DNA of 64,000 nt from Tomocerus qinae (lineage: Eukaryota > Arthropoda > Collembola > Entomobryomorpha > Tomoceridae): positions 11,807,501-11,871,500 of the forward strand of contig CM034549.1 in the NCBI GenBank assembly GCA_020055645.1, given 5' to 3'. The notes below the pieces were generated by a model, which was given only the letters and a program-made list of their open reading frames with translations, did no database searches and was not told where the DNA came from. Of this stretch, positions 1 to 64,000 are shown in pieces; position 1 is the stretch's first letter, and each line of letters opens with the position of its first letter. Both the position numbers and the translations under genes were made by a program.

Positions 1-2606
1 TCAAATAAGGAGTTCTTGGTCATTACAGCAGCTCATTGGTAAGTTCATAGCGTTATTAAAAATCATGTACAGCTTAGGATAAAAATAAAATATGTCTTCA
101 ATATTTTATAGTTTGTCTAATACAATGCGGAGTAAGAGAGTCCGACCTATTGAAGACTACAAAATTGTGCTCGCACCTGTCAGCAGTGACTATTCGACTA
201 ATTTAGGAAGCAGTAAATCTCAGATTTTCTCAGTGAGTACCTTTTCATAAAACTGACGATTTAATTGTTTTTGTAATTATTCTGGATTGTTTCTAACTAT
301 TTGTACTATTTTACTTCATTTACAGGTGAAAAAGGCTATTATTCATCCGAACTACGACTATGATTTGTTACAATCTGATTTGGGGCTAATATTGCTGGAT
401 GGAGAGCCCAAACTCTCGGATGTAACTCTTCCAGTTTGCTTCCCTACAAAGGATATGGCTAATAAAGAAGTCAAAGGAATGGGAATGGTAAGATTTTCTT
501 GAATGAACCGAAAAGTTGGCTATCTGTGCTATTATAGTAAAAAGAATTACTTCACGAACAAAATTACAGTTGGCTGGATTTGGAGTGGATGAATCTACAC
601 AAATATCAAAAGTACTGAATTTTGCTAAATTACCAGTAACCGATGCTAATGTATGCAACAGAGCTTTGGGAAAGGAACTGACTAGCATCGAGTTTTGTGC
701 TGGATTTGCTCATGGAGCGAGGTATGAAAACAGATAATATAATATCGGAGCTGATTTTTATTAGTGTTTTTATTTTTAGTGTTTGTAGCGGTGACAGCGG
801 CGGGGGCCTCATTTTCTTGGATCCACTCAGCAAAAGACTTTTCATTCAAGTAAACTGTTATTTTTACATCGGAGAAGTACTTTTGCCAACTAGTATAGCT
901 TGGTGATTTAAATATTGATTTAATTTCAGGGAATAACAAGCAATGTGGATCTAAGACCTCTAACACAGCTGAAATATTGTCAAAATTACAATACCTTTAC
1001 GCGTGTATCTTCCTTTGTTGAATGGGTTTATGATACTGTTGACGAGTGGTCTTGCGTGGATTGTGACCTTGTATTCCAGGTGAGCTACATAAAGCACATT
1101 ACGTATAATTTTCATGTTTTGGCCTGATTTATTGAAAAATTAATTCTCTCCTTTGGCAAATAGGGGGACGTAAATGGATTGCAATTTAATTCAAAACTAG
1201 GCTATCCTCAGGGTAAGATTATCTTTCTATTTTATCTTTCCTGTGTGTTTGTGACAATTGAATGACTCATGTTTGTTAATTTAGGTCCCGCATCTGACGG
1301 AAGTTTTAGAGTGACGGTTTATTACAATATCAAAGATAAAAGTAAACCTTCCTATATCTACTAGAATAATTAATACTTTCAATCTCAATATTTGATGATG
1401 ACTGAGTGTCATCCAAATATTTCCAGTGCGTTGACCTATAATACAATATTACATGATTTTACTTAACCCTTTTGAAGGCAAGTACACAGAATGGAAGATG
1501 AGAAAATGCTCTTCACTTCCAAGCGATTGGAATAACGATAGACAATTTTGGGTGGATATCCATGGGCAATGTCTGCAGTTCTTCGAAGGGACATATTGTT
1601 CTGGTCGATCTTTAGTGCTACAACCTACACCTGAATCAAGTACTTTTAGATGGAATTTTCCCGACTACTCGATGCATTCGGTGAGTATTTGCGAAGAAAC
1701 AACTTCAAATGGGAATGGCAATTCAGGAGACAATGCCTCTGGAGGTTCAACCATCGGAGAAGGTAGTAGTCGAACTGTTGTAATAATTCTTGAGATAATA
1801 ATCTGCTATGTATTCTTATGGAATAAAATCCCTTAGAGCACAAACATAAATCAGCGAATTGTATGATTACTTTTTTCAGAAAAATACCAGTTGCAATTTC
1901 TTTAAAATAAGCTTTAGTATTAAAGAAAACTTATTTAACACACCCATTGCAAATTCCTTTCCCATCCTACATGGAATTAAATAGTAATTTTATTGTTGTT
2001 TTTGAAAGGAGGCAATTCGTATGAAGCAGTTGGTTTACAGGCACACAATTTGTATCGTATGAAGCATGGAACCCCTCCAGTTCGTCTGAGTGACAAGGTA
2101 ATTAAACAATTTCTGCATGCATAAGTGCGTCATAGCACTGGACTTGTAGATCATTCTTTGTTATCTTAATTGCTTGCACTATCAAGTCTCATGAATATTA
2201 TTTCAACTTGTGGGTTTAATAATTTAACTTTTTATGTCAGTTGAATATTCAAGCTAAATCTCGAGCAGACGAGCTCATAAGACAGACCAAATTGGAGCCT
2301 TCAAGGGAAGGCGGAGAGAATCTGTTCGAGATCACTGGAAGTCAAGACAGCTCTCCTGAAATTGTTGAGCAGGCTGTAAAAATGTGGTACAATACCATTG
2401 AGAATTATAGTTGGAAGAATCCACAAGCAACATCCTTCTCACAAATCGTTTGGAAGTCAACTACTGATATTGGCATAGGAGTCTCTCGATCTGGAGCGAG
2501 AACAGTTGTAGTTGCTAAATACTCTCCACCAGGAAATATTTACTACTATGGACCAAATGGAGACCGGGCTACGTATTTCAGAGACAATGTATTACGTCCT
2601 CGCTAA
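1..2606 (+). CDS. Gene A: S1 serine protease fused to a CAP domain (5'-partial)
   Basis: Eleven joined exons: 1-38, 112-232, 326-487, 570-721, 780-849, 930-1079, 1164-1212, 1285-1341, 1478-1762, 2009-2097, 2241-2606. All phases agree, giving 512 residues after the window edge. The sequence opens at the catalytic His (TAAHC across the first intron). The catalytic Asp follows in SDLGLILL and the Ser in CSGDSGGG, so the chymotrypsin-type triad is complete. Specificity position 189 reads Ser, so it is probably not trypsin-like. After the protease come about 100 residues resembling a beta/gamma-crystallin fold (FFEGTYCSGRSLVL, then FPDYSMHSVSIC) and a short Gly/Ser linker. A CAP (SCP/GAPR-1-like) domain ends the protein: AHNLYRMKHG, GGENLF, QIVWKSTTDIGIG, PPGN. 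It is presumably secreted, but the signal peptide lies upstream of the window. Genes B, C and D are paralogues. A poly(A) signal at 3123 may end the transcript. Confidence 0.85.
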
Positions 2607-4575
2607 CTTTTTAATCTACTATTTTTATAATGATAATCATCAGGAAGCGATGAAATGGATCATTAAAATAGGCGATAGGCAGCTATTTGTATTAGAATGG
2701 TAGTGATTAGTGATTAGGCATGTAGGATAGAAAATTAAATATTTAAACAACGAGACTGTTAGTATTTTGGTGGTGATTGCGGTTCAGCTTAGATTTAGAT
2801 AATATTATCCTGTATTTACTAGGAACTGCTTACTGGCTTATTGAAAACTGTTCTTTCTTTTCAAAGAAAACTTAATTGCTCTAGTAATCTATATTTTGAG
2901 TAATCTACACATTCTTATAAGAATTGTTATACGTTTTCGTTTACGCCTGTTATCGTTTGTATGTTTTCGAACTTAAAAGCGTATAGCTTACCTATTTAAT
3001 GTAGACTAAAGATTCGTCACAATATTGTATTACATAGTATCTGTTGAATGACGAAAAACACAATGCTAGGTTTTACTGATTGTTGTAACATTACTTATAT
3101 TGTGTCACTGAAATTGTCTATTAATAAACTATTTATTTTTCTTGTGTAGTTCACATGTACATTGAAATTGGGTCGACATAATTTTTGCATTTTATACAGG
3201 ATTCTGTTGTATTTTCTCAGATTTTTTATACTGAATCCCTGTAAAATGATTTACAGTATGACAATATCAATCATGGATCTATTGTACAACAGTTGACGAT
3301 GTGTTGATTAAAGATATCGGTTATTTAGCTTGGTGAACAGGAATTGTGATAAAAACCTATTAGATTTCTTACTGCCAGTTACTAAAAGAAGTAAATTGAG
3401 AATTGCCACTATTGTATAAAATTTTCTATTCAAACATGGATATTTTTCTAGAAAAGGGAATTTCTTGAGAAAATCAAAAGATTTTGACTGATAAATTAGA
3501 TAATTGCAGGCTGGCAAGGGATGTATCATAAATAGAAACGGTACTACAGACACGTAACACAAACATGCATCAGATGGTTTATCAATGATGATTTTAATCT
3601 CTTAACAGTAGAAAATGCATTGTTTCGCATGGAAAAGTGCATGTCATTAGTCATTATAGGTACATATAGGTAATAATTAAAGCAAACACACTTTCAATCT
3701 CAATATCAACCAGAAGCTACTTACAAATGCTAACAGACTCATGCAACGTGCCATGTACGATGTAGAATCCACTATATTATATTTATAGAGAAACTACTTC
3801 CGTCTAAAAGGATCGAGGATGACTTAACTTAATCGCACGGTAAACATATTAATTACATTCTTGGGACTACAAGGAATGTTTTTCCCTTTATCAAATAATA
3901 AATATCATATCATCATAGAACTGTGATGTGTCTTCAGCCATTTAGCTACAAACAATATGCAATCAAAGAAACTAGTACTATTACGATTCACAAATAAGTA
4001 GCAATGTGCCGGTACTAAAAAAGCCTGTTGATAATATAAGTTGATGTTAGCGGCACAAGTTAGCAATGTTCTATTTACGCTTCATTAGTGCAAAAAGGGG
4101 TTAACAAATTTGGTTGCTTGTTAAATTAGTTCTACGAATTGTTTTGGAATTAGGAACTAATTGTGTATGTATGTATTCACAGTTTGTGATTAGTTTTTGT
4201 TCTGGTTAGTTGCTGCTGTGCGATGGGAAACTGGGATACAAATGTCATAACAGATAGCAGTAGAGCAAGTGCATTTTTTTGCAATTTGCACGAGATTCTG
4301 TAACATGCACACAATCATATTGCAACTAAACAATATAAAGAACAAAGTCTATACCTCAAACAACTAAATTAATTTTAACAACTCAAACCTCATAAATAAG
4401 TATGTAAATATGATGCTGCAGAGAATGTGCCACAAATCTAGTACAAATCATATCGATTAAATATAGTTCCTCCTTTTACTCAGTTTGAAAACGTGACAAG
4501 TATAATAAAACAAGTCTTGCTATCTAAATTCTCATAATATGCATTGTTACAATGTAAACAAGAAATAAGAACACA
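2607..4575. other. 3' flank of gene A and intergenic DNA
   Basis: No supported coding exon on either strand. AATAAA at 3123-3128 is a plausible poly(A) signal for gene A. The rest is AT-rich DNA without repeats I could recognise. Confidence 0.5.
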
Positions 4576-4955
4576 TCATCCGCATTCACACTTGGTCTTA
4601 TTTTTAGCCATGCACAACCTACCATTATTTTTTAATTTTAATTGAATTGGACAACAATGAATTATGCAAGGTCCATACAATGCACATGGTAGACAACATT
4701 TTCCACAAGGAACAACTTGAAGAATTCATACATAAATAGATTAAAGTTTCCCACTGGCAATTTCATGAGTAATTTCTCAAAGAAACTTTATGCATTGAAT
4801 TTTGGTAAAAAAAGGTAACATCATAGGGATACGAAAATAATGGCAAGATGCATAAATCTGGCTTTCAACTTGACACATACACTGCTTCATTTCACGATCA
4901 TAAATTAAAGTAGGTTTCACCCTTTTTGTATTTTGTAGGTAGGTAGTGGTGGTTC
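4576..4955 (-). CDS. Candidate cysteine-rich small protein, last two exons
   Basis: The minus-strand frame from 4715 to the stop at 4576 codes about 46 residues with ten cysteines, in the order C-x2-CC-x2-C-x5-C-x3-CC, then three near the end. That is far above what AT-rich noncoding DNA should give. It is preceded by a CAG-like acceptor (AAG at 4716-4718). It joins in phase to an upstream exon, open from about 4955 and ending at 4881 with a GTATGT donor; that exon reads VKPTLIYDREMKQ. The intron would be 165 bp. No upstream exon with a signal peptide was found, so the start is unknown. It could be a disulfide-rich secreted peptide or the C-terminal end of a larger gene. Function unknown. Confidence 0.35.
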
Positions 4956-5672
4956 AATGCAATTGCACACTTGTAAGTAAGTAGAATGAGTGATAGGACT
5001 TGATTTGACAAGACATTGAATTGACTTTGTAGGTAAGGTGCATTACCAAGTTACTTTTCGTGTAATGACAAGCCTAGGCATATCAATACATGTAAATAAT
5101 CGAAGTTTGTGTACTTTTAACTTATTGGCAGACTTGTCTAGTTGCTTGTTAACTATTATTTCCCATTAAAAATGTCTCGTCATTGTCACCCATCATTTGA
5201 TAGTACTAAACTACTCTACTACCTTAGTACTTGGCTCATTGTCTCTAATAAAATGTTTTAAACTACATAATATTATACTCTCGTTAATCTCTAATAAGGA
5301 TTATAATAGCTTTTTTCCTTACTATACACAAATGTCTCTTTCGCGACGCGAGAGAGTTTAATCTAAATAAAATATACCTACATAGTGTATACATTGGTTA
5401 TTGCAGTTCATCATGGGAAGAAAACCAGTTTACAATCAGAGTAGTTAATATAGAGCTCTATCCCATCACCTACATGCATGAATGAGGGAAACCGGTAGTG
5501 CATTAATTACTGCAGAGCTATCAACGTCAAATCACATAATACACACAGCAAAACATCAAGTATCATCGCACACATCATCTCATCATTAAATGGAAGCAAC
5601 CCCAACCTGTTAAATACTATAATATAATCCATTCTAATAGAAAAGAAAATAAGTAGGTATATTGCCACTTAC
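4956..5672. other. Noncoding stretch
   Basis: I see no supported gene. A short GC-containing inverted repeat lies near 5338-5358 (ctctttcgcgacgcgagagag). It is probably chance, or a minor regulatory sequence. Confidence 0.4.
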
Positions 5673-6357
5673 CTGTAATTTCCAATGGAAAATGAGACAA
5701 AAGTGTTTCAGTAGTGTAGTAGTAGTATCACGATACGACTCCTGTTTTCTTATTCGTCTGCTGCCTTTGTTATGAGATACACTCCGTATATTATATTCAT
5801 TATGTATAGCATTTAGATTCAATTTCTTCATTCCTACCTGGGTGCTTTGTCTCTTTATTGAATTGCAATTGAGTCGTATGTACATACCTTGCAATAATAT
5901 AATTGGAGTACTTTGCTATATTTTCTCTCTCCATATCACAAAATAATCTTCTGTTCTTCAACTATTTTAAATCCTAGTGACTCTTCTACATGTAAGTACT
6001 TCTTTTGCATAGAAGGTGGATGTGGGTGTGAATTCCATCATTAGTTATAAATCTTAGTGCAAAAACAGAAGTTTACCTGAAAACACCTGTTCATCTGATT
6101 GCTAACAACTAAACATACACACACATTATTAATATCAATAATAATTCTTCATACTAACTTGCCAAGCGTGGGCAGCTCCCTATATTATATAATTTTATAT
6201 CGTACATTTTACCTGTCAAGTGAGACGATTGTCTACTCAAAACAGGCTCTTTGTATTTTCTTTGAAACGGATCTTCTCCTTGTTTGTTTAGTCTGCGAAT
6301 GGAATCCTTCAAGTCAACGTTTGCATCCAAACACTCCAGCAAACTTTGAACACAATT
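5673..6357 (-). CDS. Candidate antisense exons of an unrecognised gene
   Basis: Two minus-strand segments join in phase. The exon from at most 6357 down to 6213 contains SLLECLDANVDLKDSIRRLN and then PVLSRQSSHLT, and ends in phase 1 at GTAAAA. The second exon, 5764-5673, reads SRRIRKQESYRDTTTT and ends at a perfect GTAAGT donor. An alternative exon with good splice sites lies near 5850-5890. The residues look protein-like, with a leucine-spaced helix followed by a polar tail. I recognise no family and found no start codon. These exons and the cysteine-rich exons at 4576-4955 share a strand and might belong to one gene. Weakly supported. Confidence 0.25.
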
Positions 6358-6478
6358 TTAACTAACATTGCTATTTACGTCACAAACTATTCTAGTTTTC
6401 AAGAAAAACGAATAATCGCCAATACATTTTGATTTTCTCCAAGTTTTGAAAAATTAATCAGTGATTTTCACAAAGAAG

Positions 6479-9332
6479 ATGGAGAAAATTTTATACATTG
6501 TTCTTGTTACAATACTTTCTACGGCATCAACTCAAGCACAGGATCTCACTTGCCCTCCGTTGATCCCCAACTCTGTAAATTCCTAATCACTTTTTGTATT
6601 TATTTGACTTTTTAGTGGAATGCTTTTCCGAATCACATGGATATGATTTATTTATCTAAAATGATACTAATACTTTAGGGTGTTGTCGTTCGATGCAAAT
6701 CTTTGGAGAAAACTTCCTTTTCGTCTATTGATTGCACTAGCGACCTCCCAATAGGATCCGAAGCCAGTTATGCTTGCAAGAAGTATTATGTCAGCTCTGA
6801 TGGAGATGATACTGGAGGAAAACTTGTATGTGGGGAAGATGGGAAATGGTCAAAAATGTCAACATTTGATTCATTCTTTTGTAATTTAGGTAAATATCTT
6901 TGGGATTAAAATTACTTTTCTTTGCGCAATAAATTCATGCAAATCTTTGTTTAGAATGTGGAGTTCCTGTAAATTCTTCCCTCAACACAATCTCCTCATT
7001 CATTGAAAATGATGGACAATTCTTCTTCGAAGGGGAGATTTTTCCTTGGCATGTAGCTATTTTCAGATCTTTTGGAGGACCAAATTCCAGAAAATTCGTT
7101 TGTGGAGGAACACTAGTAAATCCATCCAATAGGGGATTCCTGATTTTAACATCTGCCCATTGTCTTACAAAATCTAAAGACTCAGTCGAAACAGAAAACC
7201 CTAGCGTTTTTACAGTTGTTTTAGGACCCATCAGCACGGACTATTTAGCAAATCAGCAAACACCAGATTCTCAAATCATTCCTGTAAGTTAAACCTGATA
7301 TTCCTATCACTTGCATAGTAAATCGTCATCCTCTATAAGCATATAACGTGTGTTAATTGATTTGATTTGAATTGTTTAAGGTGTCGCAAGTGGTTATCGA
7401 TGGAGAATATGATCCTCGTAATTTCCAATCGGATATTGGTGTCATGCTTTTGGAAGGTCGTGTTCGAATAAGCGACAAAGTGCGACCAGCTTGCTTTCCC
7501 AATCGTTCTGTTGCAAATGCTCAAGTTCAGCCAGGAGTTGAATCCTATGTAAGATTCATATACACTTAATTTGAAAAAATATATCTTCCTAAGTTTCATA
7601 AAGCAACATAGAATATATTATTGATCAATCAATGCATATAGGGATCATTTAATTATTTTGGTTTATTTTTACTAGATTCCAGTAATTCAAAATGAGGAGC
7701 TGCATTACCAAGATCAAGTTAAATTAATTGTTTCAGAACAAGGTGAATGTCGAAGGGAGTGTAGCAGAATGCCAACAATTACAGAATTCTGTGCTACACA
7801 TACTCCAGGTACTATAATTCCCAATCACACATTGTGTCGTTTGTTTAAGCATGTCTTACAATTCTCATACAATACTCTAACATGTACTAGGATCAAAAAA
7901 TTAACAAAAGTGTGTATTGACAAAGAAACTTTTTCAATGCTATGTGAAAGTGAGATGTAATACGCTGTGCTTTAGTTCATAAACCTTGGTACCTAATTTT
8001 TACTGAATGATGTGTTGAACTGCACCTTTTGTTGTTTTGTCAACAGGCTCTCTCAAGTTGGCCAAGTCAGACAGCGGAAGCGGTTTGGTTTTTTCTGAGT
8101 TTTCAGATGATCCTAAACGTTATTATATACAGGTATGTAGAAATGTTATTGTTGCGTATATGTACCTATTTAATTGTGTGACTTTTGCCATTTGATATAT
8201 CATTGTAGGTCTGATTACCTATTTCTTAATCTTAATACCTTTGAAAACGGCTATGAGTCTATCTTATGCAAAGATAAACAAAAAATAGTGTCTTAATGGT
8301 TTCCTGTGTTGATTCTTCGCAGGGGATAATGACAAAAGTGGCAGATAAGTCAGAAAGGTGTGCTAAGTACCATTCTTTCACAAGCATCAATGTTTTTACA
8401 GACTGGATTAACAAAGTTCACGAAGAACTGTTAGAACAACAACGAGGAATTTCTTCTGCTGTAAGTTTAAATATTATTTGCAAATAAATACATTTCTTCT
8501 ATAATATTTATGATTTTATGTTCTAGGAGGTTCCTATTACCATTGTAAATACACCAAAGCCATTTAAAACAACCACAACGACAACACCAGCTCCTACGAC
8601 TACAATATCAACAACTACCGAATTGCCCACAACTCCATTTGCCGTACCGGATTCTCCTTCTACAGATTTATCTGCTCCTCTTAATTTCCCAGGTAAATTT
8701 CTTAATTCCCCAAAGAATTTCCAAGAATCTAACAAATAAAAATCATTTCAGAGCATGGCATGGTCGGACTTCGATATCATAACATGTACCGTCGTAGACA
8801 CCAATCCCCCGATGTGAAGCTGAGCTCTAAAGTAAATAAATTCTCTTGAATTAAAATAGGGCATTTTTGTTAAGGTTATTTTATTTTCATTGCTACTTAT
8901 CTAGATTGATAAATTAATCTTAACTATGGTTATTTACAGTTGTCAAAGGAAGCACAAATGTGGGCAGATTACTTGCTGAGAGAAAATAAATGGGAATTCA
9001 CAACTGGAAAAGATTACTCGGAGAATATATTCCAATATTTTGGTCCTGTGAGTAATACAGATGCAGTGAGATTGGCAGTTAAGAATTGGTACGACTCTAT
9101 CAACAAGTACAACTGGAACAAGCCAGAAGCATCGACGTTTACGCAGCTAGTTTGGAAGTCATCAACACATATCGGTATAGGAATTGCAAACAGAGGAACA
9201 AAGACAGTTGTTGTTGCGAACTATTACCCTAAAGGTAACGTGTACTATCTTGGACTTGGAGATAGAGCAAAGTATTTCAGAGATAATGTTCTGCCATTAC
9301 GTGGAGGGGAAGAGGAAGAGGAAGCAATCTGA
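6479..9332 (+). CDS. Gene B: secreted sushi + S1 protease + CAP protein
   Basis: Ten exons: 6479-6574, 6679-6889, 6955-7283, 7381-7548, 7676-7808, 8047-8132, 8323-8460, 8527-8692, 8752-8831, 8940-9332, giving 599 residues. The start is the ATG opening a signal peptide (MEKILYIVLVTILSTASTQA). Next comes a sushi/CCP-like domain of about 75 residues with paired cysteines. The S1 protease has FPWHVAIF, CGGTL, His in TSAHC, Asp in SDIGVMLL and Ser in KSDSGSG. The usual Cys before the active Ser and Gly193 are changed (A-K-S-D-S), so the substrate pocket is atypical. A Thr/Pro-rich, probably O-glycosylated linker (exon 8527-8692) leads to the CAP domain (RYHNMYRRRH, SENIF, TQLVWKSSTHIGIG). Likely an extracellular processing or recognition protein. 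AATAAA at 10101 is a candidate poly(A) signal. Confidence 0.9.
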
Positions 9333-10830
9333 GACTAAGTAAAAGTAAGAGTCTCTCGTCGTAATCGTACTATAATGTAGGTAATAATAATGCATATATA
9401 CGAGGGAATGACATTATCGTAGTAAAACGATAAGAAATCACATTGTAGTACTTAAAGTAACAATCACTCGCATACAACTTGACGAAACAACGCAAAAATT
9501 GTTTTATGTAAACTTATGTACTTGATTGGATGATACTTTACCACGTAGAATGTGTGAGAATGCACTTTTGCGATAACCACAACGGACATATACACGACTA
9601 CCTACCAATACTCAGACTTATATAGACAAAGCAAATAGAAAATAAGTGAAAAATAAGTGTTAGCTTGTTACTGTTCTGTTCTCGTTCAATGTACTTACTA
9701 TACACACGTTTTTATTACTAAGGATGTCATGTAAGAATGCTAATAAGTACTAGATGCGTTTTTAATATTATTATTAATCTGACAAGAACTTGATGGAATG
9801 CAGATAGAAAGAAGAGTAGAAACATCGAAACAAATATTTTAAGACTGCCATGTACCAAGTTAGAATCAAATGTGGAAGTTATACCCTCAATACCATCTTG
9901 TTGAGTTGACTATTGCAAAAAAAGATTATTAGTGCATTTTTACTGTTGCTGACAAACTATTTAGTATTAGTAAATGCATTTGTTTTTGTACAGCGTACAT
10001 TGTACATAGTATTATTAATCAACTTTCTATCTTGGTTTATGTAGTTTAGCCTTATAATAATGGCATGATCATGTGCTTTTGTCGTGTCAAATACTTTTGC
10101 AATAAATATTTATGACTTTCGCAAAAATACTTTTGATTCCATTTTACTGGGACTCAAATGCATGCACACCCTCAAGACCCAAACTACCTAACCTGTTAAT
10201 GCTGTATTTATTATATCTGCTATCCTAGGTGATTGAACTGATCTTCAGAATCTTCACACTCATTAACATTATATTTATGAGCAGTTTACGAGCGAGATCT
10301 CTCTAATGTTTCTCTTAGCATGACAAAGCGACTTTAACTTCTACAGGTACCAACAACTAAATACCATAAATACAGAATTTAATGATTATTGTCCTTGAGA
10401 AAATCTTACACTCACGTCACAAAGTCACAAACCAAAAAGGTAGCTAAGCTTAATAATTGTTGCACCTAACATATTTCTGGAGCAAAAACCTCATTATGGA
10501 TACTGCGACGTACACCCCACGTCAACATCCACAAAATTGTTTCCTTTATGATCATCGTTCTGTTAAACAACAATAATTATAACATTTTTGCATATTATCA
10601 TCTACCTAATTCTATTGCCTTACTTAAGGCCGGCAATACAGATGGACAGAAATATCTATTTGCTGTTTATTTCCCACCTGTGAATTATTTTGCACTCGTT
10701 CCAAAACGGGATGTGGCAGTAATTGAATAGTTTCATGCTTGGATAGGTCAAGTTGAGATAGGTCACTGCTATTTACTTTAAAGTTTCATGCTTTAGTTCA
10801 TCAACAATCCTAAAAACAATAAATTCTACC
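9333..10830. other. 3' flank of gene B and intergenic DNA
   Basis: Contains the probable 3' UTR of gene B and the promoter region of gene C. Short open frames near 10548-10730 have no splice context or family resemblance. I see nothing else. Confidence 0.5.
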
Positions 10831-12221
10831 ATGAATAGGTTTTTTACGTTACATCTTGCTTTTCTCCATATTTCATGCATTTTGAATTTCGTATCGTCAT
10901 ACTGCCCACCATTAGTCGGTCCAGAGGTTCGTTTTACTATCTTTAACTTGACATACAGATATTATATGCGCTATTTTCTAGCATCTTATACCCTTGGAGG
11001 TACATTTTAGTAAATAAAATTCGTAATTTTTATTTAGAAGACAAAGATTTCCTGTAGACTCCCCAACGATTCGCAGTTTTCCAATTGCTCCTCCTCCTGG
11101 CTACCAAATGGGACAATTGCTCGCTATGAATGCGAAACAACTGAAGATAAGATCAGTGGTTACATTTTGTGCTTGACGTCTAATGATCATTCCATTCATA
11201 AAAAAGAGAGCGCAAATTCGACAGATCTACCTTGTGACTTAAGTAAAATGGAGTTTTACATTTTTCTGATTGCATAAAAATATATTTGTGTGTACTAATT
11301 TTGTGTTTCTCTAAAATGCAATCTAGAACGAGACTTTTCCGTTCCAGAAATCCATATATTTGTAAGATTTTGAATTTCTATTGTGCTTATAATTTTATCC
11401 ACTGAAATGACAATTCTTAAATCAATTAGGGCTATTTACCAGCTATGAATTTTACAACACCAAATCCAAATTATTACGAAAGTGATTCTACCGCTAATAT
11501 TACCTGCGATGATGAAGATGAAAATGATATCCAATTAGTGGAAGGTATTTTTTATGATTGTATACTTCTTTTGTAAATAATTGATAATAAGGAATTTAAT
11601 GCCAAAATTCACAAGGTTTGGAATATCATACAGATTACGAGAGATTGGCCCTAAAAATGCATAATACCTTTCGAATTCGCCATGGATCACCTCCTTTAAA
11701 GCTAAGGAGTGATGTAAATAATTTTTTCAATGATTTAAACAATTAGAATAAGAACTATCTTTAGATTAGATATGAACTAATGTAAAGTTGTAATTGTCAA
11801 AATCTACATTTTTGTTATACAGCTAAGTGTTGCAGCACAAAAATGGTCTGATCATCTCTCTGAAAATGACATATTCGATCTTTCCAAATCCGATTTCTTT
11901 GGACAGAATTTATTCAATTCACAATCAAAAAATAAAATTCAAGCTATAAGTGATGCCACTCAAAATTGGTACTACGAGGGGATGAAAGCTTACAACTGGA
12001 CCAACATTGAAAAAAATTGGGAGAATTCTTTAGCTTTAAATTTCGCTCAGCTTGTTTGGAAATCAACAGAATATTTGGGCATCGGCATTTCTAACTGGAG
12101 TGGCGACCAAAATGGAAGTGTTGTTGTAGTATACTATTATCCTACTGGAAATGTAGTAACGGAAACTGAAGAACCTCCTGGAAAACACTTTATAGAAAAT
12201 GTTCACCCACTAAATACATAA
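10831..12221 (+). CDS. Gene C: secreted sushi + CAP protein without protease domain
   Basis: Six exons: 10831-10926, 11038-11242, 11327-11361, 11430-11544, 11616-11713, 11823-12221, giving 315 residues. Exon 1 is 96 nt, the same length and phase as in gene B. It encodes a signal peptide followed by CPPLVGPE, the same sushi start as B. The second exon carries the cysteines of one CCP-like module. Where B has its protease, C has only about 50 residues in two small exons (VPEIHIF, ITCDDEDEN), with no His, Asp or Ser motif. The CAP domain follows (MHNTFRIRHGSPPLKL, GQNLF, AQLVWKSTEYLGIG, PTGN). It is best read as a paralogue of B that lost, or never had, the S1 module. Confidence 0.85.
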
Positions 12222-12351
12222 AAGTAGGCTATGAACTCATTGGTCTTTGGAAATGGGGAAATTCTCGAAAATTTGCTTTGAATTTACGAAAATGGTTTCG
12301 GTGGAGAGCTTTTAAACTGCAAAACGATGATAACATATGTAAGAAGGACGC

Positions 12352-14066
12352 TTATTGTCTACAAAAACAGAAAACAAAATTGAATAACATTTTTCTCGTA
12401 TAAAATAGGTAATAATTATTAATAATATGAATTACCGCTCCGAGAAAACTGTAAGACATCGTGAAAAACTTTCCACCTTGTAATCCAAGACAGTCGTTAT
12501 CGTTTATATAATTTACAATCGTTGCTGCAGGACAGAAAACATTTTTGCTAGTGTTTTCATGAGACTTTTTCTTTAAAAATGCAATAAATCGGTATATCTG
12601 TAATTTGAATTAAAATTGTCAATCATTTTTTGGGTAATGGAACAACAAAACACAAAATAACGCAAATTACTACCTTATAGTGAACTTCAGAGGCTAAAAC
12701 AAAAACGCTGGAGTAGGACATATAATATCCCCACATAAATAAAATAAATCCCCAACTTTCAGCGTCAATAACATCAACGAAGCTACCTGCAACCCATGGA
12801 ATCACTTGAATGTAAGTCCATAATAAAAACGTGCTCGTTATTTCATTGATACTCTCCACGTAAAATTCTAAATTCGCAAACTCTTCTTCTAAGGCCTGAA
12901 ATAATCAATGTGTAATTTAAAAAAATTGGAAGTTTTCTTAAAATTTTGAAAATGTTAAATGCAAATCACCTGAAGAGATATTTGAGAATTTTCTTCAATT
13001 GTCGGTAGCTGCAAGCAGTACGTGTAAGCACAAAGTGTACCGATTAATGTGAACAACTCAAAATAAGTAATAGAAAATCCATACAGTAATTCCATTATGA
13101 AGTTTACAACGCAGAGCACATCAATATCTTTTCGTGAGGAACTCCAGTCCGCGCTCCTGGAGATATTTCGATGAATATACCAGGTGTACAAAACTTTTCC
13201 CCGGTAGTTTTCAGCAAATTCTTGAAAACTTTCATTTTCCGCAAACATTTCCAACCAGAATTTGAAGTAGAGTATTTGTAGAATTGGGATGCAACAAAGT
13301 ATCCCACAAAAAATGCTCATCTGTTCATTGGAAATCAATCTCAAAAATTGTTCAGAAAAAATCAAGTTATCATACCAGATTTTAATTACATTTAAAATGG
13401 AAAATGAACAGCGTTCCTGAATTTTTCAATTATTTGTTCAAACAAAATAATTTCTTCATCCATTAAAAATTGAACAGATAATAAAAACATTAATGTTATA
13501 CCTTTGTACTAGGAATCCCAATTGGCAAATTGATGACTTTTTTGATTTTGTCCTTTTTCTTCCAAAATGTATGACTAAATATCCAAATATAAACAGCCCA
13601 GCAAAAGAAATCAGCTAGAACAAACGTTAATTCCGGTTTTTCCTTTATGCTAATAGCAGAAACCCTTCTAAGTTGTAAAATGGATGTAATGGAAATTATA
13701 ATGTGGTGAAGAGCACAAAGTACCTATACAAGTCATGAAAAAAATTGATAAATCAAAAACCAACATAATTTGTATTTTGTGACAATTTTAATTTACTTTT
13801 CTTAAGGTGGAACAATTTAGTTTGTAGTTTCCCGAGCCATCTCTTTCAATTACAAAAGGGACTAGCATTAATGCAGATGTAAATTTGAAAAAATACAAAT
13901 AGAGTAAAATAAAAGAGTTAGGTTTAATATTTGTCTTCTCATCTATATTTGTAATATAGTGGGATGATGATAATTTAGACCTAATATCTAGTTTCAAATA
14001 AGAATAGGAATCAGAGTCTAAAAAATCCCGTTTTGTTGAATCTTTATTGTTAATTCGATTCTGCAT
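12352..14066 (-). CDS. Gustatory-receptor-like seven-helix chemoreceptor (1)
   Basis: Five exons on the minus strand: 14066-13797, 13723-13502, 13416-12970, 12895-12674, 12597-12352, all in phase, giving 468 residues. Hydrophobic segments are spread along the chain (for example near SFILLYLYFF, VVNFIMELLYGF, FILFMWGYY). The last exon carries GGKFFTMSYSFLGAVIHI followed by NNYYLFYTRK, the position of the Gr-family TY-x5-QF motif, which is degenerate here. Gustatory receptors are inverted-topology ligand-gated cation channels in the membranes of chemosensory neurons. Ligand unknown. The last exon was placed by requiring an acceptor (TTACAG before 12597) that keeps phase 0. Confidence 0.75.
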
Positions 14067-15718
14067 TCTTCAATCCGACCAATCTCTTATTTTGAAAATG
14101 ATTTTTTATATTCCTAAATTCACTGGTCTTCCAAAAATTCGTAGGAACAGAAACAAACTAAATTATTGACGTAGTGGGCCATTCTCATATCCATGAGTAT
14201 TGAGGATACTGATTTCCGTATTATTATGAATTATGAATATTATACCTTGCAGCCTTTAAATTTAGCATTCTATGATAGTTTTGTTGTACTAGAACGTAAT
14301 TTTACTTTTAGACACCTCCTTTTGAATTATAACCTGAAGGGATATTTACAGATTGAGGAAATGGCAACCGCAGTTATGTCATTATGTCACAGCATAATTT
14401 TAACCATAAAATTTTTATTATGGATTGGGCATTCTTCACCTTCAAAACTGATTGGCTAAATGACAGCTGCGGTTGCAATATCTATAGTGTGATAAATGAG
14501 AAATAATAATATTAATATTGAATGGGCGGAGGATATTATTTTTTGAAAGAAATTATGTTCATTAGTTGGGAATTGGGACCTCAAAGTAATACTATCACAA
14601 TCACAAAGAAAAATATTCTTGTGTGAATTTATGAATGTATATAGTGGTACTCTAATCGATTAAAGATATAGATTCAAAATTGAAGCTTTAATATGGATTA
14701 TTGTAGGCGACGAAAAGCACCGAACTAATAAAAACGGGTTTCATACTCTCCCAGTTTAGAAACGAACATTTGTATAATTCATCAATCTTCATGAATGAGA
14801 GGTAATTTTCATTGTAACATAATACATGATGGTGTGCGAAGATATACATTCCATGTTGCATTATTAAATATCTATCTATAGTATGTATAATCTGTAGTTA
14901 TAAAATGTGGGTAGACCATTCAGTTTGAAACACCTCTATACCATATTGCACGATATGCTACAATAAAAAAAATGTTGAAAGCCGACAAAAGGTCAATACA
15001 ATGAATGTTAATGTTGAATTGGGTAAACAATTAAAGCATAAAATGACATGAAAATTGCAAATTTTAGCCAAGCAATTTAACAACCTTGCTTCTAACTCCT
15101 ATTGTTATTGAGAAGACATAAAGAAATCATATTTTCTTTTGTAGACCCCCCAGAGAAGTGGATAATAATTTAATAATAGCTAGTAGACCCTATGAATTGA
15201 TCATAACAAATGAAACCATAACTAGTCCCGAGTCCAGATTCCATACATGCATGAGATTTAAAAGTGAAAATACATAGCTTACAAAAATAGGGAAAAGAAA
15301 ATAAATAATAACAAGAAGTAAAATGTAAATAGTAAATATCACGTTTTTTGCACCTGTCCATATACAAAATCGTTCTTATCATTCATAATTTTGTAATGGT
15401 AAAATAGCAATTCTACACCTGAGAGTTGGGTAGATGATGGTTTGGGATATACTATGAATGAGAGAGGGAGAGAAAGTGGGACTGGGACCATAATATACAA
15501 TGGGTGACTGAACAGATCTAAAGAGCGCGTGAATATCCTGGATAAGTTGCGTTATTTGAAATCGATAATTGTTGCTGCTGGGCTGTCAACATTTCTGTAA
15601 AGTTTTAAAACTTTTTCAGATGAAAAGCTTTAAATTGCCAAATATTTTTTGTATAAGATAAACAAACGATTGAAAATCGTTCTGTAATTAAGTTACTGAA
15701 GAGGAGAATCTATGCGAG
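14067..15718. other. Intergenic DNA upstream of the receptor and KXD1
   Basis: Head-to-head spacer between the minus-strand receptor and plus-strand KXD1. It holds a 113-bp inverted-repeat element (14364-14476). Open frames at 14193-14459 and 15170-15382 show no splice or family support. Confidence 0.5.
14364..14476. repeat. 113-bp hairpin element with ~20-bp terminal inverted repeats
   Basis: The left end GCAACCGCAG-TTATGTCATT and the reverse complement of the right end, GCAACCGCAG-CTGTCATTTAG, match over about 17 of 21 positions, including a perfect 10-bp tip. The size and structure fit a miniature inverted-repeat element (MITE). No clear target-site duplication is visible. Confidence 0.45.
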
Positions 15719-16446
15719 ATGTCTGGGATTAGTCCACAAAGTGACGGCGGAACAAGTTCTAATGTAGAATGCTTCCAAAATTTTACAGCTCCAGAGGTAT
15801 TTGTCCAAGGATTGGCCGGAATGGTCAATCAACAAGATATAGACGCTATAATAAGATCTCAAAAATATATGTAAGTTCCAATTAATAAATTATTAACAGA
15901 AATTGTAGAATTTAAAAAATCTAATCGTAATCCTAAATTAATTAATTCCAATATTCCAAAGTAATAACCTATTGCATTACAGATCCCTTAGAATAATAAT
16001 TTAGGTTTATTAGTTCCCAAATACACGGACTAAAACTAAAATATTTTTTTACTTTTAGGCTACAGCGATTTGAAAAAACAAACGAAATGCTAGTTAACTG
16101 CAACGCTCTTTCGGCCAGCCGTTTTCAAAATGCTGTTGGAGATTTTAAAAAACATACTCAAATGCTCAGTGAAATGAGGAAAGATATCGATAATATTTTC
16201 CGAAGAATAAGAAATATAAAAGCAAAAATAGCCCAACAGTATCCTGACGCTTATAAAGATGCTGCTATCACCCAAAGGAAAGAAAAGGGTAAAGATGACG
16301 ACGACGACGATGAGGATGAAGAAGATGGAGGGGAGTCTTCTTCAATAAAATCTAAAATCTCGTCTGCATCAGCACCGGTTACACATCAACACACCATGGA
16401 GAAAAGCGAATCTGTAGACATTCCTAAGAGAACTGAAAGATTTTAA
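15719..16446 (+). CDS. KXD1: KxDL motif-containing protein 1 (BORC subunit)
   Basis: Two exons, 15719-15870 and 16059-16446, giving 179 residues. The core helix matches the KXD1 family: IIRSQKYMLQRFEKTNEML, then NCNALSASRFQ, then MRKDIDNIFRRIRNIKAKI. KXD1 is a small coiled-coil subunit of BORC and BLOC-1-related complexes, which position lysosomes through Arl8 and kinesin. The motif that names the family is altered: the expected K-x-D-L is read here as R-K-D-I. After the core comes an acidic run (KDDDDDDEDEEDGGESSS) and a polar tail, longer than in vertebrate KXD1. Start at 15719 is the first ATG and sits directly before family sequence. AATAAA at 16453. Confidence 0.9.
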
Positions 16447-16857
16447 TTCCATAATAAATTTATCTATACGAAACGTATCAAGTTTATTATGTTTTAAGCA
16501 CGATAATCGAAGTAGAGTCAATATTTACATAAATTAATTAAGTATGTCCTTATTTGCCATAATAAGGAATGAATATGGAATACGTGACACAAAACAATGT
16601 ATAATGTATATATATTAGTATTAACCAAAATATCTCGTGATTGTGATAAGTTTACTACAAGAAAATTCGTTGAGTATCGGACATCGGAAAGTGCACAATA
16701 TTATGTTCTGAATGTAATATGATTTTTAATACAGTAAAAAATATTACAAAATTATAAATAGAGGATTTTCTAAATTTTAATTCATGCAATTAATTAAATT
16801 TTGTATTCAATATGTACGTGCGTAATCAAAAATAATCAAGCCCATATTTTATGAGTA
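16447..16857. other. Convergent 3' ends of KXD1 and ACTR10
   Basis: AT-rich spacer between two genes that point at each other. KXD1's poly(A) signal lies at 16453-16458. No coding signal seen. Confidence 0.5.
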
Positions 16858-18460
16858 CTAATCATTTTTTTCCACTGTACTAAGATTTTTTAATGTACAC
16901 CAATCAGGCATGTATTTCATTTTCAGAAAACTTTCCCGAGAAAGACCTTGCAAAGTTAAGTAGTCTATTGAAGCACAATGAGAACCTCCCAACCAAGCTA
17001 AGTACCCTTCATTACATGGAGGATTGAAAAATTTGATTTCGTAGCCCCCAGAGCTAATATTGGGCTTAGATAAATTGTTTAGTTCCCGAACAAGTCTTGA
17101 TTTAAGGCCCGGTATTTGTGCAAGACTTCCCGTGAGAAGAATCGAAGATGCCAGAAGTTTTCTGCTGTCAATTGGGAGCTAAAAATAAATAATATATTTA
17201 TTTTGTTTGTTATATTATATTATAATATTATATTTTATATATTTTTTGCATTCTCTTTCCTATTCAATTCTACATGAATCTAAAAATAATAAAAACAAAT
17301 GTACCTTTTTTAATGTCTCCAAAATTATCAAGGGTAAAGATTCGCCATCCGGATCATCATTCTGGAACCATATTTCGGCTGGTTTCTCTCTCAGCAGTCC
17401 ATCAAATGTGACAATGTGGGATCCATCTACGAGGTACTGGAATGGTTTCAATTTCTCTGCGTCTCCTTCATTTACCGAGGCTGCAGTGCGAGTAAAATTT
17501 CCCACGAAACATGCATTCACTCGTAAATTTTCCAAAATTTCGTCCGTAATTAGTTCCAACAACTTTTCCGAAGACAAATCCTTGCAATACTGCATTGCCA
17601 AAGTTTTCAGGTTTCTTAAGATGAAAAAAAAGTCCCTCAATTGTTTTTCCATGTGGCAATTATAGATAATTCAAAAGAAAACAATATTGTACCATACTCA
17701 TCAAAAGTTTTCGTTCCAAGTCCAATGGTTTGAATGTGATTCAAAAGGGTACAACCATGAATGACAGGAATGACATTAATTTCATCTCGGCCGAAGTCGA
17801 CGACTAGAGCTGAGTGAGATCCGATTGCATTGGTAGCTGCTAATTGAAGGGGAAGCCACAGAATATTTGGTACGTCGAAATGAATGTACAGTACTTTGGC
17901 CAGCGTATTTCTCCATATCGTTCTTGCAAAAATAGGTTCCACAATCACAACATCTCTTTCCTTAGGATTTACCAAAAGATATCTGCAATAGTTCATTTCA
18001 ATTAACTGTTGTAAATGAATGTTAATCATTTAGCTTTACAATTTTACACGACGGCTTCAATTAACCAACTAATAAGCGAAAATCAATTTATAAACTTTTC
18101 TATCAATTTGTTAAAATCATACTTTGAATAAAGATTACGAATGAATTCGACAAGCATGTAGTATAAGTCCTTTTCGCTTTGAAAACTGCTCAAATATTGA
18201 CTTTGATTTTCTGCAGTTGTGACTGAAGAAGAGATAATACATCTTGGCGATGAATCGTATGCAAATCCAGCTCTAAAATTACAAATAAGTTTTAGTCTTA
18301 TGCAGTTTGTATATGCCAGAACAAACTAAATATAGTGGCCCATCTGGCCAGCGGTAATATAATCAACTTACTTGGTGAACAGATTTCCAATTTCTAAAAT
18401 AACCGGAAATTTATCGGTGTGTACGCCAAGTCCCTCATAGTAGAGAGGTGCAAGCGGCAT
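16858..18460 (-). CDS. ACTR10: Actin-related protein 10 (dynactin subunit), with apparent frameshift
   Basis: Five minus-strand exons: 18460-18372, 18273-18123, 17982-17698, 17614-17305, 17178-16858. The protein matches ARP10/Arp11 of the dynactin pointed-end complex: MPLAPLYYEGLG start, LLVNPKERDVVIVEP, LVVDFGRDEINVIPV, AWLGGS, and the C-terminal MPDWCTLKN. Dynactin links dynein to cargo in the cytoplasm. Exon 2 is 151 nt where 150 is needed: AGFAYDSSPR is read in one frame and ISSSVTTAENQ onward in the next, so one base is extra at about 18239-18242. No other acceptor or donor resolves it. Either the assembly has a base error or this copy is broken. All other exons join cleanly. Confidence 0.88.
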
Positions 18461-19730
18461 GTTAGCAAAATCCTGCAGTTGACATATCAAATAATAATCA
18501 CATGTAGCATTAATTACGGTTATAAAATTAGATGGACAAACAAAGGGAGAAATATTATATTATTTAGTTCCTGATACCTAGACTATAGTTAGTTAATTTT
18601 ATTGTATTTATTGTTATTACCGATTCAAAGCCAAGATAACAATGCCTATAATTCAGAATTAGACAGAAATGTAAACAATACAAAAATGTTACACCTACAG
18701 CCGATAGTTTTATAAGGTAGCTTTATTGAGTAGTTGAATTTCTGAGACAGCAACTACAAAAAAGTCAAGATTTTGTGGTAGTCATATTTCAATGTAATTT
18801 TCCCGCATTCTTAACCATTCAATGATGTTGTTAATTTCGTCACGCTCAGTCTTTCTTTCCCCTGCTACCATTCTATTCCCCCTTTGTTGCGTTGTCCAGT
18901 CCTCCTGGACTTCTTCATGGTACTTTCCAGTTACTTTGCAAATAACTATATTCCTTGTTTCCTAACCAGACCAAAGGATTTATATGATAACCTGATAACA
19001 AACATGATCAATGAGACGCATGGTTTGACTATGAGTGTCATGTCATAGTCGTGTTATCGTGTCCTACATTTGTGGAAGCTAAATAATTAATTGAATGGTA
19101 ATGGTTTTATAGTATATAGTTAGTTAGGCAGTTTAGTATGACTTTTAGCAAACCGGGTTGTTTGAGGATTTATGAACACCTTCTTGCATTAGTTGTATAA
19201 CCAGTAAATTGGGAGATCTTGTTTGTGTTCAGTTGAAGTCTGATGAGTTGTAGTTAAATTGGGTGCAATATATTATATACCTCTCTAGGTTTTGTTTGCA
19301 TAGATTTGCAAGTGGTTTAGCCACATCTCTGCACATCGTATCACATATTATAAATTATAATATGTATGCATACAAAGACAAGTAGTTTAAAAAGACAAAT
19401 ACAATCAGTTTGAATTTTTATGAGTTGAGGTGCTATATCGTCCTTTGCAAACACGATATCAAATCAAGTTATCACTATCATAATTTGCATTTTGATACTT
19501 CAATTTCGTACACATGCATAAAAAAGCTTAAAAATGACAATGTACTTTTACAAACAATGATTATACAGAATGAAATGCAATTCTTGCCTATAGAATTAAG
19601 ATCAACTTGCTTGACCAAGCAAATCAAGTTCAAGTCCATTCCATCGCTTTCTTTCAGTTTAGAAAAGGTAACTGCTGTGCTAAGTGCATACTGAAAGCAA
19701 GAGAGTTGCACAAGCATATCACTTTAAAAA
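18461..19730. other. Divergent spacer between ACTR10 and gene D
   Basis: Holds the 5' flanks of both genes. Several short open frames near 19410-19717 overlap on both strands and have no supported splice sites. I see no gene here. Confidence 0.5.
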
Positions 19731-22700
19731 ATGTCCAATCTAAAGTATTTCTGTGTGACCTTGATTTTCTATTTGGTTGTGATTTGTGTCACTGTGAATT
19801 CTCAGAGATATTTGTGTAAATGGCCTAAAATTTCAATATTTTATTAAAATTACTAAAACAGAATGTATAAATGTGTTTATTTCTGTAGCATGTGGAAGAC
19901 GACCAGCTCGTCCTGGTGTGGCAATCAGACCAACAGCCAGAAATGCCCCCAAACCAGCCGATTCGGAAAATTTGGCCAGAAGAGATGATTTTCCATGGCA
20001 TGTTTCAATATTTCGAAGACCGAGTCCAAAGGAATCCTTTGCTTACAAATGTGGAGGAACTTTGATATCACCTTTCGGTAACAACCAGGAATTATTGGTA
20101 ATCACTTCAGCACATTGTCTCACCCGAGGAAATGGGACAACTGATGAGCCTGAGAGCGATTACGATACCATCAGAGTGATTTTGGGTCCATCGAGTAGCA
20201 ACATGAACGGAAATAGTGATCAGACTGGATCCCAACGACACTATGTAAAATACAATTAACAATAATAATATTAATTATATCATTTTACTACATCTGATAC
20301 CATAATATTTTCAAATAGGTTAAACACATAGAAATCAATCCAAATTATCAATTTCAAGGCTTGAAATCAGATGTAGCCCTAATCCAATTAAGAGATAAAA
20401 TTCGTTTAACAAAATACTCACAACCGTTATGTTTTCCTGTTACAAAAACCGAAGACTTACGACTACTTCCCGGACTTATAGGAGAGGTACACGTTTGACG
20501 TTTGATAAACATTAATTTGATCTTTGTAAAGAAAATAATTGCACATTTAATTAAATAGATAGCAGGATTCGGTTGGGATCCTCGTCGGAATATTTCAAGT
20601 GGGATGAGATATGCAGAAATGAAAATATTTGCTGCAAGTATTTGCCAGGAATATTTTCAGAAAAAGATAAACCACTTTCTGGAATTTTGCGCTGGACATC
20701 AACATGGTCAGCTTCTCTCCAACGAATTCAACACACAATACAAAATTACAATCTTATTCCTAATTATATGCAAATTATATATGTCTGAATTGGAATTACA
20801 TTTTCCCAGAATCCGCTGTTTGCAATTCTGACAGTGGAGGAGCTTTAGCAGTAGAGTTTCCAGCAGAAAGTGGGCAGTATCTCATGCAGGTAAAAATTCA
20901 GCAATTTAAAAGGTGGATTATGCACTATGAGATATTCGACAATATTATGACACAAAATAACGAAATATTTGCTCTAGTATTACCAAATCACCTTTTCTTT
21001 GACCTGCATGCATTTTCGATTCATGTCCAGTGTGCGAAACAACATCCACTACCCCCTCTACAAATATGAGAGTTTTCGTTCACACTGTACAGTTCCCATT
21101 CAAACTCGTAGACAAAAGAAATTTTCCGAGTCGAGGAAGGCTGACATTATAGGTGATAGTGGCCAGTGGTAGAAACTGGCACGAACGGAATGGGCCGACA
21201 GAAACAGTCCAAAATGGAAGATAATGTCCACACAGTTCCAATTTCAGCTTTTGTGTCGTTCTTTTGACATCAAGGCGTGTCAAAGGGCAAGGTCGACAGG
21301 CCAATACACTCAACGCCCCCTATAATAATACCAAGTGCAGTCTCCGCTAATTATGTAATGATATAAATTATAAAATTTCGTGTATTGTATTTATTAATTC
21401 CGTACTAAATGATATACCAAATTAAATATTAACAAAAAATATTAGGGACGGGAAATTTTCCCAATTTCTCCGGAATTTTTCCGAATTTCTCCGGAATTTT
21501 TCCCAATTTCTCCGGAATTTTTCCGAATTTCTCCGGAAATTTTCCGAATTTCTCCGGAAATTTTCCCAATTTCTCCGGAATTTTTCCCAATTTCTCCGGA
21601 ATTTTTCCCAATTTCTCCGGAATTTTTCCCAATTTCTCCGGAATTTTTCCCAATTCCTCCGGAATTTTTCCGAATTTCTCCGGAATTTTTCCCAATTTCT
21701 CCGGAAATTTTTCCAATTTCTCCGGAATTTTTCCGGAAATTTTCCCAATTTCTCCGGAATTTTTCCCAATTTCTCCGGAAATTTTCCCAATTTCTCCGGA
21801 ATTTTTCCGAATTTCTCTGGAATTTTTCCCAATTTCTCCGGAATTTTTCCGAATTTCTCCGGAATTTTTCCGAATTTCTTCGGAAATTTTCCCAATTTCT
21901 CCGGAATTTTTCCCAATTTCTCCCAAAATTTTCCCAATTTCTCCGGAATTTTTCCCAATTTCTCCGGAATTTTTCCCAATTTCTCCGGAATTTTTCCCAA
22001 TTCCTCCGGAATTTTTCCGAATTTCTCCGGAATTTTTCCCAATTTCTCCGGAATTTTTCCGAATTTCTCCGGAAATTTTCCCAATTTCTCCGGAAATTTT
22101 CCGAATTTCTCCGGAATTTTTCCGAATTTCTCCGGAATTTTTCCCAATTTCTCCGGAATTTTTCCGAATTTCTCTGGAATTTTTCCCAATTTCTCCGGAA
22201 TTTTTCCGAATTTCTCCGGAATTTTTCCCAATTTCTCCGGAATCGGAATTTTATAATTTATATCATTACATAATTAGCGGAGACAGCCCTTGGTATTATT
22301 ATAGGGGGCGTTGAGTTTCGACCTTGCCCTGTTGAGTGTCCAGCCTGTCGACCTTGCCCTTTGACACGCCTTGATGTCAAAAGAACGACACAAATGCTGA
22401 AATTGGAAGTGTGTGGACATTATCTTCCATTTTGGACTGTTTCTGTCGGCCTATTCCGTTCGTGCCAGTTTCTACCACTGGCCACTATCACCTATAATGT
22501 CAGCCTTCCTCGACTCGGAAAATTTCTTTTGTCTACGAGTTTGAATGGGAACTGTACAGTGTGAACGAAAACTCTCATATTTGTAGAGGGGGTAGTGGAT
22601 GTGGTTTCGCACACTGGACATGAATCGAAAATGCATGCAGGTCAAAGAAAAGGTGATGGGGTAATATTATTACATTATTCGTGGATTATTTTCTTTTAAA

Positions 22701-23702
22701 TTAAGTGATGTACTTTATTTAGGGAATTCTAAGCAGTACAGAATGGGACAGAGAAGTCCTGGAATCGAATGGAGTGTGTCTGAACTACAATATCTTTACT
22801 CATATCACCCCTTTCATAGAATGGGTCCAAAATGTACATGAAAAACTATTCAAGGTATTACTTCGATATTTTAAACACATAAACCTAACCTAACGTTATA
22901 TTATTACTTTTTAATTGTTTACTGTCCTATAGGCTCCTTTACCAACCGAAGCGACACCGAAAGAACCAATTGTCACTTTTCCTCCAGGTACACATATTAT
23001 ATCTATCTATTATACTTAATGATGAAGTACTTTCCAAATTTTCCCTAAACTTGTTTTGCCAATAATTATGGTTTGGAGATTTATTTCTGTACTTTATAAA
23101 AACAGGCACAGATCCACTTCCAGCTTTTGTGCGTTTGCCCGCTGAATATATGAGAGTTTCTTTAGATCTGCATAATCATTATCGTCAAAGACATTCCGCT
23201 CCTCCGGTTAAACTTAACGATCAAGTAAATTTCAAATGGTTTTAAGACCATTTAGCACAAATTTGTTTAAAATTCTTGAGAAGAAAAAATATGCTATTTC
23301 GAACTATGATTTTGTCTTTAGATGATTTTGGAGGCACAATCCCTAGCTGAATACCTAATTGAGAAAGACAATCTGGAACTGCCAAGTAATTCTGAATACT
23401 CTACAAATCTGTTTTCTATCCCAGGGGATCTTCCCCCGACTGATGCAGTTAGGGAAGCAATGGCATTTTGGTACAGAAGCAGTGTAGATTATGACAAGGA
23501 AGAACCAGTACCATCTTCATTCACACAACTTGTATGGAAAAAAAGTACACAAATTGGAACGGGTGTAGCTTCAAATGGAGAACGCACAGTGGTTGTAGTA
23601 CATTTTTGGCCAAAAGGAAATCAATATTACACAGGAGGCAGAAAAAGTGAACGGACGAAATTATTCCAAGAAAATGTCAAGCCAGCAACCAAAGGCTTTT
23701 AG
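19731..23702 (+). CDS. Gene D: secreted S1 protease + CAP protein
   Basis: Nine exons: 19731-19815, 19889-20244, 20319-20486, 20559-20706, 20810-20889, 22723-22854, 22933-22987, 23106-23224, 23322-23702, giving 507 residues. The first exon is a signal peptide (MSNLKYFCVTLIFYLVVICV...). The second has CGRRPARPG, FPWHVSIF, CGGTLISP and the catalytic His in TSAHC. Asp lies in SDVALIQL and Ser in CNSDSGGA (Gly193 is Ser). After a short Pro-rich linker the CAP domain reads LDLHNHYRQRH, STNLF, TQLVWKKSTQIGTG and PKGN. The donor at 20707 (GTCAGC) is weak and was chosen by phase. Intron 20890-22722 is enlarged by a foldback element. There is no sushi module. AATAAA at 23870 is shared by the convergent 3' region. 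Confidence 0.87.
20983..21378 (+). repeat. Left inverted arm of the foldback element
   Basis: Reverse complement of the right arm with few mismatches, including GACATTATAGGTGATAGTGG and the inner end TTATGTAATGATATAAATTA. Confidence 0.85.
21450..22243. repeat. 21-bp tandem satellite, about 38 copies
   Basis: The unit is TTCCCAATTTCTCCGGAATTT with single-base variants (CCC/CCG, GGAATTTTT/GGAAATTTT). Because 21 is a multiple of three, long minus-strand frames of repeating Lys-Ile-Pro-Glu-Lys heptads stay open, up to 269 codons. Each unit contains the palindrome TCCGGA. Confidence 0.95.
22247..22661 (-). repeat. Right inverted arm of the foldback element
   Basis: Mirrors the left arm. A short internal duplication makes it about 20 bp longer. 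Confidence 0.85.
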
Positions 23703-23965
23703 ATTTAGTCTTTGTGTAAGAACTAGGACGCAGTAAAAAGAATGGCTTATTCCGATAACTTATTTAACTTGCTAGTTAACTTAATTCATAATTTATTAAA
23801 TTAACATTGTTTATGATTTCGTTTACTTAAAATCATAAATAGATCATATTATCTTCGCATTTATGGCCAAATAAATAAATTACATTAATAAAATTGAAAT
23901 GTACAAAGCTAAAATAAGAACACCTGGATTATAAGTTACAGGTTCTAATTTCAGTTTGCATAAAG

Positions 23966-26900
23966 TTACTGGATATTGAGCATTAATTTTGGAGGCTCTG
24001 CTCTAGGAGCTGGCTCTACGTCCCTTGGTAAAAGCTCGATTCTGTTTCTGTCATTTCGGTCCGCTGGGTAGTACAGTTCGTCCACTTCGAGTAAACTATT
24101 TCCGGGAAGAATAACGTGATTTTCCCCTCCAATTGGTGCCTCACAAACATTACAAGTACTTGCTTGTGCAGCTCCCTGTCCCAAAACAAGTCCAATTATA
24201 AATATTATATTCAAATTGACTTCTGTGTACGTAAATACAATTAGAATGGACTACTTACACCGCACTCTGTTATAATGTAAGGATGACCGTTGCGGCATTT
24301 GAACCAACGCCCGTTCCTGTTTTGGTGCTTTAAAGCTTGAACTACCTCCCGTTTCTCTTTGGAATCCAACTTTATTTGAGACTGAGTGTCAACTTCAACT
24401 ATCTAAATATAAATTTTTTTTAAACTACATATTTAATATTATAAATAGATTATTTCATTACTAGCAAAAATAAAATGAAGTTTACTCGCAGATGCTGCCG
24501 GAAGTTGTCTTCAGCTACTAAAGAATATCGTTCATGGTAAAAAAGCACTTCTAATGCTTTGCGATAGGCAAGTTGAGTGCTGTGTCTATTTACAAATTTC
24601 ATTTTCTCTGGTTCTTGATCTTCTCTTACTATCTGTAGCAATTCGAAGTAATCATTGAGCCGCAGAGCTTCTCGATTAAGGTCAACAACTTCACTTTTAG
24701 TCAAAGGTACTTTTCGCACAGTCAAAAGATTTAAGAACTCTTTATTCCGATTAAGCAAATTATTCCGATCCCAGTCTAACCTCATTGCTTGAAGGAGTTC
24801 TGTGCACGTATCTTCACATTTTTGCCATAAACTAATGTATGCTTTATAAGTTTTTAGTGTCACTTTGTTCATCTGCAACAAATTGATCTCTAAATTACTG
24901 AAAAACAACAATTTCAATCTAGAAAATTTGATTATTCCAAGTAAAAAATTCTTACATCGTCTGTAAAGTGTAGCTTAGATATCAAAAACTTGTAAAAATC
25001 TCTAAAAAGTGGCCGCTTCACATAACACATAGTACCCAGTAGTTCTTGGAATTCTTTTCGATTTTCTTCGTCGCTCCCATAAATATTTGTGTATATTCTC
25101 CTCTTATCCTCGGCGTTTATCCAGAGCACTTGTTTGTAGCGTTTGAGTTGCAAAATTGGTTGGCGACAAATCGGGCATCCGATAGAAGAGATTTCCGTTT
25201 CATCTTGTTTGGATGCAATGTATCCATCCAAACTTTCCTTTTCTATTACATGTCGACAGTTATCCATTTGAATAAATCTGATAAAAACATAGCTTAAAAT
25301 TAATTTTTGCTATAGCTATAGGAGTAGATGTTTGTAATAATGATAACCAATATGATAATATAATGTTTATGATAATGAGATGTGCCTTTGCGTAGCCGTC
25401 AAAGGATCCCCTGTAAATATCCCCTTTTCTAATTCATCCCTGTTACATACGCGGCAGAGAGTTGGACAAGTCTCCCCACAGAATCCAATGCAGGCATGAC
25501 CTAGAGGAAACAAGTCAAAATTAGTTAATGGTGTAAGTAATAAGTCAATGAGTAAACATCCGATCTGACAAATTAGTTAGTATTCGGAGTTTGTACATTT
25601 TATGTACATATTTAACAAAAAATAATAATTCAAATTACCACATCGAAGTATTTTAACACAGGGTTTATCACAAACCACAGTACATTGATCATGGCACTTT
25701 CGAGAACAAATCAACCCATCTTCGCAATCACATCGAGCACCACAGTCCTCCTGAAACATTCATAGTGATAAACAAAATTAGATACATTGTGGTGGTAAGT
25801 GTTAATATTGAATTAAACAGAGACACTCAAAATATCTTATTTGACTTACCTCACAAGGATTACATGGGATACCACATATCAGCTCGCATTTTCGATGCTT
25901 GCAACTCCGTTCGCAAGGAGCCTGACAGGGTGGACATTCGTCACTACATAAAGGGGCATTACATAAATGCCCACATATTAATAATCTCTTACACTCTTTA
26001 GTGCATCTTTTGTGCAAACGACCCTGTAAACCTTTTTTAAATAATTAAAATAAACAATTTTAGTAAAGAATAAAAAAAATATATTTAAAGAAATTAGATA
26101 GAATAATTTTTCAAACACAAACTAACAGTCCCAGCAGTTTCCTGCACAAAGATGGCCACATGCCAATTCTCCCGAACAAGGATTCTTACACAGTTCCAAA
26201 ATTAATTTTGGGTCCATGTCCTCCTTTCCACAGTTGACCCGCACTGTATGCATACAATCTGGCAGTAAGGCATTTGGCATAACCAACACAGGACACGGTG
26301 AAGACAATCTCAATTCAACGTTACACGGCACATTTGAGACAATGTGTCCGCACAAAGGATGCTTCTTATCAACCATCACCTACCAAGTTTATCGTTTTTC
26401 ATAAATATGTCACTAATTGATACAAAATAGTTTACATGATCCTAATTGGAATAGTTCAATAATTATTATAGAAGTAATTGGCATAAAAATTAAAAACACT
26501 TACTTCACAAGTACACTCTTCGCCGCATCTATTCTTACAAGGATGGTTCAGTTTGCAGGTTTTTTTACAATTGTTTTGACAAATTTCTCGCTCGTAGTCA
26601 TATTTGCAAAAACATTTCAATAGTCTACCACAATTTTTACAAAGAACATCTTCTTCGTCTGCGGAAACATTACAGGGAGGACAAGGAAGTGCACAAAAAT
26701 GCCCTTTGGAAGGGCAAGGATGACCCCTTTTGCAAGTTTTAGGGCACGACTTGATGGTGTACAGGCAGATTGGATGTCTTTCATTTGGGTGACAACTGTA
26801 TGGACACCTGTGGCCACATGGCATTTCTTCATTACAAATGGCAGTGCATATTCCCACGTCTTCATAGCAGAATTGTGGCTATACAGAATTCATTTTTCAA

Positions 26901-27337
26901 ATGGTGTACAGTTTTTCAAAGAATATATTGTAATTTATTACTATATATAGTCTAACCTTATCATGTCCACACGGGTATTTATCAGTGTTTATAGCTTTGC
27001 ATAAAACCAATTGTCCGTCCAAATTACAGCCTGTCGCAATGTGGTCACAGTATGAAAATCTTGTTACTTTTTTTTCCGGACAAATTAATGAAGAAACGCT
27101 GCTTCTGCAGTCAGCTTTGATGACATGGCCACAATTCAGTTTAAATTGTCGGAAGCATATCAATTCCGAGCTATAGATATCTTTCAAACTCTTTAGTTCT
27201 GTATGGTCACAATGGGTAAATACGACCACAACGAGATCTTCTTGATTTTCTTCGTCCATTTCATCCTCGATTTGATTTCCCTTTTGCCGTCGTTCCTCCA
27301 AAGAACGTCCAAAAGAATCCCAAGTATAATACCGCAT
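23966..27337 (-). CDS. NFX1-type zinc-finger protein, ZNFX1 C-terminal-like
   Basis: Ten minus-strand exons: 27337-26957, 26878-26504, 26379-26127, 26031-25850, 25750-25639, 25500-25386, 25277-24956, 24872-24486, 24402-24259, 24175-23966, giving 826 residues. It has repeated NFX1-type Cys/His modules (CGHRCPYSCH, CGHLCAGNC, CGHLCNAPLC), a CPICRQPI pair, a helical region, and the terminal ZNFX1-type finger (GRWFKCRNGHPYIITECG then CNVCEAPIGG). This is the layout of the C-terminal half of ZNFX1, an RNA-binding factor in small-RNA and antiviral pathways. The SF1 helicase core that precedes these fingers in ZNFX1 is absent: the predicted start is at 27337, only a short acidic N-terminus lies before the first Cys motif, and no helicase motif lies upstream. 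One intron uses a GC donor (25385-25384). A longer gene with distant exons cannot be excluded. Confidence 0.85.
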
Positions 27338-29067
27338 TGTAATTAATTTAACATGACAGTACCTGCCCTGACAGCAAAAAAAGGCCTAAACCCGGATGAC
27401 GGAGAAATTTGGAGTACCCTCTTCACCTCCGCGCGCCAGCAGTCGACTGACTGAATAGGCGTACTTGGGGACGTACGTAATACGAACGATTAAAGCATAA
27501 TGTTGAACATTACGTTACGTACTTTTTGATATCCTAAATTACATTAATTACATAATTACGTCACATAATCATAAAAATGGTGCATAAATTATCTAATTAT
27601 GCGTCACCTTTTCCCACATCCACATCCGACACTGGATCAGTCAGAGTCAGAGCAGAGTGAGCACACCGAGCACAGATCAGCTTTGCTCTGCTCAGCTCGT
27701 TCGTCGGGCACGGCACAGGTACAACACAACATAGCAAAACAGTTTCCTGAGAATTGAGAATTAAACGGTTTTCGGACATAGAGCATCACTTTGTTCAATA
27801 TTCAATACAGAAGGCGGTAAGCTAATTCCATGTGACACGTTATAATATACTATTATCACAATCATATCCATGTCCATGCCTCATTTGTAACATAAAAGCA
27901 AAGAGAAGGTACGTTCTTTGCTTTGTTTAGACTGTTATTGCATAGTTCCATAGCTAGTCGGATTTGATAAAAATAACACTATTTATTTTTGTTTGAACAA
28001 TGTAATATTAGTAATAGTATTATAGGAGTTGGTTTGATGACAGAGACAATTTTTAGTTGGTATTGTGTTAAAGATGTTTTAAATATTTTACGTCAGGGAA
28101 TTGATTTCAATAAAAGCTTCGCCGGGCGAGCTAATGAGGGTTTATGTAAGGAATGTAGGAATAAGGTTTGATGAGGTTTGGTGAAAATTTTCATTTAATC
28201 AATATTGACATTCTTGTTACTGCTATTTTTGGTTTCAGATAATTGGTTAATGGTGACTTATATTTTCAAATAGTTGAAACAAATATGGTCCGGTCCACTG
28301 ATTAACTGTTTTCTAAAATTATTGTCTTCGGGTATTTTTATATAAAAATTAGAACGAAGGAACACTAATTAGCAAGGGCCTCAATTAGAAGAAAATTTTC
28401 GGGTTTTAAGGCAAAAATTCCTTGATTTTCTTCCCCCCTCCCCTGGCTGCGACCTTGAGTAATTATCAACATTCAGAGTCATAGTGATACGATAGTGGCT
28501 AGTTGGTACTGGTTATTATAGTGTGATTATTATAGTGTGTGGTTTTAGTGTTATTCACTTCTGAATATCGTTTGGGTAGTTTAACAATAACGTAACGTAC
28601 ATGGTAGTATAGTATAACCGCGAAACCATACCTATACCTATATCAATATCTCAAAAGTGAGTATTCAAGTCAAGTATTCATGCCAGTGCAAATACAAACT
28701 AAACAAAGCACGGAGAGAACATAACAGACGAAGATCAACAGATCAACGGAACACAGGAAGACGGCCTTCTCCTTTTGTCAACGGCCGACTGACTAACATC
28801 AACTAACAAATTAACTGTTTATTGTCCCGTCATTGCCCATTACAAGTATCATTAACTATTTCATGACTAACTTAAAATTTTGACTAATAATCCAACTACT
28901 TTCAAAACCTGTAGTTTTGTAACTATTGTGTATGAGGTACTTTTTTCCGGCACTTTTGTACAATTTTGTAGGGTAGAGAAACCAATAATAGTTTTAGGAA
29001 CTTAGTTAAAAATTGGAAATCGCAATTTAAAAAGTGTTCAGTGAAGGAGCTTAAAGTAATAATAACA
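27338..29067. promoter_or_regulatory. Shared divergent promoter region of the ZNFX1-like gene and CDK1
   Basis: About 1.7 kb between two start codons on opposite strands. Locally GC-richer patches lie at 27400-27470 and 27600-27720, including an 8-bp inverted repeat (gagcagag/ctctgctc at 27650-27657 and 27686-27693). No coding exon supported. 5' UTR exons may lie here. Confidence 0.4.
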
Positions 29068-30888
29068 ATGACGGAAGATTATACAAGGATTGAAAAACTG
29101 GGCGAAGGTAATCAGTAATTCATTCTTCTTCCAAAATTACTTACAACTACAACCTATTTCATTACTTTTCAATTATGTCGCTAATTTTCATTTAATTTCA
29201 ACCATGCATCAAAGTGAGGTGGACTCCGTAAATGAAAAATCAGGCACATGCAGTTTTAAAATTTAAAAAAATCTTTTTGAGTCTTATTGATTATAAATAC
29301 ATTGTGGCATTCATTTTTAGGTACTTATGGAGTAGTTTACAAATGCAGACACAAGAAATCAGGGGAATTTGCTGCTTTGAAAAAAATTCGCATCGAAAAT
29401 GAAGAAGAAGGTGTCCCACCTACAGCCCTGCGTGAAATTTCGATTCTTAAAGAATTGTCTGCACATCCAAATATAGTGGGGTAATCTAAATACTAAATAC
29501 ATGTATAGGATATAATAAATATAAATGTAGTAAATATAATCCTATAAATTACGCTAATAACTAAAGACTAAAGTCACAGCCTTTTAATTTTAGTTATTTG
29601 TGTTGCTTTTTTAACAATATTATTGGATATATGAAAGCTAATCACAATTTCTGTGGTGCTAATGATAAAACGTTTTAACTTTAAAACATAAATCTCTTCT
29701 ACACCGAAAAAACTATTTTTTTTCGTTTTAGGTTACGAGATGTCATCATGCAGGAAGGCAAGTTATATTTGGTGTTTGACTTTTTATCAATGGATTTGAA
29801 GAAGTACATCGACAGCTATGGGCATGGAAAGTTTTTGGAAATGACAACAATCAAATCGCTGACTTATCAGGTTCGGTGTGCAAATAGAGTAGCTCTATGT
29901 TGTATTTACTGTCAGAGATCTATATTGAAATAATTTTTTAACCCTTTGTATTATGCACTAAAACTACTCACAGGCAGTCCATGTCCATTATTCCATCTTA
30001 ACTTCACTTTTTTTGAAATGGCAAAATGTGTAAAGATCTATTCAATTAGTTCAAAGGCAAAACATTAACATTGATTGATGCCTCTGATAATTAAATAGAC
30101 TTTAATAGACCCAGAACCCTGTACACATTTTAAGGGACTTTAAAATTGAGCTCGATTTGTTAATACAATCCTTGGTAAGTTCTTTAAATAAATCTTTTAA
30201 AATAATGTAGCTGCTCAGAGGAATGCTGTTTTGTCATCAAAGGAGAGTCTTACATAGAGACCTGAAACCCCAAAATCTCCTGATTGACCTGAAAGGGAAT
30301 TTGAAAATTGCTGATTTTGGCCTTGCCCGTGCATTTGGAGTTCCGTTGAGAGCTTATACTCATGAAGTTGTAACTCTATGGTACAGAGCCCCTGAAGTTC
30401 TGCTGGGTTCACCAAGATACTCATGTCCGGTTGATATTTGGTCAGTAGGTTGTATAATGGCTGAATTGGTCACAAAAAAACCGCTCTTCCAAGGTGACTC
30501 TGAAATCGATCAACTTTTTCGAATTTTTCGGTATACATTTTTACCATTATTTATTTGTTTTGTATTACTTGCCCCTTTAACTTAAATCAACACTAATTAA
30601 TGTTTTCTACACAATTCTAGTATTCTGAGAACACCGACCGAAGAAATATGGCCGGGCGTTTCTGAGCTTCCAGATTACAAAGCAACATTTCCAAAATGGA
30701 CTGAAGTAAATTTAGGAGCTCAAGTTGGTACAAGGCTTTCGGAAAACAAGGATGGTATGGATCTTTTGCATCAAATGTTGGCATACAGTCCGCCTGCAAG
30801 AATGAGTGCCAAATCAGCGATAGCCCATCCCTTCTTCGATGACTTTGATAAATCAGGCTTGCCTAAATTCGATGACAATATATGTTAA
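29068..30888 (+). CDS. CDK1: Cyclin-dependent kinase 1 (Cdc2) homologue
   Basis: Five exons: 29068-29107, 29321-29480, 29732-29870, 30211-30530, 30621-30888, giving 308 residues against about 300 in the family. The glycine loop is [10 protein letters not shown], with the inhibitory Thr-Tyr pair kept. The catalytic Lys sits in AALKKIR, and HRDLKPQN and DFGLAR are intact. The T-loop Thr is in [17 protein letters not shown]1-type signatures include [24 protein letters not shown] and [17 protein letters not shown]. The cyclin-binding helix reads [18 protein letters not shown], where CDK1 and CDK2 normally have PSTAIRE. It drives mitotic entry with cyclins A and B. The closest match is CDK1 rather than CDK2. 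AATAAA at 31367. Confidence 0.92.
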
Positions 30889-32143
30889 GCTAATGATGCC
30901 ATTTTATGCCAAGAACACACTTCAAATCAATTTTTGCTCGACTGTCCATTTCTCAGCAACCAAACTTCGCAAGAGAGATTTGGCTTTATCAAAAATTCAA
31001 ACAAAGGCTATAATTTATCATTCACTACTGCCTCCTGCATGAAGTTCAAAAGCTAAACGTATATTATTATATCCGGTTACTTAGAAATGGAACTGTGCAC
31101 CAACGTCTTAATCTTTATATCATTATATGCATCAATTTTTGTACATTTTCCGTAACAGTGTAATTATTACCCAGTTTTTGCTAGATATTGTTAAACAATG
31201 CAACATGTGGTTCATGTTCTGATAGATAATTTTATAGAAAGTGGTTAGATAAAGTATTCCATAAACATATGAAAAACTTTACAATATAATAATATTTGCT
31301 AATAATTAAGATTTAACTATGCTCCAATTTTCAATTACAAAGTACATTACGTAGAACAAATGTCATAATAAAATTTTTGTATTTTGTTTTTACTTGTATT
31401 TATTTTAAGTGACCTAACTGATTCGTGTTTCAGCATTGTTTCGGCCCGACCATTCCATTCCAACAACAGTTAACAACATAGTTATTTTTATTTATTGTTA
31501 AGTACTACTTTAACTTTACTACTTTATGCACATTTACAATTTGATCGTACGCGACAGACACATCCGTGCATATAATAAAAAGCCCACCGCGGTCATACCA
31601 GTCATCAACAGCATATAATATAATAAAAAATACTTTTATTTCTTTCTAACTTGGATTGGAATAGCATAAAAGTTAAGTTAAAAATTATTGTATATTTTAT
31701 TACCTATTTCTAATATTGTTCAACAAGAAAGGAGTGAAGGCTGTTGATATATTTGATTTGATATTGTATTTGAGAATTTTGACAAAAATTTTGACGAAGT
31801 AATAATTTTTTGCTCATTGCTTCTATGTACATCACCAAAAACCATCCAAACCAAATCAAAATTACCATCATCGGTATGATTATAGTAATAAGACTAAAAT
31901 CTGACCTTGCCGTGCGTGCAAGAGTGGCAAATTTCGTTATATAAACTTAGCGTCAACCGGGGTTTTGTGCTCTGCTGTTCTCTTGTTTTATGCTGTCATT
32001 TAGCTGATTGTTCCTTGATTTTTGTTGCAATTATCGGATTTTCAATAATTTTTGGAATTTTTAAACATAAAAGTGCACCAGGCAAAAAATAAGATTTTTT
32101 TTGCGGCAGTAGAAATCCAGACAGAGCCAATAATATTATCAAA
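30889..32143. other. 3' flank of CDK1 and promoter of ACTL6A
   Basis: Tandem genes separated by about 1.25 kb. CDK1's likely poly(A) signal is at 31367. The open frame at 31907-32092 lacks support. No other feature seen. Confidence 0.5.
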
Positions 32144-35100
32144 ATGAGTGGAGGGGTTTACGGTGGAGGTAATTTTTTAATTCAAAATTGATTTTTGTGT
32201 CTATTCTATTCACTATTGTTTTTTTTGTTTATGGGGTTAAAAATTAAACGAGCATGATTATAATTAATATATAATAATAAATTGCCCTGTCACTTATTCT
32301 ATTTGAATGAATAATGCGAAAAGGTTTTATTATTTATTGAGTCATGAGTTGAGTAGTTTGTGTCTTGTGATTTTGGATTTATATTTGTTTGTTGTTTCTT
32401 TTGCTTTTGTTCCGTAGATGAGGTAGGGGCTTTGGTGTTCGACGTTGGACATTTTTCGTTTCGTGCTGGATACGCTGGGGAAGATGTTCCTAAAACAGAA
32501 GTTCCCAGTATGGTTGGAATATCAGAAGAAGCAGCCGCTAGTACTCCAATGGAAATCGATGGAAATAACTCAAATGGAATGATGACAGAGGTTAAATACG
32601 GGAAAAAGTACACCATCGACACTACAAACATTCATGTAGCCAAATCAGGTATTTGGACTTCAAATTTTAAACCACCATACAACCATATATATACCATGCG
32701 ATTTGCCTTTTGCCATGCTCATTTTGTTTGATGTATACTGTGTATTATAAAGATTAATTCAGTAGTCAACTACTACATCAACTAAATCTATTTATAATAA
32801 TTGTTATATTTTATTGTATTTAGGAATGGAAGTAGCTCCTTTTCTTAAAGACGGAGCTGTCGAAGATTGGGATATGTTTGAAAAGGTCGTGGATTATGTT
32901 TACGGCCATTCTTTAAATGCATCAGCAGAATATCATCCTTTACTAATGTCTGAACCTCCATGGAACACAAGAAATAAAAGAGAGAAACTTACAGAATTGT
33001 TTTTTGAAAAGTTAGATTTTTATAATTGCCACATTACTATTCTATCAAATTGTTGCTTAACGCAGTGAATTCGGAATTTTCATGTTTACATATTTTTACG
33101 TGACAATTTGTTTTACCGTCTTATATTGCTATTGTATAGATATCAAGTTCCAGCATTCTTCCTGGCTAAAACTGCCGTTCTTGCAGCATTTGCTAATGGA
33201 AGAAGTACAGGCGTTGTTGTTGACAGTGGGGCTACTCACACATCTGCCATCCCAGTTCATGACGGATATGTATTGTCCCAAGGTATTTTATCAGAGTTTG
33301 AGTTTGATTATTATCAATATTTTTGAAATGCTCATGTTGCAATGTAATTGTAAGAATGCATTGCACCATTCGAATGGTCTAATACCTAATACCCAAATAA
33401 TGATCGTAACATTTAGTTTACATACCTACTTATGTATTGTTTTTCGTAGTTTATTATTTTGCGACTTACTTGTTACTTTTAATTATAAATTGTGTAATTG
33501 TACAGGTATTGTTAAAAGTCCTCTTGGCGGTGACTTTATTACTCTACAGTGTAAGAATTATCTAGAAGAAAATGGAATAGAAGTTGTGCCACCGTACATG
33601 ATAGCAGGCAAAGAACAAGTTTGGGAAAATGAAAAGGCCAAGTATACCAAGAAACCTAATATCCCTGAAGTTACCAAGTCTTGGCATAATTATATGACGA
33701 AAGTAATGATTTCCTTTACAGATGCTCATAACTTTATGTGGAAATTATTTATTTTTACATTTTTACTATGTAAGGATTAGGGGAAAATACTAAATTACTT
33801 TTTACAGGTAGTTGTTCAAGACTTTCAATCCAGTGTTCTTCAGGTTTCGGATAGTCCTTATGATGAAGAGACAGCACAAACAATGCCTCAAGTTCATTAT
33901 GAATTTCCCAACGGTTATCATCAAGTGAGTAAAACATTATAATGATGTGTTTGTCTCGGGTAACAGTTAGTAATTAGGAACATTGCTGTTCATAAATTAA
34001 AAGAGGGTTCGCTATAAGGACATTTTGACGGATGTAGATAGCCCTTATAATTCTACACTAGATACATGTATATGTTCAATGTTCCTTTACCTAAAATGCA
34101 ACCTGCTTTTATATACAGTAAATAAAAAATGGACTAGATGTCAAAAATATCGTAATTTTGATGTTATAGATATATGGATATAATACATAATAATATTAAT
34201 TGTGATTACCTGTATTACCTAGGTACGTTTTAATGTAGGCTATTGCACCATATTGTATCACTAAGGACTATGTTTAGGTGCAATATGATAGAAGATATAG
34301 GGTTAGAAATTACGGAAATACGGTGAAAAAGCTGAATTTTTGGCCTATTTTCAATATTTAAAATTAGAAAGCATAAGGAACGACTCGGACTCGCGACTCG
34401 TAGTTTTCACACCAAAGTTGCTCGAAACTCTTATCTTTATAATAGTATTTTCAAAAGTGTCCAAAACCCCAGCCAACTAAGTCAAAATCCACATTTAATT
34501 TACATTATAATCAGAGTTGCATTTTAGGTATTGGTACATATATTGTAACATAATATTAAGAACTATCTTCTAGTTCCGTCATAATCTTCTTATTTATAGG
34601 GTACCATCCTTTGTTTTGTGTTCATGTAATCTTGTTACACGTTTTATTGCATTGTTGTGATAATTTTAGATATAATTTCAAATATATTGCCTTTTTTAAC
34701 GAATGTATTCCATTTACAACAACGGAAATAAGGTATTTTATTTTCTTTCAGGATTTCGGAGTGGAGAGATTTCGTTTGGCTGAACCATTATTTGATCCTA
34801 GCGGTCTACGAGGAGTTGGAACAACTATGTTAGGAGCCGGACATTTAGTAACTACGTGTGTTGGCATGTGTGATGTGGATTTACGACCGGTATGTAACTA
34901 TTATTGAATTTTAAAATGAAGTCAATTTTGGTTTTGAAAATTAAATAAGTTTAACTATAGATGTTCTGAAAATTATCTTATTTACTTTATTAAAGGCTTT
35001 GTATGGAAGTGTAATTGTGACTGGAGGAAATTCACTACTTCAGGGATTTACTGAAAGGCTTAATAGAGATTTGTCCACAAAAACTCCACCAGTAATTCTG

Positions 35101-35348
35101 ATTTATTTTTCTTAACGTTTTCACTTTTCTGTCAGATCAAACCGATAATTAATTATGTTCATTTCATTTTCAAATTGTAGAGTATGCGGTTGAAAATTGT
35201 TGCCGTTACTGGGACGGGAGAAAGACGATTCGGCGCTTGGATCGGTGGTTCAATTTTAGCTTCTCTTGGGTCTTTTCAGCAGTTATGGATTTCAAAACAA
35301 GAGTATGAAGAATCTGGAAAATCTCAAATTGAAAGGAAATGTCCCTAA
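32144..35348 (+). CDS. ACTL6A: Actin-like protein 6A / BAP55 (BAF and INO80/TIP60 subunit)
   Basis: Nine exons: 32144-32168, 32418-32648, 32824-33010, 33140-33282, 33506-33702, 33808-33924, 34752-34889, 34996-35091, 35181-35348, giving 433 residues. Near-identical family blocks: [97 protein letters not shown], and the C-terminal [20 protein letters not shown]. This nuclear actin-related protein is a core subunit of SWI/SNF (BAP), INO80 and NuA4/TIP60 chromatin complexes. Start at 32144 gives the conserved N-terminus. The intron at 33925-34751 is the longest and holds nothing recognisable. AATAAA at 35562. Confidence 0.95.
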
Positions 35349-36479
35349 TTTATTGAATAACTGTAGGCCATAGACGTTACAGCATCTGTATTATAGTATA
35401 TATTTATCTGTACATATCTTGACGTTTTTTTATTTTAATTTAATTGTTGTTTTCACATGTAGATAGTTCTACAAGCAGTTAAAGTCTTCTGTAAAATGTA
35501 TTGTGCTTACTTGTTGGTAGGAATATAAAACTCAAAAATTGTGAAGTGTGAAATGATTGATAATAAATTAAAATATTTTTTCCAAAATGGTCGTTGTACT
35601 CATAGGTTTTTTTGGTAACTTATTTTATTATCACTCGCACATTTTATGTTTATTTTCATTAAAACCTGTGATACTGGGTCGGGTAGTTAAGCTTATAGCC
35701 ACGGAATTAGATACAATCATAATAATAGTACAGACAGTTAACAAAATTAAAATATAACCCGTAAACACCCTCTCGAACAGCAGAAAATAGAAAAAGGTAG
35801 TATTTCTCGCCAAATATTATTCAGCCAAATGTTAATGCTTTAAAATCATCTTTTATAGTTATATTCCGTAAAAGACTCCTTAGCTAATTAATTACTTAAT
35901 TGCAATGTAAACTTATTGCCATTATTCATGAATATTCAAGGTTCTAGCATCAGTGAATTGAAGGTGGTGGTAATGGGTATCATGCTGTGAATGTGTGAAT
36001 CATCACAATCACAACCTGTGGATCTAAGGTATATACATTCTACATTCTACATCATTTATTAAGATTTTTTAGATTGCTGATTGCATAAAATAACGAAATG
36101 AAAAACTTCATTTTATTGCCTTGCTGTCAAATCAAAGATATCTTTCATTTACGTTTTGGATTTTTATAATATTCGCGCAATTGGTTCTTTGTCTTCATAT
36201 AAATGTCTTTGTCTAACTTCTCATGATGTCTCACCTCAGTAGATTCATGTTTTGTGTTGCCTCTGTGAAATGAACATTTTTTACTTTTCGCAAGCTTCTA
36301 AAAGTATTATTTTTTGCCTTCCATCAAGTCAAGATTCTTGATGTTAACACAATTTTGTCTTATATGGTTCAAGCAGAAGAATATACATTTTTAAAATCAA
36401 GTTTTGAAGTTCAGTGTTCTTTTGTTTGGTTATGCTAGTAATATTTTATTATTAAAAATATTCTAAGAATTAGATTAAC
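35349..36479. other. Intergenic DNA
   Basis: 3' UTR of ACTL6A up to about 35585, then about 900 bp of AT-rich DNA without supported genes. Confidence 0.5.
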
Positions 36480-39400
36480 ATGGAGGACCACTTAAAAGCA
36501 GATCTTACTAGAAACCAAGTTAAAGTTGCATTCCAGTGTAAACGAAGTCATTTGGACTCCAGGGCCAGGGAAGTAGCAGCTTGTACAAGTGCAGGTAAGT
36601 TTACTTGAATATTGTTTTTAAATGACAATAACATATTTTTTACTTTAAAGAAGTTTTATAGCTATGTTTTTTAATTTTTCCAGATCACTTTCGACTAGAA
36701 CAATGCTTCAAGATATTAAACTTGTTCAGAGCAAAAGATATTACGGAAATGAAACACATGCTATCAGAACATTTCCCAAAAGTGGTAAAAGATATATTTC
36801 TTTTTTTATAATAGAGGTTTCCCACAATTGGTGACCGGTCACTAAATTAACATGAATAGGTATTGAAATGACTACAGTACCTGCCTGTGTTATTCTGGAA
36901 TTGTGAGAAACGTCTATTTATAATATCTCATAATATTAAATTTCAAAGTATACTACCATGTTCGTAAAATCAGTTCTCTTTGCTTTGAAATATATATACT
37001 TTAATATTTGGTCGCAAAAGTAGAGATGACAGAATATTTCCAATTTCAAATAAATAATAACTTACCATAAAATTAATGCATTTGGATTATTTTACGACCA
37101 ATGTTAAGAAAAGGTTGATGAGTTGAAAAACGATTTATAATGTTATTCATTTAATCATTAATCAACCATCTCTTTTCACAATTTTATTGTTGATATTTTA
37201 AAATCTTATTTAGATATGTCTGCTGGATAGCTTTCCCAATGATAGGGTTGTGACTGAGACATCATTTTTTCAAATTATAATGTGGTGGCTTTGTGGAAGT
37301 ACTAGCACTAATAATATTGCCACATTATGCAAAGAAATTAAGGTCAGTCATTATTTATTCACTTTATTTAATTACAAATATCTTACTTAAAATTATTTAA
37401 AAACCGTGGGCTAATATATTTAGGGTGGAGGAACTCCGACTATTGACGGTGTGGTCAAAATTATTAGAACTTTGTGCTTTTTGGATGCTAACGAAAGCCA
37501 CCATCCACTTGGAGGTACAATGGGAGACATCATTCGAATGGAATCTGCTTGTGTTAAGGTGCTTCAATTGAAACTGAAACAGTTTTTGTTTAAAATGTTT
37601 AAAAATAATATTGTATGCTACAGAATTTGATGTCTATAGTTCTTAAACACTAAAATCTTAATTTAAAAAAAAATTGGGTTTCATCAGGTTGATTGCAATT
37701 ATAATTTGATTTGTGTCCTCGCCATTTCGGTAACTACACTTAACGTAAGGTTGTGTCACTTCTTGGCTGAAAATAATAATGGTGATAATGAGGTCAGTGC
37801 CAATCTACCAGCAAATTACACATTCCTAAAACTTATTTATTGTATAGTATAATATAAAATATTCCATGTTCTTTCTGGTTAGTGTTTTATTTTAGACTTG
37901 TGCTTTTGGTAGTAGATGAAAATCTGAATTGCTAAATTAACTAAAAATCTGTCATTGACCAGAATAGCATTTTTCTACTAATTTCATAATTTCCTGTATT
38001 CTACCCTATAGGAAAATTTACTTCGCAGAGAAGAAATTTTACGAAAAGTAAAGTCATCTGTTTCTAAAAGTGCAAAAATTGTGGTATCTAAAGAATATTT
38101 TAAGGTAAACATAATAAGTAATTCGCAGATTATCAGCAGGCTTAAGCAGACTAAAGTGCATATTATTATGATATTCAAAATTTGTAGAAAGCGCTTCGTA
38201 AGTCAGGATTTCTCCATGTGGAAACAATGTCCTTGTCTTCACATCCTCACGGATTACATTTTCAGCACTTTTTAAAAGACGAAATACGAAGAATGTTTCA
38301 CGTAATTTTTTTTTGTTTTTCATTAAAAATTACTTAGTAGAATAACAATAACACACATATTGAATTGCATGGTAGGAATAATGTTTTTCCTTTTCTATTT
38401 ACACAGGCGGACAACCTTTCTGACCGGAATTTATTAAACATTCTCATGACTGAATTTGTGTGGAGGCAAAATATTATGCCTGATACTGATGATGAAAGAT
38501 TTTGCAAAGTATTATTTTGTCTTCACAAAGCTTGCGAAAGGATTGATAATGATATTTGTAAGTCTTAACATAATATCGTGTCATCTATTGCTATTTTGCT
38601 AGTTCTATTTTATGGTCCTATTGTGTCAATAAAAACAATGATGGTATACTAGCTGGCTCTACTATGTACAATCTCCTGAACAACGTTGCTGACAATGCTG
38701 GACAAGAAGACTTCACGTTTTCATCTTTGACGAAAACTCTTCTTGAAGATCCAGTTTCTGTAAGTTCAGACAACATGTTATCAAATGCAATCTCAAGTCC
38801 ACCTCCAAGTACTACTAGTTCACCAGTCTCCTCAGTCGGGTCTGGGTCATCCTTAAGAACTCTGCCTACACTTAATTCTCTTCCTCAATGCAATAACCGT
38901 AAGTAAAGCTTTTTCATAGATACTTAGTTATTTCTGATGTAAAAATGTTAATAGTTTTAGAATTTTATATTTACGTGAATTTATTGTTATGCTTTTAGCC
39001 TTAGATGATAGTACAGCTGGTAGCAGTGCAGATAACTTTTTTGCAAATGAGAATGTGGAATATGTAGTAGAAGAGATAGATTTTTCGCTTCTTACACCTT
39101 CGAACATACAAGGCCTACAGAATCCTTCAGAAACTTGTACTGTGATGACTGTGAACACTCCTGCAGTGAGGCTAATAACTCCTACAAAACATCGTCAAAG
39201 GGCTAAAGTAACTAATGATGTTGCACAAGAAGCCGGCCCGAGCAGACCCAAAAGAAATGTCCGTTTAAGTTCAAATAAAGAAAGCCAAAAGCATAGCAAT
39301 GTAAACGAACTCTCTGACTCAGCATTCTCACCGCCACCTTCCCCACCGATACGTGCCAAACGGCGAAAAGGTATTTGTTTAATAAAATTTGAAATAAATT

Positions 39401-40858
39401 ATTCCAATACAATTCATCAAAGTCTTTATTTCATCCCTGCTTACATATTTAGTCAATGACCAAGAATGTCAAGATCCTGAAATTCATTTAGACACGTATT
39501 ATTACGCCACAATTAATATACCTCCTGAGGAATCCCGCCCAGAATCTCTAAAGTCCCTTCCACAGTGGAAACCAGTTCAAGTACAACCAATATTCAAATA
39601 TTTAAATAGAAAAGCTATTTTATAAATAGGAAATAATATTCATTTTTTAATTTTTTAGTGTCGGTACTGCCCACCTGCTAACAAGAATGGTCTAATTACT
39701 AGAAATAAAGATCTGATTCCCCATATGCTTATTCAACATTGCAAACAAAATGGTAACATTTGGGAATTCATTCCTAGCGAATGTAATAGGAAGGTGTCCA
39801 ATGCTAAAACTTGCTTTATTTGCTGTACAACAACTGAAAAGGGCATTATTAACTCTCACATGAGTTCGGTAAATGGATAATTTTATTAAAATGTTATTTT
39901 TTAATTTTAGCTTTTGATTATATGAACTTCCGAACTTGAAACTTAATAATAGGTGGGAATGATTGTTTGGATTAATTTTGTTTTCCAAGGTTCATCAGAA
40001 AAATGTGGAAACCTCTTGTCGTATTTGCGAAAAAGACTTCGACGAACCAATACATCAGCAAAAACATTTTAAGGAACTTCATAGTCCTGCGGAAATGCCT
40101 TATTGGTGTCCGATTTGCGATGCTAAATCATCTTACAGAAGTGATATAATTGATCATTATTTTAAGGTTTGTTTGTGATTGGTATTATATACTTTGTGCT
40201 TTAAATTAAAAATTTAAATCGAATATGATTTTGCAGATTCATACTCAAGAGCAGATTGTTTTGTGCCCCTTTTGCTTATATTCATTCAAATGCGAAAATG
40301 CTGATGATATAAATGCTTTGGAGTCCCACATTTTGGTATGATGGAACGATGTGTGTATTTTGTAAATGTGTATACTTGAAGTGTGTATATACTTTAAGTA
40401 CACGAACAAATACATCGAGCTGTTTTATTTATTTATTATCTCTACATATTAACGTAAGAGCAACTATTATTCATTTTGATTTTTTGATTTTTTAGAAGCA
40501 CAAAAATGAATCAAATATGTTTACTTGCATTAAGTGCACATTGAATTTTGTAAGTGAGGATGACTACAATATGCATCAAGATCATAACCACACACTGGTA
40601 TTTAATCTTTTCGGGGGTGAGATTAATTGATAAATCATACAAAAATATGTTAACTGTTAGACTTCTTAATTTGAAACATAGTATTTTGTAGACATGGAGA
40701 AAGTGATGGAATGTTTCAAGAATTTTGAGGTTCGTAAGGCACCAAGCAAAAATGCAGTGATGGTCCGCTTACCTGAAAGAAAAAGTTTGAGAAATATCAA
40801 AAGGAAACGTACATGGGAGAACCTTAGCGGCTTAGATCCAAGTGAAAGTAAGAAATAA
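36480..40858 (+). CDS. Unrecognised protein with C-terminal C2H2-like zinc fingers
   Basis: Sixteen exons: 36480-36594, 36684-36784, 37214-37342, 37424-37558, 37688-37792, 38012-38104, 38188-38301, 38407-38557, 38653-38898, 38999-39370, 39453-39580, 39659-39868, 39990-40166, 40237-40335, 40496-40616, 40692-40858, giving 820 residues. The first ~310 residues are a helical, cysteine-containing domain (FKILNLFRAKDITEMKHML, FFQIIMWWLCGS) that I cannot assign. Next comes a low-complexity Ser/Pro stretch with a basic patch (RPKRNVRLSS, RAKRRK) that may be a nuclear signal. After that come at least four Cys/His pairs: CRYCPP..H..H, CRICEKDF..H..H with CPICDAK..H, CPFCLYSF..H, and CIKCTLNF..H..H. The basic C-terminus contains PERKSLRNIKRKR. 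Probably a nuclear nucleic-acid-binding protein; the role is unknown. Start at 36480 is the first ATG of the first exon. Confidence 0.75.
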
Positions 40859-42455
40859 AAATGATGGTATTATAACCTTTTAAATCAATGCTATGTGTTA
40901 AACACGACGAGAGTGCGTGATTTCTTTCGAGTTAGTTGCCAATATGTCAATACCAATAGAGTCTCAATGAAAAAGGATAATAATAGTACATCGTATCGGC
41001 ATTTCGGCATTCATATGTCTCTAGTGTGTCCACGATCTATGAGATTAACGATGTCCACAAGCCTAAACTTATAGACATTTTTTTCTGAAATTACTGCGTC
41101 CTAAAATTGTAGATTCTCTTACTGTATCGGACCTTACTCGCACTGTACATTAATACTGTACATAAATCACAACTATGACTCGAAAGAAATCCTCCTCCTC
41201 TGCTGAAGGCTTTTCTACAAATATAATTGTAACAAAGACATTCAAACTTGCACCTAATTAATGAAGGTTTCTTTGGTCAAGGTCAATCAATATTCTTGTC
41301 GTCTTTGAATCTCAATCCTTCGGGCATTGAGTACTCCCCGAGTAGTTCTGGTTCTTGATGAGATGCCAAATGCTTCGGATATCAAAAATACAGAAGTTTT
41401 AGAAACACAGTATCTACATTATTTCATCCATTTAAAGTTCCCATTTGTTTGTCTATCATTTCTCTCATTTGTTTCCCAAATTTTTGTTCAGATCAACTTC
41501 CTACTTTCTATCTAGTTCATTTTTCTACCGATCTACAGAAGTTCTAATTATATAAAATCATCTAGAATAATAAACCTTCAGTGAAAAGTAAATTCACACC
41601 GCAGTAATCGCAATTCGCAATAAATAATTTACTATCTAGTCGTATGTTAAAATAACTACTATTTTAATTTATTGTGATAATAAAAATGAAAATTTTAACT
41701 AATTTATTATAGTAAGAAGTAATACGAATAGAAGAGATTTTGTGGTATGCTTAAAATAAAAATAAAATAAATAAAAAGAAACGTGACTTCGTTGCAAGGA
41801 TTATTACTCATGTATAGATTATAATGTAGGAAAAACATCTTTTTGGAATCCTTTTGGCATTATTATGACAAACGAAGAAACACATCTTTAAGCTAAAAAA
41901 TTTTATCCATGTTTTTTATAAGTTCAATCTGGTAAGGTTTCTAATAAAGGGACCTACAAAAAATCTACCTATTTTTTGTATAGAATAAAAATATACTGAC
42001 AAGGAAAGGCAGATAGCAGAAGAAAAACGTCTATGGAGGCTTCGGAACAATCTGTTCACACGCCTGGCGACTATCAAAATGTATAAAGTTTCAAATTCTT
42101 GACTTGACGATTATAACAAGCCCGCAAACCACATTTCCTTTTTCATTCTGCCATGCGCTGGTCGTTACTGTTTATCATGTCATGTCTGTCATATAATGTT
42201 ACGTTGGTTGCCGAGGATCAAAAATGCATTAGAAACTTTATAAACTATTAAAAAAACCTTTCAAAAAAGGAGCGAAATATTTTTTAGTATCAAGTGTATT
42301 CAAACTGTCAACTTTTGGCCTCTTCAAGTTTGGATTTGGGCACTAACAAAAGACAGGTCGCCGTTCCCTTATCCGCTAACGACTTTGAAATCCATCTTAT
42401 TTCGAATTGATGATGGCTTTGAAATAGTTTGAATTCGGAAGTCGCAGTTTAGAAA
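40859..42455. other. Intergenic DNA with a spaced inverted repeat
   Basis: No supported gene. A perfect 14-bp inverted repeat, GATTTCTTTCGAGT at 40919-40932 and its complement at 41178-41191, frames a 273-bp segment that could be a degraded MITE. The ORF at 41327-41515 has no support. Confidence 0.45.
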
Positions 42456-43602
42456 ATGTGCAGCTATAATCAGCAGGTGAATGGGCCGTTTGTCAAAATA
42501 AGCAATAAACTTTTTGTTTTTAGCTCAATTGATCTGATTTGTGGGTTCTAACTTTAGAAGCAATTTCGGTACATTTTAGGTGTTTTACCCGACTGGTATG
42601 TGGCTAGCAGTTTTGTTATTCACAGTTGGTTTTTCGTGGCTATTTAGTTTTAATGAAAATGCTTGGATTGGATTTGTTTTCATATGTGCCACAATATACT
42701 ACCTCTTAGTGTACAAAACCCTTGCTGGAAAATTTTTCCGATGGTATTTCCATTTCCAGTATTTTCCCTCGCCAATGCACCGACAGCCATCTATATCGGT
42801 AAGATACCACTTTCAATTATATTTGCTTGTTATCGCATAAAGTAGAGAGAAGACGAATTTTTTTATTATTCATTGCTTTATTTTATTATTTTCAAACAGG
42901 TCGAGTTTCTGTTTATCATATCCTTCAGCTACTTGCAAGCCTTATTTTTATTTCGAATTGACAGTGCCAGTAGGTTAACAAAAATCGGGTTTTGGTACTT
43001 AGCTCTCACTCTGATTCTGCTTCTCTATTTTCTCAATTCGTTTGATCGTTATCGTTTCAATCTTGTCAGAAGATACATTACTGGTTTACAGTGTCTCCTC
43101 TATATTTTCATCATGGCTTCCTGTATTTCTGTTATTATTACACACTACTCAATGTTTCATAGTGATTCGGAAGACCCTAGTATGAAGTAAGTTTACGAAG
43201 CAATTTTTTTGATGTTTGGTGTTTCTCATTTCGAAACTATATTATTTAAATATTTAATTATATTTTAAGTACTGAAATTATTATTTTTAAAATGAATTAA
43301 GTTGTTCTCGTGCGGATACTGCAAGGGAATGCTATATGCGATCGCTAAAAGGAGAAAAGGATAGAGAGTACTTGAGAAAATGTGTCGACTACTGGGAGTG
43401 CTTTCACCAACGATCGGCCAAAGATTGCTTTTATAATATTTACCTTCCAATTTGTGCTACGATTGTATACTACATTGTACAATTTTCTCTACTTCTAGTG
43501 TACTGTATTCGGTACCCGTTCAATCGACGTCAATACCCTCGAGCAATTATCCATAATGGGATGGAGTATCCAATAGTTCCTCGTTTGTACAGATGCGGAT
43601 AA
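42456..43602 (+). CDS. Unrecognised multi-pass membrane protein with Cys-rich loop
   Basis: Four exons: 42456-42476, 42580-42798, 42900-43186, 43302-43602, giving 275 residues. About five or six hydrophobic segments are visible (MWLAVLLFTVGFSWLF, WIGFVFICATIYYLLVY, VEFLFIISFSYLQALFLF, FWYLALTLILLLYFL, CLLYIFIMASCISVIIT, and near the end YIVQFSLLLVYCI). A polar loop between the last two contains six cysteines (NCSRADTARECYMR, CVDYWECF, KDCF), as in an extracellular disulfide loop. The tail is basic (RYPFNRRQYPR). I do not recognise the family. Exon phases and a poly(A) signal at 43790 support a real gene. Confidence 0.7.
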
Positions 43603-44054
43603 CTGAAAGAAGCCACAAAATATGTTTCAAGATATGCATAAGAATAGAATAATTTTTGTCAGCATTTCTGATGCTACTTTAACGAATTTAAGTTGTGTTT
43701 TTAGCTGTATTTAGAATAGGCTTCTATAGTATCTTCACATAGTCAGTTGAATATTGAAGAAAATTACATTTTTTTTTGCATTTGAGTTAAATAAAGGTCT
43801 GTATATTTTGCAGAACTAAATTGACTCCCTTTTGTTTCAATTTCATGCTAATGTATGTTATTTTAGTAATTAGTTTCTCATACTCAGAAAACGAACCCCT
43901 CCCTTAGCTCATACATTAAGTTGGTTCGTCAATTTTGGCTGTTGCAGTTGTTTACCAATATTGATTTCTTTGTATTAACGTTCATTGACGATTTCATATT
44001 AAAAGAACATCCAGGTGATCATTAAGTCATTCTGCAAGTCAACATAATCGCGAG
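43603..44054. other. Spacer between membrane protein and receptor genes
   Basis: Holds the poly(A) signal of the upstream gene (43790-43795). Nothing else seen. Confidence 0.5.
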
Positions 44055-45589
44055 ATGACTTTCATTCAAAATTTCAAAGATATTCTGAGAATCTCCAATA
44101 TTTCTCTACTCCTCCCTTTGAGTTTTAATTGTAGATTTAAAAATTTTCAAATAAATGGTTTTCGTATCATTGTCTGTAGTTTGATTCTTTGCTTGCATAT
44201 ATTTTTCTTCTGTGACTACATTGGTGGACTGTACGAAATCAAAATTCGCGAAAAATATAATTTGGCTGTTACAGATACATTGTTAAGGTTTGGAATTGCT
44301 ATGCTTGTTTTTACTGCGGATGTGCTCCTTCGTGCCATATTTTTAATAAAAAGTTCCAAACTAGTGCGACTTCTAAATGGGATTTCCGTTTGTGAAAATT
44401 CAATGGTCATAGCTCCGAAAGAAATGCCAAATCGTTTGTATTTTGTGTATGCAACGTGTTACCTTTTTCTAAAATTATTGTGGGGATGTTTGATCACATT
44501 TTATTACTTTTTTAACCTGTCAAGCAATTTCGAAGTGCACGTTCAATCCTATATAAGTCCAACATATTTAGGTGGTTTTAGTACTCTCATTAGAACACTT
44601 CTCCCATGGTTAAGTTTTTATACATTCATGATATTTGTACCAAATATTGGATTTCGTCTAGCAGAATTATTTTCTTGTACATGCTTCGAGATTCAAATGC
44701 ACATACAAAGAAACGAGAGGTCCCTTTTAAAAGATATTCGTTCGTGGAATAACATTTTAGTAGTATTTAACCCAAGAAGGGTTAATGAGTTTAATCCCCT
44801 CGCTCATCGAATTTATAGCTTGATGAAACTTATGGAACTTTTTAATGAAATTGGTGGATTGGGTACCCTCGCCTTCATATTGAAGTAAGGAATATATTTA
44901 ACAGACCCTTAAAATAATTTAAACAGTCCCTGAAAATAATTGTATGTGTCAATTCGGATGATGTCCCTTAGAATTAATTAATGTTAAGAATATTTTGAAA
45001 ACTTGAACTCATTCAGGACGTGTTCGGTTGTACATCATTGTCATTACTGGTACGTCGGGATCATAAATATGGTTGGCCATGAAGATATCAATTGGCATTT
45101 CTTCCTTTGGTCATTGACAGGAATGATTGCCGACCTCATGCTCCTATTTGTGTTGATCGTAGGACAGAAAATGAAAGATAAGGTACATACTACTAATTTC
45201 AACGTCTTATTTTACAAAAATAAAATATAAATAGAACATTATTGTACTTTAAGGTTACGTCTTGTCAATGGGGGTTAAAAAGAGCCCTGATGACTTCTCA
45301 ATACCCAATCAATCCACAATTGCATGAGATTTCTAATCAAGTAATCAATTGGAAATGGAGATTTTCAGCAAATGGAATATTTTCAGTCGACTATTCTTTA
45401 TTTCCAGCAGTAATGATACATATCTTGCATAATCGGAAGTTTTATCCATAATACAAATATATTGGTTAGAATTCATGATTCTAAAATATTTTCAAATAGA
45501 TACTCGGAATGATGACCACCTATGCTATTTTTCTTATTCAATTGAGAATTTCAGAAGGACCACTTCCGATGAACCGCACGTCATATTAA
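44055..45589 (+). CDS. Gustatory-receptor-like seven-helix chemoreceptor (2)
   Basis: Four exons: 44055-44884, 45017-45182, 45254-45409, 45500-45589, giving 413 residues. One large 5' exon holds the first five or so hydrophobic segments. The short 3' exons carry FSANGIFSVDYSLFPA and then MMTTYAIFLIQLR, a clear version of the arthropod Gr C-terminal TY-x5-Q motif. The family forms ligand-gated cation channels in sensory neurons. It is not closely similar to the receptor at 12352-14066, so it is not a recent tandem copy. Ligand unknown. Start at 44055 is the first in-frame ATG. Confidence 0.85.
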
Positions 45590-45990
45590 TATTCTAACTT
45601 TTAACTATAAATACTGATATGCTACAATTTGCTTATTCTGTTATATCCAAATTTGAATCTACTAAAAACAAATCCTAATGAATTAATCAATTAGCATCAA
45701 TTTCAATAAGTTTCATCAATTCTTTAACTAATTAACACAATCTAATTGGCAGCTCAACATAATTTTTTCACAAATTGTTAATGTAACAATTTTAAACATA
45801 ATTTTTAAAAAATTAGATAGAAATACCTAATGATGGAGTAGATCCAAAAGTTAAATAGAAGAATGAAGAATAAAATAGGTTTTTGTGCTTGAAACGTAAT
45901 AAAATAGATATCTTAAAATTACAAACATAAACAAAATATACTACAATGAAAACATAATATTCATATTCAATCATTTCATAACAAAAGTAT
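45590..45990. other. Convergent spacer
   Basis: AT-rich 3' flanks of the receptor and the CatSper-like gene. No coding signal. Confidence 0.5.
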
Positions 45991-48406
45991 TCATTTCTTC
46001 TTTTTCTTATCTTTCAAATCGGGTTTCCGCTTGTCTTTTCTCAACTGTTGTAATAAACCATTAATGTGTGCGTAAATAAAATGGACGCTGGACCTTTTAA
46101 AAAATGTTCCTAGTTATATGGTACTTACCTGATCTAATGTCTCCAATCTTTCCAGAGTTCCTCTTTTTAAGTTAATAGCACCTATAGATTGTCCATATTT
46201 GTGAATCAATTGTCTTCCTCGTTTCTTATTTAGTTTCTTGCTCTCAGGGGTCAATTTTGTGAGCTATGCGAATAATTAATTTCAATTAAACATGAATCCA
46301 ATTTGATTACAGATAAAATAAATATTTATCGAGAAATTGCAGTACTTGATGCATCACACAAAGCTGAACACTCATAATTCTTTCCAGATCAGTACGAATC
46401 AAATCAGCCTCCAGCATATTTTGTTCTAGTGCCACCACCACTTAATAGAAAAAGAAACAAATAAAAAATTACATTTTTCCGTATTTAAAAAATGTAATGA
46501 TTTCCTAATGATTTTCATAACTTACACATAACATAGGCATGTAACCTTCTTGCACTCAAGTTTCTGAAACAAGGTAGCTTAAATGGACGCTGTATTCGCA
46601 GTGGTTCGTTGTTGAGTGCAAATTCATCGTATACAGAGGTGACATTTAATCTGTGCACAGAAAATTGACCCTAAAAACAAAAAAAATGAATCAAAATTTT
46701 GAATAACATCTGTACAATTTCATTCACAGGAATAAGAATCCGGAAAAAAATTAGTACCTTCATTTCAAGAGGATTTTCACTTTGTTGCTTCTCCATTCGT
46801 AGTTCTCGAACAGACATTTCTAAATTTGCTACAATGACTGCCACTATTAAATTGGCAAAGACGAATGCTCCAATAGAAACACTGATGATCAAATATGTAC
46901 ACAGAAGAGATACTAGAAATGTATCTTTCTACAGTTAAAAAGAGTATTTATGTCACAGAAGTAAGATTTTCCATACATGTTGAAAATTTTAACATATTTA
47001 GATTTTAACAATACCGTTTGCCGCATTTCTGACAACAACTCGTTCCAACCATCCTGCATTATTAAAGATTCATTTTATTCATTGAGATTTTTCCAGGACA
47101 AAGTAGATTAGTGTTTTTATTTTTTAATTATCTCATATAACAAAATCTTGCGTAAGATTTACTTACTTGAGTTACACAAATGAAAACAGCATACCAAGCT
47201 TCTAGAGCATTCAAAAATCTTGATGTGGTGACCTTTTCCAAGTCGAATAGTGTGACCCCCACTACACTCATTACTATTTACTCAAAAATAAATTCAAATT
47301 ATTTAATTTCTTTCTAATACAATAACAATTTATTTCCAGATCCATGTACAAAAACATTTGTGGCCTTTATTCTTTGTAAAAAATGTACCTTACCAATCAT
47401 AAATAACATCAGAACAAGAAGAATGTTGGCCATATCCAAAATTGATTTGATAACCGTGTGGGCAACAATCGTTAGACTGGTGAGAGAACTATAAATACAA
47501 CATAAAATTCAATTCTGAGGTTTTTGAAAACGCTAATTTAATTTTTTTAATTTTCATGTAATTTTGTACCTGACGGAGCGCAGACTTCGAAATGCCCTGA
47601 CCACCCTGACGATGACTAAATACCTACTATTTCCTATTTGTGGGACGATAGCTGATAATATCACAGCGCCGACAATAACCGCATCCAAAACATTCCACAT
47701 AACCTTCATTAAGTAAAAATGATTATTGTTTTAGTTAACTGAATGAATTGATTTTCAATGTTCAACCTTACTTTCCAAAAAAGTCTGAAATCGTAGATCC
47801 ATTTCAAGAGAATTTCAAAAATGAAAACTCCCAAGATTATTTGATCCGCAGCTTGAAATAGTACGACAAAAATGACTTCAGAAGAAATGTACTCATTTGT
47901 TTGTAAACCAATCAGGAAAGCATTGAATAAAACGAGGAAAAGAATGCCCAATCTAATTAAGCATTAAAAATTACTTCACACTCTGGACAGCTTTAATTCA
48001 TACGTATGTTGTATGTAAATACAGTAGAAGACAAATAAATAGCAGGAAATTAATTGAAATACCTAAAGAAAGAACTTTGAAGAATTTCAGATAAGAATTC
48101 ATGGAAAACAATTTTGTGGTATTCAAAAGAATCCAAGTCGACGATGTGGCTAAAGCTCTCTGTGATAAACTCCCTGTAAACAATGTGGGATCCACGAAAT
48201 AAAGAGTCGCAGTTGGTAGCAACATCCACATTATATCCAGAGTCAAAAGTTTCCACAGTCTCGTCACTGTATTTGAAATATATTTTTTTCGAATGGCCTT
48301 TCTCTTTTGGCTTAGGGTTGGCATCTTTTCCAGTAGTAGAAGGTTCCGCTTTCTCAATTTGTTGGACTACAACTTTCTTCGTCATTCTTTTGTTTCTCGT
48401 TTCCAA
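45991..48406 (-). CDS. CatSper-type sperm cation channel pore subunit
   Basis: Eleven minus-strand exons: 48406-48063, 47952-47772, 47703-47570, 47488-47394, 47273-47167, 47053-47015, 46928-46758, 46670-46526, 46440-46346, 46263-46129, 46044-45991, giving 499 residues. One six-helix ion channel domain: S1 at LGILFLVLFNAFLIGLQTN; S2-S3 at ADQIILGVFIFEILLKWIYD and NVLDAVIVGAVILSAIV; an S4 with regularly spaced arginines (RYLVIVRVVRAFRSLRSVR); a pore loop TQDGWNELL; and S6 SIGAFVFANLIVAVIV. A helical, basic C-tail follows. A single domain and a T-x-D-x-W pore are hallmarks of CatSper1-4, the pH-gated Ca2+ channel of the sperm flagellum. I cannot decide which paralogue; the C-terminal coiled region makes CatSper4 or 3 possible. 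A head-to-head neighbour starts 480 bp away. Confidence 0.8.
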
Positions 48407-48886
48407 TTCGCTACTTTGCTACCAAATGGAATTGAATATTTAGATTCCAACAACGCAATTACCAAAAACTTCCAAAAATTTTGATTGTTGCAAAAACCTC
48501 AACTGAAAAGACTGGAAGAGCTGGTAGTATCATTCGAAGACCTTTATTTCGTAAGACACGAAGGGTTCACTGCTACTATGGTTACTTGAAAGACTAATGA
48601 TCAATGTAGATTGGATTGTTGGGTTTGCATCAATGAAAATGCGTTTTGACCGAGGTTAGATTTTGAATCATTCCCAACTCGTGATTGACACAATAATACA
48701 ACGCTTGGGACGCAAATTATATATTTCATTTTCCAAACTTTTATTCTTCCTCATCGTTTCGTCTTTTCATTTTCTCTGCAATTGTTCAATTTTGCATTCG
48801 GTTTTTTTAATTTCTACACTGTATTCTCAACTTCAAGCATTTTTTCTACTTAGTTCAACATAATTTTCTGTTAGATATCTTCCGGA
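48407..48886. promoter_or_regulatory. Divergent promoter of the CatSper-like and ATAD2-like genes
   Basis: 480 bp between opposed start codons. No exon is supported, so both promoters must lie here or overlap, which allows joint regulation. No specific motif identified. Confidence 0.4.
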
Positions 48887-51301
48887 ATGGACGGGAAAAA
48901 AGATAACAAGGTTCCAGAAAAGAGAATTAGTCCTCCAGATGATAATAATATAGCATTTGAATGTCAAATTCACGTGTCCTTAGCAGACGGAAAGAACAGA
49001 GTTTTAGAAGCACCAACCCAGACAAATTTCATGGGAGGAGGACGAGGAGGAGGAGGAGGTTTTGGACAAGGTGGCCCCGGAGGAGATACTAATGATGGAC
49101 CGCCAGTAAACTTGAATGATGTGGGTGGTTTGACCGAGGAAATCAAGTAATCGAATTTAAATGGAATCATAAAAATTTAATGATATAAATCTATTCACCA
49201 TATCAGGGAAATAATTTTAAATATTTTTCGTAGCTTCATCAAAAGATCAGTGCTGTTCCCTCTGGCGAACAAGGATACCTTGGCCAAATGGGGATTTATT
49301 CCCCCTAAAGGTACGTATTGGAACAAAGCTATCTTTTTCATAGACAGTTGCTTGATACTTATGATTTTGTTATTTCAAGGCATTATTTTTCATGGAAGTC
49401 CTGGAACAGGAAAGACCCTTTTGGCTAAAGCAATAGCTTCTGAGCTAACTCAGAACATGAGAACCAAGGTCAAATTTATTTATAGGTAAGTATAAGCTCA
49501 TCTCCATATCGTCAAATTATTGACAAAGAATTATCTATTGTAGTAAGTAATATCTTTATTGATTTCAGAAAAGGAACAGATTGCCACAGCAAGTATTTTG
49601 GAGAGTAAGTCAGAAAATAATTTGGTATCATTTTGACTTTGAGGTCGTATTAATGAGCACTTTTCTTTCTTATTGTAGATCGTCAGCAAATCTTCGAGAA
49701 ATATTTAAAGACGCAGAAAGAAATAAGCCGGCGTTGATATTTTTTGATGAAATTGATGGATTATGCCCAAATCGCGATTCGAGTACGCGAAGCAGTGAAG
49801 TATATGCCTCCGTAGTTACAACATTCTTAGGGATGATGGATTCAATAAAGAATGGCGAGGTTTTCGTCATCGGAGCAACGAATCGCCTGGAGTCGTTGGA
49901 TCCTGCACTCAGACGACCGGGTAATTATATTTGAGATTTAATTTGCATGATCATTACAATATTTACAATTTGTACAAAATTACATCATTGATTTTGATAT
50001 TCAAAACTGTTAATGTAGGTCGCTTTGACAAAGAGTTGAGATTTAATCCTCCGGATGAAGATGGAAGAAAGATCATTCTGAGAATCCACACAAGAAAGTG
50101 GAAAGCCAATAGTCAACCATCGGAAAACCTTTTGTCGGAGATAGCAACTGCTACTTCTGGATTCACCGGGGCATACTTGGAAAACTTGTGTTCACAAACT
50201 TCTAATTGTGCTGTGAAGAGATATAAGATGGTCTATAAAGTAGAGATGATGACTACTGCACACCTTTCCCAAGTTGTTATAGGACGAGAAGACTGGTAAA
50301 ATACAAACAAGAAGCCTATAGTTTTCAATATAACCACAAATATCAATTTTAAGACTGATTGATATCAAATATTTTAGGCATCAAGCCCTGAGAGAGATTG
50401 GGCGTCCGAAAACAAACTTGTTTGGATCGGTGCTATATATTCCTCAAAGTGAGGCTAAAGTTGAGTCATTAGTCACAGCGCAGGTTGAGGGCATCAAAAG
50501 GAAGATGCTGAAAACCAATCCATTTGACGAAAACTTCAAAACGCTCAAGACGTTTCTGGTCTATGGTCCGAGTTCCACTGCGTCGACTTACATAATACCT
50601 CATCTCTTAAGCAGCAAAGAATTTGAGAAAATCCGCACCTACAAACTGTCTTTGGAAAGTGTTACTCGGAACTTTCACCTAGAGGTTGGGAATATCCTGA
50701 ACCAAGTCCTCTCCTCTACGGACCCATGCATATTATATTTGCCAAACTGCTGCACACTGTTCACGGCTCTTTCTGCCACCGATCAAAAGCATAAAACTGC
50801 TTATTTGGACTTCTTGATAAACAAGTTGCAAATGACTGCCAGTCGACCTGTGCTCATTTTGGGGACATCAAATGTTGCAGTAAGCTGAAAGACATTATTT
50901 GTCTAACTTACTTTGTGGCCAGAATTGGCAAATTCTAAAGAATATATCATTTATTTCAGCCCTGCAATTTTCCTCTGGAGACAAGGGAGATATTTCCTGG
51001 AAGTTTAAACTATGAGTTGTCATACAAACTCAAATACCCCACGGAGGAAGAAAGACGAGCGTTTTTCAATACAGTATTGCGTAGAGACGCCTATGCTGGA
51101 GGTGCTATCTCAAGTCAAAAGGGGGATCCATTTTTCCAAAATACATTGGATGCTTGCGTGAAGACCACAGCAAATAATCGTATTGACGAACTCGTGGAGT
51201 TACACAGCAACCTGTACTTGACTGGGAGAAGATTCATGGCAGATGAAAAACGATTTATGATTGAAATGGACCAACTTGTGAAGAACTACAAATGTGCTTA
51301 A
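48887..51301 (+). CDS. ATAD2-like AAA ATPase without bromodomain
   Basis: Eight exons: 48887-49146, 49234-49310, 49380-49485, 49569-49604, 49679-49920, 50019-50295, 50378-50879, 50960-51301, giving 613 residues. A Gly-rich N-terminal region (FMGGGRGGGGGFGQGG) precedes NDVGGLTEEI. The first AAA domain has Walker A GSPGTGKT, RKGTDCHSKYFGES, Walker B LIFFDEIDGL, sensor GATNRL and the Arg-finger strand DPALRRPGRFDKE, all typical of the ATAD2/Yta7 group. The second AAA domain is degenerate (VYGPSSTAST in place of Walker A; LYLPNCC in place of Walker B), as in ATAD2. The acidic region and bromodomain of ATAD2 are missing, and the protein is under half its length. ATAD2 proteins remodel chromatin. 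A specialised, perhaps germline, paralogue is an inference from position. Confidence 0.85.
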
Positions 51302-51824
51302 TTTAATGATCTCAACGAATTTCAATGTCAAAATTTAAAGTATGGACGATGTGTATGTAATAATTAATTTAATTGTTCGAAATATCATGTTGCAAGCATG
51401 TGTATATAATTCATAATAATTTTGAAAGTAAAATCTCATTCAAACCTACATAAAATCCAATAAAATCCAATAAAATCTAATTCAAGATTTCAACTATTCC
51501 ATTACTTTATAATAAGAGAATCAAGAGTCGGAGTCAAATTTTTTGAAAATCCCCTTAGTTACTAGCTAATTACGAGGTATTTTGGTTTAAAATTCCACCA
51601 ATCATTTTCAGAATAAATTGGCATAAAAACATACTACAATATATAAAATGGTAGCACATGGTGTTTCAATTCATTCAAGAGTCCACATTTCTATGAGATA
51701 ACAATATCCGTATCATTTTTGCACCCTTTATACTTGTACGATTGTTAGGTAGCTGAATTAGTATTTAGATTTGAGTTCTAATGATATAATAGTAGTTAAA
51801 ATTGAATATTAAAAAGTGAACAAT
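51302..51824. other. Spacer
   Basis: Short intergenic region with the 3' UTR of the AAA gene and the promoter of RSPH3. A small direct repeat (CCAATAAAATC...) occurs near 51455-51480. No gene. Confidence 0.5.
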
Positions 51825-53292
51825 ATGCAAAGGGAAGAAAGAGCTCCGAATACCGCAATATCTTCGAGGTGTGGAGGAAAACTTCCAGAATGTACACAAG
51901 TATTGCAGGCTCCCGCCGTTGGACGCTATATCTTCTACAGTTCTCCGAAGCCTGTTTCCACAATTCGACCTGGATATCGAAATGCGATTGAAAAGTATGT
52001 CAGAAAGAACATTTCAAAAACGTTTATACAAAATATTCCTTAAATTGCATTTTATTGAAAACTGATTGATTATTTCACAATCTAGGCCTCGCGGAATTCA
52101 TGATTACTACAACATGATGTGGGACCCTCACGTTTATCGTGGAGACAGTTTCAAGACCTACAAACAGGTGTCACAGCTTTGATTAGTAGCGATACTTGAC
52201 CAAATTAATAATTTTTTAAAAATTTAATCAATGTTTTAATTGTGGTAGGCTGAAAAAGACAGATGTGATGTGGTAGAGGAACGTAAGCGACGACGGAAAG
52301 CACGAATTGCTATGAACCATCATAAAAACTTTCAAACGAAAGTCGGAGGGATAGCTCGTCCTTTCACACCAAACCATCCAAATGATAAAAAGCGAAATAT
52401 TGAGAGTCAAACAGTAAAATTTCTGAGGGAATTTGTTGAGGAGCCTTTATCCGTGGAGCAAGTCACTCAGACTGATGAGATCGGTCCAATCCCAGCTGTT
52501 GTGAATTTCCGAATAGCGAAAGTAGGACAGGACGAAATTACACAAATCGATCCGTGGGAGTTATTCAATTTTGACGAGGAAGTGAAGCCCATTGTTGACA
52601 CTCTAGTTGTGAAGGTTCTGGAACAAGCATTGGTGGAAACTATGGAGGACCAAGAATTGGGCTCACTGAAAGAACAAGAAAATGCTCTTGAAGAAACTCG
52701 GCGTCAAGAACTGATGAGACTTCAAAGATTAAGGGCTCGGCAGCAAGAAGTAAGAACTCAGCACGAAGCTATCGCTGCTGAACGTCGCCAGGAAATCGTG
52801 GATGTACAATTTCTGGAGACTTCTGTTGGAATCTCCTGCTGTGCTAAATCCTACATTAATGGAATGATCATCAGGATGATGGACTCCTTCCGAAGGGAAG
52901 GCTATTTCTCAAGCAGTATGGCCGATGATGGTATACCACAATTTGTTTCCTCACTCCAATTTCAATTAATCAAATTGTCTAATTTATTATTCATTTTTTT
53001 CTCCAGCTGTTGTACATCTTTTCATCCCATGGCTGGATGAGCTCGTCGAGAATAGGGTACAATCCTGCAGAAATAGTTATGACTTGGTCAGCGGTGAGTA
53101 TATCATCAACTATTTTACAGATTGTCTATGCGAATCCATTCCAATGAAAAGTTAATGCATTCATATTTATTTTCTGTCATAGATATTATCAATACTGTGG
53201 TGGAAACTCGAGAAGCAAATATTGTCAATGATGTTGTGCCGAGTTTACCGAATAATCCTCCTACAACTGCAATCGATGATTATGGAGAATAG
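51825..53292 (+). CDS. RSPH3: Radial spoke head protein 3 homologue
   Basis: Five exons: 51825-51994, 52086-52167, 52249-52930, 53007-53093, 53183-53292, giving 376 residues. It matches the RSP3 family core: HDYYNMMWDPHVYRGD, then NFQTKVGGIARP, the QTDE and IDPWELFNFDEEVKPIV block, a long coiled coil (EQALVETMEDQELGSLKEQE), the basic RRQEL/RLRARQQE helix, and LFIPWLDELVE near the end. RSP3 dimers form the stalk of radial spokes in motile 9+2 axonemes and anchor spokes to doublet microtubules. The AKAP-like amphipathic helix lies in the VVKVLEQALVE region. The start chosen is the ATG at 51825; a GTG further upstream is not needed. Confidence 0.92.
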
Positions 53293-55630
53293 CAGTTGAA
53301 AATTGTCCTAATGTGGAACTCCTAATACCCCCATTTAATGATTCTTACTCTGATTTTATTACTCTGAATCTTATACTTTAATATTCTGCAGAATTACAGA
53401 AATTTTTGTCTGCATATTTTGTGCTAAAGTACACATTTGAATACCAGTACAATTGTTAGAAATAAGTATTTTGAGCCACCCAGGTGGAAATTGTAAAGCT
53501 AAAAAATTTTTACATCGTCATTTCAGGAATCGTACCTGACACCTTTCGATACACATCACTTGACATCACGAAATAATTATTATGCAATAATAGCCGACAA
53601 CTTCAACCTACAATAAATGTTTTTGATTCATTTACCCAGTTCTCACAGCGTTGAATGAAAAAATGAAACATTAATCGAAATAGTCAATCACTACATTTCC
53701 AGTAGATGAAGGAAAATCATAATATTTCCAATAAGCATTGGCCAAACTCTGCCTAATCACTAATCACGAATTTAACGAAAATCAATTTTTCTGCAATGTA
53801 CATATCGCTAATAATGTGAATAGTTTTGATGCCTTAAAAATCAATCTGGAACTTTTAAATCTAGTTTTTATGTCTATTCTAGGCTTCAAATGAGATCCTC
53901 TGATTTCATTTTCATCTGATTTCATCCTATTTCACCCTATTTCACCTGATTTCATCCGATTTCATCATATTTCATCCTATTTCATCTTATTGCATCCGAT
54001 TTCTTCCAGTAAATACATATTTACAGTAAACAAAGGACGAAATTGAAAATTTCTAGTTACAAAATGTGAAATTTAAGGCATATTACTATTGAGAAAATGA
54101 GGTCAAAGTAAAGAAAAATATATTAAATTATTTATGCAGAGTCATTCACGGAGAATTTTAATTTGCTATATGCAAATGACAATTTTGTGTCTTTACTGTT
54201 TACCTTGCAATAAAGAAATATTGCTGTCACCAATGCAGAGACACAGCTGTTTCATCTTTATAGCCAGTCGTAACTGGTTTTCGTTGGGTGTAAAAGATAT
54301 GTTTACGCACACCACCGCTGAGAGAGTAATTGCCTATGCTCCAATTACTCCACAACACATTTTTCCATCAGAGAAAATACATCAAAATATTTCAAGTCAC
54401 GGATTGGGGTTACACACTACACATCCCAAATCCCAAATTACTTGTTACGATATATTGTTGGTGCAGTGCAGATTAAGTTGGGTGTCTGTTGTGTTTACTG
54501 CGGTTAGGTAAAAGTCGGAATATATATGGGTAATAATGGTACAATATGCCGGAATATCCGAGTTTATATTCTCCGCCCGACTATGATATTGCCCATGAAT
54601 TCCTAAGTGATGATCGGTGATCAGGGTCAGTAGCAAATCATTTAATATATAATTTCCGTACTGGGGTTGCAGAGTAAATCATTTCCTCCTGGTGGGTATA
54701 CATTTCATAGTCCTGAAAGGGTCCAACAATTAACGGGCAGGTATGTCAGTAACCCTGACCATGACCCGAATATCGTGTTTCCCAGTAACTTTTTTTTTGG
54801 AAATTCTCTTCCTTGAGTCAGTGAGTTCTGTAGGAAGTATTTATATACACCTTTCGTTATTTATTGTTTCGCAAAACAAATGTTGATATTACCAGCATAG
54901 AATGCGGAAGTGATTCGCAAAATAATATTATTATGGCTCTGCGTAAACATCTTTGAGTTCGATGTTATTGCGTTTGCTATTATCAGTTTAGTAAAAGTAT
55001 GTGATCATTTATTTTATTAGGGTGGGCCAGAATGCACTGGAATTTTCACTTTCACTCTTAATAAATATGGAATAGGTAACTTTAGTGAGACTAAAATAGT
55101 AGCATCTTGAAAGAGCATGCGTTTCTCAGTCAGAATTAAAATTATGAACACAATTGTAACACAAAAACAGACTAAAGAAGGACGCAAAGAAATTAAAAAC
55201 GACAAAATCTTGTAAAAATTTACATTTTGTAAAATTTTCACATTTCATTGAAATGAAAATGGCAAGATTGACGAGAAAGCAGAAAGTGTAAGGGATTAAG
55301 AGGTAAAAAAAGTTCAAATTGCGAGTTTCAGCAAAAGTTTAACTATTTGACACGTTCCCAAGTCGTTTCTTTTGTGTGTGGGCTTAAATAAATTGAATAA
55401 AATGTTCTTTTCTGGTACAAAATAACTGTGATTATAAGCTCTTCGCAATCCCAGAGGGTAAATTAGGAGGAGTTATTCCATTGATTCGCTGCCGACCGTG
55501 GTTATAACTTTTGAACTCCGTATATATGAGTTGATGAGTAGTGTTATACTATATTCTGACTCATTTAAGTACAATATATAGTGCAAGTGAAAATAGGCAA
55601 TCAAGATATCAAGTGCAAAAGCGTTGAAAA
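53293..55630. other. Intergenic DNA with a short minisatellite
   Basis: 2.3 kb without a supported gene. It contains a 10-bp repeat array (53900-54008). The ORF at 54134-54511 (125 codons) has no recognisable domain, ATG context or splice signals and is probably chance. Confidence 0.5.
53900..54008. repeat. 10-bp minisatellite, about 11 copies
   Basis: Imperfect units of (G/T)ATTTCATCC repeated head to tail with a regular 10-bp period. Confidence 0.85.
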
Positions 55631-56870
55631 ATGGGCAATCCAACTCCTCTCCCCAGTCAAATTGTCAAAAATTTCTGTTTGATTTCCTTAGGTGTAGCAT
55701 TAGTGGTTTTACTTCATACGATTTACTCTTCCTCAAACGAAAATTGCAATTGCACAGAAAATCGATACCATTTAGCAAACCCTCTAGATACTAGTTCACT
55801 AGATTTAGATCCTTCACAACTAGAATATTTGATGCAAGATAATCCTTTGTTGTGGAAGTACATCAGAAGCCATCACATTGTAGCACCGTCAACAAGGGAA
55901 TACAACTTGGCAGAAAATACTAAAGACCAAGGTCAAGGCCAATATCAAAGTGCCCTTAAAATTCTGAAAAACATGGTATTATAAATGTTTGCATTCGATG
56001 TTTTAATATAATAATCATAAATCGTATTAACTATTTTACATTCAAATGTGTTTTTCGAAACAGACTGACGGTTTCTTTGTGGAAGCAGGAGCCTATGACG
56101 GTGAAAGTGCTTCCAATTCATTAACTTTGGAAAGAAAGTATAACTGGACCGGACTACTTGTAGAAGGGGATCCTATGACTTATCCCCATTTGAAAAGGAA
56201 GCACAGAAAAGCTTGGATATCTAATGCCTGTCTATCTCCATTAAAAAAGCCTCAACTTGTAGTTATCTTTTTTATAAATTATAGCTTAATGTATAATGTA
56301 TATTATTGTGTTATCTTTTAAAATGTTATACGACTTTCGTATATTATTATTATTATTTATACTCCTACTTTTTGTAAGTGTAATACAACGTGGGTACAAT
56401 ATTCTATTTTATTACAGGCTAACTTCAGTCATGGCGATACATTTGATGTTGCCAGCAGAGTAGGAGGCCCCAACCCCCTAGGGACTTCAAGAACTAATTG
56501 GACAACTTTTGAAGTGCAATGTTTCCCTATTTACGCATTGCTTGCTGCAATCAATGTTGAAGTTGTGGACTATTTCAGTTTGGATGTGGAGGGACTTGAG
56601 CTAAAAGTCTTGCAGTCCATACCATTTGACCGACTATTAATTAAGGTATATTACTTATAATAAATCAATTCAGGATGGCTTGATACAAAACAGAGTGGGG
56701 CACATAAAAGTTTTAAAATATATTTCCAGGTTTTCTCTGTTGAGTATCATGTAATGTCTCCGGAAGAACGAGAAGCTGTAAAAACGTTCATGGCATCCAA
56801 AAGTTATCATTTTGTTGGAATGGTTGCAATTGACTTCATCTTTGCTCATTCTTCGATCTATAATCAATAA
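55631..56870 (+). CDS. FkbM-type methyltransferase domain protein, Star-like
   Basis: Four exons: 55631-55975, 56064-56258, 56418-56645, 56730-56870, giving 302 residues. The N-terminus is cytosolic, followed by one membrane anchor (FCLISLGVALVVLLHTIY), so the protein is type II. The lumenal part holds the FkbM fold: DGFFVEAGAYDGESASNSLTLE (the SAM-site region), NWTGLLVEGDP, NACLSP, VDYFSLDVEGLELKVLQSI, and FSVEYHV. This layout is that of arthropod Star proteins. Drosophila Star helps export the EGFR ligand Spitz from the ER. Several Star-like paralogues are usual in arthropods, so orthology to Star itself is not claimed. AATAAA at 57038. Confidence 0.85.
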
Positions 56871-58587
56871 CAATACCTTGCTAGCAGTTTATTTCGTATG
56901 AATATTATATCCCAGTGAGAAAACCATTCGCTAGTTGGATTTATAATAAATCATCATAGAGTTATAGAGTATAGATTATGAATGGAAAATATTGTTAATT
57001 ACTACATTATTTAATATTACTAATATTACTATTGAAGAATAAAGGTCATGATTAAATTTTACTGCAATTCAAAATCTAAGACTTGTGGCTTGAATTCTCC
57101 ATTTCATTTGCAATTAGTATATTATATCTGTAGTGAAAAGATAATATAAGAAATTATGGAATGAGTCATTTAATTTCCCACATTTTTTACACTGTTATTC
57201 ATAGATTAACAGTGTATTCTAACCTGTAATTTGTCAGTCGCTCATTTCGGAATCGGTTTTCTTTGAACTTTTATCTGTTCCTGTTTTTTGAAGTTAAGCC
57301 CACAATAAAAATATTTAATCCTCGACTATGACTATCTCTGTCTGGTTAAGCCATGCAATGAGTGCCATCAAGGATATTCCCTCGTGTCTTCCTTACAGCT
57401 TGGGTTTATGTTTATCATTTATAATAAATTGTTTGATAATCCATTCAAATGTGCCAAAATAATCATTGACGAATTTATTAAAATTGGATTTGTGTTTTAT
57501 GCACATACTAAAAGTATTACCCTATTCAGCTAACTTTTCCAGTTCATTTTTAATCCCATTAATTTTATCTTTTGTTCTTGGCTGAAGAAACAAGGAGCTC
57601 TGAAAGAATCGTGAATGGTCGTGAATCATCGAGTCGTGAATCGTGAATAGCAGGCCTCCCAATTAGCTTGGTGGGTGGTCTATTGATTCTCAATGACGAT
57701 TTTTCATTGCAAGACCAATTAATGGGGGTTAAAAATGAACTGGAAAAGTTAGCTGAATATGATAATTTACATACGGAGAAGTAATTGCATGTTTATGGAT
57801 TCAATTTACAATTTATTATTATTCTTTGTCCACACCCACAGATGTTAGTTGTATTGTTGTTTTCATAATCCTAAATCCGGAAAGATAATGAACACTCCAT
57901 GACATGCTGATTTTCTGTGAAATTGGCAATGCTATTAAATCTCACCCATATAATACATTTTATATCCTACAATTTGTACTGTTCCTAATTACATCAGAGA
58001 TTAAAACATTTACACCTGTCAATTAAAAGATTATCCATGGCTTACATTGTGACGGTTAAACGTAATATATATACGTGTGTACATTAAATGCAAAATAACC
58101 ATTTGACAATTTTTCGTCACCCTTGAATTAACAATTCAGAGGAGAAATGGTTCAGTTGGATTTGTATATCTGTAACTTATCCTTACAGTAATATAGATTC
58201 ATGAATTTATAATTATAAAAAGTTTTGGGTAATAAAATGGTATCTGCTTGCTCACAAACCTTGCTTAAAGAAGAGCTTATGTAACCTGTATAACTACACC
58301 TAACTAATTAACAATTCATTACTATTCATAATAATATCAAGTCCATGTGATTTTGGGGTGCAGAACTCTTATAATAACGAGATAATGAGCTGAATTAAAA
58401 GTTGATTTAGAGTGAAGTATGATCTTTATGCATTATCTGTTTGTTTGTCGATTGGAAAAACACTAATGTCCGTCATATAGTCATGAGATGATAAACTTTC
58501 ACTGCCGAAGCAAAAGTATAAAGTCGCCGAAGACCAATCGCAAATGCACACTTGGTTAAGTGACTTTGTACGTTGCACACCCCCAAG
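56871..58587. other. Intergenic DNA containing a MITE
   Basis: No gene seen. It contains the inverted-repeat element at 57523-57759 and the 5' flank of trypsin 1. Confidence 0.5.
57523..57759. mobile_element. 237-bp MITE with ~42-bp terminal inverted repeats
   Basis: Left arm TATTCAGCTAACTTTTCCAG and onward through ATTTTTAATCCCATTAATT is mirrored by the right arm ending AACTGGAAAAGTTAGCTGAATA. They differ by about one or two bases plus a small gap over 42 bp. The interior has the word GTGAATCGTGAAT repeated. There is no coding capacity. Flanking TA is compatible with a Tc1/mariner-type insertion, but the duplication is not certain. Confidence 0.8.
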
Positions 58588-60526
58588 ATGTTCAAGGCTC
58601 CAGTTTTAATTCTCGCCCTTGTGGCAGCAGTTTCCGGTGAGTATAAGTATACTATATGAGTATCTTCAAGATAATGGTGTAAAATCAGAATTTATAAAAT
58701 ATAACACGAAATCTGAATTTTCAGCTGCACCACGTGTCAGATATTCCCGAGATGTTTCCGTTTTGATCGTCGGAGGAGAAGCTGCCTCAGCAAACGAATT
58801 TGTAAGCCCTTTTGGAAACTTATTCCCTTACCTCCAACATGCATAGCCACTTTAAAGATTGGATGGTTTGAAAAAAACTTTAGACAAATTGAAGGTTTGC
58901 AAAGTCACCCATGCAATGCGATTCCAAAATAAATTGTGGCCAAAAAACTCATTAAGAGCGGATCTAGAATTTTTTGAAACTTTTTCCGATTTTTATTGAT
59001 AATAGTGGTGAAATACGTTTTAAGGGGTGTTAAAAATGGATGAAATGCATAGAATGCAAATGCTCTTTTAGTATTGGTTGTAAAGGAAAAGTAAAATACA
59101 GATTTTTGTGTTTATAGCCTCATCTTCTTTCGCTCCAATATTTTGGTTCTCATATCTGCGGCGCATCCATCATCCGCGCAGACGCTGTTTTAACTGGTAA
59201 ATTGATTTTTACTTATAAAATATTAAACAAAATTATTTTTTTAAAGCATTTAAATTAATTTTCAACTTTCTTTTTTACAGCTGCTCATTGTGCTGAGGTA
59301 TTTTGCATATCCAATTTATATTTTTTTTAAATCTTCCGTTAAATGTATTAATTTGATGGTAACTTTGTTGAACTTAGGTCGGCCCACCCAGTTCTTTGTC
59401 CGTCAAGGCTGGTAAGATGTTCAATATTGTATAATAATTGTATAATAATTGAAAGTTAGCTAATACAGGTGTTTACTAAACAGGAAAACACAACATCCGC
59501 GAAGTTGAAGCCACTGAGCAAACAAGAAATATTGCTTCTATTCATATCCACCCAGGATATCCAGGTTCCACTGGATTCTCTAATGATATTGCTGTGTTGA
59601 GAACCACAACTTCTTTTGTTTTCAATGCCGCAGTTGCACCAATCCCCATTTCGGTGAATAACCTTTTCATCTTTTACTGCTATTCTTAAGTATGGTTGTA
59701 TATTCATAATATTTAATCATCATGTTAACAATGCAGCCCGCCAATCACACCGCCCACGGAAATGCTATTATCCACGGCTGGGGAAGCACCAGAGAAGGTA
59801 AATTAATAATGATAATTTAAAAAATGTCTTTCTAGTTACAAGTGTAATTTATATTAGCAGTCTTCTTATTTTTTGTTTTTATACTTTTAGGAGGATCTCT
59901 TCCTGACATTCTTCAAAAGGCTGAACTTCCTATTGTCACCGACACTGTTTGCCGTCAATCATATGGAATGGATGCAATTGATGATTCCATGATCTGCGCT
60001 GGATTTCCTGCAGGAGGAGGTATACTTTCATTTATGTAAAATTCTTATCTTCATTCAACCTATTCCACAAATAAAATTAAATGTCTATTTTATTTTGTTT
60101 AGTTGATTCTTGTGAAGGAGATTCAGGTGAGTAGAGTCGGCACTAATTTTATTTCGTCCAATTTTCATGCAATTTTATTAAGTACAATTTTATCTAGTAC
60201 AATTTTCGTACAATTTTCTCAAATACAATTTTCGTATTGATTGATGCGTTAATAATATTTGTATTTTTTTTTCAATTTCATTTTCTATAGGTGGCCCACT
60301 CATCGCTGTAAGTATTTTTACTTTTACATTGCCATATTTGACATTTGTAATATTTATTATTATTAATAATGGTATTAATAATATTTTGAATGTGCAGAGC
60401 GATCGTGGATACAGATATCTGGCTGGCATCACAAGTTTTGGATACGGATGTGCCCGTCCAGGATACCCAGGTGTCTATCAAGAAATATCTTACCACAGTG
60501 CATTTATCAACACCAATGCCAGCTAA
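58588..60526 (+). CDS. Trypsin-like secreted serine protease 1
   Basis: Eleven exons: 58588-58636, 58725-58801, 59118-59196, 59281-59297, 59378-59411, 59484-59653, 59737-59797, 59891-60019, 60103-60126, 60291-60307, 60398-60526, giving 261 residues. Signal peptide MFKAPVLILALVAAVS, propeptide ending before IVGGEAASANEF, His in AAHC, Asp in SNDIAVL, and DSCEGDSGGPL with the pocket Asp that gives trypsin specificity. The C-terminal block reads GITSFGYGCARPGYPGVY. A 17-bp exon codes only AAHCAE, and another 17-bp exon GGPLIA. Likely a digestive or haemolymph trypsin. The poly(A) signal at 60570 is 44 bp after the stop. Confidence 0.93.
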
Positions 60527-61651
60527 ATTCATTCTCTCCCCTAACAAATGTTAATGTATATCCCAGTACAATAAAATTAAATACCTGTCACATTTATAGT
60601 GAATACTTATTCGAGTTATTGGCATTTATTTCATCATCAGTCAAATACAGCATATGTAGCAATCGAATAGTCTATTTAAAATTTTAAAAAATAGATCAAG
60701 AAATAAATTTTCTCGTAGAATTGCTTATTGATCCGATTATAAACAATATTTTACAATCGTACATACATATTCTAAATGTGCGAATCATGACAAATTGACA
60801 ATGACATTTTAAATTTATATTATTACATTGAAAAGGGTGGTTTCTCAGTTTTTAAAATTATTATGACATTTTTGCGAAGGGTACAATGCATCAGTAACAA
60901 AATTCTAGAAATGATGATACCAGATGCAAGATATGGCTATTGGCTACATATTGATGTCTGTCGTGTTTAAATAGTTGATTGAGTTAATCATGCGAAATAT
61001 ATCCAATACGGTATGATTTGTTAATTTTGTTTTGTTCATCCTTGTATTTAACCTTTATAGCAATAGTTTAATCAATAATCTTTAAAACCCTGATTTGGGA
61101 TTGATGAAATAAATATCAGACATTGGCTAGCCTAAAAGATAAAATTGTCACAAAATGTAAAACCACAAATGCCATTTTACCTTCAGCTACTTTACCATTT
61201 TTGTACATTCATTGTTTATAATCATATTTATTAAATGTCTGAGATCACGTCTGTTAAGCGTATCTTCATCATAAAATTTGTGGCTTGATTTCAGATAACC
61301 CATTTGCAAAATTAGGTTAGTAATGGTACATTAGTAAATGCATGTTAGTAAAGCTCTTGTTTTAATTTCAAGAGAGTTAGTTTTGTCGTGTTATATAAGT
61401 TATGCATATGATTTTTAAACGCAGTTGTTTACCTATGATTTTCATGTTTAACTAATCAATCATTTTAGTATCTGTGTGATTTTAATCTGACACAATGTCA
61501 TCCAGTCTGATGATGGAAAACATGGAATTAATGGAAAAGAGATTACAATTTTCAATGAACTATCTATGGAAAAATTAAATGTAAGTACAGTTCAATTAGT
61601 ACACTACTTAGAGGCATTCTACACCTCATTCGACTATTTTCAACTGGAACC
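60527..61651. other. Spacer between the two trypsin genes
   Basis: Poly(A) signal of trypsin 1 at 60570-60575, then AT-rich DNA. A short frame at 61495-61578 (27 codons, Met/Leu-rich) upstream of trypsin 2 is probably chance. It would be a uORF only if transcribed. Confidence 0.45.
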
Positions 61652-63957
61652 ATGAACGTTGCTGTGATTATTTTGGCTTTTGTGGCAGCGGCTACAGGTA
61701 GATTAAAATATTTTTTTATTTACAGTAATTATATAGTTGCATAAAAATTAATACTGGATGATTAACTAAACTTTTCGCAGCTCTGCCCCGCCCACTTTTA
61801 AGCAAAAATACAGTTCGCCGGATCGTCGGTAAGAAATTTTTAAATTATCAAACAGTTTTGTTTTATTAACATTCAGTTTACTCTTTTTTATTTTTGAAAA
61901 AACAGCTTAAAGACTTAATAAAATCATTTTTTCAGGTGGAGAACCTGCCACACCCAATGAATTTGTGAGTTTTATTTTAAATCAAAAATGCTATAAAATT
62001 TTTCAAATGTTTTCTAATCACATGTTTTATTAAAATTAGCCCTACCTGGTCTCTCTACAATATTTTGGAAGGTAACAATTTGTAAAATTGTCAAAATCTT
62101 TGTTAATTGTGCATAATTTAAAATTAGCCCTATATGATCGGATAATTTATGGAATCTTGTTTATAATTTTTAAGCCATGTGTGCGGAGGAACAATAATTC
62201 GGGGTAAGCTATTTTTAAATAATAAATTGAAAAAGTGAAGAATTTGAAATATGATTTATTATTGATTAATTAATTAAATTAAAATGCAATTCTCAGGTGA
62301 TGCCGTTCTGACCTGCGCTCACTGCATCGTATGATACGTTTATTTAGCTTAATATTTAATACAGATATCTTAGTATTCATTTTTATTTGGTTGATTGCAT
62401 AACTGATATCTTTTGTCTACTTAAAATAGGTCGGTGAACCAAATTCTTTGTCAATCAAGGCAGGTAAGGAGTAAAAACATTAGAAAATTTTATTACTCGT
62501 CAAAAAATAAAATTGAAGTTCTGAAACCATTTTTCTTTTGTACAGGAAAGCATAACATCCGGTAACCTTCCACAAAGAGTCGTAGAATTACGGATAACAT
62601 TTAAAACTTAATCATGAAATTAATTATTAGTTTATTTATTTTTATTTTTAATTTGTTTCATGTAAATTCTTCTGTTCAGTGAGCAGGAAGCCTCAGAGCA
62701 AACACGATATGTCACCAGCGTTCATGTGCATCCTGGGTAAGTTTCTTCATTTTCTATTTTTATTGTATTGAAAACGCAGCCCTCTGTTGATATAATATTT
62801 AAATTTAACCGGGTATTTTGGGGCTTCTGAATAAAATTCCCCAATAGATTAATAAATAGTTTTTAAGGGGCATTTGCATATTTTTTGACTTATTTTTAAA
62901 AGATACCCTGGAGAGAGTTCTGGATTCTCAAATGATATCGCTGTAGTAAGAGTGCAGCCTCCATTCACTATGACTGCTCAAGGTATATTATGGACTCATC
63001 TTTCATCTGCTGAACAACATTATTTTATAACTAAAATAATTAAAAATACTATTACTATAAAAAAAATTCTTTTACAGTTGCTCCCATTCCAATCGCTCCC
63101 CCAGGACATTTAGCTACAGGTAAATTAATCATAATTTTATGTATTTATTATATTGAAATAAATTATATGCGAATATTATTGTCATAGGTTGGGCACAAAT
63201 CAGCGGATGGGGAGCACTAAGAGAAGGTAATTAACTATTTAGCAATGACGCAATACACAGATAGCTAGAAAACTTAATTTACCACATTTTCATTTCAAAT
63301 CAATCGTTCACGTTAACTTTTTAAATTACTTATTTTTTTTTCTAATTAATTTTACTTATTATATTCTTTTAGAGGGAACACTTCCAGATTTTGTTTACAA
63401 AGCCGAAGTTCCCTTAGTCTCTGACACACAATGCCGAGCTGCGTATGGAGCTGCTGTTGAAGATTCGATGATTTGTGCAGGTATTATTCTTAAGAATCTA
63501 ATAAATTGCCTCAAATTAGAGATTCCTACTCTAATAAGTCTTTTAAATCAAGAAAACACAGTAACCAGCTTATTAACTGGCTTTCCAATTAAATTTTAGG
63601 TCTTCCAAATGGAGGAGTAGATGCCTGTACTGGAGATTCAGGTATATATACATTTTTATAAAATTGGATTTAGTCATGAACACGTTTTGTTTGGTAATTA
63701 CAAATTTTTTCTGGATTAATAATATCATTTGTAAGTTTTTTGAAATTTTAGTAAAACCTATGTTTATTATTTCCTGATTTAGGTGGCCCACTTACAGCCA
63801 ATGATCGTCATTACACATATCTTGCCGGTCTTATGTCGTGGGTATGTCTCCGTTTTGCTACACCATTTGCATTTATAAACCTTCATCTTTTTTGAAAAAT
63901 AATCTTGATTCATTCGCTAATTGTTTTTATTTTGTTTATTAAAGGGATATGGATGTG
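61652..63957 (+). CDS. Trypsin-like secreted serine protease 2 (3'-partial)
   Basis: Sixteen visible exons: 61652-61697, 61781-61828, 61936-61964, 62040-62071, 62175-62203, 62297-62328, 62430-62463, 62546-62561, 62680-62736, 62903-62982, 63078-63119, 63188-63226, 63373-63480, 63600-63641, 63783-63841, 63945-63957. It then runs past the window edge. Signal peptide MNVAVIILAFVAAAT, activation site RRIVGGEPATPNEF, CGGTIIRG, His in CAHC, Asp in SNDIAVV, and VDACTGDSGGPL (trypsin pocket Asp). It is a paralogue of trypsin 1 with the same signature stretches (SLSVKAGKHNIRE in 1, SLSIKAGKHNIRE in 2). It is cut into more exons, as small as 13-16 bp. The missing end should be the GxxxPGVY strand. Confidence 0.9.
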
Positions 63958-64000
63958 GTAAGGATGGGCTAATTCTCAAATACTTATTATTGCGAATTCA

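What the first reader, a model, noticed from the sequence alone, without database searches (positions are those of the whole stretch)
1..23702. A family of S1 protease-CAP fusion proteins
Genes A, B and D each join a chymotrypsin-fold protease with an intact His-Asp-Ser triad to a GAPR-1-like CAP domain. Extra modules vary: sushi in B, a crystallin-like segment in A, a Thr/Pro linker in B. I know of S1 and CAP domains as separate secreted families, and this fusion is not one I recognise. Four paralogues within 24 kb suggest a recent, lineage-specific expansion, perhaps in defence or reproduction.
Basis: partly seen in the sequence, partly recalled or inferred. Interest (0 to 1): 0.85.

Follow-up and report, generated by a model that had tools for sequence, protein, structure and literature searches.

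The report
Protease-CAP fusion gene cluster
An animal genome carries a small cluster of genes whose predicted proteins join a serine protease to a CAP domain; the join looks real, the combination is unusual, and its job is unknown.

Summary
The fusion is well supported as gene models; no transcript was available. A, B and D are complete multi-exon genes with GT-AG introns, joining an S1 protease with intact triad to a GAPR-1-like CAP domain. A starts about 600 bp left of the window and also has a sushi domain. C has CAP but no protease. Left of the window, F is a fourth fusion and E a protease-less relative; two more protease-less relatives lie 1.6 Mb away. Of 70 CAP places compared with 222 S1 places, only those of this 56-kb cluster have an S1 place within 15 kb, bar one with its neighbour downstream (lists incomplete). 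The S1 domains group with two sushi-S1 genes, one ModSP-like, against six other S1 sequences (98/98). CAPs A-H form one clade (98/98) without the metal-site histidines; 15 distinct other CAP ORFs examined keep the second. 'Recent' is not supported: copies are 31-51% identical. The crystallin label is unsupported. Best guess: ModSP-derived secreted proteases with a CAP tail for targeting; function is inferred only.

The parts
1..2606 (+). Gene A, part inside the window (from the middle of exon 3 to exon 13). Whole gene: window -603..2606 = C4:11806897-11810106; SP-sushi-S1-extra segment-CAP, 665 aa
1..1079 (+). Gene A S1 protease, exons 3-8 (exon 3 begins at -160; exon 8 also holds a few residues past S1); triad intact
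1164..1762 (+).
2009..2606 (+). Gene A CAP domain, exons 12-13, entered in phase 1; no in-frame Met upstream of the acceptor
6479..9332 (+). Gene B, 10 exons, 599 aa: SP-sushi-S1-Thr/Pro linker-CAP
6679..6889 (+). Gene B sushi exon 2 (the first residues of the sushi domain are on exon 1 with the signal peptide; phase-0 intron between)
6955..8460 (+). Gene B S1 exons 3-7; triad intact, active-site loop SDSGSG
8527..8692 (+). Gene B Thr/Pro-rich linker exon 8
8752..9332 (+). Gene B CAP exons 9-10
10831..12221 (+). Gene C, 5 exons, 299 aa: SP-sushi-like (by eye)-linker-CAP, no protease
19731..23702 (+). Gene D, 9 exons, 507 aa: SP-S1-linker-CAP, no sushi
19889..22854 (+). Gene D S1 exons 2-6; triad intact, active-site loop SDSGGA
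22933..22987 (+). Gene D linker exon 7
23106..23702 (+). Gene D CAP exons 8-9

Best explanation
A family of secreted modular proteins made by exon shuffling: a sushi-S1 module of the ModSP type was joined to a GAPR-1-like CAP domain, and the S1 cassette was kept (A, B, D, F) or is absent (C, E, G). Shown from sequence: the domain order, the open spliced frames, the intact triads, the absence of the CAP metal-site histidines, the S1 and CAP groupings, and phase-1 introns on both sides of the S1-plus-linker cassette in my models. Inferred: the protein is secreted; the sushi domain takes part in recognition or protein contact; the protease is switched on by proximity or self-cleavage as ModSP is, since no ordinary R-IVGG activation site is seen; and the CAP domain, without its metal site, is a lipid-, sterol- or surface-binding tail that places the protease on a target membrane or microbe. 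The most likely setting is extracellular defence. I put the fusion at about 0.93 and the defence/targeting mechanism at about 0.4.
For: Models for A, B, D and E, F (one GC-AG intron in F). Four copies have the same S1-then-CAP order. In F one exon holds the end of S1 and about 110 further open codons of Ser/Thr-rich linker, then splices to CAP. No in-frame Met lies upstream of the CAP acceptor in A, B or D; from the last S1 exon to the CAP exon there are 291 bp (B) and 251 bp (D), with no ATG-led frame of 15 or more residues that has a hydrophobic run (7 of 10) (F not tested there). S1 of A, B, D, F plus two sushi-S1 genes of the genome form a 98/98 group against six other S1 sequences; one of the two has ORFs for LDLa (8.8e-11), sushi (0.0015, just under the cut-off) and S1 (5.7e-7) in a row. 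CAP A-H clade 98/98. Second tetrad His: 16 of 16 other CAP ORFs examined keep it (one a partial duplicate, 15 distinct), 0 of 8 in A-H. SmVAL4 and tablysin-15 lack both histidines, and SmVAL4 binds cholesterol (PMC4118828, passages). ModSP autoactivates after recognition (PMC10732536, passages).
Against: No transcript or protein evidence. B and D have Ser where the Gly before the catalytic Asp-Ser is usual, and B also lacks the neighbouring Cys and the GFG stretch, so they may be weak or non-enzymes. The fusions lack the LDLa repeats of ModSP, and D lacks sushi. Fusion S1 domains separate from the two sushi-S1 genes with only 64/71 support, several branches are long, and three of the six comparison sequences lack the active Ser and some are partial. 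Lipid binding is by analogy only, and cholesterol binding by yeast Pry1, which has the tetrad, was inhibited by EDTA and restored by magnesium (PMC4921858, passages), which speaks against a metal-free CAP working the same way. C, E, G and H lack the protease.
Confidence: 0.45

Rival explanations
1. Two neighbouring genes (a sushi-S1 gene and a CAP gene) have been chained by the reader and by me; the real transcripts end between them, or both forms exist through alternative ends.
For: Fusion of neighbouring genes is a known prediction error (PMC3927609, passages). In A, reading through intron 11 gives a hydrophobic tail and a stop, with AATAAA at 1822, so a protease-only form ending there is possible; B has AATAAA at 8483 and 8735.
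Against: Four paralogues share the arrangement. In A, B and D the CAP exons have no in-frame start upstream, and the gaps in B and D are under 300 bp. F's last S1 exon continues into the linker. None of the 16 stretches fetched around other CAP genes (L013-L028) has an S1 match.
Confidence: 0.07
2. The proteins are fused but work in reproduction or in saliva, venom or other secretions, as many CAP and S1 proteins do, not in defence.
For: CAP/SCP and trypsin families, as separate proteins, are both reported from spider venom glands (PMC3842942 and PMC6468893, passages). Strong divergence and Ser/Thr- or Asn-rich linkers (46 N-glycosylation sequons in E) would fit mucous or seminal secretions.
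Against: The S1 domain groups with sushi-S1 genes, one ModSP-like, rather than with the six other S1 sequences compared. No expression data either way.
Confidence: 0.3
3. The S1 domains of some members are serine protease homologues, cofactors or decoys without catalysis, with the CAP domain as the working part.
For: B and D have Ser where Gly193 is usual, B lacks Cys191 and the GFG stretch, and no IVGG-like site is evident in B and D (residue numbers recalled). C, E, G and H do without S1.
Against: His, Asp and Ser are present in 4 of 4 S1 domains; A and F keep the GDSG loop.
Confidence: 0.25

Closest known systems
ModSP / HP14-type modular serine proteases of insects
   Same: Sushi (CCP) domain followed by an S1A protease, as in ModSP (layout from the figure legend seen in PMC10732536); S1 groups with an LDLa-sushi-S1 locus of the same genome.
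   Different: No LDLa repeats in A, B, D or F; a CAP domain is added at the C-terminus; D has no sushi.
GAPR-1 (GLIPR2) and other CAP proteins
   Same: Best solved-structure match of the CAP profile is GAPR-1, 1smb, 1.6e-29.
   Different: Hydrophobic N-terminal leader and extra domains, and neither metal-site histidine.
SmVAL4 (Schistosoma) and tablysin-15, CAP proteins without the two histidines
   Same: Same absence of the CAP tetrad histidines (PMC4118828, passages).
   Different: No protease is mentioned as attached in the passages seen; described as CAP (SCP/TAPS) proteins.
Other S1 proteins of the same genome
   Same: S1 domain.
   Different: The six compared fall outside the fusion plus sushi-S1 group (98/98).

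Membership tests
S1A serine protease | Trypsin profile over the domain and His-Asp-Ser triad | tested here: met
   Pfam Trypsin in 4 of 4 (A, B, D; F); triad invariant in 4 of 4
S1A serine protease | Zymogen activation site (R/K before IVGG) | tested here: not met
   By eye: A VIVFG, F LISYG, no clear counterpart in B and D; none has R/K-IVGG (motif recalled)
ModSP/HP14 type | Sushi followed directly by S1 | tested here: met
   A and B by Pfam and models; F by eye only, Pfam made no Sushi call; D has none
ModSP/HP14 type | LDLa repeats before sushi | tested here: not met
   No LDLa match in A, B, D, F; present at L041
ModSP/HP14 type | Autoactivation on recognition and cleavage of a downstream protease | not testable with these tools
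   needs protein
CAP superfamily | CAP profile | tested here: met
   A 3e-17, B 1.2e-20, C 9.8e-16, D 3.1e-16; F 7.6e-14. E's CAP was not given to Pfam; it matches B's CAP by tblastn (1.7e-19)
CAP superfamily | His-Glu-Glu-His cavity tetrad | tested here: not met
   Both His absent in 8 of 8 by reading the alignments (A-F; A-H; second His also by script); known exceptions exist
GAPR-1 subgroup | Single CAP domain without signal peptide | tested here: not met
   Hydrophobic N-terminal leaders (by eye) and added domains in A-F; the GAPR-1 feature is recalled
CRISP | C-terminal cysteine-rich domain after CAP | tested here: not met
   The models of A-F end at the CAP domain or soon after; the CRISP feature is recalled
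Beta-gamma crystallin (segment of A) | Crystallin profile or fold | tested here: inconclusive
   No crystallin match in Pfam or PDB sequences; single-sequence fold pLDDT 45

The most novel reading that the evidence does not exclude
A previously undescribed class of secreted surface-targeted protease: a sushi-S1 protease carrying its own metal-free CAP domain that delivers it to sterol- or lipid-bearing surfaces, with protease-less siblings from the same cluster acting as competing or regulating partners, all produced by gain and loss of one frame-neutral S1 cassette.
Probability: 0.22. Interest if true: 0.75.

Novelty: new variant of a known kind. Interest (0 to 1): 0.52.

Why it matters
S1 proteases and CAP proteins are large secreted families, and the mode of action of CAP domains is poorly understood. 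A natural protease-CAP fusion ties a CAP domain to a measurable activity, so its role as a targeting module could be tested directly by cutting it off. Members with and without the S1 cassette side by side also make a neat case of exon shuffling within one cluster.

Tried and rejected
Considered and rejected: chance chaining of exons (four copies share the order); a genome-wide habit of CAP genes sitting next to proteases (70 CAP places against 222 distinct S1 places; within 15 kb only the C4 cluster rings, plus C1:123039091, whose S1 neighbour is 10.6 kb downstream. One search scored 150 of 701 candidates and printed 150 of 180 matches, so this is not exhaustive).

Tried without result: crystallin test by Pfam, PDB and fold. 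The CAP tree does not settle whether S1 was gained once or lost repeatedly: E+G+H without S1 group at 90/85; A, B, D, F as one clade is not rejected (p 0.43), nor are A, B, C, D, F (p 0.11). The CAP comparison used only ORFs with more than 80 profile positions found with the A-H profile in L001-L028 (leaving out L006 and L009-L012, the cluster itself); the stretches L015, L016 and L020 (with L001, L002) hold Pfam CAP matches but gave no ORF with that profile, so the more distant CAPs of the genome were not compared for the histidines. One partial duplicate was left out of the tree.

Literature: ten searches, eight of them (not 57 and 65) bearing on the fusion or its families, gave no title or abstract that I recognised as a protease-CAP fusion; (six phrases) found 0 papers. 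Only the top of some lists was shown (20 of 32, 15 of 796, 10 of 20). I saw passages of six papers. The library holds open-licence papers only. Novelty is therefore not established.

In one search several trypsin queries were wrongly picked ORFs; the test was repeated.

Full report
What was checked. The window is C4:11807501-11871500 of a 334-Mb, 115-contig genome. I rebuilt the genes exon by exon, reading splice sites from the sequence, and extended them beyond the left edge with L009-L012.

Gene models. A: 13 exons, window -603 to 2606, 665 aa, every intron GT-AG. B: 10 exons, 6479-9332, 599 aa; D: 9 exons, 19731-23702, 507 aa. C: 5 exons, 10831-12221, 299 aa. To the left on the minus strand lie F (C4:11778899-11775520, 9 exons, 641 aa, one GC-AG intron) and E (C4:11785115-11781622, 9 exons, 863 aa). 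The six genes cover 56 kb. I chose exon ends at splice sites that keep the frame, so the phase agreement is partly by construction; that such sites exist throughout, and that the copies share the arrangement, is the evidence.

Domains. Pfam finds Trypsin and CAP in A, B, D and F, CAP alone in C, and Sushi above cut-off in B and in A's segment given alone. For F, E, C and G Pfam made no Sushi call. E's part is alike A's sushi (31%, 4.4e-6) and G's part is alike E's (32%, 7e-10); F's and C's sushi are by eye only. Architectures: A SP-sushi-S1-extra segment-CAP; B SP-sushi-S1-Thr/Pro linker-CAP; F SP-sushi-S1-Ser/Thr linker-CAP; D SP-S1-linker-CAP; C SP-sushi-like-linker-CAP; E SP-sushi-like-very long Asn/Ser/Thr-rich linker-CAP (46 sequons in the protein). 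Signal peptides are judged by eye from hydrophobic N-termini.

Is the fusion more than a chain of neighbours? The order S1 then CAP recurs in four copies. The CAP part starts in phase 1, with no in-frame Met upstream of its acceptor in A, B and D. The gap from the last S1 exon to CAP is 291 bp in B and 251 bp in D; it holds the linker exon but no ATG-led frame of 15 or more residues with a hydrophobic run (shorter frames were not scored, and F was not in that test). In F one exon holds the end of S1 and about 110 further open codons of linker. Against: in A, intron 11 read through gives a hydrophobic tail then a stop, with AATAAA at 1822, so an additional protease-only form cannot be excluded.

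Is it special in this genome? CAP: 62 matches plus 8 further places. S1: 180 matches of which 150 are printed, from 150 of 701 candidates scored, plus searches with the S1 of A (28 places) and F (51 places). Comparing 70 CAP with 222 distinct S1 places, only CAP places of the C4 cluster have an S1 place within 15 kb, except C1:123039091, whose S1 neighbour lies 10.6 kb downstream; C and E ring in that list only because the fusions are their neighbours. In 16 stretches around other CAP genes (L013-L028) and in L047, tblastn and a motif scan found no S1. So the fusion was found at one cluster only, as far as these incomplete lists show.

Distant relatives. The CAP of B finds two genes 1.6 Mb away at 50% and 40% identity: G, SP-sushi-like-linker-CAP, and H, SP-linker-CAP; no S1 in that 10-kb stretch.

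Evolution. CAP A-H form one clade against 15 other CAP ORFs of the genome (98/98). Both metal-site histidines are absent in 8 of 8; the second is kept in 16 of 16 other ORFs examined, one being a partial duplicate. More distant CAPs of the genome were not reached by that comparison (see Tried and rejected). S1 of A, B, D, F group with two sushi-S1 genes of the genome against six other S1 sequences (98/98), though the split between fusion and sushi-S1 is weak (64/71), some rows are partial and three of the six lack the active Ser. One of the two, L041, has neighbouring ORFs for LDLa, sushi and S1 (not spliced by me), the layout of ModSP (PMC10732536, passages). In my models the introns into S1 and into CAP are both phase 1 (A, B, D, F), as are the matching introns of C and E and, by eye, G, so the S1-plus-linker cassette can come or go without shifting the frame. 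Whether S1 was gained once or lost several times is open. Copies are 33-51% identical in CAP and 31-39% in S1: not a recent burst, unless evolution is very fast.

Function. All four S1 domains keep the triad. By my reading of that alignment, with recalled numbering, none has Asp at the trypsin specificity position, B and D have Ser where Gly193 is usual, and no R-IVGG site is seen. CAP proteins that lack both histidines are known, and SmVAL4 among them binds cholesterol (PMC4118828, passages); yet cholesterol binding by Pry1, which has the tetrad, needs a divalent cation (PMC4921858, passages), so metal-free lipid binding here is uncertain. I infer a secreted protease whose CAP domain is a binding tail, most likely in defence; secretion and every later step are inference.

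Novelty. S1 and CAP families, and sushi-S1 proteins, are known. I recognised no description of a sushi-S1-CAP protein in the listings of the ten searches of an open-licence library (eight of them bearing on it), but no eukaryotic protein database could be searched, so it may exist in annotation or in papers not held. I file it as a new variant of a known kind.

Noticed in passing
window 20975-22669: Fold-back element in intron 5 of gene D: 327-nt arms 98% complementary around a 21-bp tandem array (21451-22243); 40 arms of 98-100% identity reported across the genome (40 of 107 candidates scored, its own two included), often in opposed pairs, so probably a young mobile element.
   Followed up: partly
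window 1763-1836: Reading through intron 11 of gene A gives a hydrophobic tail and a stop, with AATAAA at 1822: a possible membrane- or GPI-anchored protease-only form.
   Followed up: partly
L011, C4:11785115-11781622 (minus): Gene E has a linker of several hundred Asn/Ser/Thr-rich residues, with 46 N-glycosylation sequons in the whole protein, between its sushi-like and CAP parts.
   Followed up: no
L048 (C1:67757700-67760199, minus): An apparent S1-Thr-rich linker-sushi-S1 series, perhaps one protein with two sushi-S1 modules (Sushi 7.7e-5).
   Followed up: partly
C1:52865138-52887491: A run of S1 matches with a sushi match at its end that may be a tandem array of sushi-S1 genes.
   Followed up: no
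window 59480-63600: Trypsin-like exons of other S1 genes at the right end of the window.
   Followed up: no
window 52249-53037, 32357-32728 and 17640-18029 (minus): Neighbours include a radial spoke protein 3 gene (1.4e-39) and two actin-family genes (3.9e-11 and 3.1e-11), one of them between genes C and D.
   Followed up: no
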